DNA from: a virus
Strand: one strand, 5' to 3'
Length of the DNA stretch: 39,218 nucleotides
Virus record (IMG/VR): IMGVR_UViG_3300027746_001004
Span: 1 to 39,218 of that record
Shown: piece after piece, positions 1 through 39,218 of the stretch
How the letters are laid out: the number at the start of each line of letters is the position of its first letter
Numbering within the stretch: position 1 is the stretch's first letter
Made by a program: the position numbers and the translations under genes
Notes under the pieces: model-generated
What the model was told of the DNA's origin: nothing
Database searches by the model: none
What the model saw: the letters and a program-made list of their open reading frames with translations, nothing else

Positions 1-753
1 CAATTTAAAGAACCAACATTAGAATCAGACCGATTAAGAGTCGGATGGTTAGGTGGTTCATCACACTTACATGATATTCAGTTATTAGACCAACCTTTTG
101 GTAAAATAACAAATCTTAAAGATAAATTACAATTTGTTTTGTGTGGATTTGACACAAGAGGAAGTGTGACTGAAATCAATCAACAAACAGGTGAACATAA
201 AAAAAGAGACATTTTACCTCATGAAACTGTTTGGGCTCAATATGAAAAAATATTTACACAAAACCATTCATTAGTTTCCGAAGAATATAAAAAATATTTG
301 TTAAAATATACTCAAGAAGTTTATCCGAACCAATACAATGAATCGTACGTGAGAGTTTGGACACAACCCGTTACATCTTACGCAAAAAATTATTCAAAAT
401 TTGATGTATCTTTGGCACCAATCAAAAATACAATGTTTAACCGAATGAAATCACAATTGAAAGTAATTGAAGCGGGATTTTATAAGAAGGCGTTAATTAC
501 TTCTGATTTAGGTCCATATACCATCGATTTAAAACATTGTTTAGAACACGGTAATTTTGTTGATGGAAATGCTATGTTAGTAAATGAAAATAGAAATCAC
601 TCTGATTGGGCAAAATACATTAAGAAATTGGTTGATAACCCTAACTTAGTAAACGATATGGGTGAAAGATTATATGAAACTGTTAAAGACACATATGATT
701 TAAATAACGTTACAAAAAATAGAGCTGAATATTACAAATCTTTAATTAAATAA
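1..753 (+). CDS. Glycosyltransferase, GT4-like (5'-truncated by window edge)
   Basis: The frame is open from base 1, so the true start lies upstream of the window and 250 residues are visible. The visible part looks like the C-terminal nucleotide-sugar-binding half of a GT-B glycosyltransferase. An opening RVGWLGGSSHLHD resembles the start of the second Rossmann domain in GT4 enzymes. Later SLAPIKNTMFNRMKSQLKVIEAG followed by LITSDLGPY resembles the conserved acceptor/donor block in which a small-residue loop precedes a glutamate helix. An internal TTG at 139 is not a likely start. It is followed after one base by the exonuclease gene, consistent with one plus-strand transcript. Donor and acceptor sugars are unknown. 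Confidence 0.75.
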   Translation, partial: QFKEPTLESDRLRVGWLGGSSHLHDIQLLDQPFGKITNLKDKLQFVLCGFDTRGSVTEINQQTGEHKKRDILPHETVWAQYEKIFTQNHSLVSEEYKKYLLKYTQEVYPNQYNESYVRVWTQPVTSYAKNYSKFDVSLAPIKNTMFNRMKSQLKVIEAGFYKKALITSDLGPYTIDLKHCLEHGNFVDGNAMLVNENRNHSDWAKYIKKLVDNPNLVNDMGERLYETVKDTYDLNNVTKNRAEYYKSLIK

Positions 754-754
754 T

Positions 755-1456
755 ATGATTAACATACCATTAACTAAAATTTTATTTTTGGACATTGAAA
801 CTGTTGGTGTCCAACCTGATTGGGATTCATTAGTTAAACACAATGAAGCTCTTTCATTCCAATTCGAACATTATTTTGATTGGTTTCAAAAACGATTTCC
901 TGAAGACGGAGCCAACGGGGTTGGTCAAATGTTCGTTAATCGTTCAGCATTAGTTCCTGAATTTGCAAGAATCGCCTGTGTCAGTGTTGCGTTCGTAACA
1001 GAAAAGGGTGAAGTTAAAATGCAATCATTTAGCGATATTGATGAGAAAAAAATGTTGTTAGAAGTTCAAAAACTTTTATATAGAATTGGTGAACTTGGTT
1101 TCTTTTTATGTGGTCATAATGTTAAAGGATTTGATATTCCAATGTTGGCAAAACGTATGATTATGAATGGAATTATGCCGCCAAAGATTTTACCTGGTCA
1201 CGATACAAAACCATGGGAAATTAAAGCTTTGGATACAAAAGAAGTTTGGCAATATGGTGGATATGGTTCCATCGCATCTCTTGAACTTATGTGTGTTTGT
1301 TTAGGTGTTGAATCATCAAAAACAATGGAGATAACGGGTAATAAAGTACACGAAGCTTTTTGGGTTAAAAAAGATATTGAAGGTATTGTGAAATATTGTG
1401 AAAAAGATGTGTCGGTGTTAATTGATGTAATAAAAAAATTAATAGATTTAAAATAA
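755..1456 (+). CDS. DEDDy-type 3'-5' exonuclease (PolB-exonuclease-like)
   Basis: A 233-residue RNase H-fold exonuclease with all DEDD motifs visible. Motif I is FLDIET (D13, E15). Motif II is CGHNVKGFDIPML with D127. Motif III is YCEKD (Y214, D218), and the tyrosine puts it in the DEDDy class. It resembles the stand-alone 'predicted 3'-5' exonuclease related to PolB' family. The expected activity is metal-dependent removal of nucleotides from single-stranded 3' ends, for proofreading, repair or recycling of host DNA. No polymerase domain is attached. Its stop overlaps the dUTPase start by one base (TAATG), so the two nucleotide-metabolism genes are probably translated together inside a sugar-enzyme operon. 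Confidence 0.85.
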   Translation: MINIPLTKILFLDIETVGVQPDWDSLVKHNEALSFQFEHYFDWFQKRFPEDGANGVGQMFVNRSALVPEFARIACVSVAFVTEKGEVKMQSFSDIDEKKMLLEVQKLLYRIGELGFFLCGHNVKGFDIPMLAKRMIMNGIMPPKILPGHDTKPWEIKALDTKEVWQYGGYGSIASLELMCVCLGVESSKTMEITGNKVHEAFWVKKDIEGIVKYCEKDVSVLIDVIKKLIDLK

Positions 1457-2076
1457 TGGACAACATGAATCAATTGGGTTATGACCCAAAAATTTACGAA
1501 GAAATTTTAAAACAATTTGAAAAAATTAAACTTGAAGCAGGTATTGAACCTGATGATGAAAATCAAAAAGAATTTGAAGACCTTTTTGGTATTGATTTCG
1601 ATGATTTAGACGAACAGATTGCAATCAACGCTAAAACAAAATTTGTTGAGGTTGAATTGGTTAATAATGATGCCGTTTTTCCAAAATATGCCTATCCATC
1701 GGATTCAGGATTTGACTTACACTCAACACAAGATTTAACAATTGGTCCGTTTGGTAGAATTTTAGTTCCAACAGGTATTAAAGTTTCTTTCCAAGAGGGC
1801 TATGAAATTCAAGTTAGACCCAAGAGTGGTTTAGCCATTAAACAAGGATTAACAGTTCTTAACACACCAGGGACTGTTGACCAAGGATATACAGGTGAAA
1901 TACAAGTAATTGTGTTTAACACAAATAATCACACCGTGATGATACCTAAAGGTATGAAAGTTGCTCAAGCGGTATTGTGTCCCGTAATAAATGGAAAATA
2001 CGTAAGATTTGAACAAGTCGATACTCTTAATGAAAAAGATAGAGGCGATAATGGATTTGGTAGTACGGGAATTTAA
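1456..2076 (+). CDS. dut: dUTPase (deoxyuridine 5'-triphosphate nucleotidohydrolase)
   Basis: A trimeric-type dUTPase that hydrolyses dUTP to dUMP and PPi, keeping uracil out of phage DNA and supplying dTMP precursors. Visible motifs in order: motif 1 near residues 81-90 (SDSGFDL), motif 2 RPKSGLA at 121-127, motif 3 GTVDQGYTGEI at 139-149 with the catalytic D142, motif 4 near 164-177 (PKGMKVAQAVL), and the glycine-rich C-terminal motif 5 RGDNGFGSTG at 196-205. The protein is 206 residues, longer than the usual ~150. The extra ~60 residues at the N terminus are acidic and helical-looking with no recognised domain. ATG at 1456 overlaps the previous stop; a start nearer motif 1 cannot be excluded. 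Confidence 0.95.
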   Translation: MDNMNQLGYDPKIYEEILKQFEKIKLEAGIEPDDENQKEFEDLFGIDFDDLDEQIAINAKTKFVEVELVNNDAVFPKYAYPSDSGFDLHSTQDLTIGPFGRILVPTGIKVSFQEGYEIQVRPKSGLAIKQGLTVLNTPGTVDQGYTGEIQVIVFNTNNHTVMIPKGMKVAQAVLCPVINGKYVRFEQVDTLNEKDRGDNGFGSTGI

Positions 2077-2086
2077 AAATTAAAAA

Positions 2087-3721
2087 ATGATTACAGTAGG
2101 ATATTCAACAAGAGAACATAACCCTCAATTTATTGAGTACTTAAAGAAAAGTTCGGGGTTTAAAAAAATAGAAGTTATTGAAAAGATTAATAACGGAGAG
2201 AAATCACTGTCTCAAGTTTATAATGAAATTCTTGAGGAATCAACGACAGATATCGTTGTTCTTTGTCATGATGACATTTATTTTGATACCCCAAGTTGGT
2301 TTCACAAAATTAAAACTCATTTTGAAAAAAGTGATTTTGGTATTTTAGGAGTTGCAGGTACAACCAACATGTCTGACACTGGTAGATGGTGGGAGACTAA
2401 TCGTAGAAAAGATATGATTGGTATTGTTAACCACGAAAGTGAAGGAAAGAAATGGACTTCAAAATATTCAGATGATTTAGGTAAGTCAATTAGACAAACA
2501 GTTATTGTTGATGGTTTATTTATCGCGTTAAGTAAATCAAGAATTAAACACACATTTGATGAAGAGTTTGAAGGGTTTCACTTTTATGATATTGCGTTTT
2601 GTTTTAGAAATCATTTAGAAGGTGTTAAAGTTGGTGTAATCACCAACATCAGAATAACTCATAAGTCTATTGGTCAAACCAATGACCAATGGGAAGATAA
2701 TAGAAATTTTTTCGTTCAAAAATATAAAGATAATTTACCAAACAAAATTCCGTTTGACCCAAATAGAAGATTAAAAGTATTATTATCTTGTATTTCATTT
2801 AGAAATTTTACAGGTTCAGAATTATATGTTTTTGAATTGGCAAAAAGTTTAATCAAGTTAAATTGTAGTGTTACGGTTCTTTCACAAATTGGTGGTCCTG
2901 TAACTGACATGGCAAAAAAACTTGGGATTAAATGTGTTTCATTTGAAAATGCGCCAGGTTTCAAACTTGGTGACGGACAGTGGGGAACAAATACTCCTGA
3001 AGGATTTAAACCATCAACACCAAATGCATTATACCGTGTTGCAGAAGTAGATTATGATATAATCCACTTCCAACACAAACCTGTTGCAGAACGAATTTTA
3101 AATATGTATCCTGAATTGGATAAGATTTGTAGTATTCACTCTGAGGTCATTTCGTTAGAAGACCCAGTTGTTGACCCAACAATTAAAAAATACATTGCCA
3201 TTCGTCCTGAGATTAAAGAACACATGGTTGATAACTTTGAAATACCTGAAGAGATGATTAACATTATTTATAATCCTATAGATAATGAGAAATTTAAATC
3301 TAAAAACGCATCGACAGAAAATTATGTGTTATTTGTTGGTACCATAGATTATTTGAGAAAAGAATCAATCTTAGATTTAATTGAATATACCAGAGAGATT
3401 GGAAAAGAACTTTGGTTAGTTGGAGAAAATAATGGAAATTATTTGGAAAATGTTTTGTTGGAAGACCACGTAAAACATTTCCCATCAACTTGGAAGGTTG
3501 AGGATTTCATCTTAAAGGCTTATGAAACAGCAGGAATCCAATTAGGTAGAACAACAATTGAAAGTTGGATGTGTGGTAAATCAAGTTGGATTTATAAAGT
3601 CGATAAAGGTGGATTTATCCTTTCCAAAAAAAAATACGAACCACCAACAGATATTGAGAAATATTATACTATGGGTGTTGCTCAACAAATTAAAGACGAA
3701 TATCTTAAAATTCTTTCATAA
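2087..3721 (+). CDS. Two-domain glycosyltransferase (GT2-like + GT4-like fusion)
   Basis: A 544-residue protein with two apparent catalytic domains. Residues 1 to ~215 look like a GT-A fold: an opening beta strand, VVLCHDDIYF with an acidic HDD at 61-63 standing for the DxD metal site, VDGLFIAL at ~141 and FHFYDIAFC at ~164. From residue 229 a GT-B/GT4-like domain begins (RLKVLLSCISFRNFTGSELYVFELA), with LFVGTIDYLRKESILDLIEY near 411 marking its second Rossmann half. Fusions of this kind let one protein add two sugars in sequence. Acceptor unknown. It overlaps the next gene by one base (TAATG). Confidence 0.8.
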   Translation: MITVGYSTREHNPQFIEYLKKSSGFKKIEVIEKINNGEKSLSQVYNEILEESTTDIVVLCHDDIYFDTPSWFHKIKTHFEKSDFGILGVAGTTNMSDTGRWWETNRRKDMIGIVNHESEGKKWTSKYSDDLGKSIRQTVIVDGLFIALSKSRIKHTFDEEFEGFHFYDIAFCFRNHLEGVKVGVITNIRITHKSIGQTNDQWEDNRNFFVQKYKDNLPNKIPFDPNRRLKVLLSCISFRNFTGSELYVFELAKSLIKLNCSVTVLSQIGGPVTDMAKKLGIKCVSFENAPGFKLGDGQWGTNTPEGFKPSTPNALYRVAEVDYDIIHFQHKPVAERILNMYPELDKICSIHSEVISLEDPVVDPTIKKYIAIRPEIKEHMVDNFEIPEEMINIIYNPIDNEKFKSKNASTENYVLFVGTIDYLRKESILDLIEYTREIGKELWLVGENNGNYLENVLLEDHVKHFPSTWKVEDFILKAYETAGIQLGRTTIESWMCGKSSWIYKVDKGGFILSKKKYEPPTDIEKYYTMGVAQQIKDEYLKILS

Positions 3722-4878
3722 TGAAATTAGGTGTTATTGGTATTAATGACGTTGGGTTGTCGTTTGGTTTATTATGTGAAAAAAATGGATATGACGTTTT
3801 AGTTTCAAATATGGATGAAGATTATATTTTTAATCTTAATCAAAAGATTTGTATTACAAATGAACCATTAATTCAATCTATGTTATTTAACACTAAAAAA
3901 TTTAGTGCAACGACAAGTAATTTAGATGTGATTAAAAATTCTGATATCATTTTTATTTTTTCACAAACCCCATCTAATATTGAGGGTAACTACGACACAA
4001 CAAAAGTGTTTGATATAATTTCAGAATTTTATAGTTTATCATCACAAAATGTTCCTATTCATAATAAGAAAGTGGTTATATGTTCTACCACAAATCCTGG
4101 CGAAGTGGAACAAATACAACAAAGATTAAACATGTTTAATGTTCAGGTTGCTTACAACCCATTCTTTACAAATGAAGGTGAAATTGTTAAAGATATTGAA
4201 AATCATGAAATGGTTTTGATTGGTAGTGAATACCAAGAATTAACAAATGATTTAATTCAGTTACACACCAAAATTAAAAAAGTTCTTGTTAATGTTTATT
4301 CCATGTCATCAAAAGCTGCGGAATTGACAAAGATTGGAATTAATTCTTTTTTATCTGCAAAAATTAGTTACGCCAATATGTTAGGTGAAATTATCACTAA
4401 ATCAGGTATTGAAGATGAGGTTAATATGGTATTAAACGCAATTGGAGGTGATTCAGGAATTGGTAAAAAACACATGAACTATGGGTTTGGTTTTGGTGGT
4501 CCAACAATTAATGGGGACAATAAATCATTAAAACATTTTGCCGATAGTGTTGGTGCGGGTACTGATTTAATTTCAAGTGTTAATCAATTTAATAAATCTC
4601 ATATTTTATTTATTAAAAAATATTACACACAAAAAAATCCAAATAAAGAAATCCCATTTGTTATGAACCATATAACATATAAGAAAGGTTCTAATATTGT
4701 TGAAGAATCTCAACAATTCAAATTGTGTATTGAATTACTAAGTGATGGATATAGTGTAAATGTTATTGAAATCTCCGAAGTATCTACCAATCTAAATTCA
4801 TTATCTGAATCATATAACGGTAGATTAAAATTTTATAAGCCAGGTACAAAACCTGAAGGAATAGTAATTAATTTATAA
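3721..4878 (+). CDS. UDP-glucose/GDP-mannose dehydrogenase-like protein, catalytic Cys missing
   Basis: A 385-residue member of the nucleotide-sugar 6-dehydrogenase family by overall architecture. It has an N-terminal Rossmann strand (MKLGVIGINDVGLSFG), CSTTNPGEVE near 121-130, YNPFFTNEG near 145-153 and a central-helix block ELTKIGINSF at 201-210 that keeps the family Lys204 and Asn208. Active enzymes carry FGGSCFPKD. Here residues 258-266 read FGGPTINGD, so the nucleophilic cysteine is replaced by threonine. In the canonical NPEFLREG block the first glutamate is phenylalanine. The C-terminal UDP-binding domain is short. Four-electron oxidation to a uronic acid is therefore doubtful; another redox role or a purely binding role is possible. 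Confidence 0.75.
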   Translation: MKLGVIGINDVGLSFGLLCEKNGYDVLVSNMDEDYIFNLNQKICITNEPLIQSMLFNTKKFSATTSNLDVIKNSDIIFIFSQTPSNIEGNYDTTKVFDIISEFYSLSSQNVPIHNKKVVICSTTNPGEVEQIQQRLNMFNVQVAYNPFFTNEGEIVKDIENHEMVLIGSEYQELTNDLIQLHTKIKKVLVNVYSMSSKAAELTKIGINSFLSAKISYANMLGEIITKSGIEDEVNMVLNAIGGDSGIGKKHMNYGFGFGGPTINGDNKSLKHFADSVGAGTDLISSVNQFNKSHILFIKKYYTQKNPNKEIPFVMNHITYKKGSNIVEESQQFKLCIELLSDGYSVNVIEISEVSTNLNSLSESYNGRLKFYKPGTKPEGIVINL

Positions 4879-5597
4879 TGATAATATTAACCACAACATA
4901 TAATTGTGAAAATTATGTAGAAAAATCTTTGCTAACAATTATGACACAAAGATTTAAAGATTTTAAATGTTATATTACAGATGACATGTCAACCGATAAT
5001 ACGGTTAATGTAATAAAGAAAACTATATTAGGTGATGAAAGATTTATCCTAATTGAGAATAAAGAAAAAATGTATCAACCTGGTAATTACGACCAAGTAA
5101 TTCGTGGTTTAAATATTCCTGATAATGAAATATGTGTTGAGATTGATGGTGACGATTGGTTACCCAATTCAAATGTTTTATCGTTCATAGATGACGTTTA
5201 TAAAGATGAAAACGTTTGGATGACAAGTGGTTCTTTTAAGTATCATGATGGTCGGCCAGGGTTTGCAAATCCTCCAAAAAAATTTACAGATATTAGAAAA
5301 CAAACTTTTACATTGTCCCATATGAGAACATGGAAGTCTTGGTTATGGAAAAAAATTAAAGAAGAAGATTTAAAAGATAATAGTGGAAATTATTGGAGTG
5401 TTGCAGGTGATTTATCATTTATGTTTCCAATGTTAGAAATGTCGGGAGAAAATCACTTTAAATATATTCCAAATGTGTTATATATATACAATGAGTCAAA
5501 CCCATTAAATGACCACAAAGTTAATATGAATAAAGTAAGTTCAACCGTAAACATAATTAGAAATAAACTACAATATAATTTATTACAAAATGTCTGA
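4878..5597 (+). CDS. Glycosyltransferase family 2 protein
   Basis: A 239-residue GT-A enzyme. It opens with the classic GT2 pattern MIILTTTYNCENYVEKSLLTI, then TDDMSTDNT at 34-42 (nucleotide-binding DD.S.D.T) and VEIDGDDWLP with the metal-binding DGDD at 90-93. The length fits a single catalytic domain without membrane helices, so it should act in the cytoplasm on a soluble or virion-bound acceptor. It overlaps the upstream gene by one base and the downstream GT2 by eight, indicating coupled translation. Sugar specificity cannot be read. Confidence 0.9.
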   Translation: MIILTTTYNCENYVEKSLLTIMTQRFKDFKCYITDDMSTDNTVNVIKKTILGDERFILIENKEKMYQPGNYDQVIRGLNIPDNEICVEIDGDDWLPNSNVLSFIDDVYKDENVWMTSGSFKYHDGRPGFANPPKKFTDIRKQTFTLSHMRTWKSWLWKKIKEEDLKDNSGNYWSVAGDLSFMFPMLEMSGENHFKYIPNVLYIYNESNPLNDHKVNMNKVSSTVNIIRNKLQYNLLQNV

Positions 5598-6306
5598 AAA
5601 CTTTACTCCAAAAATTTCAATATGTATTCCATCATATGAAGCAAATGGTAGAGGTGTTGAATTTATCAATAAAAATATCCAATCAATTCTTTCTCAAACA
5701 TATAAAAATATGGAAATTGTAATTTCCGACCATTCAAAAAATGATGATATTGAGAACTACATTAAAGGGTTAGGGTTAGATAATATTGTGTATTTAAGAA
5801 ACACCGAGAATATTGGGTTTCCTGCTCACAATACTAATAACGCCATTAAAAATTCTAGTGGGGATTACATCAAATTGATGAATTTAGATGATTTTATTGT
5901 TGGTGAAGATACATTACAACTAATGGTTAATTTATTATTAAATGAAGGTAAATGGGTTATCAGTGGATGCATTCATTATGATTATGGAAATGGAAGTTGG
6001 ACAAATCCAATCATTCCTAGAATTGAAGGTGATGGTAGACATTTAATAAGGGGCATTAACTTTGTTGGTTGTCCAAGTGTTGGATTAATACCTCGTGATG
6101 AATATTTTGACACTGAAGTTTTATATATGATTGATTGTGAACTTTGGTATCGTATGTTTATAAAATATGGTTATCCGGGTGTTTTAAAAGATTATAGAAT
6201 ATCCGTTGGAATTGGAGACCATACATTAACTAGCCAATGGGCATTAAAACAAAGTGATTTACTTTATAAAGATATTGAGTATTGCAATAAAAAATTTTTA
6301 ATATGA
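5590..6306 (+). CDS. Glycosyltransferase family 2 protein
   Basis: A 238-residue single-domain GT2 enzyme. Landmarks are ISICIPSYEANG at 9-20, IQSILSQTYKNMEIVISDHS at ~30-49, and NLDDF at 98-102 as the probable DxD-type metal site. There is no transmembrane segment. It starts eight bases inside the upstream GT2 gene and ends with a four-base overlap (ATGA) with the following aminotransferase. It could be a diverged duplicate of its neighbour, but its N-terminal motif differs enough that this is only a suggestion. Confidence 0.88.
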   Translation: MSENFTPKISICIPSYEANGRGVEFINKNIQSILSQTYKNMEIVISDHSKNDDIENYIKGLGLDNIVYLRNTENIGFPAHNTNNAIKNSSGDYIKLMNLDDFIVGEDTLQLMVNLLLNEGKWVISGCIHYDYGNGSWTNPIIPRIEGDGRHLIRGINFVGCPSVGLIPRDEYFDTEVLYMIDCELWYRMFIKYGYPGVLKDYRISVGIGDHTLTSQWALKQSDLLYKDIEYCNKKFLI

Positions 6307-7460
6307 AAAACATACAATTATTTATCCCAAAATTTAGAAACGAAGAAATTTTTGAACACATGTCAACTTGTTTAGACAAAGGGTGGACTGGTTTAGGATT
6401 TAAAACCGTTGAAATTGAAAATGAATGGAAATCTTACACAGGATTACCTTACGCCCATTTTATAAACTCAAATACTTCAGGTCTCCATTTGGCAATCAAA
6501 ATATTAAAAGATACTAATAAATGGTCGGATGACGATGAAATCATTACAAGTCCATTAACATTTGTATCGTCAAATCATGCAATAATGTATGAAAATTTAA
6601 AACCTGTATTTGCAGATGTTGATGAACACTTGTGTTTAGACCCTGAATCAGTAGAATCAAAAATAACTAAAAAAACAAAGGCAGTTTTGTTTATTGGTAT
6701 TGGAGGTAATACTGGTGAACTTTATAAAATTATTGACTTATGTAAGAAACATAAGTTAAAGTTAATTTTAGATGCAGCACACATGTCAGGTACATTTGCA
6801 AAAAATCCATCAACAGGTGACGTTGAACATGTTGGTCATGGAGCTGACGTAACCGTATTTAGTTTCCAAGCCGTTAAAAACTTACCAACGGCAGATTCGG
6901 GTATGATTTGTTTTACAAATGAGGACTACGATACTTTAGTTAGAAAACTATCTTGGTTAGGTATTGATAAAGACACATACCAAAGAAGTAATGACAAAGG
7001 AAATTATAAGTGGGAATATGATTTAGTTGACGTTGGTTACAAATACCACGGAAACTCAATTATGGCATCAATGGCATTAGTTGGTTTAAAATATCTTGAC
7101 GAAGATAATAACAGAAGAAGAGAAATCTGTGAAAATTATGAAAAAGAATTAACCAAACATGGAATTCAAACTATAAAAACTCATAAAGATTGTGTATTGT
7201 CATCAAGACATTTATTTCAAATTGTTGTTAATCAAAGAAATAAATTTATGGAACTATTAAACTCAAACGGAATTTATCCTGGAGTTCACTATAGAGACAA
7301 TACCAATTATAAAATGTATAAACACGGATTTGGTACTTGTCCAAACTCTTTAACTATCTCTGAAAAATTAATAACACTACCATTACATATGAACTTAAAT
7401 GACGATGATGTGAAATACATCATAGAAAAAGTTATAGAAATAAATAAAAATTTAAATTGA
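6303..7460 (+). CDS. DegT/DnrJ/EryC1 PLP-dependent sugar aminotransferase
   Basis: A 385-residue fold-type I PLP enzyme. LILDAAHMSG (residues 154-163) supplies the PLP-ring aspartate, and VFSFQAVKNLPTADSGM places the Schiff-base lysine at K192 with the GG-type turn after it (here SG). INSNTSGLHLA at 54-64 is the phosphate-binding turn. Such enzymes transfer an amino group from glutamate to a keto-sugar nucleotide at C3 or C4. The next gene, a GNAT acetyltransferase, would be the natural partner for N-acetylating the product. Full length for the family. No 4,6-dehydratase making the keto-sugar substrate is visible in the window. Confidence 0.9.
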   Translation: MKNIQLFIPKFRNEEIFEHMSTCLDKGWTGLGFKTVEIENEWKSYTGLPYAHFINSNTSGLHLAIKILKDTNKWSDDDEIITSPLTFVSSNHAIMYENLKPVFADVDEHLCLDPESVESKITKKTKAVLFIGIGGNTGELYKIIDLCKKHKLKLILDAAHMSGTFAKNPSTGDVEHVGHGADVTVFSFQAVKNLPTADSGMICFTNEDYDTLVRKLSWLGIDKDTYQRSNDKGNYKWEYDLVDVGYKYHGNSIMASMALVGLKYLDEDNNRRREICENYEKELTKHGIQTIKTHKDCVLSSRHLFQIVVNQRNKFMELLNSNGIYPGVHYRDNTNYKMYKHGFGTCPNSLTISEKLITLPLHMNLNDDDVKYIIEKVIEINKNLN

Positions 7461-7461
7461 T

Positions 7462-7884
7462 ATGTTAGTTATTCGTGATTTTGAAAGAAATGACTCAACA
7501 AACGGGTTATTAAAAACACTTAAAGAAGTGTGGTCAGTTGATGAAATAAACGAATCAACATTAGATAAATGGTTTAATAATGATAATCACATGGTAGTTG
7601 CCGAGTTTAATGGTGAAATTGTTGGTTCTGCAACTTTACATTTACAACAAAAAATTATTCGTAATGGTGGTATTGCTGGATGTATTGAAGATGTTGTAGT
7701 TAGAGAGGATTATAGAGGAAATAACATTGGTTCTCAATTAATACAAGAATTAATTAAAAAGGCTGAAAATTTTGGGTGTTATAAAATAATTTTATCTTGT
7801 TTTCCTGAAAGGATTAATTTTTATAAAAAAAATGGATTTAATCAAGAGTCAATAACTATGAGATTTGATTTAAAAAAAATATAA
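7462..7884 (+). CDS. GNAT-family N-acetyltransferase
   Basis: A 140-residue single GNAT domain. CIEDVVVREDYRGNNIG (74-90) contains the beta4 strand and the acetyl-CoA pyrophosphate-binding R-G-x-x-I-G loop, and FYKKNGF at 120-126 is the typical C-terminal motif. The pattern is close to glucosamine-6-phosphate N-acetyltransferases of the GNA1 type (IEDIVV...YRGKG...FYEK.GF). It follows the aminotransferase after one base, so it may acetylate that enzyme's amino-sugar product instead of glucosamine-6-phosphate. Acts in the cytoplasm. Confidence 0.85.
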   Translation: MLVIRDFERNDSTNGLLKTLKEVWSVDEINESTLDKWFNNDNHMVVAEFNGEIVGSATLHLQQKIIRNGGIAGCIEDVVVREDYRGNNIGSQLIQELIKKAENFGCYKIILSCFPERINFYKKNGFNQESITMRFDLKKI

Positions 7885-7888
7885 TTAA

Positions 7889-8593
7889 ATGAAATTAGCA
7901 ATAATTATATCAACTTACTACCGTAAAGATGGTAGGTCTAGTAGTTTCTTAACAAGAGCTTTAAATAGTATTGCAAATCAAACCTATCAAGATTATAAAA
8001 TTTTTTTAACTGGTGATAGGTACGAAAACAATGAGGAGTTTGAAACTATATGTAAATCATTTCCTTACCCTGAAAAATTATTTTATCAAAATTTAGAGGT
8101 GGCAAAAGAAAGGGATATTTTTGATAATAAAGTAGATATTTGGAAATTTGGTGGGGTTAATGCAATAAACCATTCCATAAATATTTCAAGTAATGAAGGG
8201 TTTAATTATATTGTTAAACTTGACCATGATGATTTTTGGGAAAACAATCATTTAGAATTAATAAATGAATGTATTGAATTAAACAATCCGGCATTTATTT
8301 GTACCAAAAGTAAATATCGTGATACAATATTACCTAATATTTCAAGTCATGAAAAATATATTAATTTTAAACCATATCCAGAAACTTTAGTTCATTCCTC
8401 AATATGTTTTAATTTAAATCAACTACCCTTAAGATATAGGACTTTAGGTGATGAAAAATGTGGAGATAATTCATCAGATGGATGCTTATATTTTGAAATT
8501 AGAGAATTGATTGAAGAAAATAATTTAAAATCAGTATTAATAAATAAAATTACTTGCACGGTAGAAGGTGATGGTTATTTTAAAAACAACTAA
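7889..8593 (+). CDS. Glycosyltransferase family 2 protein
   Basis: A 234-residue GT2-like enzyme. MKLAIIISTYYRKDGRSSSF begins the domain, ALNSIANQTYQDYKIFLTGD follows at 24-43, and KLDHDDFWEN at 110-119 holds the DHDD metal site. The C-terminal part is short and contains LGDEKCGDNSSDG, compatible with a compact acceptor-binding region. Four bases separate it from the GNAT gene. The sequence is more AT-rich and more asparagine/lysine-rich than the conserved head genes. Specificity unknown. Confidence 0.85.
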   Translation: MKLAIIISTYYRKDGRSSSFLTRALNSIANQTYQDYKIFLTGDRYENNEEFETICKSFPYPEKLFYQNLEVAKERDIFDNKVDIWKFGGVNAINHSINISSNEGFNYIVKLDHDDFWENNHLELINECIELNNPAFICTKSKYRDTILPNISSHEKYINFKPYPETLVHSSICFNLNQLPLRYRTLGDEKCGDNSSDGCLYFEIRELIEENNLKSVLINKITCTVEGDGYFKNN

Positions 8594-8620
8594 ACATAAT
8601 AAAAAATAATAACATTTAAA

Positions 8621-9238
8621 ATGGACAATGAAATTTCTTTCTCAATTGAATCTATAGTTGAAGGTCATCATAAAGTATCTTATCGAGGTATTAAATTAAT
8701 TAAAGACCCTTTTGATTATTTACTATACCAAATGATAATAAATGAAGTTAAACCTGATTTAATTATTGAAATTGGCACTAACCATGGTGCCTCATCTCTA
8801 TACATGGCAGATATGTTAGATTTGTTGGGTAATGGTATGATTCATACTATGGATATAATGGAATATCCTATGGACCCGTTAATAGTTAACCACCCAAGAA
8901 TTAAAAGATTTTTAGGCGGTTTTGAAAGTTACGATTTAAAAAATGCCGAGGGGTTTAATAATATACTAGTAATTGATGATGGGTCTCACCTATATAGTCA
9001 CGTTAAAATAACTATGGATAAGTTTAAAGATTTAGTTTCAGTTAACTCTTATTTTATTATTGAAGATGGAATATTAAATAATATTGGTCTTGAAAAAGAT
9101 TATGATGGAGGACCACTAAGAGCAATTAAAGAATTTTTACCAAATAACCCTAATTTCCAAATTGATAGAAAATGGTGTGATTTTTTTGGTAAAAATGCAA
9201 CATTTAATCCAAATGGTTACATTAAAAAAATCTATTAA
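8621..9238 (+). CDS. CmcI-like class I SAM-dependent methyltransferase
   Basis: A 205-residue protein resembling the cephalosporin-hydroxylase (CmcI) / rhamnosyl O-methyltransferase group. YRGIKLIKDPFDYLLYQMII and EVKPDLIIEIGTNHGASSL (SAM-binding motif I at ~50-59) match the usual 'W.G.....D....II....PD.IIE.GT..GGS' pattern. MDI at 77-79 is the acidic strand-2 end, and VIDDGSHLYSHV at 117-128 is the metal/active-site block. These enzymes commonly O-methylate sugar hydroxyls in phage and bacterial glycan clusters, which suits its place between a GT2 and a GT10 gene. The 27-base gap upstream shows no clear promoter. Confidence 0.8.
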   Translation: MDNEISFSIESIVEGHHKVSYRGIKLIKDPFDYLLYQMIINEVKPDLIIEIGTNHGASSLYMADMLDLLGNGMIHTMDIMEYPMDPLIVNHPRIKRFLGGFESYDLKNAEGFNNILVIDDGSHLYSHVKITMDKFKDLVSVNSYFIIEDGILNNIGLEKDYDGGPLRAIKEFLPNNPNFQIDRKWCDFFGKNATFNPNGYIKKIY

Positions 9239-9259
9239 TTGGTACGTCAAATAGTCCCG

Positions 9260-9267
9260 TATAAATA
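9260..9267 (+). promoter_or_regulatory. TATAAATA box ahead of the GT10 gene
   Basis: The octamer TATAAATA, identical to the T4 late -10 element, lies six bases before the ATG at 9274 in the 35-base gap between two genes. Read on the other strand it is TATTTATA, the motif proposed as this phage's late promoter. It is so close to the start codon that a transcript beginning downstream of it would be leaderless. It may be chance in AT-rich DNA. Confidence 0.25.
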
Positions 9268-9273
9268 TAAAAT

Positions 9274-10077
9274 ATGTATTCAGTAAAAAAATTTTCAATT
9301 TGGGACATTAAAATTGATATTCAAACAGATAAACCGTGTGAATTATATGTTGATAGATTCCCGTTAAAACCTAAAGAAGGTATAAGAATTCTTTGGTGTG
9401 TTGAGCCAAATGAAGTTTCAAGGTTAAGAAATCATGTAATTAATAGGTACAAAGAATTTGACTTAATTTTAACTTGGCATAAAGAAGTATTAGATACTTG
9501 TCCAAATGCTAAATTGTTTCCGTTTGGAACTTCTTGGATTTTAGATTTTGATTTAACAAAAGAAAAAGAATATTGCATAACATCAATTGTTGGAGGTAAA
9601 ACAATAACACAATATCAAATTATGAGACAAGGATTACCTAAAATAAATGAAATGGTGAGTACAATACCAATACATTTATTTAACAGTAAAAATGAACCTT
9701 ATACAGGAACACCATTAATTGATAGATATATTCAAGATAGTGAAATAAAAAATGAATTGTTTTACTCTCAGTTTCACATTGCGATTGAAAATATGTCTTC
9801 ATATAATTGGTTTACTGAAAAATTAATTGATTGTTTTCAAACTAAAACAATTCCAATTTATTTGGGGTGTCCAAATATTGGAGATTTCTTTGACACTAGA
9901 GGGATGTTTATAGTTAAAAACTTAGATGATATTACTAATGTTTGTAATTCAATTACAACTGAGACTTATCATCAAATGTTACCCTATATTCAAGAAAATT
10001 ATGAAAGAAGTTTTAAATACGCCAAATTTAGAGAGTCGTTAAGAGACAAAATAATTGATTTTGTTAAAAATCATTAA
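9274..10077 (+). CDS. Glycosyltransferase family 10 (fucosyltransferase-like)
   Basis: A 267-residue protein whose C-terminal half carries the GT10 donor-binding signature. FHIAIENMSSYNWFTEKLIDCF at 167-188 matches the alpha-1,3/4-fucosyltransferase motif (F.IAFEN....YVTEK..DAF), followed by TIPIYLGCPNI (pattern TVPVYWG). GT10 enzymes transfer L-fucose, or a related 6-deoxy sugar, from a GDP-sugar. The GDP-fucose-synthase-type gene at 12190 and the ColD-type gene at 13110 provide a matching GDP-deoxysugar context. The N-terminal acceptor domain is short and diverged. The gene ends five bases before a convergent minus-strand gene. Confidence 0.85.
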   Translation: MYSVKKFSIWDIKIDIQTDKPCELYVDRFPLKPKEGIRILWCVEPNEVSRLRNHVINRYKEFDLILTWHKEVLDTCPNAKLFPFGTSWILDFDLTKEKEYCITSIVGGKTITQYQIMRQGLPKINEMVSTIPIHLFNSKNEPYTGTPLIDRYIQDSEIKNELFYSQFHIAIENMSSYNWFTEKLIDCFQTKTIPIYLGCPNIGDFFDTRGMFIVKNLDDITNVCNSITTETYHQMLPYIQENYERSFKYAKFRESLRDKIIDFVKNH

Positions 10078-10082
10078 AACGT

Positions 10083-10682
10083 TTATTTTATTTTTTTGGA
10101 AGGAACTCCAACATAAATTCCTGGTTCTTCAATATTTTTAACTACCGTAGCATTTGAACCTATAGTAGTTAAACTATGTATTGATATTTTTTCTTTAATT
10201 GACGCATTTGTACCTACATAAACACAATCATATATCTTACAATTACCTGATATTTTAGCACCAGGGGCTGTGGTAAAATAATCACCAATTTCACAATCAT
10301 GACCAATAGTGGTTTGAAGATTTAAATGAGCATGTTTCCCTATTTTAACATTTGTTGTAATTATAGTTCCGGCGCATATAATACTTCCCTCATTAATCTC
10401 AACGTCATCTCCAAGTATTTGTACACTAGGATGTATATGTGTAAAATATTTGGTTTCTTTTGGTAATCTTTCTACCATATCAAACCTATCCCTTGGGTCT
10501 CCAATTGCAACAACTATTTTATATTCACTTGGGTTAAATTTAGAAATTGGTAAAATTAAATCATTTGTGTCATCCCAGTATTTGTCATCAACAAAAAATT
10601 TGGTATTAACTCGTTCTATTAAAGATAAGCTCCAATAAACTTCTCTACCAAAACCTCCAGCACCTATAATTCCTTTTTTCAT
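10083..10682 (-). CDS. NeuD/PglD-family sugar O/N-acyltransferase (left-handed beta helix)
   Basis: A 199-residue acetyltransferase. It starts with a Rossmann-like strand, MKKGIIGAGGFGREV, typical of PglD/NeuD. It ends in hexapeptide repeats (INEGSIICAGTIITTNVKIG, IGHDCEIGDY, KIYDCVYVGTNASI) that form a left-handed beta helix. His128 in TIGHDCEIG fits the catalytic His of PglD. Family members acetylate a 4-amino sugar nucleotide or a sialic acid. It overlaps the upstream aminotransferase gene by four bases on the minus strand (ATGA), forming a compact two-gene operon oriented against the surrounding island. Confidence 0.9.
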   Translation of the reverse strand: MKKGIIGAGGFGREVYWSLSLIERVNTKFFVDDKYWDDTNDLILPISKFNPSEYKIVVAIGDPRDRFDMVERLPKETKYFTHIHPSVQILGDDVEINEGSIICAGTIITTNVKIGKHAHLNLQTTIGHDCEIGDYFTTAPGAKISGNCKIYDCVYVGTNASIKEKISIHSLTTIGSNATVVKNIEEPGIYVGVPSKKIK

Positions 10683-11323
10683 TTTTTATAAATTTCAAAT
10701 TTGGACAAATCAGGATAAGGTAATTCCAAATCATCGATGTGTTTTTTATTCCCTTTCAAATCGTAAAACTGTGACATCATCAACAATCCTCTGGCCGAAA
10801 GTTCTGGCATCATGTAAAAATTCCAACCCAACATATCAAAATTATCATCGTGATACGAACACTCTCTTCTACCGCTAAATCTGGCACGTTTAAACCATAA
10901 CATTGCTTTATGGTCATCAGTTAAAATTGCCCCACCTTTACTTAATTTTAAAGTTTTATATGGACCTGTAAATGAAAGACACATATGAGACTTTGGTATA
11001 TACATGTCGGCAGTAAATCTTAAAGCTGAATCCCAAACATTACTTGGAGATAGTTGGTAGGCTCCTTTAATTGTTTCTCCCTCAACAGGCGTAAAATTAA
11101 CTTTTAACCCCGCATGAATAATTTCACACGGAACTGATGGATATGTCTTTGACGGACAATCTACCTTATCTGATGTTAAACTTTGTTTTATGTTCTTTTC
11201 ATAATATAACGCCAAAAATATTGCGTTACTCATGTTGTCTAATGCAATTGCGTAAGGTGCTCCTGTATAATCACACAAACTCCTTTCAAAATCCTCAGTT
11301 ATTTTATGTACCCCTTGTGCCAT
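10679..11323 (-). CDS. Short DegT/DnrJ/EryC1-like aminotransferase
   Basis: From the ATG at 11323 the protein is 214 residues; an upstream in-frame TTG at 11332 is a weaker start. It retains YTGAPYAIALDNMSNAIFLA (substrate/PLP phosphate region), DSALRF with Asp98 in place of the usual DAAH, and CLSFTGPYKTLKLSKGGAI, where Lys123 aligns with the Schiff-base lysine (six residues before GG). The usual family length is about 370-390 residues. The C-terminal small domain and part of the N-terminal arm are missing, with no visible frameshift. It may be a minimal enzyme, act as a heteromer, or be a decaying gene. Paired with the PglD-like gene. Confidence 0.75.
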   Translation of the reverse strand: MAQGVHKITEDFERSLCDYTGAPYAIALDNMSNAIFLALYYEKNIKQSLTSDKVDCPSKTYPSVPCEIIHAGLKVNFTPVEGETIKGAYQLSPSNVWDSALRFTADMYIPKSHMCLSFTGPYKTLKLSKGGAILTDDHKAMLWFKRARFSGRRECSYHDDNFDMLGWNFYMMPELSARGLLMMSQFYDLKGNKKHIDDLELPYPDLSKFEIYKK

Positions 11324-11346
11324 ATTATTCAAATTTATAATTGAAT

Positions 11347-11366
11347 TATAAGTAAGATTTCTTATA
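11347..11366. other. Inverted repeat in divergent intergenic region
   Basis: TATAAG and CTTATA form a perfect 6-base inverted repeat separated by eight bases, in the 87-base gap between the minus-strand cassette (start 11323) and the plus-strand GT11 gene (start 11411). The gap must contain promoters for at least one direction, so the repeat could be an operator. In DNA this AT-rich such repeats also occur by chance. Confidence 0.25.
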
Positions 11367-11410
11367 TTTCAACTAAAATAAAAATCTGTCTTAAAAAAAA
11401 ATATTAAATA

Positions 11411-12193
11411 ATGGATATTGTTTCAACAAGATTAATGGGGGGATTAGGGAACATGATGTACCAAATCGCAACATCACATAGTATTGCTCTTAGAGATAAT
11501 AAAGAAATAATTTGTGATATTACAGAGATGCAAATCCCTCATAAACCATATACATATTATACTAATAATATATTTAGAAATATTAAATTTTCAAATAGTT
11601 TAACCAATTTAAAAAATATGGGTGAAGGTGGATTTCACTACACTCCAATACCAAAAATTAATGGAAATATTAAATTAGTTGGACACTTTCAAAGTGAAAA
11701 ATACTTTATAGAACATAGGGATAAAATATTAGAACTTTTTGAAATTGACAATACAACAAAAACATATTTGTCTGAAAAATATGGAGATATTATAAATCAA
11801 GATACGTGTTCAATTCATATTAGAAGAGGTGATTATTTGGGTCTTCCAAATTACCACCCAACCCAATCAATTGAATATTATAAGGAGGCTATTCAAATTA
11901 TTGGTGAAGAAAAACATTTCTTAGTATTTTCCGATGATATTGAATGGTGTAAAGAAAACTTTGGGTTTTTAATTAACAAAACATTTATATCCGATAATAA
12001 AGATTATGAAGATTTGTATTTAATGTCTATGTGTAAAAATAACATAATTGCAAATTCAACATTTAGTTGGTGGGGGGCTTGGTTAAATAACAATGAAAAT
12101 AAACAAGTAATAATTCCGTCAAAATGGTTTGGCGTTTCCAATTCACATTTAAACACTAATGACTTATATTGTGATAAATGGATTAAATTATGA
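11411..12193 (+). CDS. Glycosyltransferase family 11 (alpha-1,2-fucosyl/colitosyltransferase-like)
   Basis: A 260-residue GT11 enzyme. The N-terminal RLMGGLGNMMYQIATSHSIA is the family opener (GGLGNQ.FQ.A). IHIRRGDY at 135-142 is the GDP-sugar-binding HxRRxDY motif, LVFSDDIEWCKENF follows at ~171, and NSTFSWWGAWLNNN at 215-228 is the conserved C-terminal block. The family moves L-fucose, and in E. coli O55-type clusters colitose, from a GDP donor. Immediate overlap (ATGA) with an Fcl-type gene and then a ColD-type gene makes this a three-gene GDP-deoxysugar unit. No membrane segments. Confidence 0.93.
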   Translation: MDIVSTRLMGGLGNMMYQIATSHSIALRDNKEIICDITEMQIPHKPYTYYTNNIFRNIKFSNSLTNLKNMGEGGFHYTPIPKINGNIKLVGHFQSEKYFIEHRDKILELFEIDNTTKTYLSEKYGDIINQDTCSIHIRRGDYLGLPNYHPTQSIEYYKEAIQIIGEEKHFLVFSDDIEWCKENFGFLINKTFISDNKDYEDLYLMSMCKNNIIANSTFSWWGAWLNNNENKQVIIPSKWFGVSNSHLNTNDLYCDKWIKL

Positions 12194-13113
12194 AAGTATT
12201 AGTTACAGGTTCAAACGGATTACTTGGCACGGCATTAAAAGAATTATTAGGTGAAGGTCACATATACCACACAAGAAAAGATGTGGATTTAACTGACGAA
12301 AAATCAACTAATGATTATATCACACATCATGTAAAAAACTCAGGTGTGGACACAATTATACATTGTGCTGCAATGGTTGGTGGAGTTCAAGCAAACTCAG
12401 ACAATAATGAAACTTTCTTTGTTGAAAACTATAAGATAAATAATAATGTAATTAACTCGGCATTTAATAACAAAGTTAAGAATTTTGTTAATTTATCATC
12501 TACTTGTATTTTCCCCGACTCTAATATCACATACCCATTAACTGCCGACCAAATTGACATTGCACCGCCACACCCATCTAATCATGGTTATTCTTACGCA
12601 AAAAGATTGTCAGGTTATCAAACAAAAATTATTAGACAATTAACAGGTAACAATTGGATTACAATTGTACCAACAAATGTTTATGGTCCACACGATAATT
12701 TTCATCCTGAGCACAGTCATATGATTCCTGGTATTATTCACAGAGCGTATAACTGTAAACAAAATAATGAAGACTTTGTAGTTTGGGGAGACGGAAGTCC
12801 ATTAAGACAATTTATCCATTCAAAAGATTTGGCAAAAGTTATTTTATGGGCAATTGATAATTGGAATAGTGAAGTTCCCTTTATGGCAGTAAATGATAAC
12901 GAACACTCAGTTATGGATATTGTTAAAATTGTTGCCAAAAAATTTAATATCCAAGATGATAACTTAATATTTGATGAGACAAAACCAAAAGGTCAGTTTA
13001 GAAAACCCGCAAAATCAGATATTCCTAAAGATTACCAATACATTAATTTAGAGCAAGGAATTATTGAAACGATTGAATGGTTCATTAACAATTATAATAC
13101 TCTTAGAAAATGA
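12190..13113 (+). CDS. fcl: GDP-L-fucose synthase / GDP-colitose synthase-type epimerase-reductase
   Basis: A 307-residue short-chain dehydrogenase/reductase. It has TGSNGLLG at 6-13 for NADPH, the serine/cysteine catalytic block NLSSTCIFPD at 101-110 (Cys106 as epimerisation acid/base), YSYAK at 134-138 (Y134, K138), NVYGPHDNFHPEHSHMIP at ~163-180 with His177 as the second acid/base, and WGDGSPLRQFIHSKDLA. GDP-fucose synthase epimerises and reduces GDP-4-keto-6-deoxymannose. The closely related ColC acts on the 3-deoxy analogue to give GDP-L-colitose. Because the next gene is ColD-like, the ColC reaction is a real alternative. No Gmd dehydratase is visible in the window. Confidence 0.9.
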   Translation: MKVLVTGSNGLLGTALKELLGEGHIYHTRKDVDLTDEKSTNDYITHHVKNSGVDTIIHCAAMVGGVQANSDNNETFFVENYKINNNVINSAFNNKVKNFVNLSSTCIFPDSNITYPLTADQIDIAPPHPSNHGYSYAKRLSGYQTKIIRQLTGNNWITIVPTNVYGPHDNFHPEHSHMIPGIIHRAYNCKQNNEDFVVWGDGSPLRQFIHSKDLAKVILWAIDNWNSEVPFMAVNDNEHSVMDIVKIVAKKFNIQDDNLIFDETKPKGQFRKPAKSDIPKDYQYINLEQGIIETIEWFINNYNTLRK

Positions 13114-14270
13114 AAAGAATTGATTTAATTCAAGATACAATCAATAATCAAGACATCGATAATTTAATTGACTGGTTAAAAACTTATCCAAAATTAACTA
13201 AAGGGTCTAAAACAATTGAGTTTGAAAATAAATGGTCTCAGTGGTTAGGGACAAAATATTCCGTATTTGTCAATTCAGGGTCGTCAGCAAATTTACTTAT
13301 GTTGTATGCATTAAAAATTCTTAACAAAATGAAAAACAATAAAGTTTGTGTTCCCACATTATGTTGGGCAACAGACTTGGCACCCGTACTTCAGTTTGAT
13401 ATGAAACCATTATTAATTGATTGTAATTTGGATAACTTATCGGTAGATTTAACACATCTTGAAGAAGTCTTTAAAACCGAACAACCGTCCGTATTATTTT
13501 TGGTTTCTGTATTAGGATTATCTCCAGATATGGATTCTATTGTTCGGTTATGTAAAAAGTATGATGTAATCTTACTTGAAGATAATTGTGAGTCACAGGG
13601 AACTAAATTTAAGGGGACCAAACTTGGTAACTTTGGATTGATGTCATCATTCTCAACTTATTTTGGACACACAATGTCAACAATTGAGGGTGGGGTTATT
13701 TCGACTAACGATGAAGAGATTTACAACACTTTGTTGCAACTTAGAAGTCACGGATGGGATAGAGATTTATCTTTGGAAAAACAACAAGAATTAAGAAAAG
13801 AATGGGATGTAAATGATTTTTCGGCATTATACACATTTTACGTTCCAGGTTTTAATTTAAGAAGTACAGATTTACAAGCCCAAATTGGAATCAAACAATT
13901 AGATAAAGTAGATGGAATGATTAATAATCGTTATGAGAATTTCTTATATTACAAATCTAAGTTAGAAAGTAAAACATGGTTTCCAAGAACTTTTGACGAT
14001 AGTTATACTTCAAATTTTGCAATTCCGTTTATTACCAAAACTATTGAGGATAAAGAAAAACTAATAAAAGAATTGAATGAGAACAACATTGTATGTCGAC
14101 CATTAATTTCAGGTTCAATGGGAACTCAACCATTTTACAAAAAATTATACGGAGAAAATAAATTACCTAAATGTACAATTATAGATGAAAGAGGAATATA
14201 TGTTCCAAATCATGATAAAATGACAAAAGAAGATATTGATAGAGTTTGTGATATCCTATTAAAATATTAA
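13110..14270 (+). CDS. ColD-like GDP-4-keto-6-deoxymannose 3-dehydratase (PLP, His in place of Lys)
   Basis: A 386-residue DegT-fold protein with LLEDNCESQG at 155-164 for the PLP aspartate. The active-site block reads FSTYFGHTMSTIEGG (181-195). Histidine 187 sits where aminotransferases have their Schiff-base lysine. The HxMSTIEGG form is characteristic of the sugar 3-dehydratases ColD and RfbH/E1. RfbH-type enzymes carry a cysteine-rich iron-sulfur segment after RSHGW; here RSHGWDRDLSLEK has no cysteines, favouring the iron-free ColD type, which removes the C3 hydroxyl of GDP-4-keto-6-deoxymannose. The length is close to ColD. It overlaps the Fcl-type gene by four bases. Confidence 0.85.
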   Translation: MKRIDLIQDTINNQDIDNLIDWLKTYPKLTKGSKTIEFENKWSQWLGTKYSVFVNSGSSANLLMLYALKILNKMKNNKVCVPTLCWATDLAPVLQFDMKPLLIDCNLDNLSVDLTHLEEVFKTEQPSVLFLVSVLGLSPDMDSIVRLCKKYDVILLEDNCESQGTKFKGTKLGNFGLMSSFSTYFGHTMSTIEGGVISTNDEEIYNTLLQLRSHGWDRDLSLEKQQELRKEWDVNDFSALYTFYVPGFNLRSTDLQAQIGIKQLDKVDGMINNRYENFLYYKSKLESKTWFPRTFDDSYTSNFAIPFITKTIEDKEKLIKELNENNIVCRPLISGSMGTQPFYKKLYGENKLPKCTIIDERGIYVPNHDKMTKEDIDRVCDILLKY

Positions 14271-14314
14271 TATAAAAAATAAATTTAAATAAACTATTAC
14301 AATAATATTAAATA

Positions 14315-15064
14315 ATGGCAACAAAAGCAAGTAGAAAATTACCAACACCAACACCATTAACAGACGAAAAAAGTACAAGAACAAAAAAAGAAATTATATG
14401 TTCAATTATAAAAAGAAAAACAAAAGAAAAATTTTTAACACAAACCCAAAAAAATTATTATGACGTTTTAACCTCAAGTGAGGTAACTATTTGTTCAGGA
14501 CCTGCGGGTGTAGGTAAAAGTTATATTACAATGAAAGCGGCAGTTGATTTATTATCAGACCCAAGTACACCTTACGAAAAAATTATTATTGTAAGACCTG
14601 CGGTTGAAGCTGAAGAAAAATTAGGTAGTTTACCTGGTAACGTAGAAGAAAAATTAGACCCATATATTTTTCCATCATACTATCTATTAAATAAAATTAT
14701 TGGAAAAGAAATGAGGGAAAAATTAAAAGAACTTGAAGTTATTGAAGTTTTTGCTTTGGCGTTTATGAGAGGTATGAATATTGACAATTCAATATTAATA
14801 TTTGAAGAAGGTCAAAATGCAACACCAAGTCAGATGAAACTTTTATTAACAAGGATTGGATTTAATAGTAAGTTTTTTATTTCAGGAGATGTTGAACAAT
14901 CTGATAGATATAAAAACAAAACACACAGTGGGTTATGGGATGCTATTGAAAAGTTTAGAGACTCTAATCACATTTCAACTTTTGAATTTAAAGATAAAAA
15001 AGACATTGTTAGAAATCCTTTGATTAGTAAGATTTTAGACAAATATGATAACGAGACAGAATGA
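14315..15064 (+). CDS. phoH: PhoH-family ATPase
   Basis: A 249-residue P-loop protein. Walker A GPAGVGKSY is at 62-70, VRPAVEAEEKLGSLPGN at 93-109 matches the PhoH pattern (VRP......LGFLPGD), Walker B with flanks ILIFEEGQNATPSQMK lies at 160-175 (EEGQN in place of the usual DEAQN), and ISGDVEQSD at 189-197 is the sensor region. PhoH-like genes are frequent in marine and large phages; the biochemical role is unsettled (nucleic-acid-associated ATPase/helicase-like). A lysine-rich N-terminal tail of ~45 residues precedes the domain. Preceded by a 44-base AT-rich gap and overlapping the next gene by four bases. Confidence 0.93.
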   Translation: MATKASRKLPTPTPLTDEKSTRTKKEIICSIIKRKTKEKFLTQTQKNYYDVLTSSEVTICSGPAGVGKSYITMKAAVDLLSDPSTPYEKIIIVRPAVEAEEKLGSLPGNVEEKLDPYIFPSYYLLNKIIGKEMREKLKELEVIEVFALAFMRGMNIDNSILIFEEGQNATPSQMKLLLTRIGFNSKFFISGDVEQSDRYKNKTHSGLWDAIEKFRDSNHISTFEFKDKKDIVRNPLISKILDKYDNETE

Positions 15065-15657
15065 AAATTGCAATAGAATTAAATGGAGTATTAAGAGATA
15101 CTTTAAAAAAAATACAACAAGAGTACGAAAAATGGTATCTTGAGAATCCTTTTAAAGAAGATGAAGAAAAATCCGAATATCAAGTAATTTCAGATTTAAC
15201 AACTTTAGATATATCAAAACATCTTAAATTTAAAGATGAAGACGAATTATATAATTTTTTATATAAAGAACATACTATGGAAATCTTTGGTCATGCGGGT
15301 TCAGTTGAACATTCTAGTATGATGGATTTTAATGAGTTTTATTTAGATATGAGAGATTTTCATGATATTTTAATTGTTTCTGATGAAATGGGTAAATCAA
15401 AGCCAGCGTCTTTATTTTTCATTTCAAAATTTGGTTGTTTAGTTGAAACTGTTAAATTTTATAGTGAATCAACAATTAATTCACTTTGGGATTCAATAGA
15501 TGTTTTACTTACAGCAAATCCCACACTATTATTAAATCACCCAAAAGGTAAAACCGTTATAAAATATAAAACATTATATAACCAAAATATTAATGTTGAA
15601 CATACAATAACAACCCTAAAGGATTTAAAAACAAAAATAACAGAACTATATGATTAA
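15061..15657 (+). CDS. HAD-like protein with degenerate active site
   Basis: A 198-residue protein that opens MKIAIELNGVLRDT. The position and flanks match HAD motif I (hhhhDxDGVLRD), but the nucleophile and acid/base aspartates appear as Glu6 and Asn8. HDILIVSDEMGKSKPASLFF at 101-120 resembles motif II/III (hhhhS...K), and SIDVLLTANPTLL resembles the motif IV strand. If the alignment is right the enzyme is probably not a phosphatase. It overlaps phoH by four bases and the following small gene by eight. It could be a binding or regulatory protein; the HAD assignment is itself tentative. Confidence 0.5.
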   Translation: MKIAIELNGVLRDTLKKIQQEYEKWYLENPFKEDEEKSEYQVISDLTTLDISKHLKFKDEDELYNFLYKEHTMEIFGHAGSVEHSSMMDFNEFYLDMRDFHDILIVSDEMGKSKPASLFFISKFGCLVETVKFYSESTINSLWDSIDVLLTANPTLLLNHPKGKTVIKYKTLYNQNINVEHTITTLKDLKTKITELYD

Positions 15658-15943
15658 GGTATTAGGAGAAAATTACTATTTTGATTTAGATAAAATCGAA
15701 GAATATTTAGACATGTCAATTAAACCTGTTGAAGATATTGAAGATGATGAATTTTCAGGTTCAACAGACATGAAAGTAAATATAATAAAATTTGAAATGG
15801 TAAAAATGTTAATGGATACCATTTTAACAGAACATGAAGAAATTGACGAAAAATTAGGTATGAAATCAAGTAACAATACTAGTATACCATTTAGATTATC
15901 GTTCAATAGCTTATTAAATAAAAAACTTATAAATCACTATTAA
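15650..15943 (+). CDS. Hypothetical small acidic protein
   Basis: A 97-residue acidic protein, not recognised. The N-terminal half has IEEYLDMSIKPVEDIEDDEF, rich in Asp/Glu; the C-terminal half is predicted helical (VNIIKFEMVKMLMDTILTEHEEIDEKLG) and ends NSLLNKKLINHY. It is translationally coupled to the HAD-like gene by an eight-base overlap and is followed after one base by a glycosyltransferase. No signal peptide or membrane segment. Confidence 0.7.
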   Translation: MIKVLGENYYFDLDKIEEYLDMSIKPVEDIEDDEFSGSTDMKVNIIKFEMVKMLMDTILTEHEEIDEKLGMKSSNNTSIPFRLSFNSLLNKKLINHY

Positions 15944-15944
15944 T

Positions 15945-16997
15945 ATGGACGCATCGTTAAACGAAAAAGTAACAGAATCAATTAAAAATTTAAGAGATAA
16001 AAAATCAAGAATTTATTTCTTAGTTCAAGACACTAAAGGGAATGCAAAAGCATCTGTTAGATTAATCTATCAAATGGCTAAAACTCTTTTAGATTCAGGA
16101 TTTAATCCTATTATTCTTCACGAAAAAAATGACTACGCAGGTGTAGTTGCTTGGATGGATGAAGAATATATGTCAATCCGACATCAATCAATTGAAGGTC
16201 AAAATTTAGAAATTTCACCTGAAGATTTTATTGTAATTCCAGAACTTTTTGGGTACATTATGGAACAAATTAAAAATTTACCTTGTGGTAAAATTGTATT
16301 GACTCAAAATTATTCTCACATTGTTGAAACATTACAACCAGGTCAGAGTTGGTCTCAATACGGATTTTTAAAATGTATTACTACAACTCAAAAACAACAA
16401 GAATATATTGAATCTGTAATGAGACAATGTAGTTTTGATATATTAAAACCTTTAATTACTGAAAATTTTTATCCAAAAAATTTACCACCAATGCCTATCA
16501 TTGGTGTACATACTAAAGAACAATCAGACACAATTAATATTATTAAAACGTTTTACTTAAAATTTCCTCAATATAGATGGTTTACATTTAGAGATTTAAG
16601 AGGTCTTTCTGAAATAGAATTTGGAAATTCATTAAGAGAATGTTTTGTTAGTGTTTGGATGGATGAACAAAGTGGATTTGGCACATTCCCATTGGAATCT
16701 ATGGCATCAGGAGTACCTGTGATTGGTAAAGTACCATACATTCAACCTGAATGGATGAATGAGAATAATGGTGTTTGGGTTACTAATCCAACATTAATGT
16801 GTGATTTTATTGCTGATTTTATACAAAATTGGTTAGAAGATAATATCAAACCTGAACTTTATGACAGTATGAAAAAAACTGTTGAAAACTATACTAATAA
16901 ACAAGAATTTGATACTAACGTTACAACTTTATTTGGTGACTATTTAAACGTAAGGGCAAATTCATTTGAAGAACAAATTTCTAAAACCGAAGAATAA
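15945..16997 (+). CDS. Glycosyltransferase, GT-B fold (GT4-like)
   Basis: A 350-residue protein. An N-terminal Rossmann-like half begins after ~17 residues at RIYFLVQDTKGNAKASVRLIYQMAKTL. The C-terminal half has GFGTFPLESMASGVPVIGKVPY, the GT4 donor-binding ExxxxxxxE region (pattern GFGLPxLEAMACG.PVI), followed by an N-terminus-swapping helix. There is no membrane segment. It sits between a hypothetical gene and a GT2 gene, downstream of PhoH, so the glycan genes are not confined to the main island. Confidence 0.85.
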   Translation: MDASLNEKVTESIKNLRDKKSRIYFLVQDTKGNAKASVRLIYQMAKTLLDSGFNPIILHEKNDYAGVVAWMDEEYMSIRHQSIEGQNLEISPEDFIVIPELFGYIMEQIKNLPCGKIVLTQNYSHIVETLQPGQSWSQYGFLKCITTTQKQQEYIESVMRQCSFDILKPLITENFYPKNLPPMPIIGVHTKEQSDTINIIKTFYLKFPQYRWFTFRDLRGLSEIEFGNSLRECFVSVWMDEQSGFGTFPLESMASGVPVIGKVPYIQPEWMNENNGVWVTNPTLMCDFIADFIQNWLEDNIKPELYDSMKKTVENYTNKQEFDTNVTTLFGDYLNVRANSFEEQISKTEE

Positions 16998-16998
16998 T

Positions 16999-17805
16999 AT
17001 GAATACTACATTACCAATATCAGTTATATTACCAATTAAATCATCAAAAGCAAGAAATTTTGATGAGTATTTTGAAAAAGCAATTGCATCAATCAATTCA
17101 CAAACAGTTGGAATTGAAGAATTATTAATCGTTCACACTTCAGAAGAATCTTTAGTTGAATATTTAAACGGTTATGATTTTGGAGATTTAAACGTCACAA
17201 AATTATTATGGGATAAAGACCCTAATTATTGTGAACAAGTTAATTATGGTGTTAAAAACTCAAAAGGTTCTTGGATATCGTTATTTGAATTTGATGATGA
17301 ATATTCATCTATTTGGTTTAAAAATGTTGCGAAGTATATCGACGCATACCCAAAGGCACAAATATTCTTACCAGTTGTAGTTGAAACTGACGAAAAAGGA
17401 ATATTTGCAGGATTTACAAATGAAGCAACCTTTGCTGCAAATTTCACTCAAGAAATGGGATTTTTAACAAATGAAACATTACAAGATTATCAAAACTTTC
17501 AAACTGCAGGTTCTGTAATTAAAAAATCAGTTATTGAAGATTTTGGAGGGTTTAAACCATCAATTAAATTAACATTCATTTATGAGTTTTTATTGAGATT
17601 AACTTATAACTCTGTATCTATTATGACAATACCAAAACTTGGTTACAAACATACCAATTTAAGAGAAGGTTCTATTTTTTGGAATTATAAATTTGGTGAA
17701 GAAAAAATGATTGAAGATGAGGTTAAGTTTTGGATTCAAACAGCAAAAAAAGAATTTTTCTTTATTGAAGATAGAAACATAAAATATCAATCTGAAAATG
17801 TATAA
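16999..17805 (+). CDS. Glycosyltransferase family 2-like protein
   Basis: From the ATG at 16999 the protein has 268 residues and begins MNTTLPISVILPIKSSKARN, a GT2-type first strand. The start follows the previous stop by one base; an in-frame TTG at 16966 would force a 32-base overlap and is less likely. SINSQTVGIEELLIVHTSEE and SWISLFEFDDEYS (FDD as the likely metal site) continue the GT-A pattern. AGSVIKKSVIEDFGGF fits the acceptor-side segment seen in GT2 enzymes. The stop overlaps the sigma-factor start by one base (TAATG), linking this gene and the late regulator on one message. Confidence 0.85.
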   Translation: MNTTLPISVILPIKSSKARNFDEYFEKAIASINSQTVGIEELLIVHTSEESLVEYLNGYDFGDLNVTKLLWDKDPNYCEQVNYGVKNSKGSWISLFEFDDEYSSIWFKNVAKYIDAYPKAQIFLPVVVETDEKGIFAGFTNEATFAANFTQEMGFLTNETLQDYQNFQTAGSVIKKSVIEDFGGFKPSIKLTFIYEFLLRLTYNSVSIMTIPKLGYKHTNLREGSIFWNYKFGEEKMIEDEVKFWIQTAKKEFFFIEDRNIKYQSENV

Positions 17806-18554
17806 TGTTAGAAACTCTATCTGCAACAACAGAAGATGTTTCATCCAAAAAAAGAGGTAGAAAAACGGTAAATGTAAATTATTTTGATGTTAGAGAGGAA
17901 GATGCTGTTAGGAGTTTTTTACTAGCTGAAACTTCTGAAGAAAAAAACAAAATATATAACGAATATTTACGAGGGCCTTTAGATAAGATGATTTCATCAA
18001 TCATACGACGATATAAATTATATCGTAAAGATATGGATTTTGTTGAAATTCATTGCGACACACATTCTTTTTTAATGACAAAGGTTGATAAATTTAAACC
18101 TGCAAAAGAAAAAAAGGCTTATTCATATTTTGGAACTATCTGTAAAAATTATTTAATGGGTCAAATCATTAAAGACCAAAAGGAAACTAATCGAAAAGTT
18201 TCTTATGAGGATATGTCTCAAAGTATCGAAGAAAGACCTGACATGATGTATCGTATTGATGAGGAAGAGATTGATACTACCGTAATTATTTCAAAATATT
18301 TAAGTGAACTACGAGATTTTATTGAAAATGAAAATTTAAACGACAATGAAAGAAAATTAGGTTATGCTTTAATAGATTTATTTGAAAATTATGAATCAAT
18401 ATTTTCAGGAGCAGATAATAACAAATTTAATAAAAATGTTATCCTTTTATCTTTAAGGGAAATGACAAATCTTAGTACAAAAGAAATTAGAAGTTCAATC
18501 AAAAGATTTAAAAAATTATATATTTTGATTCATTCAAAAATGAAAACTGATTAA
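17805..18554 (+). CDS. 55: Late transcription sigma factor, T4 gp55-like
   Basis: A 249-residue protein with a sigma70 region-2-like core. LDKMISSIIRRYKLYRKDMDFVEIHCD at ~59-85 and DKFKPAKEKKAYSYFGTICKNYLMGQI at ~95-121 match the core-binding and -10-recognition helices of sigma factors (pattern ..FDP.K...F..Y....). An unusual basic N-terminal leader (SSKKRGRK) precedes it. T4 gp55 directs host RNA polymerase to late promoters. The recurrent TATTTATA motif ahead of virion genes in this window is the obvious candidate target. The C-terminal SIKRFKKLYILIHSKM could bind polymerase or clamp. The virion genes start directly after this gene. Confidence 0.8.
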   Translation: MLETLSATTEDVSSKKRGRKTVNVNYFDVREEDAVRSFLLAETSEEKNKIYNEYLRGPLDKMISSIIRRYKLYRKDMDFVEIHCDTHSFLMTKVDKFKPAKEKKAYSYFGTICKNYLMGQIIKDQKETNRKVSYEDMSQSIEERPDMMYRIDEEEIDTTVIISKYLSELRDFIENENLNDNERKLGYALIDLFENYESIFSGADNNKFNKNVILLSLREMTNLSTKEIRSSIKRFKKLYILIHSKMKTD

Positions 18555-18558
18555 AAAG

Positions 18559-18566
18559 TATTTATA
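18559..18566 (+). promoter_or_regulatory. Putative phage late promoter (TATTTATA)
   Basis: Exact TATTTATA in the 15-base gap between the sigma-factor gene and the first virion-type gene, ending only three bases before the ATG at 18570. Same motif and orientation as the elements at 22783, 30918, 33463 and 35353. A transcript starting six or seven bases downstream would begin at or just inside the start codon. Confidence 0.5.
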
Positions 18567-18569
18567 GAT

Positions 18570-18938
18570 ATGCCAAGACCACAACGTAAAGAAATTAATT
18601 TTACTAAAGATTCAATATTATCTTTAATGCAAGAAATATATAATGAACTTGTAGAACAAAGACAGACCGCAATAAGGATTCAAAATAAAATGTTAACAAT
18701 GTTAAAAGACCCTGAAGACATGACTACAATTGGACCCGTTATTGAAAAACAACAAAAAATTGTTAATGATTGTGTTGAGAAAAAAATTAGTTTATCCAAA
18801 TTACAATCGGGTATTTGGGAAAAATCAAATAATAACAATACCGAATCATTTTCGCTTGCGGATTTGGATGATGACTTAATTCAAAATCTAATTGACAAAG
18901 ATGTTTCTAACGATGAACAATCGTACAAAATGAAATAA
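18570..18938 (+). CDS. Hypothetical coiled-coil protein
   Basis: A 122-residue protein, not recognised. The N-terminal ~85 residues are strongly helical with heptad-like spacing (ILSLMQEIYNELVEQRQTAI, then IEKQQKIVNDCVEKKISLSK). The C-terminal ~35 residues are acidic and Asn/Asp/Ser-rich (LADLDDDLIQNLIDKDVSN). Its place behind a putative late promoter and directly before large virion-type genes suggests a small structural, chaperone or assembly protein. No enzymatic motif. Confidence 0.7.
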   Translation: MPRPQRKEINFTKDSILSLMQEIYNELVEQRQTAIRIQNKMLTMLKDPEDMTTIGPVIEKQQKIVNDCVEKKISLSKLQSGIWEKSNNNNTESFSLADLDDDLIQNLIDKDVSNDEQSYKMK

Positions 18939-18939
18939 T

Positions 18940-21042
18940 ATGGGAACAATTGTTGATTTAACGGAAGGATACGATTCTTCCCAAAGTAAAATCAGTTCAA
19001 TTAAAAATTATACTGAGGTTTCTAAATCTGCAAAAAAATTAAAAAGTAGTGCTGGAAATTCACAATCACCAGCAATACCAGATGTTGCATCACAATTAAA
19101 TAAAGTTGCTGACCAACAAAAACGATATTTAAGAAATCAACCAACGACATTTAACCAATTATTTGAATTGTTAAAATTATCAAGTGGCTCTGGTTCAGAA
19201 ACTTCAAGATATCTTAAGAAAAAATTATTAGAAACTGTAACTAAAATTGAGCCAGATATTAAAAAAATTATTAGTGAAGAAGCGTTAAAGGCATTAGGTT
19301 GTTCACAAGAACAAACATTTCAAGCTTTTACTTCCACAGATTTAGATGCTAATCCTTTAGAAACTTTACCTGTGGGACAAGGAATATACGTACCCATTCA
19401 ATCTATGGATATTGCTAGTATATTAAAAATATCCACAACTTCAAGAGTTGGTAAAGTAATATATGAAAAACAAACACCTAACGTACAAACGGGTAATTTC
19501 TTACCTTATGGAGGTATAAGACCATTTCCAATGAATAAAGAATTTAATCAAAGATTAACCGGTTCAAATTTTTCAAAATCATATAAGGGTGAATATGGTA
19601 AATATTATCAAGGTGTTTCAGGTCAAGATTTATTTGATTTTCAATATAGTCCAACAAACCAATTTGGGGTTGACCAAGCATGTTATAGAGTCGCATTAAT
19701 ATCAAAAGTAAATGCGACATCAACAGTAACTGGAGGTACCGTAAATAAAGTAATAGATTTATTACAAGATTATTACGGTACAATTAAATTAATAGATACT
19801 GTCGATTTTACCGCAACACTAATGAATATTGTTTCAGGTGCAATTGATATTAAAGCAAACTTGGGTAGCGAAGAGATTACAGAACAAACAAAGTTTTTAA
19901 TCTTTCTTCAAAGAATATTAGGTCTTTGTTTTGATTCAAGAAAAGAAATAGATGTTAGTGGGATTTCAAAAATTGCAGAGTTAGATGGTGTTGATGAAAC
20001 ATTTTTTGAAACAACAGAAGTCGATTTAAGAAATATTGACATAAGAATAAATAATATCCAAAATGGTATTATAGAACTTGTTGATTGCGATAATGTACAA
20101 GTACCCGTTGATTATGAAACAATAATTGATGAATTAATTGGGTTTCGAGATAAAGAAGATTTGTCAACCGAAGAACAAGTTCAAAATATTATTGATATTA
20201 CTAACACATTAGTTGAAAATCCCGATTGGAAAGTTTTTTTACCAACAAATTTTGATGGTCAAATTTTAAATCAAGAATTTATTAACCAAATCCCATTGGC
20301 AGTTGCTGGTTCAATTTTAAGTCCAAAAGTTTTATTTCCAATTTTTGTTTTATTACAAGTACTTGAAAGTCAAGGTACGAATGTTTATAACCAAGCGGTT
20401 ACATCCGCAAACACATATACTCAAAGCGCAAACACAATTAATGGTATCGTTAATAATATCATTAATAATCAAGTTGATTTTGCCAAAACATTCAAAACTT
20501 TTAACATCCAAGTAACATCAAGAGTTGGTTCAATTTTTATAGAACAACTTTTTCAAATATTAAAAAAAGATTTAATTAATCTTTTAAAACCTGTTATTAC
20601 AGATATTGCAAAAGGAAGATTAGAGAAAAAATATTTAACAGTTCAAAGATTAGTTAATATTGCATTAATTCTTCAACAAGTTGCAAGGGGGGTTAATGAT
20701 TATCGAAAATGTAAATCTTTAGTTGATGAAATTTTAAAAATACTAAATTTATTAAATAGTTTAGCACCTCCAGGTTCAAAAATACCAAACGCATTGTTAC
20801 TATTAACAGAGTTTTTACCGGGAACATCACCTGAAAGGTCAACTATTAATACAATAGAACAATTACAAAAACTTGGAATACCGACAGGTACTTTACCTGA
20901 TGGTTCACCAAATGTAATGTTATTATTTAACTTATCGGCAAACAAAGGGGCGGATAAAGAACAGGCAGAAAATGGAACTGCTGACTCATTTGGAGTAACA
21001 TCTGACGGAATGCTTGTTAAAAATTGGATAAAACCAAAATAA
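18940..21042 (+). CDS. Large putative virion structural protein, unknown
   Basis: A 700-residue protein not recognised by family. It has a Ser/Lys-rich start, a region around residues 125-250 with many Gly/Tyr/Pro turns (YVPIQSMDIASILKISTTSRVG, FLPYGGIRPFPMNKEFN), then long alternating helical segments (NIALILQQVARGVNDYRKCK and a leucine-rich NLLNSLAPPGSKIPNALLLL). No signal peptide. It is separated by one base from its neighbours on both sides and lies one small gene before the gp5-like gene, so a baseplate or tail role is the best contextual guess. Confidence 0.6.
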   Translation: MGTIVDLTEGYDSSQSKISSIKNYTEVSKSAKKLKSSAGNSQSPAIPDVASQLNKVADQQKRYLRNQPTTFNQLFELLKLSSGSGSETSRYLKKKLLETVTKIEPDIKKIISEEALKALGCSQEQTFQAFTSTDLDANPLETLPVGQGIYVPIQSMDIASILKISTTSRVGKVIYEKQTPNVQTGNFLPYGGIRPFPMNKEFNQRLTGSNFSKSYKGEYGKYYQGVSGQDLFDFQYSPTNQFGVDQACYRVALISKVNATSTVTGGTVNKVIDLLQDYYGTIKLIDTVDFTATLMNIVSGAIDIKANLGSEEITEQTKFLIFLQRILGLCFDSRKEIDVSGISKIAELDGVDETFFETTEVDLRNIDIRINNIQNGIIELVDCDNVQVPVDYETIIDELIGFRDKEDLSTEEQVQNIIDITNTLVENPDWKVFLPTNFDGQILNQEFINQIPLAVAGSILSPKVLFPIFVLLQVLESQGTNVYNQAVTSANTYTQSANTINGIVNNIINNQVDFAKTFKTFNIQVTSRVGSIFIEQLFQILKKDLINLLKPVITDIAKGRLEKKYLTVQRLVNIALILQQVARGVNDYRKCKSLVDEILKILNLLNSLAPPGSKIPNALLLLTEFLPGTSPERSTINTIEQLQKLGIPTGTLPDGSPNVMLLFNLSANKGADKEQAENGTADSFGVTSDGMLVKNWIKPK

Positions 21043-21043
21043 T

Positions 21044-21247
21044 ATGAAAAAAGAAGAATTTGAAAATATTGTAAATTTACAAAATAATTTGAAAGAACAA
21101 CCTAATTCAAAATTAATTGAGGCTATGGATATTTTAACCACTGATTTTGAGTTGACCAAAGAAAACATTATTAATTTAACAATGTATTTGGATAAACTTG
21201 AAGAACTATATAACAATACTCTTAAAGAGTTTCAATCTAGAAAATAA
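21044..21247 (+). CDS. Hypothetical small protein
   Basis: A 67-residue acidic helical protein (MKKEEFENIVNLQNNLKEQP opening; FELTKENIINLTMYLDKLEE later). Not recognised. One base after the 700-residue virion protein and overlapping the baseplate hub gene by one base (TAATG), so it is translated with them and is likely an accessory structural or assembly factor. Confidence 0.7.
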   Translation: MKKEEFENIVNLQNNLKEQPNSKLIEAMDILTTDFELTKENIINLTMYLDKLEELYNNTLKEFQSRK

Positions 21248-22782
21248 TGGATGATAATACAATATTTTTTCAGGTATCGGTTATAAGTAATCAAGACCCA
21301 ATGATGTTGGGTAGGATTCGAGCAAAACTTTTAATTGATAACTATAACGACATAGTCAAGTCAATTACTGACCCACCTTGGAATGAAGAAAAAGATATTT
21401 GGACGACAAGAGACCCTTTTGTCTTTAGTCCCCTTATGCCATATTTCATGTATCAAGTACCAAAGCCAACAGAAATGGCTCAAGTACTTTATGTGAATAA
21501 AGATTTTAAATATCAAAACCAATATTACGTCCAAAATACATTTTCAAGTCCGACAACAACGGGTTATGAATATTATCAAGGTGGTAATAAGTTTACAGGT
21601 ACAGGTACACAATTAAAAAATCCAAAACCTTTAAAAAACCAAGATGGTACTTATACCGACAAAGCGGTTCACAAGGGTGTATTTCCTGAGCCAGGTGATA
21701 ATGCCATTTTAGGTAGGGGAAGTGCCGATGTTATTACAAAACAAGATACGGTATTACTTAGAGCAGGTAAATTTAAAGGTGCTGAATTAGTACCAAATGT
21801 TCCACCTGTGGCAAACCAACAACGAGGATTTTTACAACTCTCAAGATTTAATCAATCAAAAGTACCATTACCAAATAAAATTGTAACAGAGACAAATGAA
21901 ATCGTAGTTCAAGTTAAATACTTAATTGAATGGGTTATCACAAATCCTGAAAACACCCAAGATAATTTTACTGGGTCAGTTTATCTTTATCAATTAAAAC
22001 CCGACCTATCGACAAACTCCACAAATTTAACAGTTGGTACAATTGTTAAAGAATCTTTAAAATCTTTAGTTGCCGAAGAAAAATTTTCACGATTAACAAA
22101 AACAGAAACTATTACATTTATAAATAATTTTATTAAAACGTGTAATACCAAAACAACAACCGTTTCAGGTAAAACATTATTTACAAGTGAACTTAATAAA
22201 TTTGCAATATTTTATAGACCAAATAATATAACTTATTCTGTTATAACACCATCATCAACCACTCAAACAGGAACAACCGAAGCGGACGCATTTAAAAATG
22301 TTTCTGACATATACAATCAAATTAAATTATACCCCGCCCTTAAACGAGGTGGTTATGGTTTAATTTATGCTAAGGATAAAGTTGGAAAACCACTTAACTT
22401 TAAAACAACTATTGTACCTCAGGAGACATACAAATCAATTCAAACCACATATGGAGCGGTTGGGGCGGATACTTTATATTTGTTATCTCATACGTCGGCA
22501 ATTCCTGGTAAAGGTAAAATCAATTTTGATGACACATTATATGGAATTTCATTAGACCAATTTGTTGATGAAATATTACCAAAAACATCAAGTTTAGTTA
22601 GAGGGGAAGAACTTTTAGAATTGATTAACTTGATTGTTAGATTCTTAATTACTCATACTCACGCATACCCTGGTTTACCTCCAGTTCCTGTAACTCAAGA
22701 CGGTTCAACTGTTACGGATATATTAACTGAAATGCAAAACGCCTACACAAAAATTCTTAATGAAAATATTAGACTTAACTAA
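21247..22782 (+). CDS. Baseplate hub/spike protein, T4 gp5-like OB-fold (no lysozyme domain seen)
   Basis: A 511-residue protein. The N-terminal FFQVSVISNQDPMMLGRIRAKLL (residues 6-28) matches the OB-fold start of gp5/Phage_base_V proteins (V....DP...GRVRVR.). FPEPGDNAILGRGSADVITKQDTVLLRAG (~142-170) resembles the 'P..GD...V...G....I.....VLLR' OB-fold end of baseplate hub proteins. A C-terminal LITHTHAYPGLPPVPV resembles the HTH..PG.P stretch near the ends of such proteins. The lysozyme domain found in T4 gp5 is not apparent. Its place at the centre of the virion block fits. Confidence in hub/spike role is moderate. Confidence 0.7.
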   Translation: MDDNTIFFQVSVISNQDPMMLGRIRAKLLIDNYNDIVKSITDPPWNEEKDIWTTRDPFVFSPLMPYFMYQVPKPTEMAQVLYVNKDFKYQNQYYVQNTFSSPTTTGYEYYQGGNKFTGTGTQLKNPKPLKNQDGTYTDKAVHKGVFPEPGDNAILGRGSADVITKQDTVLLRAGKFKGAELVPNVPPVANQQRGFLQLSRFNQSKVPLPNKIVTETNEIVVQVKYLIEWVITNPENTQDNFTGSVYLYQLKPDLSTNSTNLTVGTIVKESLKSLVAEEKFSRLTKTETITFINNFIKTCNTKTTTVSGKTLFTSELNKFAIFYRPNNITYSVITPSSTTQTGTTEADAFKNVSDIYNQIKLYPALKRGGYGLIYAKDKVGKPLNFKTTIVPQETYKSIQTTYGAVGADTLYLLSHTSAIPGKGKINFDDTLYGISLDQFVDEILPKTSSLVRGEELLELINLIVRFLITHTHAYPGLPPVPVTQDGSTVTDILTEMQNAYTKILNENIRLN

Positions 22783-22790
22783 TATTTATA
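22783..22790 (+). promoter_or_regulatory. Putative phage late promoter (TATTTATATT)
   Basis: TATTTATA extended to TATTTATATT lies in the 20-base gap between the gp5-like gene and the 507-residue virion gene, with 12 bases between the octamer and the ATG at 22803. Same extended form as the elements at 30918, 33463 and 35353 on the other strand. Confidence 0.55.
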
Positions 22791-22802
22791 TTAAAACAAT
22801 TA

Positions 22803-24326
22803 ATGTCAATTTTAAGGTCGTACATAGATAAGAACAATACCATCATTTCAAATTCATATGTCAATACGGGTAGAAACCCTATTGTTGAATTAAATTTTGG
22901 TGCGTCAGATTATATCATCCCAAATTATGGTTACACTCGTTTCCTATTTGATTTAGATTTAGATTTATTAAGAGAAGACATTGCATCAGGTGTAATTTCT
23001 ACAGGATGTACCACAGGTATGACTCACGTCTTACAAATGACAAACACCTCATCATTTGATAATGAATTGTTAAATACATTCATGTCAAACGAGAGAAGAC
23101 GAGCGACATCATTTGATTTAATCTTATTTAGAATTCCTCAAACTTCAGGAACAACAGGAATCCCTCAAACTTGGGATGAAGGTGTTGGTTATGATTACAC
23201 AGATTTTAATGAAAATCAAAATAGCCCGTATGGTGGTTCAACACCTCTTACGTATGTAGATAGTCGTGCCTATTCGACTCGACCATCAAATTGGTATCAG
23301 ACATCCACTATTAACAATTGGTCTCAACCAGGGGTTTATAACAACAAGAATGAAGGTACCGTAAATTTCTCAGGTTTAACAATTGTTGCAAGACAACACT
23401 TTGAACTTGGTAATGAAGATTTATTGATGGATATGTCAAATGAAATTAATGGTATATTAAATGGTACAATAACTGGTGTTACTGGTTGGGGAGTTGCATA
23501 CTTACCACAAATTGAAAATATTACAGGTTTAACTGACAGTTATAGTGTGGCGTTCTTTTCAAGACATACTCAAACATTTTACCAACCATTCCTTCAAACA
23601 ACATACGACGACTTAATTAAAGACAACCGTAACCTATTCTTAAAAAACCAAACAAATAAATTGTATTTATACATTTATCAAAATGGTGATTTTGCCAATT
23701 TAGATTCTGACCCTGTAGTTAGAATTGAAGACAGAAATGGTGATGCCGTTCCTGGTATGGCAACATTATCAACTTGTTTAAGAACAAGAGGAGTTTATGA
23801 AGTAATTGTACCTAATGGATTTACAGGGGCAACTCCTTGTATGTTTTATGATATATGGTCAGGTTTAACAATTAATGGTCAAGCATTACCAAACGTAACA
23901 AATCAATTTATATTACAACAATATACAGCAGGTATTCAAATCGGTTCAACATCCAAAGAACCAAGTAAATTTGGATTTGAGTTCTACGGTATTTTACAAA
24001 ACGAACAAATCCTTAATACCGATATTAGAAAGGTTGGGGTTACAATTAAAAAGGCTTATACGGGTCAAGCACCATTAGAAGATATCTCAGCATTTTATAG
24101 AGTATACGTTAGAGAAGGAACAACTGAAGTATTAGTTCAAGATTGGACGCCAGTTAACAGAACTCCAAATGAATATTATTTCATGTTTGATATGAGGGAT
24201 AAAATACCTAATCAATATTATGTTGATATTCAAGTGAACACTTCAGGAGAGAAAGATACTTATAAGAGACAATTAACTTTTAACATAGTAAATTACAAAA
24301 CAAATAATACATCATTCAGACAATAA
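22803..24326 (+). CDS. Putative virion structural protein, unknown
   Basis: A 507-residue beta-rich protein, not recognised. It opens MSILRSYIDKNNTIISNSYV and is rich in Thr, Asn, Gly, Tyr and Trp (SRAYSTRPSNWYQTSTINNW, GTITGVTGWGVAYLPQIENI), as in tail, neck or fibre proteins. The last ~120 residues (KKAYTGQAPLEDISAFYRVY, MFDMRDKIPNQYYVDIQVNT) look like an immunoglobulin-like or fibre-attachment beta sandwich. It has its own putative late promoter 12 bases upstream, and one base separates it from the next gene. Capsid decoration, neck or tail fibre are all possible. Confidence 0.65.
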   Translation: MSILRSYIDKNNTIISNSYVNTGRNPIVELNFGASDYIIPNYGYTRFLFDLDLDLLREDIASGVISTGCTTGMTHVLQMTNTSSFDNELLNTFMSNERRRATSFDLILFRIPQTSGTTGIPQTWDEGVGYDYTDFNENQNSPYGGSTPLTYVDSRAYSTRPSNWYQTSTINNWSQPGVYNNKNEGTVNFSGLTIVARQHFELGNEDLLMDMSNEINGILNGTITGVTGWGVAYLPQIENITGLTDSYSVAFFSRHTQTFYQPFLQTTYDDLIKDNRNLFLKNQTNKLYLYIYQNGDFANLDSDPVVRIEDRNGDAVPGMATLSTCLRTRGVYEVIVPNGFTGATPCMFYDIWSGLTINGQALPNVTNQFILQQYTAGIQIGSTSKEPSKFGFEFYGILQNEQILNTDIRKVGVTIKKAYTGQAPLEDISAFYRVYVREGTTEVLVQDWTPVNRTPNEYYFMFDMRDKIPNQYYVDIQVNTSGEKDTYKRQLTFNIVNYKTNNTSFRQ

Positions 24327-24327
24327 T

Positions 24328-24789
24328 ATGAAAACAGTAAAATTAACCGAATCAGACTTAAACAGAATTGTTAAAAAAGTTCTTTCAGAACAAGACGAAA
24401 CGAATTATATGTTCTTTTCAAATTTAAAACAGATGAAAAGACAACTTGAAATGATTATGGAGATGGACCCATCAACAGTTGACCAAATACTTCAAAATGG
24501 ACATGATTGGGCAGATGACCATATATCCGAAGCCAAAACAAATATTGACCAAGTTTTTGATTTCTTAAAAAATGAAATGGAAAAAGAATCACAATATGTT
24601 GATTTTGAAGAAATGAATGAAGGTAGAAAAAAAACAGGAACTCCACTTTGTGCAAGAGGTAAATCTGCCGCCAAATCAAAATATACTGTTTATCCATCAG
24701 CATACGCTAACGGATATGCCGTTCAAGTATGTAAGGGTAAAATCAAAGGATTGGACGGTAAAAGACAGTGCTCTGGAGCTTATTGTTAA
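24328..24789 (+). CDS. Putative internal head protein with capsid-targeting-like N terminus
   Basis: A 153-residue protein. The first ~21 residues form an amphipathic helix that begins MKTVKLTESDL and ends KKVLSE before Q22. The ending fits the [I/L]-x-E cleavage rule of T4 prohead protease, and T4 internal head proteins have similar removable MKT-starting leaders. The scaffold protein encoded at 29337 has a near-copy ending LVKESLSEQDDEN. The C-terminal 50 residues hold four cysteines in LCARGKSAAKSKYTVYPSAY...VCKGKIKG...CSGAYC, a signature I associate with hypothetical proteins of T4-like marine phages. The structural-cargo role is inferred. Confidence 0.6.
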   Translation: MKTVKLTESDLNRIVKKVLSEQDETNYMFFSNLKQMKRQLEMIMEMDPSTVDQILQNGHDWADDHISEAKTNIDQVFDFLKNEMEKESQYVDFEEMNEGRKKTGTPLCARGKSAAKSKYTVYPSAYANGYAVQVCKGKIKGLDGKRQCSGAYC

Positions 24790-24803
24790 TTTTTTTATAT
24801 CAG

Positions 24804-24837
24804 TTGTTTTTTTATTTAAAGTTTTTGTTTACTTTTG
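24804..24837 (+). promoter_or_regulatory. Bacteroidetes-type sigma promoter (TTG-N23-TACTTTTG)
   Basis: TTG at 24804-24806 and TACTTTTG at 24830-24837 with a 23-base spacer fit the flavobacterial consensus TTG-N(17-23)-TAnnTTTG. The transcript would begin a few bases later and reach the ATG at 24859 with a ~15-base leader lacking a Shine-Dalgarno sequence. The element differs from the phage TATTTATA motif, so the gene pair 24859-25562 is probably read by the unmodified host polymerase early in infection. Confidence 0.55.
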
Positions 24838-24858
24838 TAGTCAAATAAAAATACACAT

Positions 24859-25260
24859 ATGAATCTTTCACCACACAACTTAAAACGCGCAATTCAAAAA
24901 TGGTACATTTCTTTAGTTAGATTATCAACTCCACCTATGCAAAAATCGGAATATGAGAGAGATTGTATTTCTATTTGTAAAAAACTTATCGATAAAGAAG
25001 AAACCATTTTATTATTAACCCCAATTTCTAATAAACGTTACATTAGAAATGAAGAACATCAAATATTTGTTATTTTAGAGGGTAACAACGTTAAGGTAAT
25101 TAACCACGTATATTCTTATACGGTTTTTTTAGAAAAAAATTGTTGGGAAAATCTTGTATCTATGTTTGATAATGAGGTAGAAAAACGTAGAGAAATTTTT
25201 GAAAAAGAAATTACGTCAAACATTAAACATTCACTTCAAAATATATTACATAGCATCTAA
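24859..25260 (+). CDS. Hypothetical protein behind a host-type promoter
   Basis: A 133-residue protein, not recognised. It starts MNLSPHNLKRAIQKWYISLV (basic amphipathic helix), contains a mixed alpha/beta middle (IFVILEGNNVKVINHVYSYT) and ends in a long charged helix (FDNEVEKRREIFEKEITSNI). Two cysteines (DCISICKK) lie near residue 37. It is overlapped by one base by the next gene. The upstream promoter of bacterial type suggests early or constitutive expression, perhaps in host take-over, but no function can be assigned. Confidence 0.7.
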   Translation: MNLSPHNLKRAIQKWYISLVRLSTPPMQKSEYERDCISICKKLIDKEETILLLTPISNKRYIRNEEHQIFVILEGNNVKVINHVYSYTVFLEKNCWENLVSMFDNEVEKRREIFEKEITSNIKHSLQNILHSI

Positions 25261-25562
25261 TGAAAAACAATTCTTTCAAATATACGTTTTATTTTGGGCT
25301 GTTAATTATATTAATAGTATGTGCGTTAATTACATCAGTTTCAATTAACATTTATAAAACAATTTATAATAATAACCCAATTAAGAAAGAGAAAATTGAA
25401 GTTATTGAAACGCCAATAACCTTTGAAAAAGAAATTATACACGATACTCTTTTTATTGAACGTCCAAAACCAATTAATGTTTTAATACCAAAAAAAGAAA
25501 CTAAATTAATTCAACCTAAAAAAATAGATACAACATCATTTAATGATAGTGTTATCAAATAG
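25260..25562 (+). CDS. Small single-pass membrane protein
   Basis: A 100-residue protein with one N-terminal membrane segment at about residues 8-30 (YTFYFGLLIILIVCALITSV), then a Lys/Pro/Ile-rich tail (FIERPKPINVLIPKKETKL). The topology suggests a short cytoplasmic start with the tail outside the inner membrane. The proline-rich periplasmic tail is reminiscent of inner-membrane spanins or TonB-like tethers, but no specific motif supports either. It is transcribed with the previous gene and its end overlaps the convergent minus-strand gene by eight bases. Confidence 0.65.
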   Translation: MKNNSFKYTFYFGLLIILIVCALITSVSINIYKTIYNNNPIKKEKIEVIETPITFEKEIIHDTLFIERPKPINVLIPKKETKLIQPKKIDTTSFNDSVIK

Positions 25563-26247
25563 ATGTTTTATATTCATTAAGAACATTTTTTATTACGTCC
25601 TTTAATGATTCATTTTTTGGTTTGTAAGATACCATAGTTGGTTTATTACCTGTACCAACTTTTGGGTCTTTTTTCTCTTCTTTTCTTTTTTGAGCACACG
25701 CAGATTTCTTTTCAGAATCACTCATTTTAGATGCAACCCCTGCGGCTCTACATTTTGGATATCCTTTATCTGAAGATTCAGGTCTTCCACATGGTGGGTG
25801 ACCACCACCTTCTTTTTTTCTACAAATATTAACCCAAGGACCTTTTGGTTGTGACGAACCTTTTGGTTTTTTCTTTGTTCCAAACCAAACAGCTAAATCT
25901 TCTTTAAGTGGTCCAACCGCTTGTTGTATGATTTTCTCAGGGTCTTCAATATCCGCAACATTACTCCCATCTTCATCATTTTGACCAGTATAGAAACTTT
26001 TTAGGTATCTATCCACTTGAGCAATTCTATCTGTCCTTTTTTCTATTCGAGCTCGTTCTTCAGGTGTTTCTTTAAAATCACCGTCAGCTTCTTCATATGC
26101 CAACTCTGCATTATTATAACTATAAACAGGATTAGTAAATGGTGCAACTTGGTCTTCTGTCCACGGTTGTGGAGATAATACTATTGGTACTTTGAAGTTT
26201 CCCGCACTTCCCGAACCTGTGGCTTCACTAATTCTATTTCTTTTCAT
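25555..26247 (-). CDS. Cys-rich putative head protein with gp21-type cleavage site at residue 8
   Basis: A 230-residue protein. It opens MKRNRISE-ATGSG; ISE before Ala matches the T4 prohead-protease rule and mirrors the protease's own start (MKQLRILE-A). Residues ~125-190 include WFGTKKKPKGSS, WVNICRKKEGGGHPPCGRP and GYPKCRAAGVAS, a Cys/Lys/Gly pattern I recall from the DUF5872-type domain found in phage and giant-virus proteins; not verified. The C terminus SLKDVIKNVLNEYKTSI is an amphipathic helix like those in the scaffold. A TATTTATA motif lies eight bases upstream. A DNA-binding internal head protein is the inference. Confidence 0.6.
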   Translation of the reverse strand: MKRNRISEATGSGSAGNFKVPIVLSPQPWTEDQVAPFTNPVYSYNNAELAYEEADGDFKETPEERARIEKRTDRIAQVDRYLKSFYTGQNDEDGSNVADIEDPEKIIQQAVGPLKEDLAVWFGTKKKPKGSSQPKGPWVNICRKKEGGGHPPCGRPESSDKGYPKCRAAGVASKMSDSEKKSACAQKRKEEKKDPKVGTGNKPTMVSYKPKNESLKDVIKNVLNEYKTSI

Positions 26248-26255
26248 ATACTTAC

Positions 26256-26263
26256 TATAAATA
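26256..26263 (-). promoter_or_regulatory. Putative late promoter, TATTTATA (minus) / TATAAATA (plus)
   Basis: In the 31-base gap between divergent genes. On the minus strand TATTTATAGT lies eight bases before the ATG at 26247. On the plus strand the same bases read TATAAATA, 15 bases before the ATG at 26279. Because the two strands read as the motif of this phage and that of T4 respectively, the element might serve either gene. Confidence 0.5.
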
Positions 26264-26278
26264 TATCGTTAATACATT

Positions 26279-26485
26279 ATGGAACAAGAAAAACAACCAA
26301 TCGCCTTTCTATTTGAGGACGTTGCAATATACAAACCTGAAGATATTGAAAATCTAATAGATAACTTAACAGAAGAACAGGCAAAATTTATGTTAATTAG
26401 AGCCGTTCAAATGGCATATAAGAATGGATTATATTCGTTAACCGAATCTGAAATTGTTTCTAAATCACTTAGAATGCTAAAATAA
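26279..26485 (+). CDS. Hypothetical small protein
   Basis: A 68-residue acidic protein, not recognised: MEQEKQPIAFLFEDVAIYKP, then two helices (IENLIDNLTEEQAKFMLIRA, ESEIVSKSLRMLK). It is flanked upstream by the divergent TATAAATA/TATTTATA element and downstream by a strong bidirectional terminator, so it is a single-gene transcription unit. Confidence 0.7.
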   Translation: MEQEKQPIAFLFEDVAIYKPEDIENLIDNLTEEQAKFMLIRAVQMAYKNGLYSLTESEIVSKSLRMLK

Positions 26486-26515
26486 AAAAAGGGGTCTCAC
26501 GGAACCCCTTTTTTT
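26484..26515. terminator. Bidirectional Rho-independent terminator
   Basis: A run of A, the stem GGGGT, loop CTCACGGA, stem ACCCC, then a run of T. It lies between convergent genes ending at 26485 (plus) and 26521 (minus). A/T runs on both sides make it functional in either direction. Confidence 0.85.
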
Positions 26516-26520
26516 ATATC

Positions 26521-27294
26521 TTACAATTTTTTACCACAAGACGGACAAAATTTATATTTTGATTTTGTCTTGATACCACATTCGGTACAGTAATGTTTAA
26601 TATCCTCTGTGGTGACATTTTTATTACCTAATGGTAATATTTTAAATCTTATAGAGTTAGATACCAAAAAATTAAAAGTTTGATTTGATGAATTGGTAAA
26701 TTGTTGATTTGATTTTTCACCTTTTTCAACCCTACCTGTTTCAATAGATTTTTTAGATTTAACACTTCTAATGTTTGGACCTTCAACTGTATTGGTCAGA
26801 CTATTAAGAGATGTGGTAGAAACATATGTAGTTGATGAGTTATTGGTAAAAGTTATATCACCATAATATGGAGAACCTGTATTAATAGTTGTCCAACCAC
26901 TACCCCAATTTCCACCTGAAAGGTGAGGGTAAATCCTAACTTCCTGTTCATCGTAGAACTCAACCATTACATCTCCATTTAAGTCAATTGCATCACGATT
27001 CTCGGACGTATCTTTAACTTCATAGGTACTGAACTCAAACTTGTTATTTGAGTCAAGGAAACGTTCTAAAAACACCCTTTGACCTGGTCGTAAAATAATA
27101 CCACTTTTAGAGATATACTGACCATTCAGTTTGATTTTACAAAGAACCGATGTTTGTTTTGGATTATGAATTTCGAATTCGAAATTATCTTTGTCGTTAA
27201 GGAATACGACATTACCATTGTAGATTTTTAAACGCGACTTTTTCTTTGTGATGTGAGCAGTCGGCTTGCTCGCGCTAGTTGTTGTGTAATACAT
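26521..27294 (-). CDS. Putative virion protein with C-terminal zinc ribbon
   Basis: From the ATG at 27294 the protein is 257 residues, starting MYYTTTSASKPTAHITKKKS; an upstream in-frame TTG at 27363 would add 23 residues but is a poor start. The body is beta-rich with Asn/Ser/Thr (YYGDITFTNNSSTTYVSTTS). The last ~25 residues form a zinc ribbon: CTEC, ten residues, then CPSC, then GKKL. It lies downstream of the capsid gene beyond a terminator and has its own TATTTATT element ~106 bases upstream. It could be a capsid decoration or other virion protein; function not established. Confidence 0.6.
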   Translation of the reverse strand: MYYTTTSASKPTAHITKKKSRLKIYNGNVVFLNDKDNFEFEIHNPKQTSVLCKIKLNGQYISKSGIILRPGQRVFLERFLDSNNKFEFSTYEVKDTSENRDAIDLNGDVMVEFYDEQEVRIYPHLSGGNWGSGWTTINTGSPYYGDITFTNNSSTTYVSTTSLNSLTNTVEGPNIRSVKSKKSIETGRVEKGEKSNQQFTNSSNQTFNFLVSNSIRFKILPLGNKNVTTEDIKHYCTECGIKTKSKYKFCPSCGKKL

Positions 27295-27400
27295 TTTTTT
27301 TTTAATTTTATAATAGTTAATGACTATGTTACCAATACCTTTGTGTCCGTGAACACTCAACAACTTCTTAGGGTTGGGGACTGATAATCTAAAATCTAAT

Positions 27401-27408
27401 AATAAATA
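27401..27408 (-). promoter_or_regulatory. Putative late promoter (TATTTATT, one mismatch)
   Basis: On the minus strand TATTTATTATT lies between the capsid-gene terminator and the zinc-ribbon gene, differing from TATTTATA at the last base. If it starts transcription, the leader to the ATG at 27294 is about 100 bases, unusually long for this phage. Confidence 0.4.
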
Positions 27409-27433
27409 TATACAATTTAATTTTCCTGTAAAT

Positions 27434-27465
27434 AAAAAAAGGAGACAATTTCTTGTCCCCTTTTT
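27434..27465 (-). terminator. Rho-independent terminator after major capsid gene
   Basis: On the minus strand, GGGGACAA, loop GAAA, TTGTCTCC (one mismatched pair), followed by seven T. It begins ~22 bases after the capsid stop codon. Likely limits read-through of very high capsid transcription. Confidence 0.8.
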
Positions 27466-27486
27466 GGTATCTAAATAAGATATTGA

Positions 27487-29292
27487 TTATCTCAATTCTC
27501 TTAAATCGAATGTACGTACACCATCAACCGTGATACGTCCGTAGAAACGGTTATTAACCATTTTCTTAGCGTATCTCGTCATTATACCTTTGATAGGTGT
27601 AAAGTTGAATGGATTGTACATTGTAGGTGTTAATTGTAGAGGTACATACGGTGCGTAGATATAACCTGTGTCAAGTAAAGACGTACCTTTGTGACCCAAC
27701 AACACTTGGTTTGGTGGGAAGTAAGGGTCTCTATACACTTGGTAACGACCAGCTAATGTACCAACTCTTTCAATACCCATGTTGTATTGGTCTTGCTCAG
27801 GAGCTGCATTTGATACGTGGAAGTACTCCAAGTCATCAAAGATAGCACTGATTTCAGAAGAAACAACAATCCAGTTAGCTCCACCTCTTAAGGTAGATTT
27901 GTGGATTTGAGCCGAAATTTGGTTGATAGCTGTAATCAACGTTTGATTCCAGTCTTTTTGAGTGTAAGGAACTGCACTTGAACCAAGACGTTTCCAACCA
28001 TTGTAATCCCAACGTAAGTTCCAAGCCGCACCTTTACGTAAATCTCTTAAGATTTCACGGTCGATTTCAGCCGCAACTTGCTCAGATAATAAAGCTGTTA
28101 ATTCAGCTTCAGCATCGATGTTGTGGAATGCTGCAACGTCTTGTGCCATTTCTGGAGACCATTGAGCTCTTAATTTTCTTTCTGTTACAGAAACTGTAAC
28201 TGACATAAGGTCGAAAGATACCTCACCAATTCTATCTTCAAATTCTAAGTTTTTGTAGATTCTGTAAGTTGCAGTAAATGCATCATTACTTGTTGTATCT
28301 GAAGAGAATGTTGAACCTGTGTAACCGTCCATAGAACCACCACAAGTAATACAAACTGGTACTTGTAAATCAACTTCTAAGTAGATTTTACCTTCAGCAT
28401 CACACATGTTGTCATATTGACCACCATCAGTTTTACTGTTAGGGAATACTAACGTAGAGTTGTTATTACCGTATTGTACAATACCTTTACCATATCTTTG
28501 AGTTACAACTCTAAATAAGTAAGGGTTACTTGTGTTTCCTGAAGTGTAGTTATTACCTGCAACACCATAGATAGTTAAATCAGATAAAAACGCTTCGTTA
28601 TCCATTGGTTGACCATCAGGACCGATTAATTTACCAGCACCATCAGCTGCAAAACCTGACATAACAATAAGAACTTTTCTATAGTTGTCTGTAGTGTAAG
28701 CTGAAGGAACCAATTGGTCTGCTAACCAAGATACAGTTACAACTGGAGCTGTGATTGCAGAATATTGTCCTTTAGAATAGTCGAATAAACCTGGTGGGTC
28801 TAACGCTGGTTCGTTACCTTCGTAGAATCTATCGTAAAGGTCTTTAGTGTTGTTGTAGTCATAACCACTGTTTGGTGTTTGGTCAGCCGCAGCGTTTGGT
28901 GAACCATAAGGTGGGTAGTGAATACCTGTAGTAGCTAAGTTAGCTGGGTCAGTGTAAGCCTGAATGTTAGGTACAAAGTAAAATAATTTACCGATAGGTA
29001 AGTTCATTGCTTGTACTGATACGATGTCATTCGCTAATAATTTAGAGAATACACGTCTTACAATTGGGAAAACAACTGTTTCAAATGCACCTGTGTCAGA
29101 TGTAGATGATGCTTCGTTAATTAAGAACGATGCTTGGTTTTCGTATAATTGTGCTACGTTTTCTCTCATGTGACCTTTAAGACCTTCTAAAAAGCCTAAT
29201 TTGTCCCATTTGTTGATTGTGTCTTCTTTGATAACTTTAAGGTGTTTTAACCCGATGTTACCTACAAGACCTGATTCTAATAATGCTCCCAT
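27487..29292 (-). CDS. 23: Major capsid protein, T4 gp23-like
   Basis: A 601-residue capsid protein. TGAFETVVFPIVRRVFSKLLAND at ~67-89, followed by QAMNLPIGKLFYFVPN, is the conserved gp23 block (GAFETVVFPIVRRVFP...QPM..PTG). Downstream YFHVSNAAPEQDQYNMGIERVGT and VYRDPYFPPNQVLLGHKG match the C-terminal part. INE60 before Ala61 fits the prohead-protease cleavage rule and corresponds to T4 gp23 cleavage after residue 65, so ~60 residues should be removed at maturation. Codon use is more G/C-rich than in neighbouring genes, as expected for a highly expressed gene. A terminator follows. Confidence 0.95.
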   Translation of the reverse strand: MGALLESGLVGNIGLKHLKVIKEDTINKWDKLGFLEGLKGHMRENVAQLYENQASFLINEASSTSDTGAFETVVFPIVRRVFSKLLANDIVSVQAMNLPIGKLFYFVPNIQAYTDPANLATTGIHYPPYGSPNAAADQTPNSGYDYNNTKDLYDRFYEGNEPALDPPGLFDYSKGQYSAITAPVVTVSWLADQLVPSAYTTDNYRKVLIVMSGFAADGAGKLIGPDGQPMDNEAFLSDLTIYGVAGNNYTSGNTSNPYLFRVVTQRYGKGIVQYGNNNSTLVFPNSKTDGGQYDNMCDAEGKIYLEVDLQVPVCITCGGSMDGYTGSTFSSDTTSNDAFTATYRIYKNLEFEDRIGEVSFDLMSVTVSVTERKLRAQWSPEMAQDVAAFHNIDAEAELTALLSEQVAAEIDREILRDLRKGAAWNLRWDYNGWKRLGSSAVPYTQKDWNQTLITAINQISAQIHKSTLRGGANWIVVSSEISAIFDDLEYFHVSNAAPEQDQYNMGIERVGTLAGRYQVYRDPYFPPNQVLLGHKGTSLLDTGYIYAPYVPLQLTPTMYNPFNFTPIKGIMTRYAKKMVNNRFYGRITVDGVRTFDLRELR

Positions 29293-29336
29293 TTTAGTAT
29301 TTGTTTTGTTTTTAAGTTTATTTTATTTTTATTTTT

Positions 29337-30896
29337 TTAACCTAATTTACCCATTAAGTCCTTCATTCTTAAGAATTGAGGATTTTCATAAGTTTTTGAT
29401 TCAATTAGAGTTGTTGATGAACCTGTAGAAACTGATTTGTTTAGTTTTGTTGCTACCGATTCGTTAATTGATTTTGTATCCACAGTATTTAATTCGTCTT
29501 TGATTGACTTATAAAGATTTTTAGATTCTTTTAAAGTTTCAACATCATCGAATCTTCTTAGGATGTTTATTTTTTCTTTTTTAGTGGTTGAGTGCTCTGT
29601 GAACAATCTTGTTGCGTAAGCTAAGTTTGAATTAAAGATTGCAACTTCGTTAAGTTTTTCTCTAAACACATTCAATGCTTTTCTGTACTCTTCATTCTTT
29701 TCTCTCAACATTCTAACTTCTTCTGAAGTAGTTGATTCAACTTTAACACCATTTTTACCATAAACATAGTTTCTGTTATTTGTGATGCCTTTTCTTAATC
29801 CTCTACCTTCTTTGGAACCCATTCCGTATGTTCTAGCTGCTTCTTTTGTTTCAGTTTTTTCAAAAGCTTTTTCTCCTTTAGAATTTGTCATACCTTTTTT
29901 AGTAGTGTAATCTTCTTTACCTTTCATGGTTTTAGATTTATCACCTCTATTCATTCCGTAATCACCTTCTTTAGTTTCTGCTTTAACAACTTTGGATTTA
30001 CCTCCCATATTTTCACCTTTCTTGTATTCAAATTTTGCTTTACCAGTACCAACTGATTTAGGACCTACTTTTTTCTTTTCATCAAATCCGCCTTTAGCTT
30101 TATCTTTGTAAGAAAATTTAGGACCTGAGCCCATTCCAACACCTTTAGGTTTGTAAGTTTCATTTGTTAAATCGTCCATGTCATCTTCTTCCCTCATTTC
30201 TGAATCATCCATCATTTCGTCATCATCATCGTCCATCATTTCGTCATCATCATCGTCCATCATTTCGTCATCATCATCGTCTAAAGTTATTTCATAAACA
30301 ACTTCTTCTTCATCGTCAAAATCTTCAACATCTGATGAATCACCATTATCAGAGAAAATAGCGTTAATAACGTCATCAACAGATTCATCTCGTTCGTCGT
30401 AATTCATATCGTCTTCTTGCATTAATTCGTCTTCTTCAGACTCACCAAGCTTAACAAGATATTCTACGTCAGCATCATCATCAGTTAAATGAACGTTTTC
30501 ACCATCTTTTTTTACAATGATACCGTCATCTTCACCCATAGCTTTGAATACTTTCAAGATTTCCTCGTCAGAAGCGTCAGTTAAATCTATTGGACTTTCT
30601 TCTGAATCCATGTCCATATCCATGTCAACATCCATATCCATATCCTCTTCATCAGAGTCCATGTCCATATCTGTATCGATATCCATTTCCATTTCATCGT
30701 TATCAGCATCCGTATCAACGTCTGCATCTAAATCAATCTCATTTTCATCATCCTGTTCAGAAAGAGATTCTTTTACTAATTGGTTGATTTCTTCCTTCAT
30801 AGTTGAAGCAAGTATTCCTTTTGCATTTTCGGCTATAGCTTCTTCAACTTGTCTCATTTGAATAAGAGCCTCTTGGACTAATTTGTTTTCTTTCAT
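29337..30896 (-). CDS. Acidic prohead scaffold/core protein (gp22-like position)
   Basis: A 519-residue, extremely acidic protein. The N-terminal ~48 residues are helical (KLVQEALIQMRQVEEAIAEN, EEINQLVKESLSEQDDEN). Residues ~50-245 are dominated by Asp/Glu/Met runs (DMDMDxD and DDDDDEMM repeats). Residues ~250-385 are Lys/Gly-rich with repeated GKAKFEYKKGENMG-like units. The C-terminal ~130 residues are coiled coil (EVRMLREKNEEYRKALNVFR). It sits between protease and capsid genes exactly as T4 gene 22, and its many LxE sites suit proteolytic removal. No sequence family assigned with certainty. Confidence 0.7.
   Translation of the reverse strand: MKENKLVQEALIQMRQVEEAIAENAKGILASTMKEEINQLVKESLSEQDDENEIDLDADVDTDADNDEMEMDIDTDMDMDSDEEDMDMDVDMDMDMDSEESPIDLTDASDEEILKVFKAMGEDDGIIVKKDGENVHLTDDDADVEYLVKLGESEEDELMQEDDMNYDERDESVDDVINAIFSDNGDSSDVEDFDDEEEVVYEITLDDDDDEMMDDDDDEMMDDDDDEMMDDSEMREEDDMDDLTNETYKPKGVGMGSGPKFSYKDKAKGGFDEKKKVGPKSVGTGKAKFEYKKGENMGGKSKVVKAETKEGDYGMNRGDKSKTMKGKEDYTTKKGMTNSKGEKAFEKTETKEAARTYGMGSKEGRGLRKGITNNRNYVYGKNGVKVESTTSEEVRMLREKNEEYRKALNVFREKLNEVAIFNSNLAYATRLFTEHSTTKKEKINILRRFDDVETLKESKNLYKSIKDELNTVDTKSINESVATKLNKSVSTGSSTTLIESKTYENPQFLRMKDLMGKLG
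30210..30281 (-). repeat. 24-bp tandem repeat, three perfect copies, inside the scaffold gene
   Basis: Three consecutive identical 24-base units (30210-30233, 30234-30257, 30258-30281) encode the eight-residue unit DDDDDEMM on the minus strand. In-frame length means copy number can change without frameshift. Partial degenerate units continue on both sides (ATCATCCATC, CGTCTAAAG). Confidence 0.9.
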
Positions 30897-30917
30897 GAAA
30901 ATCTATTATTTTTACAA

Positions 30918-30925
30918 TATAAATA
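30918..30925 (-). promoter_or_regulatory. Putative phage late promoter (TATTTATATT)
   Basis: On the minus strand TATTTATATTG lies 21 bases before the ATG of the scaffold gene (30896), within the intergenic gap. It would transcribe scaffold and capsid together, as no matching motif precedes the capsid gene itself. Confidence 0.6.
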
Positions 30926-31003
30926 GTGTCAAATAATAAAAAATTCACTTTTAGGGTAACACAATCTTAATTTTATTTTATGTAAAAAATTCGGAGCATA
31001 AAA

Positions 31004-31027
31004 AAAGTGGTCGATTATGACCACTTT
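31004..31027 (-). terminator. Rho-independent terminator upstream of scaffold gene
   Basis: Perfect 9-base stem AAAGTGGTC / GACCACTTT with a 6-base loop; on the minus strand it is followed by TTTTTTTATG. It ends the transcript of the protease/small-protein genes (31051-31989) before the scaffold-capsid unit begins. The rest of the 154-base gap is AT-rich with only the promoter motif. Confidence 0.85.
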
Positions 31028-31050
31028 AATTTAATTTGTTTAAAATTTAA

Positions 31051-31260
31051 TTATTCGATTACCTCATCAATTTTACTTTCTGATACTGAAGTAATTCTCC
31101 AATCATTTGTAAACCCTTGGTATTTTTCCGTAACCTTTGCTTCGACATCTGTTACTGAAAAACCTTTAACTAATTTCTCTTCTCTGATTTTTTTGATTTT
31201 ACCAGTATTCTCATCAGGTAAGTCATACTGAATTTTCGCTACAAAATATTTTTCGTCCAT
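31051..31260 (-). CDS. Small protein, DUF4494-like
   Basis: A 69-residue protein: YFVAKIQYDLPDENTGKIKK, REEKLVKGFSVTDVEAKVTE, then DWRITSVSESKIDEVIE. This 'V.....DE.GK.KK..E.YLV...S.TEAEA....' layout resembles DUF4494, a small protein of Bacteroidetes and their phages; the assignment is from memory. It lies six bases after the protease stop and just before a terminator, so it is made with the protease. Function unknown; the alpha/beta layout suggests a compact adaptor. Confidence 0.65.
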   Translation of the reverse strand: MDEKYFVAKIQYDLPDENTGKIKKIREEKLVKGFSVTDVEAKVTEKYQGFTNDWRITSVSESKIDEVIE

Positions 31261-31266
31261 AATTTA

Positions 31267-31989
31267 TTATTTTCCCAAATAATCGGTTAATTTTCTCATT
31301 AAGTCAACTCCTTTAGTTTGAAATTCCGAATTTTCAGGTGATTTGTATTTTTTTTCTTCTTCCAAGTTCTCTTCGTACTTATCTCTATCATCAGGATTCG
31401 TAAATAAATAAGCTCCTGGTGTTGATGGAGATGATACCAAATCAAAACAGATTAATTCAAAATCGTCTTGTACTTCATTTCTTTCACCAACCTTTTTCAA
31501 CGAACCTACACCTCTTGAAGAAACACCCATAGTAACACCTTGTCTCATTAAGTTAGCTGCTTGGTCTCCTTTAGTGGAAACAATACCTCTTTCATGAAAA
31601 CCTGGCGATGTTAACAATTTAAGTTTACCCATTAAGATATTTCTATCCCACCATATCTCTGTGATGATGTGAGATACCCTATCTAAGTCAATTAAAGACG
31701 ATTCAGGGTGATTAAGTTCTGAAGTGGATAAACCCTTTTCAATTGCTTTTTGATAGTTTATTGCTTCTCTCTTTAATATTCTTTCAGGATAAAATCTTCC
31801 GTTTCTATTTGGTGTATCGTATTTTTGTAATACCGCATAAAATTCAAAAGGATTTCTATAATCTAACTCCTTTGCTTCTCTTAACATCTCGGCGTTACGA
31901 ATATCTTTTGGTGATATCCAACCTGCGTCGGTTTCAACCAATATTCCATGACCTACTTCGCTTGCTTCTAAAATTCTTAATTGTTTCAT
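31267..31989 (-). CDS. 21: Prohead core protease, T4 gp21-like
   Basis: A 240-residue serine protease of the herpesvirus-assemblin-like fold. KYDTPNRNGRFYPERIL (56-72) is the conserved N-terminal block. ELNHPES at 91-97 supplies the catalytic His94, and VTMGVSSRGVGSL at 152-164 supplies the catalytic serine (S157/S158). DFELICFDLVSSPSTPGAYL at 176-195 is the conserved strand pair (V.DVV..PS.P.A). It cuts head proteins after [I/L]-x-E during maturation. Its own start, MKQLRILE before Ala9, is a plausible self-cleavage site. A TATTTATC element lies 13 bases upstream. Confidence 0.93.
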   Translation of the reverse strand: MKQLRILEASEVGHGILVETDAGWISPKDIRNAEMLREAKELDYRNPFEFYAVLQKYDTPNRNGRFYPERILKREAINYQKAIEKGLSTSELNHPESSLIDLDRVSHIITEIWWDRNILMGKLKLLTSPGFHERGIVSTKGDQAANLMRQGVTMGVSSRGVGSLKKVGERNEVQDDFELICFDLVSSPSTPGAYLFTNPDDRDKYEENLEEEKKYKSPENSEFQTKGVDLMRKLTDYLGK

Positions 31990-32002
31990 GAATTCTTTTT
32001 AA

Positions 32003-32010
32003 GATAAATA
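32003..32010 (-). promoter_or_regulatory. Putative late promoter (TATTTATC, one mismatch)
   Basis: On the minus strand TATTTATCTT, 13 bases before the protease ATG at 31989, in the 45-base gap after the 143-residue hypothetical gene. It differs from TATTTATA at one base. Confidence 0.4.
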
Positions 32011-32034
32011 TACGATATTACTATCTTTTTAATA

Positions 32035-32466
32035 TTAATCGTTTTTAGAAGGTGAAAATTCGAAGTATTTGTTTTGGATTACATTCTCTTTAACTATGTT
32101 TTTAATGATTGCTTTAACCGAATCTTTTATTTCAGGACATTTAAAATCTATTTCATTGTTGGTATATAAATTAACCTCTAAGTTTAAAAAAGATTTTTTA
32201 CCGTGTGAAATACCACTTGTCCTAAGGTCCAAATCAACTATACTTTGTTCTTTAAATAATTCGTGGTTTATTGAGTTGAATACCGAATGTTTAATATCTC
32301 GGCTAAGATTACAAACAACTCTATTCCAATTGTTATGTTCAAATTTAGGTGTTACCCATGATTGTATGTTAATGTATAATGATTTTAAATTTTTTGAATC
32401 TACTGTTCCGTAGACAGATTTAATTGGATTATACAGATTTAACTTTACACTTTTTCCTTTTTTCAT
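32035..32466 (-). CDS. Hypothetical protein in the head module
   Basis: A 143-residue protein, not recognised. A basic start (MKKGKSVKLNLYNPIKSVYG) leads into SLYINIQSWVTPKFEHNNWN, then SFLNLEVNLYTNNEIDFKCP, with alternating strands, and a helical C terminus (VKAIIKNIVKENVIQNKYFE). The strand pattern and two Lys-rich ends give no enzymatic signature. It lies between portal and protease where T4 has the prohead core genes 67 and 68, but it shows no acidic core-protein composition. Confidence 0.7.
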   Translation of the reverse strand: MKKGKSVKLNLYNPIKSVYGTVDSKNLKSLYINIQSWVTPKFEHNNWNRVVCNLSRDIKHSVFNSINHELFKEQSIVDLDLRTSGISHGKKSFLNLEVNLYTNNEIDFKCPEIKDSVKAIIKNIVKENVIQNKYFEFSPSKND

Positions 32467-32488
32467 TAAGTTTCATATTGTCAATGTT

Positions 32489-32496
32489 TATTTATT
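32489..32496 (+). promoter_or_regulatory. Weak late-promoter-like element upstream of bS21 gene
   Basis: TATTTATT on the plus strand, one mismatch from TATTTATA, 69 bases before the ATG at 32566. A second near-match, TATTTGTATT, directly abuts the start (32554-32563). Either could express the isolated plus-strand bS21 gene; neither is convincing alone. Confidence 0.3.
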
Positions 32497-32565
32497 TGTT
32501 AAAATAATAATAAAAATTAGTTCTATTGTCAAAAACTTTCTGAAATATTAAGATATTTGTATTAT

Positions 32566-32754
32566 ATGTTAAAAGTAGATGTAAAAAAAGATGGGATAGA
32601 AAGGGCCCTAAAGACATTAAAGTCAAAAGTAATTAAAACTAAACAAAATCAGATGTTGTTTGGTAAAAAAGAATTTGTTAAAAAGTCGGTGGAAAGAAGA
32701 CAACAAAAGTTGAAAGCTTCTTACGTTCAAAAGATGAAATCTAAATTAGATTGA
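32566..32754 (+). CDS. rpsU: Ribosomal protein bS21 homologue
   Basis: From the ATG at 32566 the protein is 62 residues (an upstream in-frame TTG at 32557 would add MYY). MLKVDVKKDGIERALKTLKS, then KKEFVKKSVERRQQKLKASY, matches bS21: a V....... IERAL...K first helix, an FxKPSx-RR-xxKA second part and an AxYVQK end as in Bacteroidetes versions. bS21 sits on the 30S subunit near the anti-Shine-Dalgarno sequence. It is the only plus-strand gene inside the minus-strand head module, and its end overlaps the convergent gene by nine bases. Host-ribosome modification in favour of phage mRNAs is the inferred role. Confidence 0.9.
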   Translation: MLKVDVKKDGIERALKTLKSKVIKTKQNQMLFGKKEFVKKSVERRQQKLKASYVQKMKSKLD

Positions 32755-33447
32755 TTCTTCTAAGTTCTTTAACTTAAGGAAATTAAGTTGGTCAAATTTT
32801 TCAACTTTCAATCTATCAATTGTTTCAGACAATTTTGTCTTAATTTCAAATTCATTTTCGTTTTCTAATAGAGTGTTCAATTTAGAGATTGTACTTTCTT
32901 TTAAAGTTTCAAATTTTTCTTGAAGTAATGAAGTATCTTCAGACATTAATTGGATGAATTCTTTTTTGGTTGATTCGTCAAGATTATCAAGATAACCCTT
33001 CATTGTTTGGTTTGCAATACTAACCATAGATTTTAAAGGAATATTAATTGATTCCTTTATAGTTTCAGGTTTTTGTGAAACCAATGTCTTAATCAAAGTC
33101 TTCTTTGATTGAACTCTTTCCATTAAATCCAATTTGTTAGTATAAACTAACGAATCAATATCAGAATATTTGTTTGAAACATTCTCATATGTTGTTTTTG
33201 GTGTTTTAATTGTTGGCACCAATTTTTGAATTAAGGTAATCCCTTCTTCCAAGAAATCTTTTGCATCGGCTTCGGTTAATCCTTGAGGTGTAGTTAATTG
33301 GTCGTATAAAGAATATAATTTTGACATATTCTTATTGTTCAAAACATTATGTTTGAACTCTTTTAACGATTTTTTAAATTCCTGCTCATTTTTGTAGGAT
33401 TCTAATAAATTGTTTTCAATTATGGATTTAATTTGTCCGAAAGTCAT
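32746..33447 (-). CDS. Hypothetical helical protein adjacent to portal (prohead-core candidate)
   Basis: From the ATG at 33447 the protein is 233 residues (a TTG at 33462 lies too close to the promoter motif). It is almost wholly helical and charged: FGQIKSIIENNLLESYKNEQ at the start, SMVSIANQTMKGYLDNLDES in the middle, EIKTKLSETIDRLKVEKFDQ at the end. Its opening amphipathic helix with LLE resembles leaders of other head proteins here. It is next to the portal gene, in the position of T4 gene 67. It may be a core or portal-associated protein; no family recognised. Confidence 0.65.
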   Translation of the reverse strand: MTFGQIKSIIENNLLESYKNEQEFKKSLKEFKHNVLNNKNMSKLYSLYDQLTTPQGLTEADAKDFLEEGITLIQKLVPTIKTPKTTYENVSNKYSDIDSLVYTNKLDLMERVQSKKTLIKTLVSQKPETIKESINIPLKSMVSIANQTMKGYLDNLDESTKKEFIQLMSEDTSLLQEKFETLKESTISKLNTLLENENEFEIKTKLSETIDRLKVEKFDQLNFLKLKNLEESI

Positions 33448-33462
33448 TTTGTCTATTTTCAA

Positions 33463-33470
33463 TATAAATA
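33463..33470 (-). promoter_or_regulatory. Putative phage late promoter (TATTTATATT)
   Basis: On the minus strand TATTTATATTG, 15 bases before the ATG at 33447, in the small gap after the portal stop codon. Same extended sequence as the elements at 22783, 30918 and 35353. Confidence 0.55.
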
Positions 33471-35324
33471 TTACGAATTTAGTAACTTATCCAATTCTTT
33501 TGAAATTTCTCCCAAAGAATCTTGACCTTGATTCAAATTTAAAAATCTTGATTTTTCTGCAAAATTATTTTCTAATAAAATATTCATATTTGCTCTTTTA
33601 GATTCAGGTGTTACTTCACCTGCTGGTGGCGGTGCTGTTTCACCTCCTGCTGGTGGAGCTTCTTCACCTGCTGGTGGTGGAGCTGTTTCAAAACCTCCTC
33701 CTCCAAATGATGGTACGGCACCCGTATTTTCACTATCTGTAGTTGTCGCAGCATTTGCAGTTGACCCAGACGGATTACCATATAACTTATCAATATTATC
33801 AAATAATCCTGTTTTGGTAATAACTGTCGGAGTTGCTTTAAGTTCCTCTCCAACAGCTCTTTCAATTCTTTGTTGTTGTAAATCCAATCTGATTTCTTCA
33901 TCAGACCAGTTAAAGATATGTTTCTTAGCCCAAGTTGATGATGTAGGTTGAATACCATTTCCTGGGTCGGCAACCAAATCTTTATACAATAACACTTTTT
34001 CTTTCCATACGTCAATTTTTAATAAATCGGCTTGTGTTGATGGATTAGATAAACCTAATGTAAAGTTTTGTAATTCATCTTCAAATCCTAATAAAAATAA
34101 GTGAACAATTGCAATTTTATTTAACTCGGCAATCATACTTTTTTGAATTCTGTTGATTGTACGAGCAAAACGGATATCTTGTAATGATAAGTTTTTACCA
34201 TCACCAACAACTTCTTCAAATCCTAAGAATGCCTTAGGAACACGAAGTGCGGTTAATAATTTCTTTTGGATATATTCAATATCGGCAATTTCTGATAAGT
34301 TTGTAGCTCCGGGTAATGTTGTAATTGGGTCTGGTGCTGCAGGGTCACGAACTGGAATGAAGTAATCTTGGTCAACCGCCATTTGGTTGAATCTCATATC
34401 TACGTTTCCTGTTTTAGCGTCCACAATTTGTTCTCTTTTAAATTTGTTCGCAACACGGTTTACGTATGCTTCAACATCATCGTCATTCATGTTACCCACA
34501 AACACTTTAAACATTCTTCTTTCAGGTGCTCTTGATGTACGATAGATTAACATGGCATCTTCTGATAACAATAACTGTTTCCAAATACGTCTTGCTTTTT
34601 CTAACATTGATGTACCATATGGAAGTTTTCTGTCATCACCTAATAATCTAAAGTGAGCAATCTCCCATGATTGGAATTCCATGTTTCTGTTTTTCCAAGT
34701 AAAGTGAAGAGCCTTCTTATTCTGGTCTTGTTCCTGTGTGATATCCACAGTAATCTTAGCGGTTACACCAACCTCATGACGTTCAATTTCAATTGTTGGT
34801 AATTGTTGACAACCAACAATACCTTTTTCAGGGTCTAATTTCATATAAACAAAATTATCACCATACTTACAAGTGTTTCTTGTCCACATTGGTAAGTTAG
34901 TATTGATGTCAAGGGCATTGTTAAATAAATCAGCTAATACTGATTTAATTCTTTTTGACTCAGAATAAATTTGAAGAATAAAACCATCTTCATTTGTTGT
35001 TGTAGATTCTTCAGAATAAATGTCTAATGCTGCAGAAATTTCAGGAGTATATTCCATCGATTCATAATCATACTGAGCAGATAATCTTGATGGTTCATAA
35101 TAAATCGCTTGAGAATATAAGTTGTTTTCAACTTTAGCCCATTGATTTGTTAAATAAAATGTTTGTTGTGCTTGAAGTTTTTCTCTCTCATAATCATCAC
35201 GATTTGGCGTACGCAGAAGTTCTTTTTTATCAAACTTAAAAGTCGGATAGTCCTGTTTCAACAGTGAATTTGGGCCGAATGTTTGCGATAGCCTCTGCCA
35301 GACCGTTAGATTTTGTTCACTCAT
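33471..35324 (-). CDS. 20: Portal protein, T4 gp20-like
   Basis: A 617-residue portal protein. The N-terminal QAIYYEPSRLSAQYDYESMEYTPEISAALDIYSEE (from ~68) matches the gp20 pattern 'R..R...Y..M...PEI..A.D...NE'. WTRNTCKYGDNFVYMKL follows near 147. SWEIAHFRLLGDDRKLPYGTSMLEKARRIWKQLLLSEDAMLIYRTSRAPERRMFKV, in the 220s to 270s, is the most conserved portal block. The protein forms the dodecameric DNA gate at a capsid vertex. The C-terminal ~80 residues are a Pro/Ala/Gly/Glu tail with PPAGE-like repeats, followed by MNILLENNFAEKSRF. A late promoter motif lies 28 bases upstream. Confidence 0.93.
   Translation of the reverse strand: MSEQNLTVWQRLSQTFGPNSLLKQDYPTFKFDKKELLRTPNRDDYEREKLQAQQTFYLTNQWAKVENNLYSQAIYYEPSRLSAQYDYESMEYTPEISAALDIYSEESTTTNEDGFILQIYSESKRIKSVLADLFNNALDINTNLPMWTRNTCKYGDNFVYMKLDPEKGIVGCQQLPTIEIERHEVGVTAKITVDITQEQDQNKKALHFTWKNRNMEFQSWEIAHFRLLGDDRKLPYGTSMLEKARRIWKQLLLSEDAMLIYRTSRAPERRMFKVFVGNMNDDDVEAYVNRVANKFKREQIVDAKTGNVDMRFNQMAVDQDYFIPVRDPAAPDPITTLPGATNLSEIADIEYIQKKLLTALRVPKAFLGFEEVVGDGKNLSLQDIRFARTINRIQKSMIAELNKIAIVHLFLLGFEDELQNFTLGLSNPSTQADLLKIDVWKEKVLLYKDLVADPGNGIQPTSSTWAKKHIFNWSDEEIRLDLQQQRIERAVGEELKATPTVITKTGLFDNIDKLYGNPSGSTANAATTTDSENTGAVPSFGGGGFETAPPPAGEEAPPAGGETAPPPAGEVTPESKRANMNILLENNFAEKSRFLNLNQGQDSLGEISKELDKLLNS
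33617..33677 (-). repeat. Degenerate proline-glycine repeat in the portal tail
   Basis: Three near-copies of CACCTGCTGGTGG (33617-33629, 33641-33656 with a 3-base insertion, 33665-33677) encode PPAGG/PAGE-type repeats on the minus strand. The tail is low-complexity and probably flexible. Confidence 0.7.
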
Positions 35325-35352
35325 ATTACAATTTTACTAATTACTTTGATAA

Positions 35353-35360
35353 TATAAATA
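35353..35360 (-). promoter_or_regulatory. Putative phage late promoter (TATTTATATT)
   Basis: On the minus strand TATTTATATTAT, 28 bases before the portal ATG at 35324, immediately after the terminase stop codon. Perfect octamer in the extended form. Confidence 0.6.
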
Positions 35361-35364
35361 CTTA

Positions 35365-37125
35365 TTATCCACCAAATAGCCATCCGTACTTTTGGTAATC
35401 TGCTTTAGTAGCTTCACCATTATTACCCATACCATTACCTCTACCCATTTGAGGAACCATTGGATTAAAGAATTCAGAAGAGTTTTTGTTTTCATTAACG
35501 TTAGTGGCCCATGAGTTAATCATGGCTTTAGTATGATTGGTAACCTTTTCCAAAGATTGGAATGATTTTTCCGCAACATATAACGCCATAGAAACCCCCA
35601 TGATACAGTCATCATGATGACCTTTTTGGTGGTCAGGTCTTCCGTTAATATAAATGAATGTATTCATTTCATTGTATAATCTATTTGAATATACTTTAAA
35701 TCCATGTCTAACATTTTCTTCAAACGCCGAGATAATTTGAACCCTTTTTGAGTTAAAGTTAATACCTGGTATTCTGTCATTAATTTTTGGGTCCCATTTC
35801 CATTTATTAGTCGTATCAACATTGTCAACATATAATCCGGCTTGATATGATAATTCTTGTAATTTTCTTGATGTGGAAATACCCATACCTCCTGTAATAT
35901 CAATAACACAGTAAGCATTGTACATTGTTCCCCATTTATAAGCAATTTCTGCCACAACATCTGGCGGAACTTTGGCAACATATTCTAATACCTGTTCCCT
36001 TTCATCAAAATCGATGATTTGGATACACGAGAAGTCCTCAGAGTCACCTCTTGATACATCGACACCCATTACGTACTTATGTCCGTTTACAGGCTCTTTA
36101 AATATCCATAGGGAACCTCCCATTAGTTTGGCTTGTGGTTCACGTAAAGTATTTTTAGATATTTCTTGCATCAATTCAGATTCGAATACATTATCACCCG
36201 AACCTAAAAAGTCACATTCTAATTCCTGTGCTACTTTTCTTCTATCAAACTTTAACTTCTTAACCATCCCCTCAAACCAAGCAGAACATGGTTTGTATCC
36301 TTGTTCAATATAGTCAGTTACGACAGAGTGGTCTCTTTCGTATGGATTATCCATCGACAAACTAATGATATCTTTATCATTATATTCTTCTCTGTTTAAT
36401 AGAAAATGTACCAAGTCAGGAGTTTTAACCATATACAAATCTTTTGTATATCTTGGGTCACGATACCAAAACATCTCAGATATTTTAAAATCGTTCATGT
36501 TTCTTAATGACTGGTCGTAGATTTCATAATAGATTTGGTCATATCCGTTTGGTGTAGACACAACGATAACTTTACCCCCTGTAGATAGGGATGCCATACA
36601 AGCTGACCAGAAATCTGAGTCTGCCTCGATAAACGCCGCCTCATCAAATACAAGAATGGTAGGAGTATAACCCCTCAAGGCATCTTTTGATGTTGCAACG
36701 GCTTTAACTTCACAATTATTATTAAGTTTAAAGTGTCTTTGAGAGTTTTTTTCTTTTGAAAATGAAATACCAACCCACGCAGGCCATTGTTCGGTAAACC
36801 CTCTAACTTTGTTAGCCATCTCCATTGACGTATCTAACTTGTTGGCAATAATAAGAATTTTTTCAGGTTTGTTCTTTTGGGCGAATGCCAATTTTTTTGA
36901 TATCCAAGCTGCGGTTACGGTTGTTACACCCGCCTGACGATACTTTAACGCAATATTTTCATTGTGTTTGTCGTAATCTTCGATTAAACTAACTTGGTCG
37001 GGGAATAAATCTAATGGGACGTATTTTGATACGGTATTATCGTATGTCTGTAAATAAGTTCGAAGTGCATAAGGAGTATTCCTCATACACTTCGTTAACT
37101 CTATAATCAGTTGTTCTTTATTCAC
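35365..37125 (-). CDS. terL: Terminase large subunit (gp17-like), atypical Walker A
   Basis: A 586-residue packaging motor/nuclease. The ATPase domain has KYRQAGVTTVTAAW at 61-74 in the Walker A position, Walker B ILVFDEAAF at 157-165 and coupling motif VVSTPNG at 188-194. The RNase H-like nuclease has MGVDVSRGDSEDF (Asp356), YCVIDITGG (Asp409) and KGHHDDCIMG (Asp505/506). The usual P-loop lysine of SRQLGKTT is valine here. The start is GTG at 37125; no ATG gives a better N terminus. It translocates concatemeric DNA into the prohead through the portal. No small terminase was recognised next to it. Confidence 0.93.
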   Translation of the reverse strand: MNKEQLIIELTKCMRNTPYALRTYLQTYDNTVSKYVPLDLFPDQVSLIEDYDKHNENIALKYRQAGVTTVTAAWISKKLAFAQKNKPEKILIIANKLDTSMEMANKVRGFTEQWPAWVGISFSKEKNSQRHFKLNNNCEVKAVATSKDALRGYTPTILVFDEAAFIEADSDFWSACMASLSTGGKVIVVSTPNGYDQIYYEIYDQSLRNMNDFKISEMFWYRDPRYTKDLYMVKTPDLVHFLLNREEYNDKDIISLSMDNPYERDHSVVTDYIEQGYKPCSAWFEGMVKKLKFDRRKVAQELECDFLGSGDNVFESELMQEISKNTLREPQAKLMGGSLWIFKEPVNGHKYVMGVDVSRGDSEDFSCIQIIDFDEREQVLEYVAKVPPDVVAEIAYKWGTMYNAYCVIDITGGMGISTSRKLQELSYQAGLYVDNVDTTNKWKWDPKINDRIPGINFNSKRVQIISAFEENVRHGFKVYSNRLYNEMNTFIYINGRPDHQKGHHDDCIMGVSMALYVAEKSFQSLEKVTNHTKAMINSWATNVNENKNSSEFFNPMVPQMGRGNGMGNNGEATKADYQKYGWLFGG

Positions 37126-37130
37126 ACATT

Positions 37131-38411
37131 TTATTTAGGTCTTGTTATGCCTAAACCACTCAAGAAATCATCTAAACCTTCATCATCGTCTTCATCAGAA
37201 TCAATTTCTTCTTCTTCCTTATAATTTTCAAATTCTTCTTGCATTTGTTTGGCTTCTCTAACAATTTCTTCAAATCGTTTTTTAGCTTTACCAAGTTTAG
37301 AAGAATCTTCAGAGATGGCATTTCCAATAATTTCTAAGAATTCTTTAGCGTCTATTTGATATAGTAATACATGAAAAAAATTTATTAATCCTTTATATTG
37401 AGGTTCAAAAACATCATCAGGTAATGCGAAACGTATTTTTTCAACAATTTCAGGTCCGATACGTAATTGCATTGGTTCGTTTGATAATACATCAGTTTGA
37501 CCTAATACTTTTTCTCTCATACCAGGGTCTGATGGTAAACCAGCTCTACCTTTAGCTTCTTCTAAACCTTTAATAATTTCATGACACAGAATTGGGAAAA
37601 TTAATCCTGTTGCAATGATTTTAGTATCAGGTTGTTCTTCACCTTCCTCACCTTCATCATCGGCATCATCTAATTCAACTTTACCTGCAACACCTTGACC
37701 AGTTTGACTCATTTGTTCAATCATCTGTTCCATACTAAAATATAAAAAATCATTGATTGCCATAATACCTAAGTAATCTCCATATAAAGATGGGTCAATA
37801 GCATCTAATCTTGATTTAATTTCAGGTTTTTGAAAAAGGTAATGTCCTTTCTTGGCAGCTCCTTGAATAAGTGCGTTGATAATATTTCTTTTGTGTTTTT
37901 CTAATTCTAAAATTTCTTCATCAGTTAATTCATCAAGGTCAAAAGATGGAAATTGTAATTTTTCCTCTCCTTCTTCTTCCTCGTCTTCATCATCTTCAGG
38001 TTCCATTCTAAAATTACCAGTATCAGGCATACCTAAACTAGCTTCAATTTGGTATCTTCCTTTAGGGACTTCAGCATCATCTAAAGACGCCTCTTTTGCC
38101 AATTCGATTAACTCATCTCTGTTAGCCGCCTCAATTCTCATGATATTAGGAAGTTTTCTCATCATTTCTTGATAAACCATTCCTTGTACTTGTTTAGAAC
38201 TCAAATCTTCAATACCTGTTACTTGACGTAATTTATCTGCAACTTTTTGAAATCTTTTACTAACTAATCTTTCTACATCCGCAGCACCTTTTTTCATTGC
38301 TGGGTTTGTTGCGTAAAGACTATCAGGACTAGATAATTTTCTTTCTAAATTTGGGTCCATTCTTTCAGGAGTTGTCCCGTAATCAATCTGTTCTTTTAAT
38401 TTCCTTGCCAT
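37131..38411 (-). CDS. Hypothetical acidic protein in packaging module
   Basis: A 426-residue protein, not recognised. Helical N-terminal part (VERLVSKRFQKVADKLRQVT, VYQEMMRKLPNIMRIEAANR), an acidic linker at ~136-152 (EPEDDEDEEEEGEEK), a helix-rich centre with YLGIMAINDFLYFSMEQMIE, a second acidic loop (DDADDEGEEGEEQPD), then IFPILCHEIIKGLEEAKGRA and a very acidic tail (EEEEIDSDEDDDEGLDDFLS). Ends five bases before the terminase start. Its place could suggest a packaging partner, but the size and composition do not match a small terminase; unassigned. Confidence 0.65.
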   Translation of the reverse strand: MARKLKEQIDYGTTPERMDPNLERKLSSPDSLYATNPAMKKGAADVERLVSKRFQKVADKLRQVTGIEDLSSKQVQGMVYQEMMRKLPNIMRIEAANRDELIELAKEASLDDAEVPKGRYQIEASLGMPDTGNFRMEPEDDEDEEEEGEEKLQFPSFDLDELTDEEILELEKHKRNIINALIQGAAKKGHYLFQKPEIKSRLDAIDPSLYGDYLGIMAINDFLYFSMEQMIEQMSQTGQGVAGKVELDDADDEGEEGEEQPDTKIIATGLIFPILCHEIIKGLEEAKGRAGLPSDPGMREKVLGQTDVLSNEPMQLRIGPEIVEKIRFALPDDVFEPQYKGLINFFHVLLYQIDAKEFLEIIGNAISEDSSKLGKAKKRFEEIVREAKQMQEEFENYKEEEEIDSDEDDDEGLDDFLSGLGITRPK

Positions 38412-38414
38412 AAA

Positions 38415-39191
38415 TTATTTTTCTAATAGTTGCATTATTACATCAATCACTTTTTCTTTTGCGTCTTCAGGTGAAACTTTTTTCGCTTTTGGTGCGGGAT
38501 TTTCACCAGGATTTGGATTTTTGAAAGGGTTTGGTCTTTTACCTGGTTTTGTGCCAGGTTTTGTTGGTGCTGGTTTTGTTGTTGGTGCAGGTGCAGGACT
38601 TGCTTCAACAATGTACTTGATTAAATCACCTTTAGTGATTTTTGGAGGCATGTTTCTTTCCACTATTTTTTCTATTTGAGATTCTAAGAACAAAGATACG
38701 GGATTTTTTCCTTCCTTCAATTGTTTTTTTACTGACATTACACATCTTTCCCATTTCCTTGATTTTCTTGGACCAACTTGTGCGTGACAAATAGCCCATG
38801 GATTTGGTTCTCCGTCTTTTTCTTCATCTATTGACTCAACAGTACCAATTGAATTTTTTTCATTTGGATTATCTAAATCGTCATCCATACCATCAGGGGC
38901 TGCTTTTTGTGGTATGTCTTGAGTGTATTCACCTGAACTGGCGTTATCTTTATCAACCTCAACACTGGACTGTTCATCAATTTCTTTTTCTGTCATAGTA
39001 ACATTAACATCTTGTGCTACCATATTTTTTGCAATATCTGCGGCATTTGGATTTTTACTACTAACAGTCACAGAAGCTTCTCCCAATAATTTTGAATATA
39101 ATACATTAATTTGTGATTCAGTTAATTTACTAACTGTATTGGATGATAATCCTTTTTCAACCAACTTGAGTGCTTTTATATTAGTTTTCAT
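38415..39191 (-). CDS. Putative internal head/structural protein with leader-like N terminus
   Basis: A 258-residue protein. It starts MKTNIKALKLVEKGLSSNTV and reaches SKLLGE38-Ala39, an amphipathic stretch ending at an [I/L]-x-E site. A middle acidic region (DIPQKAAPDGMDDDLDNPNE) is followed by GEPNPWAICHAQVGPRKSRK and WERCVMSVKKQLKEGK, a Cys-Lys segment I recognise from uncharacterised proteins of T4-like phages. The last ~60 residues are Pro/Ala/Lys-rich (APAPTTKPAPTKPGTKPGKR) and end in a helix. Basic, flexible, cleavable: a DNA-packaged internal protein is plausible but unproven. Confidence 0.6.
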   Translation of the reverse strand: MKTNIKALKLVEKGLSSNTVSKLTESQINVLYSKLLGEASVTVSSKNPNAADIAKNMVAQDVNVTMTEKEIDEQSSVEVDKDNASSGEYTQDIPQKAAPDGMDDDLDNPNEKNSIGTVESIDEEKDGEPNPWAICHAQVGPRKSRKWERCVMSVKKQLKEGKNPVSLFLESQIEKIVERNMPPKITKGDLIKYIVEASPAPAPTTKPAPTKPGTKPGKRPNPFKNPNPGENPAPKAKKVSPEDAKEKVIDVIMQLLEK

Positions 39192-39218
39192 ATACTACTT
39201 TTTTTTCAAATTCTAAAA

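Follow-up and report, generated by a model that had tools for sequence, protein, structure and literature searches.

A probable T4-type late promoter box with altered middle bases in putative far-T4 phages, and its predicted link to leaderless mRNAs

Described promoter systems and the present locus

The late promoter of phage T4, TATAAATA, works with the sigma factor gp55, the coactivator gp33 and the sliding clamp gp45. One account places this box at -13 to -6 (PMC2988020). In Bacteroidota, described as a phylum without Shine-Dalgarno (SD) sequences (PMC6847099), the sigma A -7 box is TAHHTTTG, in which TTTG is nearly invariant (PMC6847099), and transcription in Flavobacterium is reported to start 4-5 nt after it (PMC6847099, PMC9723704). 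The mapped hosts use few leaderless mRNAs: the value given for F. psychrophilum is 5.5% (PMC9723704), and in B. thetaiotaomicron leaders under 10 nt account for 3.7% (PMC7366714). In Actinobacteria, Deinococcus-Thermus and other bacterial groups, TA-led leaderless genes have their promoter box about 12 nt before the start codon; of the 37 Bacteroidetes/Chlorobi genomes covered by that survey, 1 had leaderless genes (PMC3160421). Among the open-literature papers listed, judged by titles and abstract openings, none describes TATTTATA as the late box of a phage and none describes phage mRNAs without leaders in Bacteroidota, nor was any open paper found on a 'Flavobacterium phage' with a 'late promoter'. 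The main text of the far-T4 genome paper (PMC4360716) never mentions promoter, sigma or gp55.

The window, i.e. the whole stretch of 39,218 nt analysed here, carries TATTTATA before several of its genes. We assign a probability of about 0.8 to the reading that this octamer is the non-template late promoter box of a far-T4 phage group, with a gp55-like sigma factor and the host RNA polymerase as its reader, and that the boxes nearest to the start codon give leaderless mRNAs. A modified T4-type late signal would then mark late genes in a family of large bacterial viruses, in many cases at so short a distance that the transcript probably begins with the first base of the coding sequence.

The likeness to T4 late promoters consists of an 8-bp AT-only box of the -10 type, a gp55-related sigma factor and use before virion genes. 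Since the rest of the box, TAT..ATA, is a palindrome, TATTTATA and TATAAATA are distinguished by their two central bases alone; these are AA in T4 and TT here, both on the non-template strand. The first-pass annotation had proposed that the phage may have flipped the preferred strand of the T4 box. The motif is indeed directional and of promoter type, but a reading from the other strand is not supported, and at the sequence level 'flipped strand' is better stated as a replacement of the central AA of the T4 box by TT, so that this interpretation is partly supported. The comparison suggests that the specificity of T4-type late sigma factors has changed across the T4 supergroup, and these natural sigma/box pairs would provide a way to study shifts in -10-type recognition.

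Concerning the relatives, phage RM378 has TATTTAAA in place of TATTTATA, and TATTTATA shows a weaker strand bias in the 57-65% clade (69/42), where CTATTTAT is the stronger form (78/5). No close named relative was found for window DNA 17805-25000, which gave one 117-bp match. Among the best 20 of 2482 records matched by the window MCP, the top named ones are LR756508, Mel-JY01 and immuto, at 42-45%; RM378 stands at 35%, among cyanophages at 31-33%, and T4 is not in these 20. LR756508 (220 of 484 kb covered) has the gp55-like sigma type with neither octamer enriched (1 and 1), so the link between sigma type and motif is not a strict one; this genome was dropped as an extension of the rule.

Placement and direction of the box

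The window was pooled with five relatives (G001, G003, G005, G007 and G011), which share at most 4% of 24-mers. G006 is contained in G003 and was dropped from the pool, being still shown in the intergenic and 8-mer scans, and L001-L008 are pieces of the window and were excluded before counting. Genes were called by a simple script that takes the longest ORF from ATG only, so some called starts are wrong. Upstream regions under 12 nt were excluded from the spacing, host-type-box and pooled strand and simulation counts; for the 8-mer scans and the window simulation those under 10 nt were left out.

Ten exact copies of TATTTATA occur in the window, six of them on the coding strand before genes. 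On the plus strand, the copy at 18559..18566 lies between the sigma gene and the next gene, with a gap of 3 nt to the ATG at 18570, and is a predicted leaderless late promoter; that at 22783..22790 has a gap of 12 nt to the ATG at 22803. On the minus strand, the copies lie at 26256..26263 (gap 8, ATG 26247), 30918..30925 (gap 21, ATG 30896, for a 519-aa protein whose gene is between the protease and major capsid genes), 33463..33470 (gap 15, ATG 33447) and 35353..35360 (gap 28, ATG 35324, the portal gene, with the same gap in G005 and G001). In four of these copies, at 22783, 30918, 33463 and 35353, the sequence reads TATTTATA(TT), which lengthens the motif to TATTTATATT. The head maturation protease gene is preceded by TATTTATC, with one mismatch, at 32003..32010 (minus strand, gap 13, ATG 31989), and the window MCP gene has no box upstream. 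The remaining exact copies are intragenic (3265 and 23664), antisense within a gene (22119, minus strand) or intergenic on the wrong strand (9260, minus strand). The first-pass annotation was right about the six exact sites, the extension of four of them and gaps of 3-28 nt with the strand following the gene. Of its two one-mismatch sites, the one before 31989 exists and the one before 27294 does not, the nearest upstream being at 27401-27408; its observation as a whole is partly confirmed.

Regarding the possibility that AT-rich intergenic DNA yields any TA-rich octamer by chance, the window total of 10 copies is not above that of shuffled sequence (8.28 expected; 28 of 100 shuffles reach 10), and copies with at most one mismatch fall below the shuffle mean (159 vs 174). 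Counts over a whole window or genome were discarded as a test, being useless here, since the signal lies in placement and the total stays near chance. The upstream regions of the window hold 6 copies against a simulated mean of 0.61 (maximum 4; none of 2000 runs reaches 6) under a Markov-2 model whose training set was the pooled upstream regions, a conservative simulation because these regions themselves contain the motif. For the pooled group the same type of model gives a mean of 26.8 and a maximum of 45 in 200 runs, vs 183 observed.

Direction also argues against chance. In intergenic regions between genes of the same direction, the window and its five relatives have 140 copies of TATTTATA on the coding strand vs 14 on the other (5 vs 1 in the window alone), immuto has 23 vs 6 and Mel-JY01 13 vs 3, whereas T4 (0 vs 11) and Syn19 (0 vs 6) show the opposite orientation. 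The T4 box itself, TATAAATA, is found only 14 times on the coding strand of the pooled regions, vs the 140 of TATTTATA. Moreover, most copies are intergenic (61/81 in G001, 37/54 in G005, 61/92 in G003, 35/52 in G007, 21/25 in G011 and 7/10 in the window), in genomes where intergenic DNA makes up 4-9% of the sequence. The AT-only control octamer ATATAATT is mostly intragenic (8/61 intergenic in G001), and ATATTTAT, the motif backwards, overlaps the motif and is an unfair control. The first-pass annotation had argued that AT-richness would not explain the motif and that it should not be equally frequent on the non-coding strand or inside genes, and all three points hold in the window and its relatives. 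The motif is real and goes beyond AT-richness, and the likelihood of a chance origin is negligible.

An unbiased scan of upstream 8-mers places TATTTATA first in the window and G007, second in G001 and G011, third in G003 and G005, and eighth in Mel-JY01; in immuto it is not in the best nine, yet it occurs 25 times vs 3.0 expected. These scans gave no obvious -35 partner for the box, and a logo of the 14 bases before it in the relatives, which falls short of the -35 region, has no position above 0.5 bit.

As in T4-type late promoters, the octamer precedes virion genes in immuto, a cultured Flavobacterium phage, whose genes were named by hand from the annotation and considered when their upstream region had at least 12 nt. 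The exact box stands before 9 of the 14 virion or lysis genes that could be tested, including terL, portal, sheath, tube, hub and tape measure, and before 0 of 6 others (hypergeometric p about 0.01, calculated by hand). A TATTTAT variant with another last base precedes two of these six non-virion genes, GroES and PhoH. The replication genes of immuto test little, because most have less than 12 nt upstream.

The gp55-like sigma factor and the gene after it

The first-pass annotation had also named the likely reader of the motif, a gp55-like sigma factor of 249 aa at 17805..18554 (plus strand), and several comparisons agree with its gp55-like identity. This ORF matches PHROG 234, 'late sigma factor', weakly (E 6e-4), and the same family has one match each in G001, G003, G005, G007 and immuto and none in Mel-JY01 or RM378. 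An HMM of the sigma family matches annotated T4 gene 55 (E 0.009; 1e-3 with three distant members added), and the structural model aligns with T4 gp55 (7d7c_F; Z 9.8, rmsd 3.6, 122 residues aligned), a middling Z being common for helical models. A Foldseek search with the model gave nothing under 0.001, and P0001 had no match in the PDB by sequence. Region 2, at residues ~25-130, is homologous to T4 gp55, with modest scores throughout. Unlike T4 gp55, the protein has an additional helical domain of some 90 residues at its C-terminus (~158-249), which modelled alone has a pLDDT of 82 and includes sigma-4 chains among its best matches at a Z of only about 5. Concerning the clamp, PF02916 (gp45) matched only T4 gp45 over nine records and missed Syn19 too.

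Other candidate readers are the sigma A of the host and a different phage sigma factor. The box shares T1, A2, T5 and T7, and probably its place, with the host -7 octamer; G001 and G003, two relatives of more than 300 kb, encode a second sigma factor with regions 2 and 4; and LR756508 combines a gp55-like protein with the lack of the motif. However, a search for the second sigma found none in the window, G005, G007, G011, immuto or Mel-JY01, several of which are fragments, whereas each of these six has a gp55-like ORF. In immuto this is immuto26A_153, and a further ORF of that phage, 24566-24991, also scores weakly with the sigma profile (E 0.011 then 0.0055). The box also lacks the TTTG of the host consensus. 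A reader other than the gp55-like protein is unlikely on this evidence, and the gp55-like sigma is the likely reader of TATTTATA.

The gene after the sigma gene, at 18570..18938 (plus strand), encodes a 122-aa protein for which leaderless translation is predicted. Five orthologues with 88-95% identity support its start codon, as their alignments begin at M1. This gene was located in 76 of 80 related loci, and TATTTAT precedes it at a gap of 3 nt in 70, 2 nt in 5 and 4 nt in 1. In immuto-like loci, of which 25 out of 80 were covered, the sigma gene is followed in all 25 by a gene for a protein of about this length; profile comparison with the 122-aa protein gave E 0.0014 but a probability of 18%.

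Distance to the start codon and predicted leaderless mRNAs

The spacing between box and gene falls into two classes, a feature that the first-pass annotation did not mention. Among the 183 boxes, the gap to the ATG is 3-4 nt for 50 (0.84 in simulations), 5-10 nt for 11 and 11 nt or more for 121, with a second class at 11-25 nt. The pattern persists when gene calls are avoided. Gaps of 3-4 nt are found for 3 of 25 boxes in immuto and for none in Mel-JY01, and none of the 18 upstream-region boxes of T4 lies less than 13 nt from the ATG, in contrast to the short-gap class described here. The immuto genes with a gap of 4 nt are those at 10527, 142474 and 74579, the last of which is annotated as starting at 74474.

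The Bacteroidota -7 box differs from TATTTATA in sequence and resembles it as an octamer, in its probable place and probable distance to the transcription start, and in these phage genomes it shows the same split. TAHHTTTG stands at gap 4 in 32 of 114 cases and only once at gaps 9-13; it is entirely absent from the immuto upstream regions. In long-gap promoters A reaches 82% at offset 5 after the box, and the host-type box has a local A peak of 60% at the same offset, offsets 9-10 being A-rich too. The A peak at offsets 4-6 suggests that the box would lie at -12 to -5, vs -13 to -6 in T4.

A gp55-like sigma on the host RNA polymerase may thus read TATTTATA in the place of the -7 box of a probable Bacteroidota host, at about -12 to -5, a position from which transcription should start at the A four or five bases after the box. 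Where the ATG falls exactly on that base (gap 3-4), the mRNA would be leaderless. In most other cases the ATG is ~11 nt or more downstream, and an A-rich leader would result. Since the host-type box peaks at 4 nt, which is the box-to-start distance measured in Flavobacterium, a quarter to a third of the boxes probably yield leaderless mRNAs. The T4 position counts against this, because a box at -13 to -6 would set the start at gap 5, not 3-4. The position of the box relative to the start codon is that of the TA-led bacterial genes, here in phages of probable Bacteroidota hosts.

The closeness of many copies to the ATG (3-4 nt) could also indicate an element of translation start, rather than a promoter, in SD-less mRNAs of the Bacteroidota type, and SD-like tetramers are rare (4/233 in G001 vs 79/133 in T4). 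This is improbable given the second class 11-25 nt upstream, the same two classes in a known host promoter box and the enrichment of virion genes among boxed immuto genes. Furthermore, a terminator-like hairpin and T run closely precede 9 of 50 short-gap boxes, vs 5/91 in the long-gap class and 16/462 among controls. A role of the box as a DNA or RNA site in replication, packaging or RNA processing is still less plausible, as it would not account for preferred ATG distances, an A peak at the expected start and a direction that tracks the gene.

Under the promoter reading, the spacing pattern predicts that late mRNAs without leaders occur, also in a Flavobacterium phage that is in culture, within an SD-less phylum where leaderless mRNAs are few. 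The spacing class of a gene is mostly conserved between orthologues (kept in 136 of 192 and 260 of 303 pairs, which are not independent). One promoter type could serve two fixed translation regimes, a leaderless one that is conserved and gene-specific and a leadered one, on both host-type and phage late promoters. This idea is tentative and somewhat doubtful; if true, leaderless use would be far above that of the hosts and possibly a route to favour phage mRNAs late in infection. The window box at 26256, with its gap of 8 nt in the sparse 5-10 nt range, is an exception to the spacing rule.

Directional box in the window and related phages

The first-pass annotation described TATTTATA as a late promoter, and its observation was mostly right: each exact site that it listed does carry the box, which lies on the coding strand with 3 to 28 nt between it and the ATG. 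As for its two one-mismatch sites, that before the gene at 31989 was found (TATTTATC, 32003-32010) and that before 27294 is absent. The placement is beyond chance, with six upstream copies in coding orientation versus an average of 0.61 in simulations, none of the 2000 reaching six; the window-wide count is no higher than in shuffles (10 versus 8.28). The portal gene is preceded by the box and the protease gene by its one-mismatch form, and the capsid gene has no upstream box.

Matches to PHROG head and packaging families were found for the capsid, portal, protease and terminase genes. The capsid protein belongs to the T4 gp23 type, and the named phages that match it best are the uncultured 484-kb phage LR756508, Microcystis phage Mel-JY01 and the cultured Flavobacterium phage immuto, with Rhodothermus phage RM378 and cyanophages ranking lower; from capsid matches, without a tree, we provisionally call the group far-T4. 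IMG/VR contains at least 580 stretches that match the sigma ORF (17805-18554, + strand); the best 80 of them, at 79-94% identity, lie on contigs as long as 321 kb. The window, a 39-kb virus record, is probably a fragment of a larger genome, and therefore five relatives (G001, G003, G005, G007 and G011) were analysed whole; any pair among these and the window has at most 4% of 24-mers in common. Pooled or group values refer to the window plus these relatives. Positions 3721-17805 hold a sugar-biosynthesis and glycosyltransferase block (UDP-glucose dehydrogenase, aminotransferases, epimerase, glycosyltransferases), flanked by exonuclease/dUTPase genes and the sigma gene.

In an unbiased upstream 8-mer scan, TATTTATA counts (coding strand/other strand/Markov expectation) were 6/2/0.8 in the window, 52/12/5.9 in G001, 54/17/9.2 in G003, 29/8/4.1 in G005, 25/6/4.7 in G007 and 18/4/2.0 in G011, ranking first to third in each. 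In immuto the box (25/8/3.0) is not among the nine top words, and in Mel-JY01 (15/3/2.7) it ranks eighth. The controls T4 and Syn19 present the opposite orientation, TATAAATA (18/7/2.2 and 6/0/0.5). When same-direction intergenic regions alone were counted, so that divergent regions are not counted twice, TATTTATA occurred on the coding versus the other strand 140 versus 14 times in the group, 23/6 in immuto, 13/3 in Mel-JY01, 0/11 in T4 and 0/6 in Syn19. Intergenic copies range from 61 of 92 to 21 of 25 per relative, and intergenic sequence makes up 5-9% of the relatives' sequence.

The annotation suggested that the preferred strand may have been flipped. TAT..ATA is self-reverse-complementary, and turning the box round equals, on paper, changing its middle AA to TT. 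Since the box is directional in T4 and in the group alike, the simpler description would be that sigma recognition changed at two bases (AA to TT) on the non-template strand.

The motif has limits in its reach, and other forms were also observed. RM378 carries TATTTAAA/TTATTTAA in place of TATTTATA, and a clade whose sigma is 57-65% identical to that of immuto has CTATTTAT as its strongest form (78 versus 5 by strand), compared with 69 versus 42 for TATTTATA. In the 220 kb examined of LR756508, neither TATTTATA nor TATAAATA is enriched, despite a sigma of the same type. Immuto (L163-L171) and immuto-like phages (L223-L238) share a repeated upstream element, TTTAGGTATCAATAATTAA, pieced from overlapping words, which may be a distinct type of early promoter; TTTAGGTA occurs in L223-L238 49 times versus once on the other strand. 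The clade L239-L302 has further strongly one-sided upstream words, AATAAAGGTT and TTCGTATATT, pieced from overlapping 8-mers. The GC-bearing one-sided words upstream in G005 (e.g. ACTTCAGG, TCAGGAAC) and G011 (TCTTCAGG) are perhaps terminator arms.

Late genes and the gp55-like sigma factor

The immuto test set comprised annotated genes named by the author with upstream regions of at least 12 nt. The exact box precedes 9 of 14 virion or lysis genes (terL, portal, tail sheath, tube, baseplate hub, tape measure, tail spike and two tail-fibre genes) and none of six others (SSB, DnaB helicase, GroES, sigma, primase, PhoH), GroES and PhoH having TATTTAT upstream with another last base. UvsX/RecA, polymerase, thymidylate synthase and NrdA, with upstream regions below 12 nt, also lack it. 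Judged by sequence, TATTTATA marks late genes; the proposed late promoter with a gp55-like reader is supported and extends to a phage group.

A family HMM of the window sigma found ORFs in immuto (5e-13), LR756508 (2e-11) and Mel-JY01 (1e-10), and scored the annotated T4 gene 55 at 0.009. With these three ORFs added, it found an ORF in RM378 (4e-12) and T4 gp55 (1e-3), as well as a Syn19 ORF just under the inclusion threshold, the same one named by PHROG 234. This PHROG matches once each in G001, G003, G005, G007 and immuto, at the gp55-like ORF, and has no match in Mel-JY01 or RM378. Superposed on T4 gp55 (7d7c), the structure model (pLDDT 71) has 122 aligned residues at 3.6 Å and Z 9.8, a score that sigma E region 2 equals; Foldseek alone gave no match under E 0.001. 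Individually these matches to gp55 are weak, and jointly they are consistent. Unlike T4 gp55, the group's sigma carries a further C-terminal helical domain (pLDDT 82 when modelled alone), whose best matches include sigma region 4 chains, but only at Z about 5.

Both relatives above 300 kb also encode a second, canonical sigma-70-type factor with regions 2 and 4 (G001 291736-292332 and G003 54733-55332, both on the - strand), and possibly this factor reads the box there instead. No such second factor was found in the window, G005, G007, G011, immuto or Mel-JY01. The gp55-like sigma is the likely reader of TATTTATA.

Box-to-start spacing and predicted leaderless mRNAs

Pooled TATTTATA gaps, from box end to ATG, fall into two classes: 3 nt (n=23) and 4 nt (n=27), 50 versus 0.84 simulated, and a second hump at 11-16 nt, with 121 of 183 at 11 nt or more. 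Gaps of 5-10 nt number 3, 3, 0, 3, 1 and 1, and one gap is 1 nt. A scan without gene calls agrees (27 and 30 of 314 sites at gaps 3 and 4, with one GTG and no TTG start), and there TATAAATA has none at gaps 3-4. The Bacteroidota box TAHHTTTG, searched independently, lies at exactly 4 nt in 32 of 114 cases, with one at 9-13 nt and a second hump from 14.

In Flavobacterium johnsoniae, transcription is placed 4 or 5 nt past TAHHTTTG at promoters judged probable (PMC6847099), and in F. psychrophilum the box is given at -12 to -5 (PMC9723704); with a gap of 4, transcription would therefore begin at the A of the ATG. In long-gap TATTTATH promoters, free of start-codon constraint, A is most frequent at offset 5 (82%) and also raised at 4 and 6; the host-type box shows a local A peak at offset 5 (60%) and is A-rich again at 9-10. 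Several points count against leaderless starts: the T4 late box is reported at -13 to -6 (PMC2988020), immuto has gaps of 3-4 in only 3 of 25 boxes and no TAHHTTTG in upstream regions, and in Mel-JY01, a phage of a cyanobacterium, none of the boxes lies at gap 3-4.

The short-gap starts are mostly conserved. Orthologues in another of these genomes exist for 74 of 127 short-gap genes, 61 of them aligning from within the first five residues on both sides. Among 192 orthologue pairs that involve short-gap genes, both members are short-gap in 136; the partner is long-gap in 15, lacks a box in 30 and is of another kind in 11. For long-gap genes, both members are long-gap in 260 of 303 pairs; gap class is mostly conserved between orthologues. 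Moreover, a terminator-like hairpin and T run lie closely 5' of 9/50 short-gap boxes, 5/91 long-gap boxes and 16/462 controls, and such short-gap boxes leave little room for any leader. The gene following the sigma gene has gap 3 in 70 of 76 related loci. TATTTAT also stands between these genes, roughly 9-16 nt ahead of the second gene's start, in all 25 immuto-like loci tested, so a box after the sigma gene would be an ancient feature.

We propose that host sigma A would transcribe some genes, probably early ones, from TAHHTTTG, and that the gp55-like sigma, at the same place on the polymerase, would serve late genes at TATTTATA. An mRNA would be leaderless if its ATG falls on the start site and would otherwise carry an A-rich leader; lengths of about 1-7 nt would be avoided. 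A Bacteroidota host is suggested by the TAHHTTTG box, the near-complete lack of Shine-Dalgarno tetramers and immuto's host. In the mapped hosts such mRNAs are few (5.5% leaderless in F. psychrophilum, PMC9723704; 3.7% with leaders under 10 nt in B. thetaiotaomicron, PMC7366714), whereas 122 of 333 TATTTATH boxes in the group lie at gap 3-5. Leaderless phage mRNAs in themselves have precedent: the AR9 paper describes phage transcripts as "often leaderless" (PMC5312081). Among these results the predicted leaderless class most deserves testing, and immuto is available in culture, though few of its own boxes are short-gap.

In RM378 (L182-L188), TATTTAAA is followed 5 nt on by an ATG (frame of at least 50 codons) at 9 of 35 sites, possibly another leaderless arrangement. 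At 188-206 kb in G001 and 249-286 kb in G003, the products of several short-gap genes start like MKYIITESxxxxL and apparently form a paralogue family.
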